Origin: Acidobacteriota bacterium | GTDB taxonomy: Bacteria > Acidobacteriota > Terriglobia > Acidiferrales > UBA7541 | Assembly: GCA_003224055.1 (NCBI GenBank) | Contig: QHYE01000097.1 | Span: forward strand, 1 to 43,827 | DNA: 43,827 bases | Direction of reading: 5' to 3' | Shown here: positions 1-43,827 of the stretch, piece after piece | Position numbering within the stretch: position 1 is the first letter of the stretch | How the letters are laid out: the number at the start of each line of letters is the position of its first letter | The notes under the pieces: generated by a model | What the model was told of the DNA's origin: nothing | Databases searched by the model: none | Seen by the model: only the letters and a program-made list of their open reading frames with translations | Position numbers and translations under genes: made by a program

Positions 1-1
1 G

Positions 2-109
2 TACGAAAAGAGCAAGGAAGCGGGGTTCCAGAAAAAGGCCGAAATGGTCCGCGACGAGATGAAGCAGAAAACTCCAACCATCGCAAAGCTGTTTGAATCG
101 ACTGACTAA
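2..109 (+). CDS. C-terminal end of an unidentified protein (partial)
   Basis: An open frame enters from the left edge and ends at a TAA at 107-109. It encodes 35 residues that are lysine- and glutamate-rich and likely helical, ending KLFESTD. The family cannot be recognised from this tail. The next gene starts about 150 bases downstream in the same direction, so it may belong to the same transcription unit as the MFS symporter; that is only inference from orientation. Confidence 0.6.
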   Translation, partial: YEKSKEAGFQKKAEMVRDEMKQKTPTIAKLFESTD

Positions 110-258
110 GGAGAGGGCGGAGCTTGGCGGCTCGCCCGCAGCCAAGTTTTATCTGGCCTTTGCATACGCATCGATTTGGAAGGTCGACCCGTTTGTACTG
201 TCGCCGGCTATTGGAAGCTGGCGGAGAAAAGCGCGATTTCTGACAACAATGAGGTCCG

Positions 259-1560
259 ATGATCCCGCCTTCTGATCGTAAATCGAAGCTCTGGTCTGTG
301 ATTCGCGTCTCCAGTGGAAATTTTCTGGAGATGTATGACTTCATGGTGTTTGGGTACTACGCTTCCGCGATCGGCAGGGCCTTCTTCCCAAGCGGCAATG
401 CCTACTTGTCGTTGATGTTGTCGCTGATGACCTTCGGGGCAGGTTTTCTGATGCGACCGCTGGGAGCCATTGTGCTCGGGGCGTACACCGACAAACACGG
501 ACGGCGTGCCGGACTCCTTCTGACGTTGAGCCTGATGTCCGTCGGAATCTTTTCCATCGGATGCATGCCCGGATACGCAACGATCGGCCTTTTGGCCCCG
601 CTACTAGTCCTGGTTGGCCGTCTGCTTCAGGGATTCTCCGCGGGCATGGAATTGGGCGGCGTGTCGGTCTATTTATCGGAGATCGCAACGCCCGGCCACA
701 AGGGCTTCTATGTCAGTTGGCAATCGGGGAGCCAACAGGTGGCCGTGATGTTCGCTGCATTGGTTGGGGTTGTGCTGAGTTCTGCCATCCCACCGGAAAA
801 GATGGCGCTTTGGGGGTGGCGTGTTCCTCTGCTCTTGGGCTGCGCGATCATTCCGTTCCTCTTCAGGCTCAGGCGGTCCCTCCAAGAGACGGATGAGTTC
901 GTCGCCCGCAAGCATAGGCCGAGCACGTCTGATATTCTCCGCTCGCTCATGGCCAATTGGAGGATCGTGGTCATCGGAGTCATGATGGTTACGATGACCA
1001 CGGTGTCGTTCTACATGATTACGGCTTACACGCCGACATTCGGAAACTCGGTCCTACGTTTGGCAAGCATTGAGAGTCTGATCGTCACGCTATGCGTGGG
1101 AGCATCCAATCTATTTTGGCTCCCTGTTATGGGCGCGCTCTCCGACCGGATCGGGCGTCGCCCCTTGCTGTTCGCATGCACAATATTAATGCTGCTCACC
1201 GCCTATCCTGCCATGTTATGGCTGGTCCGTGATCCTTCTTTTGCGAGATTGTTGACGGTCGAACTCTGGCTGTCTTTCATCTATGGCAGCTACAATGGCG
1301 CCATGGTTGTATTTCTAACGGAGATCATGCCGGTGGATGTGCGGACGACGGGATTCGCCCTCGCCTATAGTCTAGCCACAGCCATCTTCGGCGGCTTTAC
1401 TCCCGCCCTTAGCACATTTCTGATTCACGTAACTGGAAATCGCGCGGTTCCTGGGTTGTGGTTGTCCTTCGCAGCCGTATGCGGCCTCCTAGCAACGCTC
1501 TTGGCCACACCCCAGAATGTTTTGCTCGAAACCCGCCTCCCGGCAACTGTGAAGCCGTAG
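259..1560 (+). CDS. MFS citrate/tricarballylate-type proton symporter (metabolite:H+ symporter family)
   Basis: A 433-residue polytopic inner-membrane protein with the twelve-helix pattern of the major facilitator superfamily. The first helix carries FLEMYDFMVFGYYA, the loop 2-3 signature reads DKHGRRAG, and a second copy SDRIGRRP lies at the start of the C-terminal half. These features and the length match the metabolite:H+ symporter branch that includes CitA/TcuC citrate and tricarballylate carriers. Role: proton-coupled uptake of a di- or tricarboxylate. The ATG at 259 has a GAGG about five bases upstream. In a neighbourhood of tartrate enzymes the substrate may be another hydroxy-acid, so the precise substrate is not certain. 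The family assignment is firm. Confidence 0.85.
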   Translation: MIPPSDRKSKLWSVIRVSSGNFLEMYDFMVFGYYASAIGRAFFPSGNAYLSLMLSLMTFGAGFLMRPLGAIVLGAYTDKHGRRAGLLLTLSLMSVGIFSIGCMPGYATIGLLAPLLVLVGRLLQGFSAGMELGGVSVYLSEIATPGHKGFYVSWQSGSQQVAVMFAALVGVVLSSAIPPEKMALWGWRVPLLLGCAIIPFLFRLRRSLQETDEFVARKHRPSTSDILRSLMANWRIVVIGVMMVTMTTVSFYMITAYTPTFGNSVLRLASIESLIVTLCVGASNLFWLPVMGALSDRIGRRPLLFACTILMLLTAYPAMLWLVRDPSFARLLTVELWLSFIYGSYNGAMVVFLTEIMPVDVRTTGFALAYSLATAIFGGFTPALSTFLIHVTGNRAVPGLWLSFAAVCGLLATLLATPQNVLLETRLPATVKP

Positions 1561-1797
1561 TTGTCGCGCCGAATATGGAGCAAATCGGAAAGATAGCGTA
1601 CCGAGAAGACATTCGGACAGAGTTGACAATCATCAGTTGGAGCGACGGACAGATTAGCGTTCAGATCCAGAATCTCCCGTCCCCCAGGCCGTACCTCCAT
1701 GGGAAATTAGAACGAACATCATGGACCTAACTTCCTCAAGAACTTCAAAATCGACCGTTTCATTGACCCGCGCGTCGGCGGACGAAATGTTCGAAAT

Positions 1798-2844
1798 CTA
1801 TTGATTGCTGACAACGAGAACCACGAATGACCCGGGTCTTATCTTGCCGCGGCGTTCCCCTGCAGTAGGAGCATCAAAATCAGCCGCGGGAAGAAAAATG
1901 TTGTGCGTCTTGACGTCGAAGCCCATGGTGCGGGCACTTTTTTTGGTCGATATATTGTCAACCACAGTGAACTTGCCCGGCGAGTCTTCGTGTATGACTG
2001 TAAGTGTGCCCTCTCCGTTGGATGAAAATACATAGTCGGTTTCCGGATCGAATGCGTTTGCATCCACTCCGTCGCCGATGGCGGGCGTCGCAATAACTTT
2101 TCCCGTGTCCGCGTTTACGACCGCCACCATCTTGTTACCACAACCCGCGAACAAACGGCGAGTTTTGAGGTCCATAGCCAAGCCTGAAGGTTCCTCGCAC
2201 GGAGCAATGTGCCAGCGACGGATTATTGTGAGCTTCTGCGGGTCAAATTGAACCACCTCCGCACTGTCCTCGATATTCACGAATATACTGCCCTTGCCAT
2301 CAACGACGGCGAATTCGGGTTTACCACCCAGCGCAAGAGTTCCAGCAACTGTCCCATCGGCTGCGTTGATCGCCGTCGCGTCCTTGCTGCGGCCGTTCAG
2401 AACGAAGACCCGTTTGGTGCGAGGGTCATAGATGATCGCGTCAGGATTTGTTCCGGTCTTGACAATGCCAATCGTCTTGAGAGTCTTGAGATCAAAAATT
2501 GTCGCTGTGTTGACGCGGCCATTGCTGGTGAAGCCACGGCCAAGATCGGCAGCGATGGCGATTCCATGGACACCCGGCGTGTCTGGGACATCTCCCACAA
2601 CCGCTCCTGAGTCTGCGTCGAGGACGACGACGTGGCTGCCGTGCGACACATAGACACGTCGGGCAGCGCTGTCCACAGTGACGTAGTCCCACCCCTCATC
2701 GCCGCCCACAGGGATAGTTTTGGTTACCCGATAACCGGACTCACCGGCTGGAGAGGCCGTTGCTCGCATGGCGGAAACCGCAAACAGCGCAACGATGAAA
2801 ATCAGTAAGATCCGAAGGGCCATAATGCCAGTCTTTTTGCGCAT
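1798..2844 (-). CDS. Secreted YVTN-type beta-propeller protein (subfamily 1)
   Basis: 348 residues: a signal peptide (MRKKTGIMALRILLIFIVALF) followed by a single seven-bladed-type propeller of about 40-residue repeats with the pattern RRVYVSHGSHVVVLDADSGAVVG. The frame is open to 3027, but the ATG at 2844 is preferred because a signal peptide follows it directly and AAGGAG lies at 2858-2863 on the reverse strand. It closely resembles the product at 22225-23274: both have WDYVT/I, VHGIA, DLGRGF and IGDGVD at matching places. Family function is not enzymatically defined; such propellers are periplasmic or surface binding proteins. It is divergent from the regulator at 3040, so the two may share a control region. 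Confidence 0.85.
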   Translation of the reverse strand: MRKKTGIMALRILLIFIVALFAVSAMRATASPAGESGYRVTKTIPVGGDEGWDYVTVDSAARRVYVSHGSHVVVLDADSGAVVGDVPDTPGVHGIAIAADLGRGFTSNGRVNTATIFDLKTLKTIGIVKTGTNPDAIIYDPRTKRVFVLNGRSKDATAINAADGTVAGTLALGGKPEFAVVDGKGSIFVNIEDSAEVVQFDPQKLTIIRRWHIAPCEEPSGLAMDLKTRRLFAGCGNKMVAVVNADTGKVIATPAIGDGVDANAFDPETDYVFSSNGEGTLTVIHEDSPGKFTVVDNISTKKSARTMGFDVKTHNIFLPAADFDAPTAGERRGKIRPGSFVVLVVSNQ

Positions 2845-3039
2845 AGCGTCGTTGAAACTCCTTAATTGAGTTGCACCCCATGGTGCGCTTCGCAATGTTC
2901 GAGGCCTCATCACACGAGCATGGAACAATGAAGTTCTACCACTTGGAAGATAAACAGGCGTTAAATTCATCCGGGAGAGAAATTTAGCCCAACTTAACCA
3001 GCCCGTTGGTAATTCCGAGAATGGCATTATGATGTTCCC
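2845..3039. promoter_or_regulatory. Divergent intergenic control region
   Basis: About 195 bases separate the reverse propeller gene from the forward response regulator. It holds the AAGGAG ribosome site of the propeller gene and, around 2962-3001, an AT-rich stretch with several TTAA/TTTA words (for example TTTAGCCCAACTTAACC, two TTA-led units 11 bases apart). This is only weakly similar to the four clear direct-repeat elements elsewhere in the window. Promoters for both directions must lie here, but none can be assigned exactly. Confidence 0.4.
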
Positions 3040-3762
3040 ATGCGACTCTTGTTGGTGGAAGACGATCCGAGGATCGCGCGGTTCGTGGCGAAGGGGCTAC
3101 GAGAACAGGCGTACGCCGTCGACGTCGTCGGCTCAGGAGAAGAGGCGCTTTACCAGGCGGCGATAAATACCTACGATCTGGCAATCCTGGACGTGATGAT
3201 TCCTGCTCCTGACGGTTTCGCGGTGTGCCGCGACCTGCGGAAATCCGGTCAGCGCATGCCGATTCTGATGCTGACGGCACGGGACGCGCTGGAAGACCGG
3301 ATTACGGGTCTAGACCAAGGGGCGGATGACTACCTGACAAAGCCATTCGAATTCCGCGAATTGCTGGCCCGCTTGCGGGCTCTCCTGCGCCGTCCCGGAG
3401 GGCTACAACCGGCAGAAATCGTCGTGGCAGACTTGGTAGTGGATACGGTTGGACAAAATGTTTCGCGGGGGGGCCGGGCGATATCGCTTACAGCAAAAGA
3501 GTATGCTTTGGTCGAATTTCTTGCGCGTAACGCCGGCCGCGTGGTGGGCCGGGCAGAAATCGCGGAACACGTTTGGGATGAAGAATTCGACCCTTTCTCA
3601 AATCTTATAGAGGTGTATGTGAATCGGGTTCGCCGAAAAATCGACGCGGGTTCCGCGAAGCCGCTGCTTCAGACGCGGCGCGGTTCGGGATACGTGCTCT
3701 GCGGTGGCACCGAGACCACTGCTCGCAAATCCAACAGTTCCAGGAATCGCGGCGATGCTTAA
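3040..3762 (+). CDS. OmpR/PhoB-family response regulator (pump-linked)
   Basis: 240 residues. The receiver domain (about 1-115) has the acidic pocket VEDD at 7-10, phospho-acceptor Asp51 in AILDVMIP and the conserved Lys101 in LTKPFEF. The C-terminal winged helix (about 125-225) contains LTAKEYALVEFLARNAGRVV and the recognition region with NLIEVYVNRVRRKID. It is the cytoplasmic output half of a two-component system whose kinase follows with an 8-base overlap. A TolC/membrane-fusion/RND pump is encoded directly downstream, so control of that pump is the likely job, in the manner of CusR or CopR for metal pumps; the actual signal is unknown. The ~16-residue tail after the winged helix is not conserved. 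Confidence 0.92.
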   Translation: MRLLLVEDDPRIARFVAKGLREQAYAVDVVGSGEEALYQAAINTYDLAILDVMIPAPDGFAVCRDLRKSGQRMPILMLTARDALEDRITGLDQGADDYLTKPFEFRELLARLRALLRRPGGLQPAEIVVADLVVDTVGQNVSRGGRAISLTAKEYALVEFLARNAGRVVGRAEIAEHVWDEEFDPFSNLIEVYVNRVRRKIDAGSAKPLLQTRRGSGYVLCGGTETTARKSNSSRNRGDA

Positions 3763-5209
3763 TTCCGTGCGCGTCCGCCTGACGCTATGGTACACGGCCG
3801 CGCTAACGTGCGTGCTCATTGTGCTTGCCATCGCGACGTACGTGATTCTTCGCCAGAACGCAATGCGCCGGACTGATAGCACGCTGTCTGAACTCGCCGA
3901 ATCCTTCCTTACGACTGTAAATGCTGAGCTTGCGGACGAATCTGGCTCCATTACGCTCAGGAAAGCTGCGCAGGAAGCGATTTCTGAACACAATTTCCGC
4001 GATTTCGCCTTTTCTATTTTTGACACAGAAGGCCGGACGATCATCCCTTTTCAAAACCTTCCCTCACCCAAAGACTCAGAGAACGATTCTCCAGACGTTT
4101 TTCGCAAACTGATCAACGGCTCGTCCCAACCTGCACGCCCCTTTCGCAACGTTCAGCTGGGTGGCAACAAGTACCGTGGTTATGCACGGCGATTTTCGGT
4201 CCCGGACGGAAACTACTTTCTGGTGGTCTTGCAGTCTCTTCATAGGCAAGAAGAGTTTCTTGACTCTGTGATCCAAACTTTCGCGTTGGTGATTCCGTTG
4301 GCGGTTTTGCTCGCCAGCGTGGGAGGCTACTTTCTTGCCCGAAGAAGCTTGTCGCCCGTCGTGGCCATGAGCACGCAAGCCGGGCGCATCGGGGAAGCGA
4401 ACTTGCATGACCGTTTGTCTGTGCAAAACAAGGAGGATGAACTTGGCCATCTTGCGCACTCCTTCAATGATCTACTCGACAGGCTTGATCAATCCTTCGA
4501 ACGCCAGCGGCGTTTCGTAGCAGACGCGTCGCATGAACTGCGTACACCGATCGCCATTCTTTGCGGCGAGGCGGAAGTCGCGCTTTCACAACAGGCTCGA
4601 TCTCCCGAAGACTACCGCGAGTCCCTGGACATTCTTCGCGCGGAGGCGAACCGGCTTAAGCACATCGTCGAAGATCTCTTCACGTTGGCGCGCGCGGATG
4701 CCGGCCAATATTCGCTGACAACGACGGAGTTCTATCTCGACGAGCTCGCTGCGGATTGCTCGCACAGCGTTCGGACACTCGCGCTTGCAAGACAAATCAC
4801 GCTTCATTGCGAAGCGCCCAAGGAAATGCCAATTCGCGCCGATGAAGCATTGCTTCGCCGCCTGATCATGAATCTCTTGGACAACGCAATCAAATATACG
4901 GCGCGTGGCGGGTCCGTTTCGATCGTCTGCGGATACGGAGATTCTCAATACACTTTGAGGATTAGCGACACGGGGCAGGGCATTCCCACAGAACTCCAGC
5001 CGCGCATTTTCGAGCGCTTCTTTCGCGCGGATAAAGTGAGGTCGCGCTCGGAGAGTGATGGGGGCGGCGCGGGACTTGGCCTTTCGATCGGCCGTTGGAT
5101 TGCCGAGGCTCATCACGGTCGTCTGGAGCTCACGCATTCAGGACCCAAGGGGAGCACCTTTACAGTTGTTCTGCCGATCCCCTCCAAAACTGACCAGCCC
5201 GCCCGTTAA
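3755..5209 (+). CDS. Membrane sensor histidine kinase (pump-linked)
   Basis: 484 residues from the ATG at 3755, which overlaps the regulator's stop codon and has AGGA upstream; a longer open frame to 3704 exists but would bury the regulator. Order: transmembrane helix (about 8-30), periplasmic sensor (about 31-180), second helix (about 185-205), HAMP, then H-box VADASHELRTP with phospho-acceptor His260, N-box LLDNAIKY, G1 DTGQGIP, F-box FERFFRAD and G2 GAGLGLSIG. All ATP-binding and catalytic motifs are intact. It partners the regulator at 3040-3762 by translational coupling. Its periplasmic domain resembles that of heavy-metal and envelope-stress kinases only in size; the ligand cannot be read from sequence. 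Confidence 0.92.
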   Translation: MLNSVRVRLTLWYTAALTCVLIVLAIATYVILRQNAMRRTDSTLSELAESFLTTVNAELADESGSITLRKAAQEAISEHNFRDFAFSIFDTEGRTIIPFQNLPSPKDSENDSPDVFRKLINGSSQPARPFRNVQLGGNKYRGYARRFSVPDGNYFLVVLQSLHRQEEFLDSVIQTFALVIPLAVLLASVGGYFLARRSLSPVVAMSTQAGRIGEANLHDRLSVQNKEDELGHLAHSFNDLLDRLDQSFERQRRFVADASHELRTPIAILCGEAEVALSQQARSPEDYRESLDILRAEANRLKHIVEDLFTLARADAGQYSLTTTEFYLDELAADCSHSVRTLALARQITLHCEAPKEMPIRADEALLRRLIMNLLDNAIKYTARGGSVSIVCGYGDSQYTLRISDTGQGIPTELQPRIFERFFRADKVRSRSESDGGGAGLGLSIGRWIAEAHHGRLELTHSGPKGSTFTVVLPIPSKTDQPAR

Positions 5210-5288
5210 TCGTCCGTTCATCTTCCGCTCGCTAGTGTGAATTCTCCAACCCTGGCACGGGGTGTGCCTTGCTCAGGAGCAATGGTTT

Positions 5289-6680
5289 ATGAAATGGCAT
5301 CGAGTCTCAGCGATTTGTTCCATCATGGCCTTAGGCTTCTTTTGGCCTTGGGCAGGAGTTGCCGTCGCGCAGGAGTCTACCCCCCCCGCAATCCCGACCC
5401 CCGCCAAAGCTTCGCAACAGGAAGCGGTGAAAAGTTCGCAGGTGCTGCGTCTGACGCTGCAGGACGCGTTGGCTTTGGCCCGAAAAAATAGCGTACAGTT
5501 TCAAGCTGCGCAGACCGACGCTGCCCTTGCTCGCCAAGACCGTTATCAAGCTGCTACCGCGTTACTTCCGAGCGTGAACTATAACAATCAGGCGCTCTAC
5601 ACGCAGCTCAATAGGAGTGGCAACGTCGTGTTCATCGCAAATAACGCCGCTCACGAATACATCAGCCAGGGCGACGTCCATGAAGCTCTAGATCTTGCCG
5701 GGGTTGCCAGTTTTCGACGCGCCTCGTTTGCCGCCGCCGCCGCACGAGCGCGCGCGGAAATCGCTTCGCGCGGTTTGGTTGTAACAGTTGTTCAGAGCTA
5801 CTACGCCGTAGCTGCGGGTCAGCAGAAGCTCGAGGCTGCGCAAAAGGCAGCCGGTGAAGGCGACCGATTCTTGAAACTCACGCAAGATCTCGAACACGGC
5901 GGGGAAGTGGCCCATTCGGATGCCATCAAAGCAGAATTGCAAGCGCAGGAACGCCGCCGTCAATTGCAGGAGGCACAACTCGCGCTGCTCAATGCGAGAC
6001 TCAATCTGGCCGTGCTGATTTTTCCGGACTTCAACGATAACTACGAAGTAGCGGACGATCTTCATGCCGTTGCGACGCTGCCAACTCTTGGGGAAGTTCA
6101 GCAACAGGCCGCGCGCGATAATCCTGATATCCGTGCGGCACTGGCTGTGGTCAGAGAAGCGGGATGGGACGTCACAGGCGCGCGCGCAGGCTACCTACCC
6201 TCATTAACTGTCGACTACTGGTACGGCATTGATGCTCCACAATTTGCCACGAATACGGTTATCAACGGCCAAAAGGTCTCGAATCTAGGTTCCTCGGCTG
6301 CGGCGACTTTGAATATTCCCATTTGGAACTGGGGCACCACGCAAAGCCGCGTCAAACAAGCCGAGCTGCGCCGTTCCCAGGCGCGGCGCGAGCTTTCGCT
6401 CGCGCAACGCAAACTGCTTGCCGAAATCAAGTCTTTGTACGCAGAAGCGGATACCGCGCTCAACGAACTCGGAGGTCTCAGCCGCTCGGCCGAACTTGCC
6501 GCCGAAAGCCTGCGTCTGACGACGCTGCGCTACAAGAATGGCGAAGCCACCGTGCTGGAAGCTGTAGATGCCCAAACAACTGCCGCACTGGCGAATTTTG
6601 CATATCAGGACGGAGCGGTGAGGTATCGCGTGGCGCTAGCCAATTTGCAAACTCTGACGGGAGTGCTGACAACTCCATGA
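5289..6680 (+). CDS. TolC-family outer-membrane efflux channel
   Basis: About 463 residues. The start is placed at ATG 5289 because AGGAG at 5275-5279 gives good spacing and a signal peptide follows at once (hydrophobic core and an AVAQ cleavage region); an upstream in-frame ATG at 5262 has no ribosome site. Two long alpha-helical OEP repeats are visible, with LTLQDALALARKNS opening the first and a second beginning near TLGEVQQQAARDNPDIRAA. The motif LRYKNGEATVLEAVDAQTTAA near the end is typical of the family. It forms the trimeric outer-membrane exit duct for the RND pump encoded after it. Its stop overlaps the next start (ATGA), indicating one operon. Confidence 0.9.
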   Translation: MKWHRVSAICSIMALGFFWPWAGVAVAQESTPPAIPTPAKASQQEAVKSSQVLRLTLQDALALARKNSVQFQAAQTDAALARQDRYQAATALLPSVNYNNQALYTQLNRSGNVVFIANNAAHEYISQGDVHEALDLAGVASFRRASFAAAAARARAEIASRGLVVTVVQSYYAVAAGQQKLEAAQKAAGEGDRFLKLTQDLEHGGEVAHSDAIKAELQAQERRRQLQEAQLALLNARLNLAVLIFPDFNDNYEVADDLHAVATLPTLGEVQQQAARDNPDIRAALAVVREAGWDVTGARAGYLPSLTVDYWYGIDAPQFATNTVINGQKVSNLGSSAAATLNIPIWNWGTTQSRVKQAELRRSQARRELSLAQRKLLAEIKSLYAEADTALNELGGLSRSAELAAESLRLTTLRYKNGEATVLEAVDAQTTAALANFAYQDGAVRYRVALANLQTLTGVLTTP

Positions 6681-8005
6681 ATCCGAAGATGAATCATCCC
6701 CAACCAATGCGGCGTGCCTCGATTGCCCTGGCCTGCGCTGCGCTCGGCTTATTCTCTCTCTGCGGGTGTGGCAATGCTGAGAAAGAAAAGGAGCCCGTGG
6801 TCACGGTGCAGACCACGCCGGCGAAGCGCGGCCCCATCTCGCTGGTCATCTCCGCCGAAGCCGTGGTGTTTCCGCTAGAGCAAGCCACCATCGCGCCGAA
6901 AATCACGTCGACCATAAAAAGTTTTCACGTGCAGCGAGGCGCGCGAGTAAAGAAAGGGCAATTGCTCGCTGAACTGGAGAACGGAGACCTCTCAGGTGTC
7001 GCACTAGCGAGCAAAGGCGATTACAAACAGGCCGAGGCCACTTACATCACCACGGTGGCTTCCGGCCTCCCGCAACAGATCCAAAAGGCCGAACTTGACG
7101 CAGCGAACGCCAAAGTAGCGTTTGAAGCGCAACAGAAGGTCTATGAAAGCCGCAAGGAACTTTTTCAGCAAGGTGCACTACCCAGGCGTGACCTGGACGC
7201 GGCCGAGGTCGCTTTCCTGCAGGCGCGCAGCCAGTATGAACAGGCGCAAAAGCAGTTCGATGATCTACAACGCGTGGGCAAAGAGCAGGGTCTTAAAGCT
7301 GCCGAAGGTACGAAGGAGTCCGCGCGGGGCCGGATGCTTAACGCGGAGGCGCAGCTCAGCTACTCAAGGATTGTCAGCCCCATAGATGGTGTAGTGACGG
7401 ATCGTCCACTCTTTCAAGGGGACTTGGCAAACGCCAATCAGCCAATCCTTACCGTAATGAATACCTCCCGACTGATCGCCAAGTCACACATTCCGCAATC
7501 GGAAGCTGCGGTGCTGAAAGTTGGCAATCTCGCGGAACTGAAAATTCCCGGCCTCGACGAGCCTGTGGAGGGCCGTGTAAGCCTCGTAAGTCCCGCGCTG
7601 GATCCCGGCAGCACGACGATCGAGGTTTGGGTCGAAGCCAAGAAGCCGGACCCGGCGCTAAGACCGGGCATGTCCGTGGAAGTTTCTATGACCGCAAAAA
7701 CTGTAAATGATGCGCTCATCGTGCCGACGGCGGCAGTTTTCAAAAGCCCAGAAAGCCCGGACTATGTCGTGCTCGCAGGTTCGGACGGGCAAGCGCACCA
7801 GAAGACCGTGCAGGTCGGTGTGCGCAACGCAGAATTCGCTCAGATCGTGAGCGGCATCAACGCCGGCGACCCAGTGATCACTTCCGGCGGCTACGCGCTC
7901 CCAGACAAAACGAAAATCAAAGTGGAGGCACCGACTCCAGCGGAGAAAGAAGGCGGAAACAAATCTGGAGAGGCCGCAAAGCCAGACGCAAAGGAAAAGG
8001 AGTAG
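6677..8005 (+). CDS. RND efflux periplasmic adaptor (membrane-fusion) lipoprotein
   Basis: 442 residues from ATG 6677, which overlaps the TolC stop; the open frame extends far upstream to 6323 but only as antiphase reading of the TolC gene. The N-terminus has a lipoprotein signal peptide ending in a lipobox (LCGC), so the protein is probably lipid-anchored to the inner membrane. Then come a lipoyl half-motif (HVQRGARVKKGQLLAELEN), a long coiled-coil hairpin (about 95-190), the second lipoyl half (SYSRIVSPIDGVVTDRPLFQGD), a beta-barrel and a membrane-proximal domain. It is of the HlyD/AcrA type and bridges the pump to the channel. The C-terminal 30 residues are charged and low-complexity. Confidence 0.92.
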   Translation: MNPKMNHPQPMRRASIALACAALGLFSLCGCGNAEKEKEPVVTVQTTPAKRGPISLVISAEAVVFPLEQATIAPKITSTIKSFHVQRGARVKKGQLLAELENGDLSGVALASKGDYKQAEATYITTVASGLPQQIQKAELDAANAKVAFEAQQKVYESRKELFQQGALPRRDLDAAEVAFLQARSQYEQAQKQFDDLQRVGKEQGLKAAEGTKESARGRMLNAEAQLSYSRIVSPIDGVVTDRPLFQGDLANANQPILTVMNTSRLIAKSHIPQSEAAVLKVGNLAELKIPGLDEPVEGRVSLVSPALDPGSTTIEVWVEAKKPDPALRPGMSVEVSMTAKTVNDALIVPTAAVFKSPESPDYVVLAGSDGQAHQKTVQVGVRNAEFAQIVSGINAGDPVITSGGYALPDKTKIKVEAPTPAEKEGGNKSGEAAKPDAKEKE

Positions 8006-8011
8006 GCCTAT

Positions 8012-11000
8012 ATGGACCTCCGGCCTGGCTCTTCGAGTTTCGCGGCGGCCCCCGGGAAGCAAGCCGCTCCCTGGTTTCAGCGACTTTCTCGCCCAATATT
8101 GTTTTTGATCATCAGCGTGGCACTCGTCGGCGGGTATCTTGCATTCAGCATTCCGGTCGCGGTTTTTCCCAATACGGATTTTCCACGCATCGTGATCGGG
8201 GTCGACAACGGCGTCATGCCTATCGACCAGATGCTCGTGACCATCACGCGCCCAATCGAAGAAGCCGTCAACAGTGTCCCCGGCTTAAAGAAAGTCACTT
8301 CCATCACCAGTCGAGGTTCGGCCGAAGTGGATATGTTCTTCGATTGGAATTCCGATATGATTTTGACGCTGCAGCGTGTGGACGCCGTCGCCGCTCGTAT
8401 GCAAGCCGAGCTTCCAACGACCGCGAAGGTTGAGACTCACCGGCTGACTTTTGCCGTATTTCCGATCATCGGATACAGCTTGACTTCGGACACCGTGCCG
8501 CCGAACAAGCTCTGGGAAATTGCCACCTACGACTTGAAGCCACGACTCAACCGGCTGGATGGCGTCGCGACGGTCATCATCCAAGGTGGACGAGTCCCCG
8601 AATTTCAGGTCACGCCCAATCCCGCACGGCTGCTTGCTGCTGGGGTTACCGTCTCCGACATTCTCGATTCAATTCGCCGCACAAATTTGATTGATTCGCC
8701 GGGTCTCATTGAACACGAACATCAACTCGTGCTTGGATTGGTCAGCGGACAGGTCCGCACTCCGGAGCAAATCGGCCAAATAGTCGTCAAGCATTCGGCC
8801 GCGGGCGTACCCATACGGCTGGGGGATATTGCTGCGATAACGCCATCCGTCGCGCCGACGTACACCATCGTCACTGCTAACGGCAAACCCGCGGTTCTCC
8901 TCAATGTGGATCGCCAACCAGAAAGCAATACATTGCAGGTTGCCAATGAAGTTCACACTCTGATTCAGGAGCTTGCACCAACGCTGCCCCCCGGCGTGCA
9001 CCTCGAGCCGTTCTACGACCAATCGACCATCGTCCACGATTCCATTTCCAGTGTGCGCGATGCGGTGTTACTCGGGATTCTACTCTCGTCCATTATCCTC
9101 GTTCTCTTCTTGCGAGACTGGGGAACTTCCTTCGTGGCCGGTATGGTGATCCCGGTGACGCTCCTCATTACGTTCATTGTCCTAAAGTTCACCGGACAAT
9201 CTTTCAACCTGATGACGCTCGGCGGCCTCGCCGCTGCTGTGGGTCTGGTCATTGACGATGCCATCGTCGTCCTCGAAAACATTGTGTTGCACCGTGACGC
9301 CGGACAAAGCCGCTTCCAGGCCATCGAGAGTGCCTTGCGGGAACTAACTGTCCCGCTCATTGGTTCGACGATTACACCTATCGTCGTATTCGTTCCGCTT
9401 GTTGCCATCACAGGAGTCACGGGAAGTTTCTTCCGGGCACTTGCGGTGACCATGACCGTAGCTTTGTTCACGTCCTTGCTGCTCGCACTTACCTGGACTC
9501 CGACGCTCAGCCAATATTTCGTGCGTCGCGCAGTCAAGTCCGCGCCCGAAGGTGGAGCGGATGCGACGGGCACTGAACCGACGTTGTCCGAAGGGCCGGA
9601 CATGGCTAGGTTGCTTGCCGCGGAAGAGGCGCACCTTTCTGGTTTCTTTGGCAAGATCGTCGAATTCTATGTGCGCATGATGAAGGCCTTGATGAAGCGA
9701 CCCTGGGTACTCGCCGGCAGCTCGGTCGCGATCGTTGCACTTTCCGTGGTGTGTTACAACTTTCTTGGCAGGGAATTTCTTCCAGCGATGGACGAAGGCG
9801 GTTTCATCTTGGACTACTTCACTCCCCCCGGCAGTTCTCTGGCCGAGACCAACCGCATTCTGCTGCATATCGAGGAAATCCTGAAGTCCACGCCGGAAGT
9901 GGAAAACACGTCCCGCCGCACCGGGATGCAATTGGGACTTGCTGCCGTCACCGAGGCCAATAATGGGGACTTTACAGTCAAGCTGAAGAAAGATCGTAAA
10001 CGCGACATCGACGACATCATTGCCGACATCAGGTCGGAAATTGAGGCAACAGAACCCGCCACGAAAGTTGAATTCATTCAGCTTCTACAGGATATGATTG
10101 GCGACTTGACCAGCCAGCCCGAGCCAATTGTGATCAAACTGTTTTCGCCGGACGGCAAACTTCTCAATGACACGGCTCCGCGCGTTGCGGACGCAATTGG
10201 CAAGGTGCACGGTGTCGTGGATGTGCTCAACGGTATCGAAAATACCATCAGCGGCCCAACGGTAACGTATCAGGTGAATCCTGCGGTTGCTGCGCGCGCG
10301 GGCTTCACTCCCGAGGAGGTGGCATTGAACGCGGCGGCCGTCCTGGAGGGTGAGCCGGCGGCCACTCCGGTCATAGTGAACGACCGCGCGTATATCATAC
10401 GAGTCCGCTTCCCCGAGCAGAGCCGCGCTTCGCTCGATAATATGAGCAATGCGCTTCTTACAAGTGCGACCGGGCGCACCGCTACTCTCGGGTCCTTGGC
10501 AACAGTCATCGCCGACCCTGGTAAGACAGAAATTCGTCGTGAGAATTTGCAGCGCCTGGTTCAAGTTACCGGACGTTTCGAAGGCGTGGACCTTGGCACC
10601 GGCATTGCCGCCGTTCAGAAGGCGGTGACGGATCTGCACTTGCCCTCGTCGATCCGCGTGGAATATGGCGGTTTGTATGCAGAAGAACAGAAAGCGTCGG
10701 GCGATTTGTTGGTGGTTCTCTTCTTGGCGCTCTTACTTCTATTCGCCGTGCTGCTTTTCGAGTTTCGGACCTTCTCCGCACCGACTGCTATTCTTGCATC
10801 AGCGTTGCTATCCAGCTTCGGCGGATTTCTGGCGCTGCTTCTTACGAAGACTACGTTTAATGTTGCCTCCCGCATGGGCATGATCATGGTCATCGGCATC
10901 GTGGCGAAGAACGGCATCCTTCTGCTCGATGCCGAGCATCGTTTCCGCGTTCTCGGCTATTCCGCTGAGGAGGCCATGATCCAAGCGGGCCGCCGCCGAC

Positions 11001-11188
11001 TACGCCCCATCGCCATGACTGCCCTCGCGACTATCGCTGGAATGCTTCCGCTTGCGTTCGGTATTGGAGCCGGATCAGAAATGTTAAAGCCACTTGCTAT
11101 CGCTGTGGTCGGCGGGGTACTCAGCTCCATGGTGCTATCTCTGGTTTTCACCCCGACGATTCACTACTACCTGCAGCGAAGAAATTAG
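8012..11188 (+). CDS. RND-superfamily efflux pump, inner-membrane subunit
   Basis: 1058 residues, the usual AcrB-type length, with two six-helix halves, each led by a large periplasmic loop. Helix 4 carries the proton-relay pair Asp415-Asp416 in GLVIDDAIVVLEN, and helix 10 has the conserved Lys in GIVAKNGILLLD. The DD pair is typical of the drug-type (HAE1) branch rather than CzcA/CusA metal pumps. It therefore probably exports hydrophobic or amphiphilic organic compounds or organic anions by proton antiport, working with the adaptor and channel just upstream. AAGGAG precedes the start. The Lys-Glu-rich cytosolic loop between halves (around residues 505-545) is longer than in AcrB. Confidence 0.93.
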   Translation: MDLRPGSSSFAAAPGKQAAPWFQRLSRPILFLIISVALVGGYLAFSIPVAVFPNTDFPRIVIGVDNGVMPIDQMLVTITRPIEEAVNSVPGLKKVTSITSRGSAEVDMFFDWNSDMILTLQRVDAVAARMQAELPTTAKVETHRLTFAVFPIIGYSLTSDTVPPNKLWEIATYDLKPRLNRLDGVATVIIQGGRVPEFQVTPNPARLLAAGVTVSDILDSIRRTNLIDSPGLIEHEHQLVLGLVSGQVRTPEQIGQIVVKHSAAGVPIRLGDIAAITPSVAPTYTIVTANGKPAVLLNVDRQPESNTLQVANEVHTLIQELAPTLPPGVHLEPFYDQSTIVHDSISSVRDAVLLGILLSSIILVLFLRDWGTSFVAGMVIPVTLLITFIVLKFTGQSFNLMTLGGLAAAVGLVIDDAIVVLENIVLHRDAGQSRFQAIESALRELTVPLIGSTITPIVVFVPLVAITGVTGSFFRALAVTMTVALFTSLLLALTWTPTLSQYFVRRAVKSAPEGGADATGTEPTLSEGPDMARLLAAEEAHLSGFFGKIVEFYVRMMKALMKRPWVLAGSSVAIVALSVVCYNFLGREFLPAMDEGGFILDYFTPPGSSLAETNRILLHIEEILKSTPEVENTSRRTGMQLGLAAVTEANNGDFTVKLKKDRKRDIDDIIADIRSEIEATEPATKVEFIQLLQDMIGDLTSQPEPIVIKLFSPDGKLLNDTAPRVADAIGKVHGVVDVLNGIENTISGPTVTYQVNPAVAARAGFTPEEVALNAAAVLEGEPAATPVIVNDRAYIIRVRFPEQSRASLDNMSNALLTSATGRTATLGSLATVIADPGKTEIRRENLQRLVQVTGRFEGVDLGTGIAAVQKAVTDLHLPSSIRVEYGGLYAEEQKASGDLLVVLFLALLLLFAVLLFEFRTFSAPTAILASALLSSFGGFLALLLTKTTFNVASRMGMIMVIGIVAKNGILLLDAEHRFRVLGYSAEEAMIQAGRRRLRPIAMTALATIAGMLPLAFGIGAGSEMLKPLAIAVVGGVLSSMVLSLVFTPTIHYYLQRRN

Positions 11189-11217
11189 GTCTGTTTTCAG
11201 GCATTCGCCGTTGTTGG

Positions 11218-11230
11218 TGACATAATTTCA
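11218..11230 (+). repeat. Leader repeat, copy 1
   Basis: TGACATAATTTCA, 86 bases before the first MmgE/PrpD gene, recurs as TGACATAACTTCA at 14111-14123, 71 bases before its paralogue. Both genes also share AAGTGCCC immediately before their GGAGG ribosome site. The copies are best explained as leader sequence duplicated together with the genes. Confidence 0.5.
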
Positions 11231-11303
11231 AAGAAGCGGATATGTCCGTTGTGCCCGACTGCAAGATCAAGCCATAACCAAGTGCCCTTAGGAGGGGGAA
11301 AGA

Positions 11304-12827
11304 ATGAGGAATGATCGAAGCAAATGCGGGCCGGAAGAGGATGGCCCCACAACTCTTTCCCGGCGCAAGCTGCTCGAACTCGCGGGCATAGCTGCTGCAA
11401 CTGCGGCGCTTCCACCCAGGGCGGTGATCGCCAACCCATTCCCCAGTATGGACAAGACCGGGCAAGGGGTGAGCCCAGTCATGGACAAGCTCAGCACATA
11501 CATGAGCGAAGCCAGCGGCCGCGAGCTGCCCGACGAGGTGACTGAGAAAGCGAAACAACACATTCTGGACACGGTGGCGGCGATGATTTCGGGGGCGCAG
11601 TTAGTACCCGGGCGCGCAGCGCTGCAATTTGCCGGCGCCTACGGTGGCAAAGAGGTCTCGACGGTGCTTGCCTCGAAAATTGTATGTGGCCCGATCGAGG
11701 CGGCAATGACGAATGGCGTGTTGGCTCATGCCGACGAAACCGACGATTCGCACGCTCCGTCGCAGTCGCATCCAGGTTGCGCGGTAGTGCCTGCCGCCCT
11801 TGCGGCGGGGGAACGGTTTGGTATCAGCGGGGCGCACTTCCTGCGCGCAGTGACGCTTGGCTACGACATCGGACCGCGGTTCACAATGACCCTTGGTGGG
11901 CAGCAGTTTGAAGCGGAGAGTCACTGGAGCACGCACAGCATCTCTCCACTCTTTGGCGCGGCTGCGGCCGCCGGATGCGCGGCGAGGTTGAACGCTGTGC
12001 AAATGCGATTTCTATTGGGCTACACCGCTCATCAATCCTCCGGCCTCGGTGCATGGAATCGCGACACCGAGCACATCCAGAAAGCATTCCACTTTGGCGG
12101 CATGACGGCGCGCAGCGGCGTCACTTCTGCCTTGATCGTGCAGTCCGGATGGACCGGTGTCGAAGACATCTTCTCGGGGAAGGATAACTTTTTTGAGGCT
12201 TACAACCCTCATGCCGATCCTGCCGGTCTAACCGAGAAGCTCGGCGAGCGCTACGAGATCACGCGAACGAACATCAAGAAATGGCCTGTAGGTTCGCCGA
12301 TTCAGGCGGCTCTCGATGCCCTCGAGATCCTGATGAAGCAGCATCCCTTTAATGCGAATGAAGTGCAGAAGGTCTCGGTGCAGCTGGCGACGGATGAGGC
12401 GGCGATCGTGAACAACCGCGAGATCCCTGACATCTGCTTGCAGCACATGGTCGCAGTGATGGCTATGGACAAGGCGGTTACGTTCAGTTCCGCCCACGAC
12501 AAAGCGCGCATGAAAGATCCGGCGACGCTCCGGGTGCGCGAAAAGGTGAAACTAATTCCGGATGAGCAGTTGGAGCGCCTGATGCCTTTGCGTGTGGCAA
12601 TTGTGGAGCTGCAACTCATGGATGGAACGCATCTTGCACAGCGAGTTGACAATGTTCGGGGTACTCCCAAAAACCCCATGACCCGTGACGAAATTGTTGT
12701 AAAAGCCCGCGATCTGATGGCGCCGATCCTCGGCGCGTCTCAATGTGCAAACCTCATTGAGAGAGTGCTCGGTCTGGATAGAGTAAGGGATATCCGAGAA
12801 CTGCGACCGCTACTGCAGCCAGCCTAA
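11304..12827 (+). CDS. MmgE/PrpD-family protein with twin-arginine leader (paralogue 1)
   Basis: 507 residues. MmgE/PrpD proteins include 2-methylcitrate dehydratase and cis-aconitate decarboxylase, normally cytosolic. Here residues 19-24 read SRRKLL, followed by a hydrophobic AGIAAATAALP stretch, which is a Tat-type export signal. The family domain starts near residue 55. The active-site segment ADETDDSHAPSQSHPG keeps the Asp-Asp and His-Pro pattern. The lysine region, usually K-P-Y-P-x-C-x-x-x-H, reads KKWPVGSPIQ, so the conserved histidine is missing. The gene sits 30 bases before D-tartrate dehydratase and has a strong GGAGGGGGAAAGA ribosome site. A lyase or dehydratase acting on a carboxylic acid is likely; the substrate is unknown. 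Confidence 0.85.
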   Translation: MRNDRSKCGPEEDGPTTLSRRKLLELAGIAAATAALPPRAVIANPFPSMDKTGQGVSPVMDKLSTYMSEASGRELPDEVTEKAKQHILDTVAAMISGAQLVPGRAALQFAGAYGGKEVSTVLASKIVCGPIEAAMTNGVLAHADETDDSHAPSQSHPGCAVVPAALAAGERFGISGAHFLRAVTLGYDIGPRFTMTLGGQQFEAESHWSTHSISPLFGAAAAAGCAARLNAVQMRFLLGYTAHQSSGLGAWNRDTEHIQKAFHFGGMTARSGVTSALIVQSGWTGVEDIFSGKDNFFEAYNPHADPAGLTEKLGERYEITRTNIKKWPVGSPIQAALDALEILMKQHPFNANEVQKVSVQLATDEAAIVNNREIPDICLQHMVAVMAMDKAVTFSSAHDKARMKDPATLRVREKVKLIPDEQLERLMPLRVAIVELQLMDGTHLAQRVDNVRGTPKNPMTRDEIVVKARDLMAPILGASQCANLIERVLGLDRVRDIRELRPLLQPA

Positions 12828-12857
12828 GCGAGATAGGTTTTCCGGGGGAATAAGGTA

Positions 12858-14027
12858 GTGAGAATTGTAGACATCCGCGAAACCGTAGTGCCCATCAAAT
12901 CGAAGATTCGCAACGCATACATTGATTTCAGTCAAATGACCGTGAGTGTCCTGGCGATAGTCACAGATGTGACGCGTCAGGGCAAGCCAGTGGTCGGTTT
13001 CGGATTCAATTCGAATGGACGATACGCGCCTAGCGGACTTCTGCGTGATCGTTTTATTCCTCGGCTTAGAGCCGCGGAGCCCGGAACGCTGGTCGACGAA
13101 AGCGGCGAAAACTTAGATCCGGTTCGAATCTGGGACGTTGTCATGCGGAATGAGAAACCCGGAGGACACGGTGAAAGATCAGTGGCGGTAGGTGTACTGG
13201 ATATGGCGGTGTGGGATGCTGTGGCAAAGATCGCCGGCCTGCCGCTTTTCCGGCTACTCGCAGACCGTTATCGGGGAGGACTCTTCGACGACAGAGTCTT
13301 CGTCTATGCTGCGGGTGGTTATTACTATCCGGACAAAGACTTGTCGGTCCTGCAAAATGAGATGCAAGGGTATCTCGATCTCGGGTATTCCACGGTAAAG
13401 ATGAAAATCGGAGGGGCGCCACTATCGGAAGACCTGCGGCGCATCGAAGCCGTACTCAAGATCTTGGAGAATTCGGATCAATTGGCGGTGGATGCAAATG
13501 GCCGCTTTGACTTGGAGACCGCCATCGCCTACGCGCACGCACTGGCTCCCTACGGACTGCGTTGGTATGAGGAACCAGGCGATCCGCTGGACTTTCAGCT
13601 GCAGGCCAAGCTCGCGAGTCACTATCCAGGTCCAATGGCGACGGGAGAGAATCTCTTTTCATTGCCAGACGCACGAAATCTTATACGTTACGCGCAACTG
13701 CGGCCGGATCGCGACATCTTGCAGTTCGACTGCGCATTGAGCTACGGACTCGTCGAATATCTTCGAATCCTGGGCATGTTGAAGGAACATGGATGGTCTC
13801 CAAATCGCTGTATTCCGCACGGAGGGCATCAGATGTCGTTGAACATCGCCGCCGGTCTTGGGTTGGGAGGCAACGAATCCTATCCGGGAATCTTTCAGCC
13901 GTTTGGCGGATTTGCCGATGGGATCCCGGTCGAAGACAGCTACGTCAAGCTGCCGGAGATTCCCGGTGTCGGGTTCGAGGCGAAGGACGAGTTGTTCCGT
14001 GTTATGAAGCCATTGACGGATGCCTAG
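12858..14027 (+). CDS. tarD: D-tartrate dehydratase, enolase superfamily
   Basis: 389 residues, GTG start, ribosome-site-like GGGGGAA upstream. It belongs to the mandelate racemase/enolase superfamily: an N-terminal capping domain (about 1-130) and a TIM-like barrel. The sequence strongly resembles the Bradyrhizobium D(-)-tartrate dehydratase (EC 4.2.1.81) as I recall it, including RNAYIDFSQMT near the start, EKPGGHGERSVAVG and FVYAAGGYYYP. Catalytic Lys183 in VKMKIGG, metal ligands Asp212, Glu238 and Glu264, and His321 in CIPHGGHQ fall exactly one residue before the positions known for that enzyme. Reaction: D-tartrate to oxaloacetate plus water, Mg2+-dependent, cytosolic. No signal peptide, unlike both flanking PrpD proteins. 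Confidence 0.93.
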   Translation: MRIVDIRETVVPIKSKIRNAYIDFSQMTVSVLAIVTDVTRQGKPVVGFGFNSNGRYAPSGLLRDRFIPRLRAAEPGTLVDESGENLDPVRIWDVVMRNEKPGGHGERSVAVGVLDMAVWDAVAKIAGLPLFRLLADRYRGGLFDDRVFVYAAGGYYYPDKDLSVLQNEMQGYLDLGYSTVKMKIGGAPLSEDLRRIEAVLKILENSDQLAVDANGRFDLETAIAYAHALAPYGLRWYEEPGDPLDFQLQAKLASHYPGPMATGENLFSLPDARNLIRYAQLRPDRDILQFDCALSYGLVEYLRILGMLKEHGWSPNRCIPHGGHQMSLNIAAGLGLGGNESYPGIFQPFGGFADGIPVEDSYVKLPEIPGVGFEAKDELFRVMKPLTDA

Positions 14028-14110
14028 GTGCCCTTCATGGGAATAGAACGGACGTATTCTATTGAGCTAAAAGGATATTAATACTGCATTCAGGTATTTG
14101 AATCCCTGAA

Positions 14111-14123
14111 TGACATAACTTCA
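14111..14123 (+). repeat. Leader repeat, copy 2
   Basis: TGACATAACTTCA before the second MmgE/PrpD gene, matching 11218-11230 in 12 of 13 bases. AAGTGCCC at 14156-14163 and the following GGAGG also match the leader of the first paralogue. Confidence 0.5.
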
Positions 14124-14181
14124 GTTGTGGAGTTGAGTCCATTCCGTCCAGCGCGAAGTGCCCGGAGGATCAAGAACGCAC

Positions 14182-15723
14182 ATGTTACACGGCGGTGGCA
14201 AAGATAAACACGCAGGGAGTGGCGGAGCAATTCTGACCCGGCGCAACCTGCTTGAATTTGCCGGCTTGGCGTTGGCAACCACGGCCATTCCGCGCGGAGG
14301 CATCATAGCTAAAGCGGCGGACAGCCAAGGTGAGACGGCGCAACACGTGAGTCCAGTTATGGATAAGCTCAGCAGGTACATGAGCGAAGCCCGTGAACGC
14401 GTGCTGCCAGACGAAGTGGTCGAGAAGGCGAAACATCATATTTTGGACACGCTGGCCGCGATGATTTCTGGTTCCGAGATACGCCCCGGACGCGCAGCCA
14501 TCGAATTTGTCCGCGCCTATGGGGGTAAGGAAGTTGCGACCGTAGTTTCCTCAAACATTGTGTGTGGACCCATCGAAGCCGCGCTGGCGAACGGGGTGCT
14601 GGCTCACGCTGACGAGACTGACGATTCGCACGGCCCGTCCCGGTCGCATCCCGGTGTCTCCGTGGTTCCTGCAGCGTTGGCTGCCGGTGAACAATTTGGA
14701 ATCAGCGGGCAGCATTTCTTGCGCGCCGTGACACTTGGCTATGATGTCGGGACGCGCGTGACGATGAGCATGGGGGGACCGGGCTACCAGGCGGCCACGC
14801 ATAGGAGCACACACGGGACCGTAGCGGCCTTCGCGGCTGGTGCGGCCGCCGGCTGTGCCGCGGGCCTTGGGGTGCAGCAGATGCGCTTCCTGCTGGATTA
14901 CAGCGCTCAACAAACATCGGGAATTGGAGCTTGGAGCCGTGATGCCGAGCACATGGAGAAAGCTTTCCTCTTTGGTGGGAAGCCCGCGGCCGGCGGAGTC
15001 ACCGCCGCGATGATGATCCGCTCGGGGTGGACAGGTGTTGATGACATTTTTTCTGGCTCCGACAATTTCTTTGAAGCGCTGGCGCCCAGGGAAAATGGTG
15101 TCGTCAAGGCCGATCCAACGCAACTCGTCGACAAACTCGGGGAGCGCTACGAGATAACGCGGACAAACATCAAAAAATGGACAGTAGGCTCGCCCATCCA
15201 GGCTCCACTCGACGCACTCGTGGGTTTCTTCAAACAGCGGACGTTTAACGCCGACGATGTACGGAAGGTGGTAGTGCGGATCGCCAGCGATGAAGCCAAC
15301 ACGGTCAGTAATCGCGACATGCCAGACATCTGCCTGCAGCACATGGTTGCAATCATGCTGCTGGACAAGACAGCCACGTTCCGATCAGCGCATGACAAAG
15401 CACGTATGAAGGATCCCGCTGTGCTTCTCCAGCGCGCCAAAGTAGAAGTTCTCGCCGATTCGCGCATCGACGCGCGCCGTCCGAGGCGCGAGGCGATTGT
15501 CGAATTGACGCTCTCGGACGGCACGCAACTGAGCGAGTGGGTTCGCGACGTGCGCGGAACGGCGGACAATCCCATGACGCGGGAGGAGGTCGTTGCAAAA
15601 GCGCGTGACCTTATCGCGCCAGTCATGGGAAGTGCGGCTTGCTTGGCCCTGCTCGATAAGGTGTTGGCTCTGGAGGGCGTGAAAGATATCCGAGAGCTGC
15701 GGCCGGTGCTTCAACGGAGCTGA
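14182..15723 (+). CDS. MmgE/PrpD-family protein with twin-arginine leader (paralogue 2)
   Basis: 513 residues. ATG 14182 is chosen over an upstream GTG at 14158 because GGAGGAT stands at the right distance. Residues 19-24 read TRRNLL followed by FAGLALATTAIP, a Tat-type leader in exactly the register seen in the first paralogue. The two proteins are alike along their whole length (both have ADETDDSH, GERYEITRTNIKKW, ICLQHMVA and SAHDKARMKDPA) and are clearly tandem duplicates now separated by the tartrate dehydratase gene. As in paralogue 1, the family histidine after the Lys-x-x-Pro motif is replaced (KKWTVGSPIQ). Probable exported lyase of unknown substrate, co-transcribed with tarD. Confidence 0.85.
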   Translation: MLHGGGKDKHAGSGGAILTRRNLLEFAGLALATTAIPRGGIIAKAADSQGETAQHVSPVMDKLSRYMSEARERVLPDEVVEKAKHHILDTLAAMISGSEIRPGRAAIEFVRAYGGKEVATVVSSNIVCGPIEAALANGVLAHADETDDSHGPSRSHPGVSVVPAALAAGEQFGISGQHFLRAVTLGYDVGTRVTMSMGGPGYQAATHRSTHGTVAAFAAGAAAGCAAGLGVQQMRFLLDYSAQQTSGIGAWSRDAEHMEKAFLFGGKPAAGGVTAAMMIRSGWTGVDDIFSGSDNFFEALAPRENGVVKADPTQLVDKLGERYEITRTNIKKWTVGSPIQAPLDALVGFFKQRTFNADDVRKVVVRIASDEANTVSNRDMPDICLQHMVAIMLLDKTATFRSAHDKARMKDPAVLLQRAKVEVLADSRIDARRPRREAIVELTLSDGTQLSEWVRDVRGTADNPMTREEVVAKARDLIAPVMGSAACLALLDKVLALEGVKDIRELRPVLQRS

Positions 15724-15809
15724 CGGGGTGCAGAGCTTAGCCTGAAACCACCTGAAGCCGCTTAGGAAGTGGACGTGAAGATCGAGAAAGCCAACTGAGG
15801 AGCGAAAGA

Positions 15810-16919
15810 ATGAAAAAGTACCTGGCGGTTCTCTGGACTTTGTGCGTGGTCTTGATTCCAAGGGCGGAGTGTCAGAATAGCGCCCCGCTGAAGCTGATCC
15901 AGAGCATTCCATTGCCGAATGTTGAAGGCTACTTCGACCATATGGCAGTGGACATCAAAGGCCAGCGCCTGTTTGTTCCTGGAGAGCATCAAAGGACGAT
16001 TGAAGTGATCGATCTGCGCGCGGGCAAGGTGATCCACACGATCACAGGGTTCGGAGGAGATCCTCGCAAAACTATCTATCTCCCCGAGACCAACGAAATT
16101 TGGGTGGACGACGGAGATGCGACGTGCAAATCCTTCAGTGGGGATACGTACGAGCTCGTCAAGAACATTCCATTGACCGGTCACGAGCTCGATAAAGATT
16201 CAAGGAGGGTGCCAGATAACGGCGTCTATGACCCGATTACCCATCTATTTTATCTGGGTGACAGGGCCGATGGCCTAAAGAAAGAGGGTATCAAAGGCTC
16301 GATTGAAATCGTCGACCTAAAAAACGGCAAACTTGTCGGAAGTATTGAAGTTAACGGCCTGAATCCCGCGGGCCTTGTTCTGGATCCGGCGTCGCCAAGA
16401 ATGTTCGTAGTTATGGGTGACACAAGCCAAGTCGTGGTCATCGACCGTGAAAAGCGGGCGGTGATCGCCACGTGGCCTATCACCGGTGGCCCGGAGCCCC
16501 ATGCCGTGGCGCTGGATGTAGCCCATCATCGCCTGTTTGTTGGCAGCCGGGTCAAACGCTCACACATTTATAAACCCGGGAAACTGGTGGTGATGGATTC
16601 GGACAGCGGAAGAGTAATTGATGCGATCGACACCGAGGGGGGCGTAGACGAGGTCGAATTTGACGCTCCTAGCAAACGCATTTACTACACCGGGACAACT
16701 GGCTTCGTGGAAGTCTTCAAACAGGTTGACGCGGACCACTATGAGCGTCTGGGAAAAGTTGCGACCGGGCCGATTGCCAAGACCACGTTGTTGGTGCCGG
16801 AACTGAAGCGGTTTTACGCCGCGATCCCGAAGCTAGTCATCCTGGTCCCTCCCATTCCCCAATCTAAAGAAGCAACCATCGAAGACGCCAAGATACTGGT
16901 TTACGATGTTGTTCCATAG
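15810..16919 (+). CDS. Secreted YVTN-type beta-propeller protein (subfamily 2)
   Basis: 369 residues with a clear Sec signal peptide (MKKYLAVLWTLCVVLIPRAECQ) and GAGGAG upstream. The mature part opens with LKLIQSIPLPNVEGYFDHMAVDIKGQRLF, a signature shared with the products at 23409-24431 and 33545-34555, and ends with the shared TTLLVPELKRFYAA segment. The repeats build a seven-bladed propeller. It is larger than its two relatives because of an insertion around PDNGVYDPITHLFYLGDRADGLKKEG. Its stop codon is followed at once by the frame of a TonB-type outer-membrane protein, which suggests the propeller acts at the surface or in the periplasm as partner of that receptor. Ligand unknown. Confidence 0.88.
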   Translation: MKKYLAVLWTLCVVLIPRAECQNSAPLKLIQSIPLPNVEGYFDHMAVDIKGQRLFVPGEHQRTIEVIDLRAGKVIHTITGFGGDPRKTIYLPETNEIWVDDGDATCKSFSGDTYELVKNIPLTGHELDKDSRRVPDNGVYDPITHLFYLGDRADGLKKEGIKGSIEIVDLKNGKLVGSIEVNGLNPAGLVLDPASPRMFVVMGDTSQVVVIDREKRAVIATWPITGGPEPHAVALDVAHHRLFVGSRVKRSHIYKPGKLVVMDSDSGRVIDAIDTEGGVDEVEFDAPSKRIYYTGTTGFVEVFKQVDADHYERLGKVATGPIAKTTLLVPELKRFYAAIPKLVILVPPIPQSKEATIEDAKILVYDVVP

Positions 16920-19900
16920 ATGGTCCGCCCTTCGCGGAAGAAACATTTGGCTGTTTGCTGGCAGGGATGCGGAGTAGGAGCGGGCTTTCTAGAACTTACC
17001 GGGATTTTCATGTCTGGCACAGCGATCAATCCGCCCGGCGGCGTTTGCGGCTCTGAGGTTGGGAAGGGCTGGAAGCACAGCGACATTCGCGAAGCACGTC
17101 CATCGCATCTGGATTTGGTAAGAAAGAAACTGGTTCCTTTCGTAGCCTCGATCGCATTCTTGCTCACCGTGCTGGTGACATTTCCAGTTTTCTCACAGGT
17201 GCCCGCGGGAACCCTTTCGGGCATAGTTACGAGCGAATCCGGCTCTCGCATTCCGAATGCGCATCTTTCCATACGGAATACGAGGAATGGAAAGACTGTC
17301 CTCACCAACGGGAAAGAAGACGGCTCCTACAGCGTGTCAAACCTGGCGCCAGGGGACTATGAGGTTACCGCCACTGCTTCGGGTTTCGTCGCGGCACGCG
17401 CGTCCGTGGCGCTTCGAACTGCCACCGACCAAGTAGCTAACTTCGTGCTGCACCCGGGCAATGGGCAAGCGGCCTCGTCTACCGTCAGCGGCGTGGTCAA
17501 TTCACAGAATGTACAGGAGTTGCCCTTAAATGGACGCTCAGCTTCCGATTTGGCCGCCCTTGAGCCCGGCGTCGCGACCGCCCGTACGCAATCTTCGGGG
17601 CAGGGCAGATATGGTTTCGGGACGCAAATGACGATCTCGGGAGGCAGGCCACGGCAAAACGACGCGCGTCTTGATGGCATTAGCGTGAATGATTACGCCA
17701 ACGGTTCGCCTGGAAGCGCGTTGGGAGTGAATCTTGGAGTCGACGCCGTGGAGCAGTTTACGGTTCTGACGAGCAACTATCCGGCGCAGGTGGGCCGATC
17801 TTCGGGTGGAGTGGTCGGTGCGTCAACTCGCGGGGGTACGAATAATTTCCATGGGGATGTCTTCGAGTTTCTGCGAAATAGTTCGCTGGATGCACGGAAT
17901 TTTTTTGATACTGCGAAGCCGCTCTTCCGCCGCAATCAATTTGGAGCGTCCGCTGGCGGGCCCATCTGGAAAAACCGTGCATACATTTTCGGCGACTATG
18001 AAGGGCTGCGGCAATCTCTTGGGGTGACACAAGTGGATACGGTTCCGTCAGCAGCAGCTCGGGCCGGAAATTTGTCTAGCGGGTCCGTTGCGGTTGATCC
18101 GGCGGTGCTGCGGTTTGTGGATGCGTTCTTTCCCCTTCCCAACGGGAGTCTTCTGGGATCGGGGGATACCGGTATCTATACGTTTTCTGGACAGCAGATC
18201 ACACCCGAAAATTATTTCACGACGAGGATCGATCACAGATTCTTGGAAAGGGAAGCACTCTCGGGAACTTACATGTTTGACAGCGGAACCGTCCGGCAGC
18301 CCGACGAGCTGAACAACAAGCTGACAGGATACGATTCGCGACGGCAGTTCTTCACTGTGAGCGAAACACATACCTTCAGTCCGCGGATGCTCAATTCTAT
18401 TCGGCTCGGCATCTACCGCGTAGTTGCTACAACGGGACTCACTTTCGCGGGCATAAATCAGTCGGCTGGCGACCCGTCGTTCGGTACCGTCCCCGGACAT
18501 AATGCCGCGGAAGTTACAGTGCCGGGTGTCACTGCCTTTACAGGCGGCCTGGGCACGACTACGGAATTCCATTTCCATTGGACCTCAATTCAGGCTTATG
18601 ACGACATTTCCTGGGTGAGGGGAAACCATGCGCTCAGATTTGGGCTTGGAATCGAACGGATCCGAGACAATAAACTGGGAGTGTCGACGCCAGGAGGCCA
18701 ATTTCTTTTCAACTCAATTTCAGATTTTCTGACGAACAAACCTTTCTCGCTGGCTGCGGCGCTTCCAAGCGCCGTCAGCCCGCGCGGATTCCGGCAGACT
18801 ATCGTGGGGGCCTACTTTCAGGACGACTGGCGCTGGCGGCCAAATCTGACGATTAACCTGGGACTTCGTTATGAGATGGCCACCGTGATGACGGAAGTGC
18901 ACGGCAAACTGACAGTTCTCCGGCACCTCACCGACGCAACCCCTCACCTTGGGGATCCGTTGATTTCGAACCCGACGCTTCACAACTTTGAGCCGCGCAT
19001 AGGCTTTTCCTGGGACCCGATGCGGAATGGCAAGACCGCGGTGAGCGGAGGTTTCGGGATCTTCGATGTACTGCCGTTACCTTACTTGTTCCAAATGAAC
19101 GAACTCTTTTCGGCGCCGTTCTTCGAATCCGCGAGCGCAAGAAGCTTGCCTGCGGGGACCTACCCGGTTGCCGCATACGCAGCGCTCACCGCATCGACTA
19201 ACACGCTTCGCCAGGCTTACTTCGAGCCGAATCCTGCCCGGAACTACGTGATGCAATGGAATCTTACGATTCAGCGTGAAATTCATGCAGGCTTAAGCCT
19301 GCGAATTGGGTATGTGGGCTCCCGCGCCGTCCACCAGCCCTTCCGCTCGGAAGATGCCGACATCGTTCTTCCAACCCTGACTCCACAAGGCTATCTGTGG
19401 CCTTCGCCGGTGGGCAGCGGAACGCGTCTAAACCCAAATGCTGGCCGGATTACGGCCGGATTCTGGGATGGCCGCTCCTATTACGACGCGCTCCAAATCC
19501 AGATCAAGAAGAAGATCGGCAGTGCTTCTCAGTTGGCAGGTTCCTACACCTGGAGCAAAACGATCGACACGGGGTCGGGAAGTATGGTCGGGGATGAATA
19601 CACGAATTCAATCTCGAGTCCGCTGTTCTTCAATCTGAGACTGAATCGAGGGCCAGCGGACTTCAATGTAGGCCACAACCTGAATGTGAGTTACACCTGG
19701 GTGTTGGGCATCCCGAAGTGGAAAACAGAGTTCGGCGTATGGGCCCTGGGAGGATGGCAATTGGGCGGAGTATTTCAAGCCAGTACAGGCGTCCCCTTTA
19801 CTCCGGGCTTTGCTGGGGATTCACTCGGGGTGGGGAGTACGGAACCCAATATTGATGTGCCGAATGTGCTGAACGGTCCCGGTTGCGATTCGTACGTCAA

Positions 19901-20243
19901 CCCGGGCAATCCCAACCACTACGTTAGAACCCAGTGCTTCGAGGTGCCCAATCCAATTACGTTGCGCGGCAATCTGGGCCGCAACACGCTTACCGGGCCC
20001 GGACTGTTGAATTTTGATCTATCAGTGGTGAAAAACAATTACGTGAAGAGGGTCTCGGATGCCTTTAATGTGCAGTTCCGGACGGAGTTTTTCAATGTGT
20101 TGAATCGCGCGAATTTTGCGCCGCCCCTTGACAACAGGAACATTTTTGACGCGACGGGGGCCGCCATTGCTAACGCGGGGCTGATCACGTCCACACAGAC
20201 GCCGTCGAGGCAGATTCAGCTGGCACTGAAAATCATTTGGTAA
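16920..20243 (+). CDS. Oar-like TonB-dependent outer-membrane protein 1
   Basis: Up to 1107 residues. A carboxypeptidase-like regulatory (Ig-fold) domain lies at about 95-180 (GTLSGIVTSESGSRIPNAHLSI), then a plug (about 190-320, with QELPLNGRSASDLAALEPGV and GGVVGASTRGGTNNFHGDVFEFLRN), then a beta-barrel ending in the terminal aromatic KIIW typical of outer-membrane proteins. The true start is uncertain: the ATG at 16920 abuts the previous stop, but the signal peptide (KKLVPFVASIAFLLTVLVTFPVFSQ) begins only near residue 68, so an internal start such as ATG 17010 or TTG 17115 is possible. Large Acidobacteriota proteins of this class import or bind big ligands; the substrate here is unknown. 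Confidence 0.88.
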   Translation: MVRPSRKKHLAVCWQGCGVGAGFLELTGIFMSGTAINPPGGVCGSEVGKGWKHSDIREARPSHLDLVRKKLVPFVASIAFLLTVLVTFPVFSQVPAGTLSGIVTSESGSRIPNAHLSIRNTRNGKTVLTNGKEDGSYSVSNLAPGDYEVTATASGFVAARASVALRTATDQVANFVLHPGNGQAASSTVSGVVNSQNVQELPLNGRSASDLAALEPGVATARTQSSGQGRYGFGTQMTISGGRPRQNDARLDGISVNDYANGSPGSALGVNLGVDAVEQFTVLTSNYPAQVGRSSGGVVGASTRGGTNNFHGDVFEFLRNSSLDARNFFDTAKPLFRRNQFGASAGGPIWKNRAYIFGDYEGLRQSLGVTQVDTVPSAAARAGNLSSGSVAVDPAVLRFVDAFFPLPNGSLLGSGDTGIYTFSGQQITPENYFTTRIDHRFLEREALSGTYMFDSGTVRQPDELNNKLTGYDSRRQFFTVSETHTFSPRMLNSIRLGIYRVVATTGLTFAGINQSAGDPSFGTVPGHNAAEVTVPGVTAFTGGLGTTTEFHFHWTSIQAYDDISWVRGNHALRFGLGIERIRDNKLGVSTPGGQFLFNSISDFLTNKPFSLAAALPSAVSPRGFRQTIVGAYFQDDWRWRPNLTINLGLRYEMATVMTEVHGKLTVLRHLTDATPHLGDPLISNPTLHNFEPRIGFSWDPMRNGKTAVSGGFGIFDVLPLPYLFQMNELFSAPFFESASARSLPAGTYPVAAYAALTASTNTLRQAYFEPNPARNYVMQWNLTIQREIHAGLSLRIGYVGSRAVHQPFRSEDADIVLPTLTPQGYLWPSPVGSGTRLNPNAGRITAGFWDGRSYYDALQIQIKKKIGSASQLAGSYTWSKTIDTGSGSMVGDEYTNSISSPLFFNLRLNRGPADFNVGHNLNVSYTWVLGIPKWKTEFGVWALGGWQLGGVFQASTGVPFTPGFAGDSLGVGSTEPNIDVPNVLNGPGCDSYVNPGNPNHYVRTQCFEVPNPITLRGNLGRNTLTGPGLLNFDLSVVKNNYVKRVSDAFNVQFRTEFFNVLNRANFAPPLDNRNIFDATGAAIANAGLITSTQTPSRQIQLALKIIW

Positions 20244-20281
20244 TCGCAGGCGGGGTCGAGCAGAATCTGGGACCGCCAAGT

Positions 20282-22189
20282 TCAGTGAACGACCAAGGTG
20301 TTGATGCGCTTGGGCACTTCTCCTACCGGGATTACAGCCACTATCTTCAAAGTTTTCGTGTCGATGGCGGACACCGAGCGCCCGCCGGAGTTCGAGACAT
20401 AGACGTGCTTACTGTCTGGCGTGAAGGTGATCCACTCGGGAACGGAACCGGTGGCTGCGTGTCCCAGCGGATGAACGAGCGGCAGCGCGGTGTGCCCAAC
20501 TAACTCCAGATCCGGCAGCGAGTATTCGAAAACGGCGTTCGCAAAGGTGCTGTTGACCCACAATGATTTACCATCCGGCGCAACGCCTATGCCATGAGCC
20601 GGAGTGTTCAAACGCCCTTCGGCAATCCCGAAGCCGCCGGGCTCATCCGGCAGCGTAATCCTGGCTACCTCGCTGCGCTTTGCAAAATCCACGACCGCAA
20701 AGCCGTTGAAGTTGGAAAGCTGGACGAAAATACGGCGCGTCGATCCGTCAAGGTCTGCCTCGAATGCCATGGGGCGCACGGGGTGGTCGAAATTGAGTTT
20801 CCAGACGATTTGATCGGTCTGAAGATCAACCACTGTGGCCGACTTGCCTTCCAAGGAACCACTGACTGAATATCTGCTGTCAGGCGTGACATAGACATTG
20901 TGGACGCTATCGACGCGAATGCTTTTGACTCGGTTCAGTGAAACTGTGTCGATCACATCGATCGCGCCCTGCGGCGTGCGGATCCCTACGAGAACGCGGC
21001 GGCCATCTTTGGTGATGGCAATGTTGTTCGGCCGGCCACTCAGAGGGACCTTTCGCAGAATCTCACCGCTCTTCCGATCCACGACGTCGAGCAGGCTCTC
21101 TGATTCGTTGCTTACGTAGACTCGCGCTCCATCGGGCGAGAAAGTGATTCCATGCGGCAGCTCGATGCCATGGATCACTTGCACTACTGTGTTAGCCGTG
21201 GGATCGATGACGTCAATTGTGTCTCCCGCGCTATTGGTGACATAGATGAAAGCCACAGCTTTGAGCGAAGAATCAGCGCTGGCTTCTGTTCGTGCACCCC
21301 GCACCCATTCGGCAATTGTCAGCCAGTCGGGATCATTCTGGGACTGAAACTGGTAACCCCCGGAATGGAACGGATCGCCACCAGCTTCGGGCGCAAGCGG
21401 ATGGATCAGCAACCTGCTTGAACTGGGATCTCCAGAGACAACGTGCTGGAGAATGTTTTGAAAATTGCGTTGAGATTGGTCTTCTGTCCAATTTGCGGTA
21501 TCTGGCGCCAGCTTCTCGAGGCGAAAACTTCTATTGTATTCGGAATGACATCCGTAGCAACGGGCATGCCCCGGCCGAGATTTCAAAAAGATCGGCTCGA
21601 CTTTCGCCTTGAAGACATGAAAATCAAGAGCATTCGCTGATGGAGAAGCCGGTTGCGCCGACGTGCCAGAAGAAGAGCGGCGAACCCAGGCAGCGAGGAT
21701 TTGCCATTCCGGGTCGGCCTGTGACTTCCAGAATTTGCCTCCTGTGTGTGTGGGGTCGCCACCAGCTTCTTGTGCCAGAGCGTGGAGTAGCAGACGACTT
21801 TTTAGAGGATCGCCCGGTGCAACCAATTGTGAAGCGAATTCAAAATTTTGCCGCGATTGCTCTTCCGTCCAGGAAGAATCTCCAGGCAGGAAGGGCTGCA
21901 GGCGAAAGAGCGTGGTTAGTGTGGAATGACAGTCGTAACAACGCACTCTTCCTTCACGCTTCTTGAGAAAAATCGGCTCGACGCGAGTGCGGTACTCCTC
22001 ATAGTCGAGAGAAGATTGCGTTTGTGCTCCTGCGGCCAAATGTTCTGAATTCGATTGCAACTCTTGAACCGGAATTAAACCTAAGAGCGACCGCGATGCA
22101 GTCGGACCCGTAACGCCGGCATGCACCCCAGAGATTCCCAAGGCAGCTAGTACAATCAAGCTCCGAACACTTTTGTGTTGCGATGTCAC
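20282..22189 (-). CDS. Di-heme-motif cytochrome c-like protein fused to a YVTN beta-propeller
   Basis: 635 residues. After a signal peptide come two tandem ~110-residue repeats, each with one CxxCH heme c site: CYDCH at 84-88 and CYGCH at 211-215. The repeats match each other (VEPIFLK, R-CY-CHS, WTE-QS--NF, GDP--SRLL-H, EAGGDP-H-GG, DPEW/DPDW, AAWVR/AEWVR), so the domain was duplicated. From about 305 onward a seven-bladed YVTN propeller follows (AFIYVTNSAGDTIDVIDPTANTVV). It is the last gene of a reverse operon with two other propeller genes, 35 bases after the previous stop. Likely a periplasmic electron-transfer or heme-dependent oxidation protein; whether heme is bound and what the propeller recognises is not known. 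Confidence 0.85.
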   Translation of the reverse strand: MTSQHKSVRSLIVLAALGISGVHAGVTGPTASRSLLGLIPVQELQSNSEHLAAGAQTQSSLDYEEYRTRVEPIFLKKREGRVRCYDCHSTLTTLFRLQPFLPGDSSWTEEQSRQNFEFASQLVAPGDPLKSRLLLHALAQEAGGDPTHTGGKFWKSQADPEWQILAAWVRRSSSGTSAQPASPSANALDFHVFKAKVEPIFLKSRPGHARCYGCHSEYNRSFRLEKLAPDTANWTEDQSQRNFQNILQHVVSGDPSSSRLLIHPLAPEAGGDPFHSGGYQFQSQNDPDWLTIAEWVRGARTEASADSSLKAVAFIYVTNSAGDTIDVIDPTANTVVQVIHGIELPHGITFSPDGARVYVSNESESLLDVVDRKSGEILRKVPLSGRPNNIAITKDGRRVLVGIRTPQGAIDVIDTVSLNRVKSIRVDSVHNVYVTPDSRYSVSGSLEGKSATVVDLQTDQIVWKLNFDHPVRPMAFEADLDGSTRRIFVQLSNFNGFAVVDFAKRSEVARITLPDEPGGFGIAEGRLNTPAHGIGVAPDGKSLWVNSTFANAVFEYSLPDLELVGHTALPLVHPLGHAATGSVPEWITFTPDSKHVYVSNSGGRSVSAIDTKTLKIVAVIPVGEVPKRINTLVVH

Positions 22190-22224
22190 ATTCTTGATCC
22201 AGAAAAACGAAAGTGGCTGCCAGC

Positions 22225-23274
22225 TTAGCGACCGTAGACCGACAATCGAAACGTCCCCGAAACAGGAGTTGGTTGCGGTTTGGGCTGCTCCGTAGTAGGC
22301 GCGGCTGCAGGAGCAAAATCCGCAGTGTCAATGAAAAGTTTGTGTGTCTTGGAATCGAGCGCCATGTTGCGAGCCCCAAATTCTGTTTTGATGGTCTCAA
22401 CTAGGCTGAATTTATCAGGCGTGTCTTCATGGAAGATGTGTAAAGTACCTTCGCGCGTTGCAGTGAAGAGCAAAGCCGTCTCAGGCTCGTAAATGTTCGT
22501 GTCCACTCCATCACCGATGGGAAACGTTTGGAGAACCTTGCCGGTGTCAGCATCCATAATGGCAAGCACCTTGTTGCGCCCGCCGATGAAGAGGCGGCGA
22601 TGTTGGACATCCATTTCCATGGCCGTGGCCCCTCCGGACGGGGCAATGGGCCAGTGGGCCTTGACAGTATTCGTGTGGGAATCCAGGGCGACGACCTCAT
22701 CTCTATCCTCGATATTGTCGTAGATCATCCCCTTGCCATCAGCCACGGCGTACTCGGGGCGGCCGCCCATTGGAATTGTGGCTACAACGGTCTCCGTGAC
22801 CGGGTCTATCACAGTGGCGTCATTGCTTTTCCCGTTCATCGTGAAGATGTGTTTTGAGGTTGGCTCGTAAAGGATGCAATCCGGATTGCCGCCCGTCTTG
22901 ATGTGCCCCGTAACTTTCAAGGTTTTTACGTCGAAAACAACTGCCTCGTCCGCGCCACCGTCGCTGATGAATCCGCGGCCAAGATCTGGGACGAGGGCGA
23001 TCCCATGAACTCTTTTCAAATCTGGAATATCTCCGATGATCGTGCCGCTATCAGCATCCACGACCTTCACTTCCGTGTTGTGCGAGATGTAGAGACGGCG
23101 CGTGGAAGCATCGAATGTGATGTAGTCCCAGTATTCCTTGCCACCGGGCGGAGCGCCGAGCTCGTATTTCTTCAGCAAGTGGTAGCCGCCCTGCGGGGGA
23201 TTTGCGAGGGCAAGACTGCCGAGCAGCAGGACGGCAGCGCACACTCCGAGGTGATGTAATTCAGGAAACTTCAT
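22225..23274 (-). CDS. Secreted YVTN-type beta-propeller protein (subfamily 1)
   Basis: 349 residues, signal peptide MKFPELHHLGVCAAVLLLGS through LALANP, ribosome site GGAGG six bases before the ATG. The seven-bladed propeller repeats have the pattern RRLYISHNTEVKVVDADSGTIIGDIPD. It is a clear paralogue of the product at 1798-2844 (shared PVTETV/TVA, EFAV/EYAVADGKG, NIED--EVV, ETDYVF/ETALLF--EGTL---HED). It is the middle gene of the reverse group 24431 to 20282. Function unassigned; secreted binding protein by family. Confidence 0.88.
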   Translation of the reverse strand: MKFPELHHLGVCAAVLLLGSLALANPPQGGYHLLKKYELGAPPGGKEYWDYITFDASTRRLYISHNTEVKVVDADSGTIIGDIPDLKRVHGIALVPDLGRGFISDGGADEAVVFDVKTLKVTGHIKTGGNPDCILYEPTSKHIFTMNGKSNDATVIDPVTETVVATIPMGGRPEYAVADGKGMIYDNIEDRDEVVALDSHTNTVKAHWPIAPSGGATAMEMDVQHRRLFIGGRNKVLAIMDADTGKVLQTFPIGDGVDTNIYEPETALLFTATREGTLHIFHEDTPDKFSLVETIKTEFGARNMALDSKTHKLFIDTADFAPAAAPTTEQPKPQPTPVSGTFRLSVYGR

Positions 23275-23408
23275 CGGAAACCTCCGCAGAAATCCTTGCT
23301 CGAACCAAGAACCTAATCGTGTGCGGACGGCAGCATTGTGCGAATTTCATCTGGCATTGCACTTGCAGGCCGCTCCCAAGGATATTCCAAACTAAGCGCC
23401 GGTTCGGT

Positions 23409-24431
23409 TCAAGGTTGTATTTCGTAAATCTGCAACGCGAGTTTCGCATCCGGTTTGCCCTTGCCGGAGACTGCGATATACAGCCGGTTCAACTCCGGGA
23501 CGAGGATAGAAGTCCTGGCGCGGAATCCTGTCGGAACGTCCGCGAGGTGAGTGTAATGATCAGCGTCCTTCTGCTCGAAGACCGAGGTTGTTTCGGTCCC
23601 GGTCACATAGATACGCTTGCGGGGGACATCCATCCACATGTCGTCGTTTTGGGCCGCACATGGAAGCGTAGTGACGACCTTGCCCGTGTCGGTATCGAAC
23701 ACAAAAAATGTTGGCGGTTTTCGCGTGGCGATAAAGACTCGATGATTCGGTTCATCGAAAGCCAATGCATTAGCTGTTTGGGCGCCGGGTATCAGCCATC
23801 TGGCAATAACTTTGCGCGCCTCGAGGTCCACCACGGCGACCTCATTTGTGCCTGTAAGATTGACGTACATTTTTTTGCCGGCTTTATCGATGGCCATCGC
23901 TTCGGAGTGACTTCCGGGAAGCATGATGTCGCCAATGTGCTTGAACGTCTTCGTGTCAATGATATTGAGGGCGTGAGTTTTGGCGCCAGGTTCATCGCTG
24001 CCGCTTTCGACATAGTAGTATTGATTTACAGGATTAAATACCGCGCCGTCCACGCCAGGGGGAAGCTTGATGCTGCTGAGAATCTTATAGTTCTTCCCGC
24101 TCACCAATTCGACTCTCCCGAAATCGTCATCGCCGTCGGTGACGATCAGCTTGTTGGATTCGGGGAGAAAGAGTGCGGCGTGCGGCTGGCCGAATCCGGT
24201 GATGCTGTGGATGCGCTTACCTTCGAGGTCGAAGACCTCCACGGTCTTGTGATCCTCGGCGGTGAGAAACAGCCGCTTGCCCTTCAGATCCAGCGCGAAA
24301 TGGTCGAAATCGCCCGAGAAGCCCGGCAACGGAGTCGTGGCAATTAATTTCAGCGGCGGCTTCTCTTGCGCACTCGTGGCGAGCGCCAGAAAGAGAACCG
24401 TCAAGAGGGAAAAGCCAACGGATTGTCTCAC
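23409..24431 (-). CDS. Secreted YVTN-type beta-propeller protein (subfamily 2)
   Basis: 340 residues from a GTG start at 24431 with AAGGAG seven to eight bases upstream. Signal peptide MRQSVGFSLLTVLFLALATSA, then LKLIATTPLPGFSGDFDHFALDLKGKRLFLTAEDHKTVEVFDL, the subfamily signature also found at 15810 and 33545. The C-terminal DADHYTHLADVPTGFRARTSILVPELNRLYIAVS segment is shared too. It is the first gene of a three-gene propeller operon, preceded by one of the four TTA-repeat elements. Confidence 0.88.
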   Translation of the reverse strand: MRQSVGFSLLTVLFLALATSAQEKPPLKLIATTPLPGFSGDFDHFALDLKGKRLFLTAEDHKTVEVFDLEGKRIHSITGFGQPHAALFLPESNKLIVTDGDDDFGRVELVSGKNYKILSSIKLPPGVDGAVFNPVNQYYYVESGSDEPGAKTHALNIIDTKTFKHIGDIMLPGSHSEAMAIDKAGKKMYVNLTGTNEVAVVDLEARKVIARWLIPGAQTANALAFDEPNHRVFIATRKPPTFFVFDTDTGKVVTTLPCAAQNDDMWMDVPRKRIYVTGTETTSVFEQKDADHYTHLADVPTGFRARTSILVPELNRLYIAVSGKGKPDAKLALQIYEIQP

Positions 24432-24537
24432 TATCCATCTCCTTGCGAACTTGATCGCGAATTAGGCTCCGCGCCTGTGTTGTCGATGTCTTGACAACAT
24501 GTGATGTAGAGAATAATTGAACGGCTCAGGAGTCACC

Positions 24538-24564
24538 TTAACTCAAAATTAATTTCCATTTACC
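24538..24564 (-). promoter_or_regulatory. TTA direct-repeat element, copy 1 (propeller operon / MFS divergent region)
   Basis: Three units begin with TTA at 24538, 24549 and 24560, exactly 11 bases apart: TTAACTCAAAA, TTAATTTCCAT, TTACC. This is the arrangement bound by OmpR/PhoB-type dimers. It lies about 105 bases before the GTG of the reverse propeller operon and about 100 bases before the TTG of the forward MFS gene, so it could act on either. Confidence 0.6.
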
Positions 24565-24662
24565 TGGAGTTTTGTCCGGGCCAGTCTCTATCAAAAGTGT
24601 CATTATTCGCATGCTTTAGGCGGCGACCATTTCTCGATTCGTCTAACGAGGAGGTCCGTCGG

Positions 24663-26000
24663 TTGGGTTTAGCTTCTTCACAGCTCGAAGCGGGACGAAT
24701 CCGGGAACCTGCCACGGCTCCGACTCGCATGCGGTGGCGTATCGTTACTCTGCTGGCTTTTGTCGCGGGTCTCACATATATCGACCGCTTGAACCTGGGT
24801 ATTCTCGCGAAGTATATCCAAGAGGAATTCCAGTTGCCGACGCAGACAATGGGCTGGATATTGGGCGCCTTCAGCCTGGGTTACGCGTGGTTCCACCTTC
24901 CCGGCGGATGGTTGGCTGACCGTTTCGGGCCACGTAGAATTCTGGCGGCGGCAATTCTCTGGTTTTCAGCGTTTACCGCAGCGACGGCGATGGCCCCGAC
25001 TTTCTTGCTCGTAAAATGGCTTGGCGTGGCTTGGGGACTTGCGATTGTTAGATTTCTGATGGGCATCGGAGAGTCCGCAGCGATACCAGTCGGGAACAAA
25101 ATGATGGGTTATTGGCTCGGCTCCAAGGAGCGCGCCTTCGGAACCAGCATCTTTTTGGCTGGGGTTGGAGGCGGCGGAGTCATTGCTCCACTCTTAATAA
25201 CGTGGATGGGCAAAGAATGGGGTTGGAGAACTCCCTTTCTTGCCTTAGGGTTCATTGGCGTGTTTGCGGCGTTGGCCTGCTACCACTACGTTACCGACCA
25301 GCCGCAAGGGAACCCTCGGGTCAACGCTGCTGAACTCGCTATTATATCCGGTGACCGCAAACCGGAATCGAGTTCCTTATCAGGTCCGCTACGAACGAGA
25401 GTGCCGTGGCTCAGGGTTCTCTCTGCCCCATCCATTTGGGGGCTGATGATCAGCCATTTCTGCCTGGTATACCCGGCCTACATTTTCTTTACATGGTTTT
25501 TCATCTACCTGGTGAAGGTCCGTGGCGTCACAGTGTCAAAAGCAGGCTTTTGGGGTTCTGCTCCGTTCGTCGCAAATGTCTGTTTGGTACCCCTCTGGGG
25601 CTGGCTTTCTGATCGCGCAGCAGAAAAACTCGGCAAGCGCCGCGGGCGCAGGGCGACAGCGTGGACAGGCATAGCGTGCTCCGCGTTATTGCTGTGGTCC
25701 GGTAGCCATACTGTAAGTAATCCTTTGGCTCTCTTACAGCTGACGCTTGCCGCCGGATTCAATTTTGCTGCATCAGCCGTTTTGTGGACTACGTGCAACG
25801 ACATCTCGACCAAATCGTCAGGATCGATCTCCGGCATCATGACCACGTTTGGCAGTCTTGGAGGGTTGGCGTCGCCGGTGGTGACAGCCGCGGTCGCGAC
25901 AAGAATGGGTTGGACGCGCGCGTTGGATTTCGCAGTTTTGGTCACTGCGATTAGTGGTTTGGCTTGGTTTTTTATAGACGCCGATCGAACAATTGAATAG
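24663..26000 (+). CDS. MFS anion:cation symporter family transporter (tartrate/sugar-acid type)
   Basis: 445 residues, twelve predicted membrane helices. The first helix reads LLAFVAGLTYIDRLNLGIL and the loop 2-3 region HLPGGWLADRFGPRRIL, both typical of the ACS branch (GudP, ExuT, TtuB) that moves glucarate, hexuronates and tartrate with protons. TTG 24663 is chosen because a full AGGAGG at 24649-24654 stands eight bases upstream; an upstream GTG at 24597 and a later ATG at 24729 have no ribosome site. The next gene begins at or just after its stop, so transporter and the AtuA-like/DUF4387 pair form one operon, probably importing their substrate or precursor. Confidence 0.85.
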   Translation: MGLASSQLEAGRIREPATAPTRMRWRIVTLLAFVAGLTYIDRLNLGILAKYIQEEFQLPTQTMGWILGAFSLGYAWFHLPGGWLADRFGPRRILAAAILWFSAFTAATAMAPTFLLVKWLGVAWGLAIVRFLMGIGESAAIPVGNKMMGYWLGSKERAFGTSIFLAGVGGGGVIAPLLITWMGKEWGWRTPFLALGFIGVFAALACYHYVTDQPQGNPRVNAAELAIISGDRKPESSSLSGPLRTRVPWLRVLSAPSIWGLMISHFCLVYPAYIFFTWFFIYLVKVRGVTVSKAGFWGSAPFVANVCLVPLWGWLSDRAAEKLGKRRGRRATAWTGIACSALLLWSGSHTVSNPLALLQLTLAAGFNFAASAVLWTTCNDISTKSSGSISGIMTTFGSLGGLASPVVTAAVATRMGWTRALDFAVLVTAISGLAWFFIDADRTIE

Positions 26001-26034
26001 GAGCGGGTTGATTCCTTCCGCTCGCACGCGGCAA

Positions 26035-27423
26035 ATGGAATCGGGTGCGATCTTGAAACAAAAGCTAAAGGCCCTTGCCGCCACGGGCAACTTAAGCACA
26101 GGATTTCAAGAGGAGAGCCTTGTTCGCGCGGTGCAGGAGGGTGCCAATTTCGTGGGCTGTGACGCTGGTACCACGGACTCGGGCCCGTATTACCTCGGCT
26201 CGGGAAATCCGCGAGGACCTCGTGAAGGCACGAAGCGAAACCTTCGCATCATGCTTCGTGAAGCCCTGCGAGCCGGCATCCCCGTCATCGTTGGCTCAGC
26301 CGGACACGCCGGCGGCAGGCCGCATCTCGAATGGACTGTCGAGATTGTCAAGGAACTGGCGCGGGAGAACCAGTGGCGCTTCAAGCTTGCCGCCATCGAC
26401 AGCGAGATAAACAAAGAGGACTTGCTTCATGCATTTCGTAGAGGTGAACTCACCCCCCTGCGTCCGGCTCCTGATCTAAATGAGGGCACTCTTCAGCGGG
26501 CTGAGCGATTCGTAGCGATGATGGGAATCGAGCCGATCCAGGCCGCGCTAAAGGCAGGCGCCCAGGTCGTCATTGCGGGCCGTTGCAGCGACGTCGCAAT
26601 TTATGCAGCGTTGCCAGTTCTCAAAGGAATTCCAAGGCATGTGGCGTTTCATGCCGGGAAAATCCTGGAATGCGGGGCGGCGACCGTTGCACAGCGTCTG
26701 TACGCGGACTGTATGGCAGCGGAGTTGGACCAAGAGGGGTTCACTGTGGAGCCCCCTAATCCGGCCCTGCGCTGCACCCCGCAAAGTGTTGCTGCTCACA
26801 CTTTGTATGAAAATGCGGACCCGTACTACCTCGTAGAGTCAGGGGGCGCGCTTGATACGACCGCTGCGCAATATGAGGCAATAAGCGACCGCGCCGTGCG
26901 CGTGAGCGGGAGCCGGTTTGTGGCGTCCGAAAAATACACCGTTCGCATCGAAGGAGCGGCTTTGGCAGGGTATCGTTCGATTGTGGTGGCGGGGATACGA
27001 GATCCCTTGATCTTGCGCCAACTTGACGAATTCTTGAGGAGTCTGCGGACTGTCGTTGAGCGAAAAATAGAGGACAGCTTGAAGTTACCTGGCGATGCCT
27101 ATACGCTCAGTTTTCGAGTGTACGGGCGCAATGGCTCGCTGGGTCACCTTGAACCTGTTTCGGGATTCGAGGGTCATGAGGTTGGATTGATCATTGATGT
27201 GGTCGCATCCTCACAATCGATGGCCGCGGATATCTTGCCGCTTGTGTGGCACACCGGACTTCATCACCCGATTCCGGAACAAGAAGGATTGATCAGCAAT
27301 TTTGCATTTCCATTTTCGCCGCCCGGGATTGATGTCGGTCCCGTTTATCAGTTCTGCGTCAACCACGTGTGGCAGCTGAATAATCCTTGCGAGCCATTTC
27401 GGACAACGATTGAAGATCTGTGA
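26035..27423 (+). CDS. AtuA/DUF1446-like protein (acyclic terpene utilization AtuA family)
   Basis: About 462 residues. Recognised by recall of the family sequence: GANFVGCDAGTTDSGPYYLGSG, GIPVIVGSAGHAGGRPHLEWT, VIAGRCSDVAIYAALP, ILECGAATVAQR, VEPPNPALRCTPQSVAAHTLYENADPY, VRVSGSRFV and VVAGIRDPLILRQLD. The start is unsettled: ATG 26035 has no ribosome site, TTG 26008 follows GGAG at short spacing, and TTG 25993 overlaps the transporter stop. The family is named from citronellol/geraniol degradation in Pseudomonas, but this branch with a separate DUF4387 partner is usually beside organic-acid genes; its reaction is not established. Translationally coupled to the next gene. Confidence 0.8.
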   Translation: MESGAILKQKLKALAATGNLSTGFQEESLVRAVQEGANFVGCDAGTTDSGPYYLGSGNPRGPREGTKRNLRIMLREALRAGIPVIVGSAGHAGGRPHLEWTVEIVKELARENQWRFKLAAIDSEINKEDLLHAFRRGELTPLRPAPDLNEGTLQRAERFVAMMGIEPIQAALKAGAQVVIAGRCSDVAIYAALPVLKGIPRHVAFHAGKILECGAATVAQRLYADCMAAELDQEGFTVEPPNPALRCTPQSVAAHTLYENADPYYLVESGGALDTTAAQYEAISDRAVRVSGSRFVASEKYTVRIEGAALAGYRSIVVAGIRDPLILRQLDEFLRSLRTVVERKIEDSLKLPGDAYTLSFRVYGRNGSLGHLEPVSGFEGHEVGLIIDVVASSQSMAADILPLVWHTGLHHPIPEQEGLISNFAFPFSPPGIDVGPVYQFCVNHVWQLNNPCEPFRTTIEDL

Positions 27424-27752
27424 ATTTGGACGGCAAAATGAAGGAACTCTGGGAATTTACGAAGCTCATTCGAAGCAAGAATGCAGGGCCATTCGAGCTT
27501 ACCTTCGACATCATGTTCAAGGACGCCGATTGCTTCGATCAGGTCATGAAGAGCGGCAAGCTCTCCGCAGAGGCAATCGCGGAACTTTATAAAATAGAGC
27601 TGGGTCAAGTGCAGTTCTTTGCGATTAAGCAGCTGCTGACAGTCAAAATTTCAATACCCAGGCGAGTTTTCTCTGGGGATGTGCAGGATACAGATGTTTA
27701 CGGCGGGCAGTTTCACGGCCCACTTGTTCGGATGGCGGTAGAATCGAGCTAG
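27420..27752 (+). CDS. DUF4387-family protein, partner of the AtuA-like protein
   Basis: 110 residues, GTG start overlapping the previous stop (GTGA) with GAAGAT upstream. It contains LIRSKNAGPFELTFDIMF near the start and the closing DTDVYGGQFHGPLV, both hallmarks of DUF4387. In many genomes this domain follows the AtuA-like protein or is fused to it, so the two are probably subunits of one enzyme. No catalytic residues can be named with confidence. The gene is the last of the forward group that begins with the MFS transporter and is convergent with the TonB-type gene at 31292. Confidence 0.85.
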   Translation: MNLDGKMKELWEFTKLIRSKNAGPFELTFDIMFKDADCFDQVMKSGKLSAEAIAELYKIELGQVQFFAIKQLLTVKISIPRRVFSGDVQDTDVYGGQFHGPLVRMAVESS

Positions 27753-27776
27753 AGAGTTTGGGTTTGCACTGCCACT

Positions 27777-27810
27777 TCGCATTCCCGTCCGGTGAAGGCC
27801 GGGAATGCGA
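27777..27810. terminator. Inverted repeat between convergent genes, possible two-way terminator
   Basis: TCGCATTCCCG at 27777-27787 pairs with CGGGAATGCGA at 27800-27810, an 11-base perfect stem that can extend by CC/GG past one mismatch, leaving a short loop. It lies 25 bases after one stop codon and 24 bases before the other of two convergent genes. No T-tract follows on either strand, so it is either a weak terminator or a transcript-end stabiliser. Confidence 0.5.
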
Positions 27811-27833
27811 TAGCAGCTAGTGCGTAACGAAAG

Positions 27834-30800
27834 CTAAAAGATAATCTTGATGGCAAATTGAATCTCTCGCGCCGTCGTGGTCGTTCTCGACAGCAAACCC
27901 GCCACTCCAGTATCTGCTCCCGACGAATCGAAGATGTCGGAGTTGTCGGGCGTGGTGGGCGGAGCAAAGTTGGCGTGGTTGAGAATGTTGAAAATCTCAA
28001 CCCGGAACTGTACGTTGAAATTTTCCGAGATTCTCCTAATGTGGTTGTTTTTGAACACCGAGAAATCCAGGGATGTTATGCCTGGGCCGATCATGATGTT
28101 GCGACCTGCGTTGCCGCGGAGGTTGAAGCATCTTAGATCTCCTGCAGGTAGTGGCCCCCCGAAAGTGGGAGGTGCAGGGTCGCAATTCGCCGTCCAGAAA
28201 GCCATATCGGGTGCGGTGGGAACTGCGAAGCACTCCGTCTTGACGTAATTGTTGGCGTTACCGGGATTCGTGAGGCTCTTGCAACCAGCACCGCCGAGCC
28301 GGTTCGGGAAAGCCCAGTCGTCCGAGCTGAGCGTTCCGGTCGGATCATCACCCGTGCCCCACGTGGGCGTGAACGGCACTCCATCGCTGGCTGTAAAGAT
28401 CACCCCGAGTTGCCAGCCATCGCTCAGCCAATGCGCAGGGCCGCTGAAAGATTTGGGCGACGGAACCTCCCAGGTGCCATTTAGGACCAGTGTGCGCCCG
28501 ATGCTGAAATCGGAGAGAGCGCGGCTCAACTTCGGGTCAAACGCAAACTGCAGGCTCGAAATTGAATTTCCAAACGCATCGCCTGCCACTGTCGCCGAAC
28601 TAGTATCAATACTCTTGCCCCACGTAAAAGTGCCTTGCATTTGAAAACCGTGGCTCATGCGCTTGGCCAACTGTGTTTCGAGCGCATTATAGTAGGAGCG
28701 CCCTTGATAAAACATTCCGCGCACCGAGCCAAAACCCTCATTGTTGCGTGAGGGTGGGGCGCAAAGGTTGGGGTCGTCCGGAGGCGCATTGGGATCAGTC
28801 GCATTGCATGGTGGCGTGGACGTGAAGACGTTGCCCTGGATATCCACTTTCGGCCAGAGATACCCAGCCGGCTTGAGCGTCGGGATGACCAGGCTAGCAT
28901 CATCCAAGCGGTAGGGCTGATGTACCCCGCGCGAGCCCACGTAGGCAACCATGGCCGTCAGATTCGGCATTAGCTGGTACTGGACGTTGAGGTTCCATTG
29001 CGTCACGTAGTTGCGTTTGGGGCTGGGATCGATATATGTGGCACGCAATTTGTTCGACGGAAGGGGTGGAAGGGTGTTGAAAAACGTTCCCGAACCCGGA
29101 TTGTTTATAGATGTGTACTGAAAGAAGGGTGCTGCCAATGTCGTCAGAAGTGTGAACTGATAAGGCAGGGGGAGCACATCAAACAGCCCGGCTCCGCCAC
29201 GGATCGCCATCTTCCCATTGCGCAAGGGGTCCCATGCAAAACCCAAGCGTGGCTCGAAATTCTTCGTCGTGGGATTGTTGAAGAAGGAGCCGGTCCCGGC
29301 ACAGCCCGCGACAGCCACTCCACATACGGGTTGTTCGTCCCTGAGGTTTCTCAGGACCGCGATTTTTCCGTTGGTCTCGGTGGGCACACTGGTCATCTCG
29401 TAACGCAGCCCCAGATTCAGTGTGAGGTTGGACTTCCAGCGCCAGTCATCCTGCAGATACAGACCGAAGAGGGTTTGGCGAAGGTTTCGCGGTGAGAGCG
29501 TGCTAGCGATTCCGCCTTGGAACTTGCTCGGATTGTTCGCGTAGAAATTCTGCAAGCTGCCAAACTTGAAGATTCCATTGGGATCGGAAAGAGCCCTTAT
29601 ATTTAGCAACATACGCTCGACGGTGCCGCCAAACTTGATTGTGTGTTTACCTTTGTTGATGAACGCGTCGTCATACGCTTGGAAGGAATTCCAATGGTAG
29701 AAGTACGCGGACTCTCCGGCCACGCCACCCAAGAAGGGGGTGATTCCAGAAATAAATACTTGCGGTGCTGTTCGGCCGGAAAATGTGCCCAGGGATGTGT
29801 CGGCCGCCTCCGGGATCAGGGCCTTCAGGCCCTGGTTGTTGTCCACCACCTCGTAGTTGTAGCCAAAACGCACCGTATTGGCGAAGCTGGGCTTAAAGAG
29901 ATGGGTCTCCTCCAGGACAGCGATCTGCCTCGAGCTCTTGCTACCGAGTAAAACGTTATTGACGCCGTCCGGGGATGTGAAAGCCGTCTTGTCGTATAGG
30001 TAGGTGCCGGACGCATTGTCCTTCTCGGAAAACTTGTGATCCAGCCTCGTGGTGAAGAAGTTTTCATTGACGACCTGCTGACCGGCGAATCTGTATTTTG
30101 ATATGTCTGCGCTGTCCGTAGGGCTTTCGTTGGGGGAGGGCAGGTGGTAAAACGGGAGGTAAAGTAAGGCCTGATTATCTACACAGACGTTCGACTGCCC
30201 AGGCACAATTAGTGTTGTTCCGGGGGGGCACGAAGCCACCGGAGGATCTCCGTTGTCGAGGATTCCGTTGCGGGCATTGAGGGACGGAACTGTAGTCAGA
30301 GCGGTTATGCCCTTCGACTGTCGGATGCCTTCATAGTCCGCGAAGAAGAAAGTGCGGTTCTTTATGATGGGGCCGCCGATCGCGCCGCCAAATTGGTTTC
30401 GCTTAAAAGAAGGGATTTTGGCGCCATCGAAAAAATTCCTGGCGTCGAGTGCGCTGTTTCGGAGAAATTCGTAGACACTCCCATGCAGTCCATTGGTTCC
30501 AGAGCGCGTAATGGCATTGACGACGCCTCCGGAAGTCTTGCCGTACTCTGCGGAATAATTGCTCGTGAGGACTGAAAATTCCTGGATGGCATCTACGCCT
30601 AAGTTTCCGCCCAGCACGCTGCCCGGTGCTCCATTCGCGTAGTCGTTGATACTGGCGCCATCGAGACGATAATTGTTCTGCTGCGGCCGGGCGCCGGAGA
30701 TGGTTAACTGCTGCCCGAAACCGCGATTGCCGCGGTCCGCACCGACGGCGAAAGTCGGTTGAGTCTGAATCGTATCCACACCGGGCTGGAGGGCTGCCAA

Positions 30801-31292
30801 GTCCGTCCAACTGCGGCCATTGAGAGGCAGCTCGCGGACGGTAGTGGCGTTGACCGTGGCACTAATTTCTGAACTGGTAGTTTGTATGGCCGGTGCATCG
30901 GTGGTGACTTCTACCTTATGAGAGATTGTCCCGATGCGCAGGACGAGGTCAAAGACTTGCTGCGACCCCACACTGATCCTGATTCCCGACTTAGTCTCGG
31001 TGTCAAATCCCTTTGTGGAGATTGTGACCTGGTAGTCTCCGGGCAGCAAGTTCGCTGCTATGTAAAAGCCATCCGAGTTCGTCGTAACCGTCGTAGTAAT
31101 TCCGGTCGCCACATTCCGGATCGAAACCTGTGCTTGAGGCACATATTTGTCCGAAGGGTCAGTGATCGTGCCGGAGAGCGTTCCCCCTGCAACCTGGCCG
31201 CGGGCCGGTACTGAAAAACAAATACTTATTGTGAAAAGGACAGTCATCGTGCAGCAAAACAAATATCCCACAGAAATTTTTCGAGAGGACAC
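27834..31292 (-). CDS. Oar-like TonB-dependent outer-membrane protein 2
   Basis: 1152 residues from a GTG start with a near-perfect ribosome site GGAGGTGAT. Signal peptide (about 1-32, ending ARGQ), then the regulatory Ig-like domain (about 36-120, GGTLSGTITDPSDKYVPQAQVSIRN), the plug with VRELPLNGRSWTDLAALQPGVD and TSGGVVNAITRSGTNGLHGSVYEFLRN, and a beta-barrel ending in terminal phenylalanine (KIIF). It is paralogous to the product at 16920-20243. It is encoded 53 bases after a sensor kinase gene in the same direction, so it may be both target and part of the operon of that two-component system. A TTA-repeat element overlaps the kinase stop just upstream. Confidence 0.93.
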   Translation of the reverse strand: MSSRKISVGYLFCCTMTVLFTISICFSVPARGQVAGGTLSGTITDPSDKYVPQAQVSIRNVATGITTTVTTNSDGFYIAANLLPGDYQVTISTKGFDTETKSGIRISVGSQQVFDLVLRIGTISHKVEVTTDAPAIQTTSSEISATVNATTVRELPLNGRSWTDLAALQPGVDTIQTQPTFAVGADRGNRGFGQQLTISGARPQQNNYRLDGASINDYANGAPGSVLGGNLGVDAIQEFSVLTSNYSAEYGKTSGGVVNAITRSGTNGLHGSVYEFLRNSALDARNFFDGAKIPSFKRNQFGGAIGGPIIKNRTFFFADYEGIRQSKGITALTTVPSLNARNGILDNGDPPVASCPPGTTLIVPGQSNVCVDNQALLYLPFYHLPSPNESPTDSADISKYRFAGQQVVNENFFTTRLDHKFSEKDNASGTYLYDKTAFTSPDGVNNVLLGSKSSRQIAVLEETHLFKPSFANTVRFGYNYEVVDNNQGLKALIPEAADTSLGTFSGRTAPQVFISGITPFLGGVAGESAYFYHWNSFQAYDDAFINKGKHTIKFGGTVERMLLNIRALSDPNGIFKFGSLQNFYANNPSKFQGGIASTLSPRNLRQTLFGLYLQDDWRWKSNLTLNLGLRYEMTSVPTETNGKIAVLRNLRDEQPVCGVAVAGCAGTGSFFNNPTTKNFEPRLGFAWDPLRNGKMAIRGGAGLFDVLPLPYQFTLLTTLAAPFFQYTSINNPGSGTFFNTLPPLPSNKLRATYIDPSPKRNYVTQWNLNVQYQLMPNLTAMVAYVGSRGVHQPYRLDDASLVIPTLKPAGYLWPKVDIQGNVFTSTPPCNATDPNAPPDDPNLCAPPSRNNEGFGSVRGMFYQGRSYYNALETQLAKRMSHGFQMQGTFTWGKSIDTSSATVAGDAFGNSISSLQFAFDPKLSRALSDFSIGRTLVLNGTWEVPSPKSFSGPAHWLSDGWQLGVIFTASDGVPFTPTWGTGDDPTGTLSSDDWAFPNRLGGAGCKSLTNPGNANNYVKTECFAVPTAPDMAFWTANCDPAPPTFGGPLPAGDLRCFNLRGNAGRNIMIGPGITSLDFSVFKNNHIRRISENFNVQFRVEIFNILNHANFAPPTTPDNSDIFDSSGADTGVAGLLSRTTTTAREIQFAIKIIF

Positions 31293-31345
31293 TAGATCAC
31301 CTCCATCATTGGGGTTGAGCCTAGTGCAGAGCCCAGGATGATGCC

Positions 31346-31372
31346 TTAACGCAAAATTAATTTCTGTTTAGG
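31346..31372 (-). promoter_or_regulatory. TTA direct-repeat element, copy 2 (upstream of TonB-type gene 2)
   Basis: TTA-led units at 31346, 31357 and 31368: TTAACGCAAAA, TTAATTTCTGT, TTAGG. The first unit is also the stop codon of the kinase gene, so the element lies within its last codons. It ends about 54 bases before the GTG of the TonB-type gene. Of 27 bases only four differ from copy 3 at 34833-34859. Confidence 0.65.
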
Positions 31373-32773
31373 TGTGATTTCGAGAACGGCTTCCTGTGGA
31401 TGAGTAATGGGCAGTATCACGGTAAAGGTTGAACCGACTCCCACTGTGCTCTCGCACTCAATGGCGCCACCCTGGGCGATGGCGATGGCCTGCGCAATGG
31501 CCAGACCGAGCCCTCCGCTCTGGGCGTCACCGCTATTCAAAGGTGCGGCCCGGTAGAACCGATCAAAGATAAACGGTAAGTGCTCCGGTGAGATCCCGAC
31601 TCCTTGATCTTGAAAACGTGCTTGAATCGCCCCGTCTCGAACCCCCAACGTCACGCGGATGCGCGTACCATCGGGGGAATACTTGATCGCATTGTCGAGA
31701 AAAATCAAAAACAGTTGGTGCAGGAAGGCCTCATCTCCAGTCCAGGCCACTTCCTCGTTCAAATTCCGTACGATGGACATATTCTTCGTGCGCGCGCGCG
31801 AGGCGGCTAGCGAGCAAGCTTCTTCGAGAACCTCGTTGATGTAAAGCGGTTCCCGGACCAAATGTAATTGCCCGGCGTCGGCCATCGAGAGAGTGAACAG
31901 ACCTTCCACGATCCGCGTCAGTTTCTTGAACTCATCGTCGAATACGCAAAGAGTCTGGCGATATTCTTCCGCGCTTCGTGGTTTAGAGAGCAGCAGCTCT
32001 GTCTCGCCGTGAAGTACTGCGAGTGGAGTGCGCAACTCGTGCGAAGCGTCTGTCACAAATTGGCGTAACTGGAGAACGGCCGAATCAACGCCCTTCAATA
32101 GATGATTAAACGTTACCGCCAATCGCCCAAGCTCATCATGAGGGGAACACACCGGCAGCGGTGTCCAAAACCCTTGTCGGTTTGTCACACGTTTAGCCAT
32201 CAGAGCAGCATGTCTGGTCAGCTCCTTGATTGGCGCAAGGCTTCTCCCGACGTAAAGTGCTGATATTGCGGCGGTCAGCAGGAGGCTTAAAGGAAAAAGC
32301 AGCAAGGCCACTCTTCCAAAGCTGTCGAGCACTCGGTTAGTCCCAAAGGTAGGGATGGCCACGGCAAAAATAAGCGCCTGATTTCCTTGCTGAAAAGGAA
32401 TGAGCGCCACGCGCACCGTTTCTCCGTTCTCGAGGGAAGCTATCCCGAAAGTCGGCTGCGAATCGGCCAGGTTCAGCCCAGTTAGCTTCATCCGTGCATC
32501 GAGATTCTTGGACTGCTGGAGGACGTGGCCATTTTGGTCCAGGAGCTCAAAGAACTCGCCCGGAAGGTCTAGCCGGTTTACGTCCTTCGCGTCGGGTTCG
32601 GTGACCATGTCAGAAATGATGGGCCGTGCGGTCTCAAGCAACTGACGATTGAGCTGGGTATGGACCGTATGGGCCAGCAGGCCCCAAAACGCCAGGTAGG
32701 ACCCAGCTAGAAGTACTCCGACAACGGTGCAGAAAAGCAGCATCATCCGGAGACGGAGTGTTCCGACTTTCAT
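31346..32773 (-). CDS. Membrane sensor histidine kinase (receptor-linked)
   Basis: 475 residues: transmembrane helix at about 10-32, periplasmic sensor about 33-150, second helix about 153-178, HAMP, H-box FVTDASHELRTP with His245, N-box FLDNAIKYSPDG, G1 DQGVGISPE, F-box IFDRFYRAAP, G2 GGLGLAIAQ. All motifs are intact. The start overlaps the regulator's stop by four bases. This kinase sits between a propeller/regulator pair and a TonB-type receptor, so it may sense the availability of the ligand handled by those envelope proteins. The sensor domain itself is not recognisable. Confidence 0.93.
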   Translation of the reverse strand: MKVGTLRLRMMLLFCTVVGVLLAGSYLAFWGLLAHTVHTQLNRQLLETARPIISDMVTEPDAKDVNRLDLPGEFFELLDQNGHVLQQSKNLDARMKLTGLNLADSQPTFGIASLENGETVRVALIPFQQGNQALIFAVAIPTFGTNRVLDSFGRVALLLFPLSLLLTAAISALYVGRSLAPIKELTRHAALMAKRVTNRQGFWTPLPVCSPHDELGRLAVTFNHLLKGVDSAVLQLRQFVTDASHELRTPLAVLHGETELLLSKPRSAEEYRQTLCVFDDEFKKLTRIVEGLFTLSMADAGQLHLVREPLYINEVLEEACSLAASRARTKNMSIVRNLNEEVAWTGDEAFLHQLFLIFLDNAIKYSPDGTRIRVTLGVRDGAIQARFQDQGVGISPEHLPFIFDRFYRAAPLNSGDAQSGGLGLAIAQAIAIAQGGAIECESTVGVGSTFTVILPITHPQEAVLEITPKQKLILR

Positions 32774-33447
32774 GACCCTGGTGTCCCCAAGCGGTACCCT
32801 ACGCCGCGGATGGTATGGATCAGCTTTACGGAGCGGTCTTGATCAATCTTCTGGCGAAGGCGATTGATGTACACCTCAACGAGATTAGTTTCGCTGTCAA
32901 AATGGCAATCCCAAACATGTTCTACGATCTCACTGCGGGTAATGAGCTCAGGTGCCCGAAGCAATAGCAGCTCAAGGAGGGCGAATTCTCTGGACGTGAG
33001 GGGGATCGTCTCTTTGTCCCGTGTAGCGCGGCGGCGATGACGGTCGAGTATTAAGTCTGCGTAACTGAGTCTGGCGTTGCCGCTGTGGAAGCCCCGCCGA
33101 ACGAGTGCCCGCACACGTGCAAGGAGTTCGGCCAAGACGAACGGTTTCGTCAAGTAGTCGTCGGCGCCTGCATCCAATCCTTCGACACGCTGCTCGACCA
33201 ATCCTCGCGCCGTGAGCATCAGGACAGGCACTTCTATTCCTTGCTGGCGCAACTCGCGGCAGACTTCGATTCCACTAAGGTCGGGCAAACGCACATCCAG
33301 AAGAATGGCGTCGTAAGGGACGTCAGCACCTAGTTCAAGTGCTTTCCGGCCCGTTTCCGCCACATCCACCGCGTACGTGTTTTCCCTCAAGGCGCGTGCG
33401 ATAAAGCTGGCGACCTTCCGTTCGTCTTCGACTAAGAGAATCCGCAT
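32770..33447 (-). CDS. OmpR/PhoB-family response regulator (receptor-linked)
   Basis: 225 residues from ATG 33447, where the canonical MRILLVEDE start lies; the open frame extends 20 codons further to 33507 without receiver homology. Phospho-acceptor Asp51 in ILLDVRLP, Lys101 in LTKPFVL, and a C-terminal winged helix with LTSREFALLELLLLRAPELI and NLVEVYINRLRQKID. It is the best candidate to bind the four TTA direct-repeat elements, because two of these lie in its own gene group (upstream of the propeller gene at 34555 and upstream of the TonB-type gene). The regulator at 3040 is the alternative. Confidence 0.93.
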   Translation of the reverse strand: MRILLVEDERKVASFIARALRENTYAVDVAETGRKALELGADVPYDAILLDVRLPDLSGIEVCRELRQQGIEVPVLMLTARGLVEQRVEGLDAGADDYLTKPFVLAELLARVRALVRRGFHSGNARLSYADLILDRHRRRATRDKETIPLTSREFALLELLLLRAPELITRSEIVEHVWDCHFDSETNLVEVYINRLRQKIDQDRSVKLIHTIRGVGYRLGTPGS

Positions 33448-33544
33448 AGCCCCGCTCAATTCTCTCATAACGAGGCGCGTCGTAGCCTGCGTTGGTTCAA
33501 TACTCACCGCAGAATCCGGGTTCGATTACGAAGCACGCGCACTA

Positions 33545-34555
33545 TTACAGAACATCAAATACGAGCACCCTAGCGCTTGTGGTGCCGTGCTGCGGCACAG
33601 CGACAAAATAACGCTTCAATTCCGGCACTAGGCGCGCTGTCCTCCCCATGGGGCCTGTAGAGACGTTCGCTAGCAACTTGTAACTATCAGGGCTGGATTG
33701 CTCATAGATATCAACCGCACCATCACAGGCGGCATAGACACGCTTGCTCGCCGGATCGTAAGTAATATCGTCAACTCCCTTGGTGATAGGAAAAGACGTA
33801 ACTTCCTTGCCCGTTTGGGTATCCAGCACTGAAATCACTCCGCTGCGACAAGCGACAAACAAGCGATGGTTCGCTTCGTCAAGGGCCATCGCCACGTTGG
33901 GCTTGCATTGCGTTACGGGCCAGCTCGCTACGAGTTCGCGCTTCTCCCGATCCACAACAGAAATCTGGTTCCTAGCTCTGTTATTTAGATACATTTTCGA
34001 TGTGGACTTCTCCAACGCCATGGCCTCGAGAGTTTCTCCGTCAATCTTGAGGTCGGCCAATTTCTTTCCTGCGGTCGTATCAATGACGCTTAGCATCGAG
34101 TACGTTTGATGAACGTCCCCGCCACCGTTGTCGATATAGAGGTACTTGGTGACCGGATCGTATCCAATGGAATCCGCGTCCTCTAAGAGCTTCACGCTGG
34201 ACACGAGACCGTACGTTTTGCCATCGAAGATCTTCAAATCTCCCGCATCGCCGTCGGTAACGTAAATGCGGTTCAGATCCTCCCGATAGAGCACGGCGTG
34301 CGGCTTGCCAATGCCATCTATCTTGTGAACCAGTTTGCCTGTCTTCAAATCAAACACAACGACAGCATGGTAGCCTTCCGGAGTCGCAAACAGCCGCCCG
34401 CCTTTCAGGTCAATTCCGAAATGGTCGAAGTTCCCTTTAACCTCCGCAGGCAGCTCAAAAGTTTGGATCAGCTTGATTGGTGCAGCCATTTGACACCGGG
34501 CTTGGATTCCGAAGACCATGAGGGTCGCGACAAGGACTAAGGACCGTTTCTCCAT
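33545..34555 (-). CDS. Secreted YVTN-type beta-propeller protein (subfamily 2)
   Basis: 336 residues, signal peptide MEKRSLVLVATLMVFGIQARCQ, then IKLIQTFELPAEVKGNFDHFGIDLKGGRLF, the subfamily-2 opening. The repeats, KPHAVLYREDLNRIYVTDGDAGDLKIFDG and the closing TARLVPELKRYFVAVP are shared with the products at 15810 and 23409. It is followed at 97 bases by the response regulator, kinase and TonB-type receptor in the same direction. This repeats the propeller-plus-receptor pairing seen at 15810-20243. Confidence 0.88.
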   Translation of the reverse strand: MEKRSLVLVATLMVFGIQARCQMAAPIKLIQTFELPAEVKGNFDHFGIDLKGGRLFATPEGYHAVVVFDLKTGKLVHKIDGIGKPHAVLYREDLNRIYVTDGDAGDLKIFDGKTYGLVSSVKLLEDADSIGYDPVTKYLYIDNGGGDVHQTYSMLSVIDTTAGKKLADLKIDGETLEAMALEKSTSKMYLNNRARNQISVVDREKRELVASWPVTQCKPNVAMALDEANHRLFVACRSGVISVLDTQTGKEVTSFPITKGVDDITYDPASKRVYAACDGAVDIYEQSSPDSYKLLANVSTGPMGRTARLVPELKRYFVAVPQHGTTSARVLVFDVL

Positions 34556-35187
34556 TTTCTCTCCCTAAGATGAAATGCTTCTTACGTGAAACTAAGTTGC
34601 TAGCCGCAGCTCCATTCCGCTACGGCCTGTCCATGCGGTGGACTATCTTGCCCCTGCAGTGGCAGACACCAATGATTTTGCGCCAGGCTTGACCGGCTTC
34701 TTCGAAGACTCAGGTGTGTATCCAGATTTCCCTCTCCGAATCAGTCGGGCAAATGAGAGCCCGCTACAGGGGGGCTCAAGCTCCGCCAGAGCACACCACC
34801 ATAGAGCATAATTCATTCATTTCAGTTGAGACTTAAAACAAGATTAATTTCTGTTTAGCTGAAAGGCGATTGGTGTCGAGATCCTATCTGAAAACAGGCG
34901 CTTTAGAATGATTGTATGCTCTACATATTCGTTCACCCACTGGGACAGCCGTTGACTCACTTTGAACAGTGACGTAGCATCCGCCGAGTCGCGTGTCGAT
35001 TTTTCATTTTCGTCAGCGGTTTCATCGCCTCGATTCTCCAGTCGGCAAATGCGATCGTGTTATGAAAGCGGTATAAATTGTCAGGTCAGGAACCAACCTG
35101 ATGCGCCGCGTTGCCATAGTTACTTCCTCCAGACTGAGAAGGGGTTCCGGAACGCAGGAACTGGCACCCAGTGCATAACTGGAAGCT
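34556..35187. other. Long intergenic region between divergent gene groups
   Basis: About 630 bases without a convincing gene. It holds the TTA direct-repeat element at 34833-34859 and presumably the promoters of the reverse propeller-regulator-receptor group and of the forward phosphatase group. Reading frames here lack codon bias or recognisable products. No other repeat or RNA structure was noticed. Confidence 0.5.
34833..34859 (-). promoter_or_regulatory. TTA direct-repeat element, copy 3 (upstream of propeller-regulator-receptor group)
   Basis: TTA-led units at 34833, 34844 and 34855: TTAAAACAAGA, TTAATTTCTGT, TTAGC. It lies about 280 bases before the propeller gene at 34555. Reading on the reverse strand, AT-rich TGAATTATGCT follows within about 40 bases and could hold the -10 region. 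Confidence 0.6.
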
Positions 35188-35394
35188 ATGGACTACAAGA
35201 TGGTGAACGACGCCATCAGTGCGATCACCACAATGTTCAAAAGCGTGAAAGACCTCTTTGTACGACTCAAAGAAACAAGCAGCACGGGAATGGACCAAGC
35301 CGTTTTCGCGAAAGTTCGCAAGGAATTGGAAGACGTGATTGGACTGGAAGAATACTACCGGATTGAGGAGCAAACAGTTGAGAACAGAGAGTAG
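35188..35394 (+). CDS. Possible small helical protein (hypothetical)
   Basis: 68 residues (MDYKMVNDAISAITTMFKSV at the start), predicted almost wholly alpha-helical with regular hydrophobic spacing and an acidic tail. Only a weak GGAAG precedes the ATG. Its end overlaps the proposed TTG start of the next gene by 17 bases, which would allow translational coupling. No family is recognised, and it could be a chance frame; the composition is the only support. Confidence 0.35.
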   Translation: MDYKMVNDAISAITTMFKSVKDLFVRLKETSSTGMDQAVFAKVRKELEDVIGLEEYYRIEEQTVENRE

Positions 35395-36937
35395 GAGCAG
35401 TCGATTCATGTTGGCACTCTTCTTGAGTGCAGTTCTAGCATGCGTGATATCGTTCTTGGTTCCAATCAGGGCAAAATCGCAATTCTTTGACGGGAATGAC
35501 TCGACGCCGCGGCGAGATTCCATTCAACATGTCCTGCTCCTTAGTATCGACGGGATGCATGGCCTCGACCTCGCCAATCTGGTCAAAGACAGGCCAGAGT
35601 CGGTTCTTGCGAAATTGAGCCGGCACGCCGTCACATACAGCAATGCTTCCACCTCGTTTCCATCCAATTCATGGCCCGGACTGCTTTCTATGGTTAGCGG
35701 AGGTTCTCCCAATGTCACGGGCGTCATTTTTGAGAATTCGTATGACCGTAGTCTGTCTCCCCCCGCCTCCGATTGTTTCAGTATTGGAACTCCCGTAGTC
35801 TTTGATTCCTCGATTGACAAGAATCGCGATGCAGTCGATGGCGGCGGAGGCATTGATCCCAATAAACTGCCTAGAGATCCCAAGAAGGGCTGCGCGCCTG
35901 TTTTTCCTCACGGCTTCATCCGTGTCAATACGATTTTCGAAGTTATAAAGAGAAGCGGCGGTCGTACCGCATGGTCCGACAAGCATCCCGCCTACGACTT
36001 CGTGAATGGTCCTTCGGGCACCGGGGTGGACGACCTATTTACACCCGAAGTCCGTTCCTTCCGCGGCCTGAAAAACATTGAATCGTACGATGACCTCAAG
36101 GTAGCGGCGATCCTGAATGAGATCAGCGGTAAAGACCACACCGGAACGCGTGAAGTGGGGGTACCGGCAATTTTTGGAATGAATTTCCAGGCGGTCAGCG
36201 TGGCGCAGAAGACCGCCGGCGGCGGCTACCTCGACGGAAGCGGTCGTTTGAGCCCACCTCTAGAAGACGCCTTGGTTCACACGGACCAGTCCCTCGGGAA
36301 GATTATGGCCAAGCTCCAAGAGCGAAACTTGCTTGACTCAACGCTCGTTATTATCACTGCAAAGCATGGTGATTCCCCCATTGATCCTGCGAAGCTCAAG
36401 CATGCCAATCTGGAACTTATTCCGAAAACCGTGACTGCCGTCCACGAAGGGTTGTTGGCGGGTTTGGAGCAGGATGGAAGTGTCGCCCTTTTGTGGCTTT
36501 CGAATCAGGAGCGCACCGCCGATGTCGTCAGTGCGCTCCGAAAAATCCAGGAAGAGGCAGGCATTCAGGAAATTTACTCCGGTGAATCATTGAAGCTCCT
36601 ATTCAATGACCCCCAAAGTGACTCTCGCGTGCCAGATATCATTATTCAGCCGACTCCAGGCCAAATCTATGTGGATAATGGAAGCACGTTCATCGCGGAG
36701 CATGGCGGCAACGCCAACACGGATCGGAATGTACCGCTTCTCATTTACCATCCTAAGTTCAGCCGTCAACAAATCAAGTTCCCAGTACAAACATCACAAA
36801 TCGCTCCTAGCATCCTCAAAGCTTTGGGACTGAATCCGTTTAGCCTAGATGCCGTAAGAATTGAGAAAACGCCTCTCTTGCCCGGCCTGGATTTCGGTCC
36901 ATTGGAGAGATCGGTGGCATCACCCGAAAAAAAGTAA
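35378..36937 (+). CDS. Secreted alkaline-phosphatase-superfamily (type I phosphodiesterase-like) protein
   Basis: About 519 residues. TTG 35378 has GAGGAG at 35365-35370 and gives a basic n-region (RTESRSSR) before the signal-peptide core; ATG 35408 with AGGAG is the alternative. The mature domain has LLLSIDGMHG (first metal Asp), SFPSNSWPGLLSMVSGGSP in place of the nucleophile loop, VHTDQSLGKI, IITAKHGDSPID and EHGGNANTDRNVPLLIY. These order as in nucleotide pyrophosphatase/phosphodiesterases. The usual Asp-His-Gly is Lys-His-Gly here, so the metal site is altered. Likely a periplasmic hydrolase of phosphate or sulfate esters; substrate unknown. It leads the forward group containing MmgE/PrpD 3 and the tartrate dehydrogenase. 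Confidence 0.75.
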   Translation: MRTESRSSRFMLALFLSAVLACVISFLVPIRAKSQFFDGNDSTPRRDSIQHVLLLSIDGMHGLDLANLVKDRPESVLAKLSRHAVTYSNASTSFPSNSWPGLLSMVSGGSPNVTGVIFENSYDRSLSPPASDCFSIGTPVVFDSSIDKNRDAVDGGGGIDPNKLPRDPKKGCAPVFPHGFIRVNTIFEVIKRSGGRTAWSDKHPAYDFVNGPSGTGVDDLFTPEVRSFRGLKNIESYDDLKVAAILNEISGKDHTGTREVGVPAIFGMNFQAVSVAQKTAGGGYLDGSGRLSPPLEDALVHTDQSLGKIMAKLQERNLLDSTLVIITAKHGDSPIDPAKLKHANLELIPKTVTAVHEGLLAGLEQDGSVALLWLSNQERTADVVSALRKIQEEAGIQEIYSGESLKLLFNDPQSDSRVPDIIIQPTPGQIYVDNGSTFIAEHGGNANTDRNVPLLIYHPKFSRQQIKFPVQTSQIAPSILKALGLNPFSLDAVRIEKTPLLPGLDFGPLERSVASPEKK

Positions 36938-37187
36938 AACATTCTCGATTGGCTGAGAAGCGAGCTTAGGCTCAACCAGCTCGGGCCAGGTTGGAAGCTG
37001 GAACTTGACGGAAGAAATCAACGGTAGTGCAATATCGCCTCGATTCCCCCTATTCGGCGGGCATCGTGCTAGTCCAAATGATGCGTTGGGACACTAGAAG
37101 GGCGGACAGATCGTACGCATGAATTGAACTCTTCGAGTGGAAATGCATGCAGCCAAAAGCAGATCTGCAAATTATCAGGGGTGAAAA

Positions 37188-38693
37188 ATGCGCAGGCGTG
37201 ACTTTGGGATAGCTTCTCTAGGCGTGATTGCTTCAACCATGCTGACAGATTCCATAGAAGGTGCGAAACTCATGTCCAGGAGTGACTTTCCCCGGGCGCC
37301 CGGCCTCACGGATTACGTCGGCAAATTTGTCTCGCAGGCAAAGTACGAAGATATTCCGGGAGAAGTAGTTGAATTGGGGAAAAAGTCGATCCTCGATGGT
37401 TTGGGATTGGCATTAGCAGGTTCCAAGGCGCAGACAGGGAGTCTATGCCGTCGGTATCTGGAGAGAATCGGTGTCTGCGATGGACAATCCACCATCATTG
37501 GATCAGCCCGGAAAACTTCACCACGCTTCGCTGCCTTTGTGAACGGCGTTTCGATCCACGCGGATGATTTCGACGACACGCAGCTCGCCGTCGCCAAGGA
37601 CCGTGTTTATGGCCTGCTCGTGCACCCAACTGTGCCTGTTCTTCCCGCTCTCCTCGCGCTCGCGGAACGCGGTGGCGTTTCGGGCAAGCAATTGACACTG
37701 GCCTATCATTTGGGCGTTGAAGTGGAGTGCAAGATCGCGGAGGCAATCTCGCCCCGCCACTATCAAGATGGATTTCATTCCACGGGAACATGCGGGCCGT
37801 TTGGTTCCGCAGCAGCATGCGCAAAGCTGCTCCAGTTTGAGCATTCGCAAATACTGAATACGTTTGGACTGGTTGCTAGTCAGTCGGGGGGACTCAGAGA
37901 AAACTTTGGCACCATGACCAAACCGTATCAAGCCGGTCACGCTGCAGAAAGCGGGCTTGTGTCCGCGGAACTTGTTGCCTTGGGTTGGACCGCAGCCGGG
38001 CAAATTCTGGAAGCGGACCGCGGCTTTTTCCACGCCTTCGGAGGTTCCTACGATCCTGCGGCGATTATGGACCGTCTCGGGAGGCCTTGGACGTTCGTTT
38101 CCCCGGGAATCTCGCTGAAACCTTATCCATCAGGATCACTCACTCATCCCGCCATGACTGAACTAGCGCGGATGATCGAGGCCAACAATATTCAAGCCGC
38201 CCAAGTGGAAAAGATCGATGTCGGCGCCAATCACAATATGACGACAACTCTTCTCCATCATGAGCCGAAGACCGGACTGGAAGCAAAATTCAGCATGGAA
38301 TTCTGCATAGCGATCTTGCTCTTGGAACACGAAGCGGGGTTGAAAGAATTCTCAGACAAAGTGGTTCAGCGGGCCGACGTTCAGGAGATGATCCGCCGGG
38401 TAAACTTTTATGTAGATCCGGAGGCCGAGAGCGCCGGTTACGACAAAATGACCTCCCTACTGAAAATTCATTTGAAGAACGGAAGCTCCATCGCCGGCCG
38501 GGCTGATTTTGGCAAGGGCAGCCCGGCGAACCCCATGACTTTTGAAGAAGCAGCGGCAAAATTCAGAGGATGTGCCGGGTACGCGGACTGGCCGAAGGTC
38601 AAGACAGAGAGAATAATCGCTTTTGTAAGGGCCTTGGATTCGGCCCCGGATGTACGTGCGTTGTCACCGTTGTTGTCAGCGGAGAGGGAATAA
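37188..38693 (+). CDS. MmgE/PrpD-family protein with twin-arginine-like leader (paralogue 3)
   Basis: 501 residues; AGGGGTGA precedes the ATG. The N-terminus starts MRRRDFGIASLGVIASTM, a short Tat-like leader. The family domain keeps IHADDFDDT (active-site Asp), LVHPTVPVLPALLALAE (His-Pro) and the complete lysine-to-histidine motif LKPYPSGSLTHP. It is distant from the tandem pair at 11304 and 14182, which have lost that histidine. Length and motif set suit a functional dehydratase, decarboxylase or isomerase of a carboxylic acid. It ends 12 bases before the tartrate/D-malate dehydrogenase gene, so both probably act on linked substrates. Confidence 0.85.
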   Translation: MRRRDFGIASLGVIASTMLTDSIEGAKLMSRSDFPRAPGLTDYVGKFVSQAKYEDIPGEVVELGKKSILDGLGLALAGSKAQTGSLCRRYLERIGVCDGQSTIIGSARKTSPRFAAFVNGVSIHADDFDDTQLAVAKDRVYGLLVHPTVPVLPALLALAERGGVSGKQLTLAYHLGVEVECKIAEAISPRHYQDGFHSTGTCGPFGSAAACAKLLQFEHSQILNTFGLVASQSGGLRENFGTMTKPYQAGHAAESGLVSAELVALGWTAAGQILEADRGFFHAFGGSYDPAAIMDRLGRPWTFVSPGISLKPYPSGSLTHPAMTELARMIEANNIQAAQVEKIDVGANHNMTTTLLHHEPKTGLEAKFSMEFCIAILLLEHEAGLKEFSDKVVQRADVQEMIRRVNFYVDPEAESAGYDKMTSLLKIHLKNGSSIAGRADFGKGSPANPMTFEEAAAKFRGCAGYADWPKVKTERIIAFVRALDSAPDVRALSPLLSAERE

Positions 38694-38705
38694 AGAGCTC
38701 CGTAC

Positions 38706-39767
38706 ATGAAAACTTTCAATATTGCAGTCATTGCAGGAGACGGCATCGGGAAAGAGGTGGTGCCCGAAGGCATCCGCGTGCTGGAAGCTGCGGGACAGCG
38801 CTTTGGTTTTCGATGGAACTGGCACGCATTCGACTGGAGTTGTGAAACCTACATGGAGACCGGAAAGATGATGCCGGCAAATGGCCTGCAGCAACTCCGG
38901 CCTTTTGACGCGGTCTTCCTTGGCGCAGTTGGACATCCCAGTGTCCCGGATCACGTTTCGCTCTGGGGCCTGTTGATTCCTATCCGCCGCGGATTCCGTC
39001 AATACGTAAATTTGCGCCCCGTCCGGCTTTTTGAAGGGATTGAGACTCCGCTGAAGAACTGGAAACCCGGCCAAATTGATTTCTGCATCGTCCGTGAGAA
39101 CAACGAGGGGGAATATTCAAACATTGGCGGTCGCCTCTATGAAGGAACTGAGGAGGAGATGGCTGTTCAGCAAACGGTTTTCACACGACGGGGAGTGAAC
39201 CGCGTGCTGCAATTCGCGTTCGAATTGGCTAGCAAGAGAAACAAGCATCTCACCTCCGCCACAAAATCAAACGGCATCATTCACACCATGCCCTTCTGGG
39301 ACGAGTGCTTTCATGCGATGGCGGCCAAATTCCCGGAAATCCGCGTGGACCAGTTTCACATCGATATCCTGACCGCACATTTTGTGCGGCACCCGGATTG
39401 GTTTGATGTTGTCGTGGGCTCCAATCTTTTTGGCGACATTCTTTCCGATCTAGGCCCCGCTGTCGTGGGGTCCATCGGCATCGCGCCTTCCGCGAATCTC
39501 AACCCCGAAAAACAATTTCCGTCCATGTTTGAGCCTGTTCATGGCTCGGCACCTGATATTGCCGGAAAGGGAATCGCGAATCCAATCGGGCAGATTTGGT
39601 CTGGCGCGATGATGGTAAGACATCTGGGTGTTCCAGACGCTGCGAATGCCGTGGAAGACGCGATCGCGCAGATTCTAGCGCAATCTAAAGTGCGTACTCC
39701 GGATATAGGCGGTACCTCGACGACCAAGGATCTCGGGGCGGCTATCGCGCTGCAAGTGAGCAATTAG
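38706..39767 (+). CDS. ttuC: Tartrate dehydrogenase/decarboxylase or D-malate dehydrogenase
   Basis: 353 residues of the isocitrate/isopropylmalate dehydrogenase family, at the usual length for the tartrate/D-malate branch. Visible: IAVIAGDGIGKEVVPEG at the start, RRGFRQYVNLRPVRL (substrate arginines), VRENNEGEYSNIGGR (branch signature), the metal-binding Asp region SNLFGDILSDLGPA and the NAD-site segment EPVHGSAPDIAGKGIANP. Reaction in the family: NAD- and Mn/Mg-dependent oxidation of tartrate isomers (with decarboxylation of meso-tartrate to D-glycerate) and of D-malate to pyruvate. Which of these is physiological cannot be told from sequence; a D-tartrate dehydratase in the same region favours tartrate. 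Cytosolic, convergent with the cupin gene only six bases away. Confidence 0.9.
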   Translation: MKTFNIAVIAGDGIGKEVVPEGIRVLEAAGQRFGFRWNWHAFDWSCETYMETGKMMPANGLQQLRPFDAVFLGAVGHPSVPDHVSLWGLLIPIRRGFRQYVNLRPVRLFEGIETPLKNWKPGQIDFCIVRENNEGEYSNIGGRLYEGTEEEMAVQQTVFTRRGVNRVLQFAFELASKRNKHLTSATKSNGIIHTMPFWDECFHAMAAKFPEIRVDQFHIDILTAHFVRHPDWFDVVVGSNLFGDILSDLGPAVVGSIGIAPSANLNPEKQFPSMFEPVHGSAPDIAGKGIANPIGQIWSGAMMVRHLGVPDAANAVEDAIAQILAQSKVRTPDIGGTSTTKDLGAAIALQVSN

Positions 39768-39773
39768 GAGCAG

Positions 39774-40541
39774 TCACTTTGTCGGTGCTGGCGTTATTTC
39801 CGCAGGCCCTTGAGGTTTCAATCGAAACGAAATCAACCGTGCTTCCTTGTCGCTGATGTTCTTGAATACGGATGCCGCCTGGCCAATCGCAATCCACTCG
39901 AAATCGCCGCGCCGCAGTGGTTTGCCCGGGCCTGTTTCGCCTACAGTCTCAACTAATGCATCGTCGAGCGACACGATCAATTCCGAACGGCCAGTGTTGC
40001 CTAAACTGACGTTTTGATGAGGCAGCACCCGAACAAGAGCCACAAAAGTCTGGTCGGTTTCATATTGGGGTTCTTCCACGTGCGTCGAGTTCGACGGTAA
40101 TGCCTGTTCACGGGCACAGTTCAGCCCCTCGGTGGCGTTCACCTTAGCGCAGAGATTGTGTCCTCCCTTCTGAGGGAAAAGAAGCTCTACGGTGACGTTC
40201 CGGTAGATCGCTTCGCCCTCGACCGATGTGGAATGCACATAGCCGCTGGACTGAAGCCGCACTTGACCCTCGGCGAGTTTCTGTCGTGCGTCCGGTTTTC
40301 CGGGAGCGCGGACAACGACTTCCGAATTGCCCATCATGATGCTAATGGAGTCAAATTCATGCCGGTGCAACTGTACGGAATCGTGCGGTGCGACTTCGAC
40401 TTCGTACACGTTTACGTAATCGTTATGCAATGCAAGATGATGATGAGGCTCGGAAGCCAGCGGAATAACGGTGGCCATCTGCGCGAAGATCACCAGGGGA
40501 AAACAACACATTGCGAGTAATAACTCCGTTTTCGCTTTCAC
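39774..40541 (-). CDS. Secreted cupin-fold protein
   Basis: 255 residues with signal peptide MKAKTELLLAMCCFPLVIFAQ. The first cupin barrel has VAPHDSVQLHRHEFDSISIMM (metal-type His-x-His) and a second motif GQVRLQSSGYVHSTSVEG with His. A second, degenerate barrel spans about 160-250 (VSLGNTGRSELIVSLDD, RGDFEWIA) without metal ligands. Cupins of this type bind or modify small organic acids or sugars; no catalytic assignment is possible. It lies 51 bases after dctA in the same direction, suggesting a common transcript and a periplasmic role linked to dicarboxylate uptake. Confidence 0.75.
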   Translation of the reverse strand: MKAKTELLLAMCCFPLVIFAQMATVIPLASEPHHHLALHNDYVNVYEVEVAPHDSVQLHRHEFDSISIMMGNSEVVVRAPGKPDARQKLAEGQVRLQSSGYVHSTSVEGEAIYRNVTVELLFPQKGGHNLCAKVNATEGLNCAREQALPSNSTHVEEPQYETDQTFVALVRVLPHQNVSLGNTGRSELIVSLDDALVETVGETGPGKPLRRGDFEWIAIGQAASVFKNISDKEARLISFRLKPQGPAEITPAPTK

Positions 40542-40592
40542 GAAGATTTTCCATGGAAGGGGTAAGTCTCCATTTTTTTCACCGCCTAGTGT

Positions 40593-41906
40593 TTAGCGCC
40601 CTCCACTTTCTGCCCCTGCCAGTCTCTTTAGCATAGTGTCTCTGTCTAGCTCGTTTTCCCACCGGGCCACGACGAGAGTGGCAACTGCGTTGCCGGTCAT
40701 GTTGACCGCAGCACGGCACATGCTGAGAAAACGATCGATGCCGAGAATCAACGCCATTCCGGCAACGGGAATCGTTGGGATCACCATCATGGTGGCGACG
40801 AGCGCGATAAAGGCAGCTCCTTGCACGCCGCTTGCGCCTTTGGACGTGAGTAGCGCGACGCCTAGGATCGTGAACTGCTGGGTCAGCGTTAGATGCGTGT
40901 GGGTTGCCTGAGCCACGAATAAGGCGGCAAGCGTCATGTAGAGACTTGTGCCGTCGGCATTGAAGGTGTAACCCGTGGGTACAACCAGGCCAACGAGAGC
41001 TTTGGAGCAGCCGAGCTTTTCGAGTTTGGCCATGAGTGATGGCAACGCGGGTTCCGAGGAACTCGTGGCCAGCACCAGGAGAATCTCTTCGCGAAGAAAC
41101 CAGAGGAAACGCAGGATTCCGAAGCCTGCTAGGCGAGCGATGAGCCCCAGCACCAGGATGACGAAGAGTATCGATGTAATGTAGAGCGTGGCCATCAATT
41201 TGACGAGAGGGCCCAAGGAAGCCAGACCGTATTTGCCAATGGTGAAGGCCATGGCGCCAAACGCTCCGATGGGGGCAAAGCGCATCAAGATGGCGACCAC
41301 GCCGAAAACGACGCGGCTCAGAGCCTCCAAGACCTCGAGGAGCGGTTTGCCGCGCGGGCCGGCGAGCGACAAAGCGAAGCCGAACAGAAGACTGACAAAC
41401 AACACTTGCAAGATGTCTCCCCGCGTGAACGCATCCACGATCGTATTCGGAATGATGTGGACAAGAAACTCCGTAACGCTTTGGGCTTTACCCTGGCCGG
41501 CATATTCGGCGACGGCTTTGGGATCCAGCGTGGCGGGATCGACATTCAGACCGCTGCCGGGATGCACCACGTTACCCACGACGAGTCCGATAAGCAGCGC
41601 GAGTGTAGATACGACTTCAAAATACAGCAGGGCCTTGCCGCCGACACGGCCTACTTTCTGCATGTCCTCCATGCCGGCGATTCCGGTGACCAAGGTACAG
41701 AAGATGACCAACGTGATGATCATGGTGATCAGACGGATAAATACGTCACCAAGCGGCTTCATGGCGACCGCTCGAGTGGGGCTCACGTAGCCGAGGATTA
41801 TGGCAATGGCGACGCCGACCAGCACTTGGAACGAGAGGCCCATGTAAAAAGGCCTTTCGCGCGGAGTTGGAGTTGTTTCAGGTGGGTTGGAGGCCGGGAC
41901 CAGCAT
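40593..41906 (-). CDS. dctA: C4-dicarboxylate:cation symporter DctA
   Basis: 437 residues from ATG 41906, chosen because AAGGAG stands 12 bases upstream and the length then fits the family; the frame stays open to 41957. Inner-membrane glutamate-transporter fold with all signatures: [19 protein letters not shown] (hairpin 1), [45 protein letters not shown] (hairpin 2) and [20 protein letters not shown] (substrate and cation site). It takes up succinate, fumarate, malate and similar dicarboxylates, and could import tartrate-pathway substrates or products for tarD and ttuC. A TTA-repeat element lies about 300 bases upstream. Confidence 0.95.
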
Positions 41907-42208
41907 CGCTTGGGCCAGCTCCTTTGAGGCACGGGCCGGAGCTCGCGGACATCGCAAGAGTCTCCAGAGCGAGCAATTTGCTGATGAGCGCCTTTGTGAA
42001 ACTGAGCGAAAGCGCCGCGAGGACAGTGGACATGCCGCGGAGCTTGATCAAGCAGCGCCGCATCACCATCTTGGAATCTCAAATTTCGTGGACATTTTCC
42101 TCCGACGCGCTCCTATTTTCTTGCGCAAGAGCTTGGCTGCATCCACGGCGATCGGCGCAACATCGAAAGTGTAAGAACTGAGGTTATGCTACGAGTAAGC
42201 TTGATACC

Positions 42209-42243
42209 TGAAATCAGCATTAATTTCTCTTAATACGTAATTA
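42209..42243 (-). promoter_or_regulatory. TTA direct-repeat element, copy 4 (upstream of dctA), imperfect
   Basis: TGA/TTA-led words at 42209, 42220, 42230 and 42241, spaced 11, 10 and 11 bases. The central TTAATTTCTCT matches TTAATTTCTGT of copies 2 and 3 in ten of eleven bases. On the reverse strand GTAGCATAA about 30 bases downstream could serve as a -10 region for dctA. Confidence 0.5.
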
Positions 42244-42274
42244 GTTTTCACACGTCGCCAAAAGGCCGGCTAAG

Positions 42275-42306
42275 CCTCCGCGACGGGACTCGAACCCGCG
42301 ACCTCG
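42275..42306 (-). other. 3'-terminal tRNA-like fragment (tRNA remnant or att site)
   Basis: Read on the reverse strand the segment gives a variable-loop-like GAGGTC, a T-arm GCGGG-TTCGAGT-CCCGT and a 3' acceptor strand CGCGGAG with discriminator G. The matching 5' acceptor strand CTCCGCG, D-arm and anticodon arm are absent upstream, so no complete tRNA is present. Such 3' halves are typical scars of integration into a tRNA gene. It could also be a decayed tRNA. The amino-acid identity cannot be assigned. Confidence 0.45.
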
Positions 42307-42591
42307 TTCATGAAAAGCGTTTTTAGCCTCAAAACCGATGCCTCGAATATCGTGCAAGCGAACGTAGCCAAGTTATCGGGAGACGTTCCCGGCTAGTTCT
42401 AGGATCGCTATGCTGTAACTGCGCCAGAATCCTACCCTTAACCTATTCATTCGGGTTAGCTTGAACGAAAAGCAGATGCCCCGATTTGTTGGGGACATTG
42501 ATAGTTGGAAATATTCGATGCCGCGCTTAGAAGGCAGATGCACTATCCAGCTCTCCTACGAGCAGACAGGGAAGGCAGCGTCTCGAGTCGC

Positions 42592-43134
42592 TCAACGCAA
42601 GACTAGCGGGTAAGAGCTCCACTCGGAAGGTGGTTTCCGAATTTGCAGACTGTATGGGCCTGGTCGCGCAAAGATTACGTCTCCTCTCACCTGCAGTGAG
42701 GTAACTCCCTCGTTCAACCGTGCCAGGCCACCCGTGTTCAATAGTGAATCCCCGGAGGCAGTCACAATGCGGACTTCATAGGCGCCTTCAGGACTCCCCA
42801 GCGGCAGATAGATATTCAACTGCGAAAAACTGCGACGAAGTTCCAAAGGTTTCTCTTTCGGATTCGGCTCCGGGCTGCGTGACACAGAATGATTCCTCAA
42901 GTCCGCAACGGCAGTTTGAGCGACCAGAGATTCATTGTGCCTTCGAATTAAGACCCAACTGGCAATACCTACTGCAACCAGGATGCTAGCGGCTATAGCA
43001 AGCAGAGTCCGGTTTCGTTGAACTTCGCGGATTTTTCGCAACTCAGAGAAATCCTTGTAGCATGGACTACAAGAACCGAGATGCGCCGATTGTAACCGTC
43101 GCTTTGTAGCCGATGAGAGCCAAAGCTTCGTGGA
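42592..43134 (-). CDS. Anti-sigma-factor-like zinc-finger/membrane protein, start unresolved
   Basis: The frame is open from 43134 to the stop at 42592. It encodes a zinc-finger-like HLGSCSPC (43060-43083), one transmembrane helix (LLAIAASILVAVGIASWVLI) and a C-terminal beta-rich domain of about 100 residues (SFSQLNIYLPLGSPEGAYEVRI). This order is that of acidobacterial anti-sigma-like membrane proteins. No ATG, GTG or TTG precedes the zinc motif after the in-frame TGA at 43135-43137; the first candidate is a TTG at 43041, which would remove the motif. The gene is thus either 5'-truncated or frameshifted. No sigma-factor gene was found beside it. Confidence 0.5.
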   Translation of the reverse strand, partial: STKLWLSSATKRRLQSAHLGSCSPCYKDFSELRKIREVQRNRTLLAIAASILVAVGIASWVLIRRHNESLVAQTAVADLRNHSVSRSPEPNPKEKPLELRRSFSQLNIYLPLGSPEGAYEVRIVTASGDSLLNTGGLARLNEGVTSLQVRGDVIFARPGPYSLQIRKPPSEWSSYPLVLR

Positions 43135-43480
43135 TCACAGGCGCGTGGCGCACTTTGACGCTGACGATGCAGACGAAGAAGCCTGGAGTTTATTCCATTC
43201 CGCAAAACATGTGGGCGCCAACTTCCAAGAGATGCGCGAAACGATTGGCTACGCCGAAGCCCAACGTCGGTGTCTGCAATTTTTGGCCGATCAAGGCTTG
43301 TTGGCGAGTGCGAACGTCGAAGCGATCCTCAAATTCCGCGACAGAGTGTTAGAAAAATTCAACGGATTAGTCGATGCAGAGCTGGCAGTTCTCACATGTT
43401 TCTCACCCGACGCCAACGAAAAAAAAGAAGGAGCAAATTTCGCTCCCGCCTTGGCCATGTCCACGCAGCCGCTGACCTAA
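43130..43480 (+). CDS. Possible small hypothetical protein
   Basis: 116 residues from a GTG. The middle part (MRETIGYAEAQRRCLQFLAD onward to LAVLTCFSPD) is predicted helical and has reasonable codon use, while the first 25 residues are acidic and low-complexity. No ribosome site, no family recognised. It could be an antiphase frame; its 5' end touches the open frame of the anti-sigma-like gene on the other strand. Confidence 0.3.
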   Translation: MDHRRVAHFDADDADEEAWSLFHSAKHVGANFQEMRETIGYAEAQRRCLQFLADQGLLASANVEAILKFRDRVLEKFNGLVDAELAVLTCFSPDANEKKEGANFAPALAMSTQPLT

Positions 43481-43652
43481 GACTGGTCTTCCGACCAGTA
43501 GACCGCGACTCACGAGCGGCGCACTCTTGGCACATCCTAGCCCTGCGACCTTACATCTTCACGGCGCAATTCAGCAGCAGGTCGTACTCGAATGAGGAAC
43601 TCAGGTTTTCATGACTAGAGGTTCGAACAAAAAAAACGGAGGAAGCCAGGCT

Positions 43653-43827
43653 ATGAAAATGAAAAAGTTAGCATGTACACTTGCATTCGCAATGGCAACC
43701 GCAATGTTGATCGCACCCATCGCTTTCGCGCAATCCAGCGGCAATTTCAGCGCTAGCGGCAGTTCGGTGGCTTGTTCGATCGGCGCCGGCGGTGCTCTCA
43801 GCACAGGCATCGTAGCTTCGCAATTCA
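43653..43827 (+). CDS. Secreted protein, N-terminal part (runs off the window)
   Basis: ATG 43653 is preceded by GGAGGA at good spacing. The 58 residues present begin with a textbook Sec signal peptide: basic MKMKK, a hydrophobic core and the cleavage region IAFAQ. The mature part is rich in serine, glycine and alanine (SSGNFSASGSSVACSIGAGG). The frame is open to the right edge. The family cannot be told from this start. Confidence 0.7.
   Translation, partial: MKMKKLACTLAFAMATAMLIAPIAFAQSSGNFSASGSSVACSIGAGGALSTGIVASQF

Follow-up and report, generated by a model that had tools for sequence, protein, structure and literature searches.

An element of about 25-26 bases, made up of TTA/TAA units every 11 bases, stands before five gene units of one cluster in an Acidobacteriota genome. 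It is the predicted operator of a two-component system encoded in the same cluster, RR2-HK2, which would switch on all five units (probability roughly 0.83). The window, meaning the whole stretch of DNA that was analysed, comprised 43,827 nucleotides. The sites, their exclusivity within their own genome, their conserved placement, the spacing of a downstream hexamer and the co-occurrence with RR2 were all computed. The boxes and their neighbouring genes were as follows, with the strand of each box given as read toward its gene.

Box A (probable autoregulation), 34833..34857, minus strand: before propeller-RR2-HK2; -10-like TATGCT at 34805-34810; same place in relatives
Box B, 31346..31370, minus strand: before TonB2, sharing sequence with the final HK2 codons and stop; -10-like TAGGCT at 31318-31323
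Box C, 24538..24562, minus strand: before the three-propeller unit 24431-20282; -10-like TATTCT at 24510-24515
Box D, 14068..14092, plus strand: before MmgE2-propeller-TonB1; -10-like TAACTT at 14116-14121; model E 0.05
Box E (imperfect copy), 42209..42233, minus strand: before DctA and a cupin-like gene; -10-like TAACCT at 42181-42186; E about 0.001
RR2, 32770..33507, minus strand: OmpR-type response regulator with receiver and winged helix (Pfam PF00072 and PF00486)
HK2, 31346..32773, minus strand: HAMP/HisKA/HATPase sensor kinase, presumed partner of RR2 (Pfam domains)
YncE-like beta-propeller, 33545..34555, minus strand: first gene of the RR2-HK2 group; YncE model score below cut-off
TonB2, 27834..31292, minus strand: Oar-like TonB-dependent outer-membrane protein (Pfam scan)
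Three-propeller unit, 20282..24431, minus strand: propeller 23409-24431, propeller 22225-23274 and propeller protein 20282-22189
MmgE2-propeller-TonB1, 14158..20243, plus strand: MmgE/PrpD-like 14158-15723, propeller 15810-16919 and TonB1 16920-20243
DctA and cupin-like protein, 39774..41957, minus strand: C4-dicarboxylate transporter (DctA model NF002461 above cut-off) and cupin-like protein

The middle propeller (22225-23274) was named by similarity and by eye, and the cupin-like protein, which had no Pfam match, was named by eye. The YncE-like propeller at 33545-34555 is probably secreted; its start resembles a signal peptide by eye. RR2, with its receiver and Trans_reg_C winged helix, adjoins a HisKA/HATPase kinase, as is usual in the OmpR/PhoB family, and a single operator sequence stands before the predicted target units, RR2's own operon included (Box A), as in a regulon of that family. 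Box D occupies the gap between an ORF ending at 14027 and the ORF starting at 14158. A divergent MFS gene (start 24597) lies beside Box C, and no hexamer was found by eye at the same spacing on that side. The tartrate dehydrogenase encoded in the cluster at 38706-39767 scored above its model's cut-off; no box was found before it in the window pattern scan.

Sequence and genomic distribution of the element

Matches to the consensus TTAANNNAANATTAATTTCNNTTTA with no mismatches were found at 24538, 31346 and 34833 (window pattern scan; 0.00 expected in shuffles), and these are the three perfect copies with 11-base spacing that the original prediction described. Three occurrences of the looser pattern TTA-N8-TTA-N8-TTA were counted in the window, where shuffles would give 0.01. 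Matches to TTAANNNAANATTAATTTCNNTTTA with three mismatches lay at 42209 and 14068 (plus and minus strand of the pattern, respectively), again against an expectation of 0.00. The former is the imperfect copy with which four had been counted, and is real, with a degenerate outer unit; the latter brings the number to five. The last unit is TTCAG in both. Read toward the downstream gene, the copies are TAAACAGAAATTAATCTTGTTTTAAG or a variant of it, with TAA units at 0, 11 and 22. Each of the five points at the start of a gene, as had been proposed for the copies then recognised, and four of the five are oriented toward minus-strand genes; the copy at 31346 was placed too simply upstream of its gene, as it also overlaps the end and stop of the kinase gene.

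The own genome comprised 4,527,594 bases in 136 contigs (95.6% complete). TTAA-N7-TTAATTTC was found three times, always inside the window. The full consensus TTAANNNAANATTAATTTCNNTTTA at up to three mismatches gave five matches, all in the window; this genome-wide scan, which had been suggested as a check, returned positions that were confined to the cluster and were neither random nor mostly intragenic. A sequence-only model was built from 30 relatives' sites, with the own-genome sites excluded. Applied to the whole own genome, with 150 of 446 first-look candidates scored, it recovered exactly the same five copies at E<=10 (4.7e-15, 2.3e-14, 4.2e-9, 0.0012 and 0.05). The probability that five independent copies would all fall in this 44 kb of 4.53 Mb is approximately 9e-9. 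The element is real and, in its own genome, local to one cluster.

Placement in relatives

Loci of relatives were annotated by similarity to the window proteins. In these, a site precedes the propeller-RR2-HK2 group and a further one separates HK2 from TonB2. A site between MFSb and propeller 5 (L043:4996) is the counterpart of copy C, sites before the MmgE2 homologue (L037:5648, L045:615) are counterparts of copy D, and a site before DctA (L045:4029) is the counterpart of copy E. Outside the genus, the box faced TolC/RND export genes beside RR2-HK2 in 7 of 36 loci (L206, L217, L229, L231, L233, L241 and L242); in four others (L165, L212, L243 and L244) it separated RR2 from a divergent propeller-TolC-RND set. 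In other genera the box was more often just beyond the kinase gene.

Promoter anatomy

Strong sites were defined as those with at most two mismatches to TAAANNGAAATTAATNTTNNNTTAA, and 42 were collected from the window and relatives. The hexamer TAnnCT started 22-24 bases past the box in 36 of them, and exactly 22 bases past it in 32; at other positions up to 54 bases past the box it was found three times in total. All five window copies carried TAnnnT 22-23 bases after the box. For loci outside the genus, 36 distinct boxes were taken from a matrix that was trained on genus sites and ended just after the box. TAnnnT stood 21-24 bases downstream in 28 of these 36 boxes, against a background of 0.9% per position. 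Before TonB2, the hexamer at 31318-31323 was followed by the ribosome-binding stretch GGAGGTGAT and the GTG at 31292 (by eye). No TTGACA-like -35 was evident by eye in the spacer between box and hexamer. Because all five copies have a -10-like TAnnnT at 22-23 bases, they look like activator-dependent promoters, in which an activator would replace the -35 element.

RR2 might instead bind the boxes as a repressor, the bound dimer blocking polymerase until a signal arrives. About 22 bases separate the end of the last unit from the -10-like hexamer, and a bound protein would cover the -35 region. Repression is nevertheless unlikely, given a spacer without an apparent -35 and the example of AgrR, a regulator of the nearest branch, which according to passages of PMC7380067 acts on most of the promoters studied as a Type II activator, with positive autoregulation. 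The fixed distance from box to hexamer would also suit a promoter recognised by a special sigma factor, with the element and the hexamer as its two parts. That is highly improbable for a box of about 26 bases with an 11-base period that tracks the presence and absence of RR2, and among the 20 window proteins that were compared with Pfam, none matched a sigma-factor family. Activation by RR2 is preferred to both.

Co-occurrence of RR2 and the site

The own genome and 60 relatives (61 genomes) were searched for the site at up to two mismatches. RR2 orthologues (at least 70% identity; next-best matches at most 55%) were present in 15 of the 61 genomes and the site in 14, 12 of which had at least two sites. 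The site was found in 14 of the 15 genomes with an RR2 orthologue and in none of the 46 without (Fisher p 6.7e-13; because the genomes are related, this and the other Fisher values given here overstate independence and are a guide only). The lone exception was G053, in which RR2 is 79% identical. HK2 (E<=1e-100) was present in 14 of the 61 genomes and had a similar profile to RR2, with G053 included and G059 absent.

The search was extended to 399 genomes of the class, with RR2 called at E<=1e-90 and at least 66% identity. RR2 was found in 47, the site in 33 and both in 28; the site was present in 28 of 47 genomes with RR2 and in 5 of 352 without it at this threshold (p 1.5e-25). Within the genus the proportions were 12 of 12 with RR2 and 0 of 24 without, and outside the genus 16 of 35 and 5 of 328 (p 2.0e-14). 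The reversed control pattern matched in 4 of the 399 genomes (G108, G281, G352 and G361), so isolated two-mismatch matches at class level can be chance.

Loci around RR2 outside the genus were scored with a box matrix trained solely on sites from other genomes of the genus. Of 36 such loci, 23 had a box (score at least 15) no more than 3 kb from RR2. As controls, 59 loci of more distantly related response regulators (the central 6.7 kb of each, or all of a shorter locus) had no box, and column-permuted matrices gave one in 0.14% of trials. The association has exceptions at both levels. Nineteen of the 47 class RR2 genomes were without a site at up to two mismatches; a weaker matrix box was found near RR2 in eight of these and none in 11. 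No box of score 15 or above was found within 3 kb in 13 of the 36 loci outside the genus. Among those 13, the contig stops within the kinase gene or immediately beyond RR2 in L210, L221 and L222, and L223 has 1.1 kb of sequence left after RR2, in which no kinase was matched. When the 13 were searched with the model, L224 alone yielded a match, a single one. A relaxed box-plus-hexamer rule matched L208 and L224 once each and the remaining 11 not at all; the same rule gave none in the 1.04 Mb of the 59 control loci.

The window's other OmpR-type regulator, RR1 (3040-3762), shares 50% identity with RR2 and has its gene in the same cluster, and could be considered as the protein that binds the element. 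Relatives of RR1 (E<=1e-80) were present in 28 of the 61 genomes, 17 of them without the site, and G002, G045 and G059 had sites and no RR1 at E<=1e-80. This profile does not match that of the site; RR1 was rejected as the cognate regulator, and its role as such is scarcely credible. RR2, which had originally been favoured as the regulator at 32770, co-occurs with the site across the 61 and 399 genomes as RR1 does not, and on these profiles it is almost certainly the cognate regulator. Chance AT-rich sequence was also rejected, as had been argued from the start: the core is AT-rich within a GC-richer window, but the shuffle expectation, the absence of reversed-pattern matches in the own genome (up to three mismatches) and across the 61 genomes, and the conserved placement in relatives leave it a negligible probability.

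Constraint at the end of the kinase gene

Fifteen loci with a box between HK2 and TonB2 were put through a frame test. In 14 of these the box coincided with the seven final codons of HK2 and its stop; L239 failed the test. The C-terminal peptide of HK2 varied (KQKLILR, ERKLILD, KQKLMLS, KQKLIMG) and the DNA units were constant. The core leucine codon was TTA in all 14 loci, although those kinase frames use TTA for just 49 of their 905 leucine codons (the 14 included) and 20 other window genes for 36 of 1042. Since this leucine is always TTA, though TTA is rare and the peptide varies, the constraint acts on the DNA. Box B is a clear example of a regulatory site constraining a protein C-terminus.

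Geometry and relation to known systems

Column similarity within the element was 0.745 per pair for a direct repeat at shift 11, and 0.796 and 0.810 for dyads centred at 11.5 and 12.0. Because a dyad fits as well, and because the nearest characterised relatives of RR2 bind inverted repeats, the tandem OmpR/PhoB geometry is no more than one possible arrangement of the element. The best NCBIfam model for RR2 was that of the CzcR/SilR/CopR subfamily (TIGR01387; 246.9 bits, below the cut-off of 279.2). Among solved chains, the RR2 DNA-binding domain was nearest to PcoR by sequence and full-length RR2 to 1kgs. Inverted repeats are bound by CopR, PcoR and AgrR according to the passages of PMC7380067, which also describe a core box plus an in-phase extra half-site at some AgrR operators. 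The AgrR box given there is ATKACANNNNTGTMAT, whereas the element has TTAA units. CopR, PcoR, AgrR and CzcR belong to a heavy-metal branch, but the five units predicted as targets here held no recognisable copper or silver gene. Outside the genus there are loci in which the box is followed by TolC/RND genes, which is not the case for any of the five boxes in the window.

Two further systems are similar in sequence or spacing. The PmrA (BasR) box, as given in part of PMC3973317, consists of the half-sites CTTAAT and CCTAAG, head-to-tail and five bp apart, which is an 11-base period. The commonest form of the element's two downstream units is ATTAAT-N5-NTTAAG, so TTAA hexamers spaced by five bases are common to both. 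The element differs in having three units and other target genes, and RR2 scored 194.5 bits against the PmrA model NF007928, well below the cut-off of 330. The CtrA box is TTAA-N7-TTAA, and in the excerpted text of PMC11264516 the site is at -35 in most CtrA-activated promoters, with CtrA controlling roughly 100 Caulobacter genes as a global regulator. The TTAA unit and its spacing are common to the element, but five sites in one cluster contrast with a global regulon, and RR2 scored 176.3 bits against the CtrA model NF045991 (cut-off 350).

Proposed regulon

With the operon limits drawn as proposed, HK2 would sense an envelope or nutrient signal and phosphorylate RR2. A dimer of RR2 would then bind the TAA/TTA units, replace the -35 element and help RNA polymerase at the TATGCT-like -10 hexamer 22-23 bases downstream. 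The predicted targets of activation are propeller-RR2-HK2 (RR2's own operon), TonB2, the three-propeller operon, MmgE2-propeller-TonB1 and DctA-cupin. The regulon is probably autoregulated, and the name first given to it, envelope/dicarboxylate regulon, is a fair label for the five predicted units.

The regulon is of a familiar kind. It is new for this bacterial group among the literature matches listed, which included no response-regulator operator described for Acidobacteriota. A figure legend in a paper on lanthanide methylotrophy names YncE and TonB genes as neighbours; the term 'two-component' is absent from the paper's text.

A broader reading is speculative and rather doubtful. RR2-HK2 and its operator may form an undescribed envelope-control module across the class, with the periplasmic YncE-like propeller encoded with the kinase as a co-sensor. 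Evolution would have redirected the operator, which in other genera serves propeller/TolC/RND export, toward TonB uptake and dicarboxylate use in this genus.

Oar-like TonB receptors and YncE-like propellers are abundant in these bacteria and poorly understood. The regulon predicted here would tie a sensor kinase to both. It is a bounded prediction, with a regulator, an operator, a promoter spacing and five target units, for soil Acidobacteriota, which are largely uncultured.

Predicted operator within the kinase gene

The C-terminal codons and stop codon of the sensor kinase gene HK2 (31346-32773, minus strand) were formed by the same DNA as the predicted operator at 31346-31370, a 25-base element or box. 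This arrangement was found in 14 of the 15 loci tested, and wherever the operator overlapped the end of the kinase gene (14/15) a rare TTA leucine codon was invariant.

Regulator copies and orthologues

Two copies of RR2, the OmpR-type response regulator adjoining HK2, were present per genome in G019 (loci L036 and L037) and G002 (L048 and L166), with separate sites at each of the two RR2 clusters of G019. RR2 orthologues at L164 (genome G053), L216, L219 and L220 were 76-79% identical and adjoined a kinase. Model and relaxed-pattern searches of these loci recovered no recognisable box near the orthologue; the operator may have changed there.

Neighbouring genes and gene sets

The tartrate dehydrogenase at 38706-39767 scored above the curated cut-off of its model. 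An MmgE/PrpD gene adjoins it, and the window scan placed no box of its own at the dehydrogenase gene. The cluster may act on tartrate or a related hydroxy acid.

A second set was located at 1798-11188, in which propeller, response regulator (RR1) and kinase genes precede those for TolC, an RND adaptor and an RND pump. By protein comparison, RR1 (the other OmpR-type regulator, 3040-3762) and RR2 were 50% identical.

In other genera, RR2 orthologues adjoined TolC/RND homologues (e.g. L206, L212, L229, L231, L233 and L241-L244), some of these loci also carrying a propeller gene, which suggests, from gene neighbourhoods, that regulator and target have been swapped.
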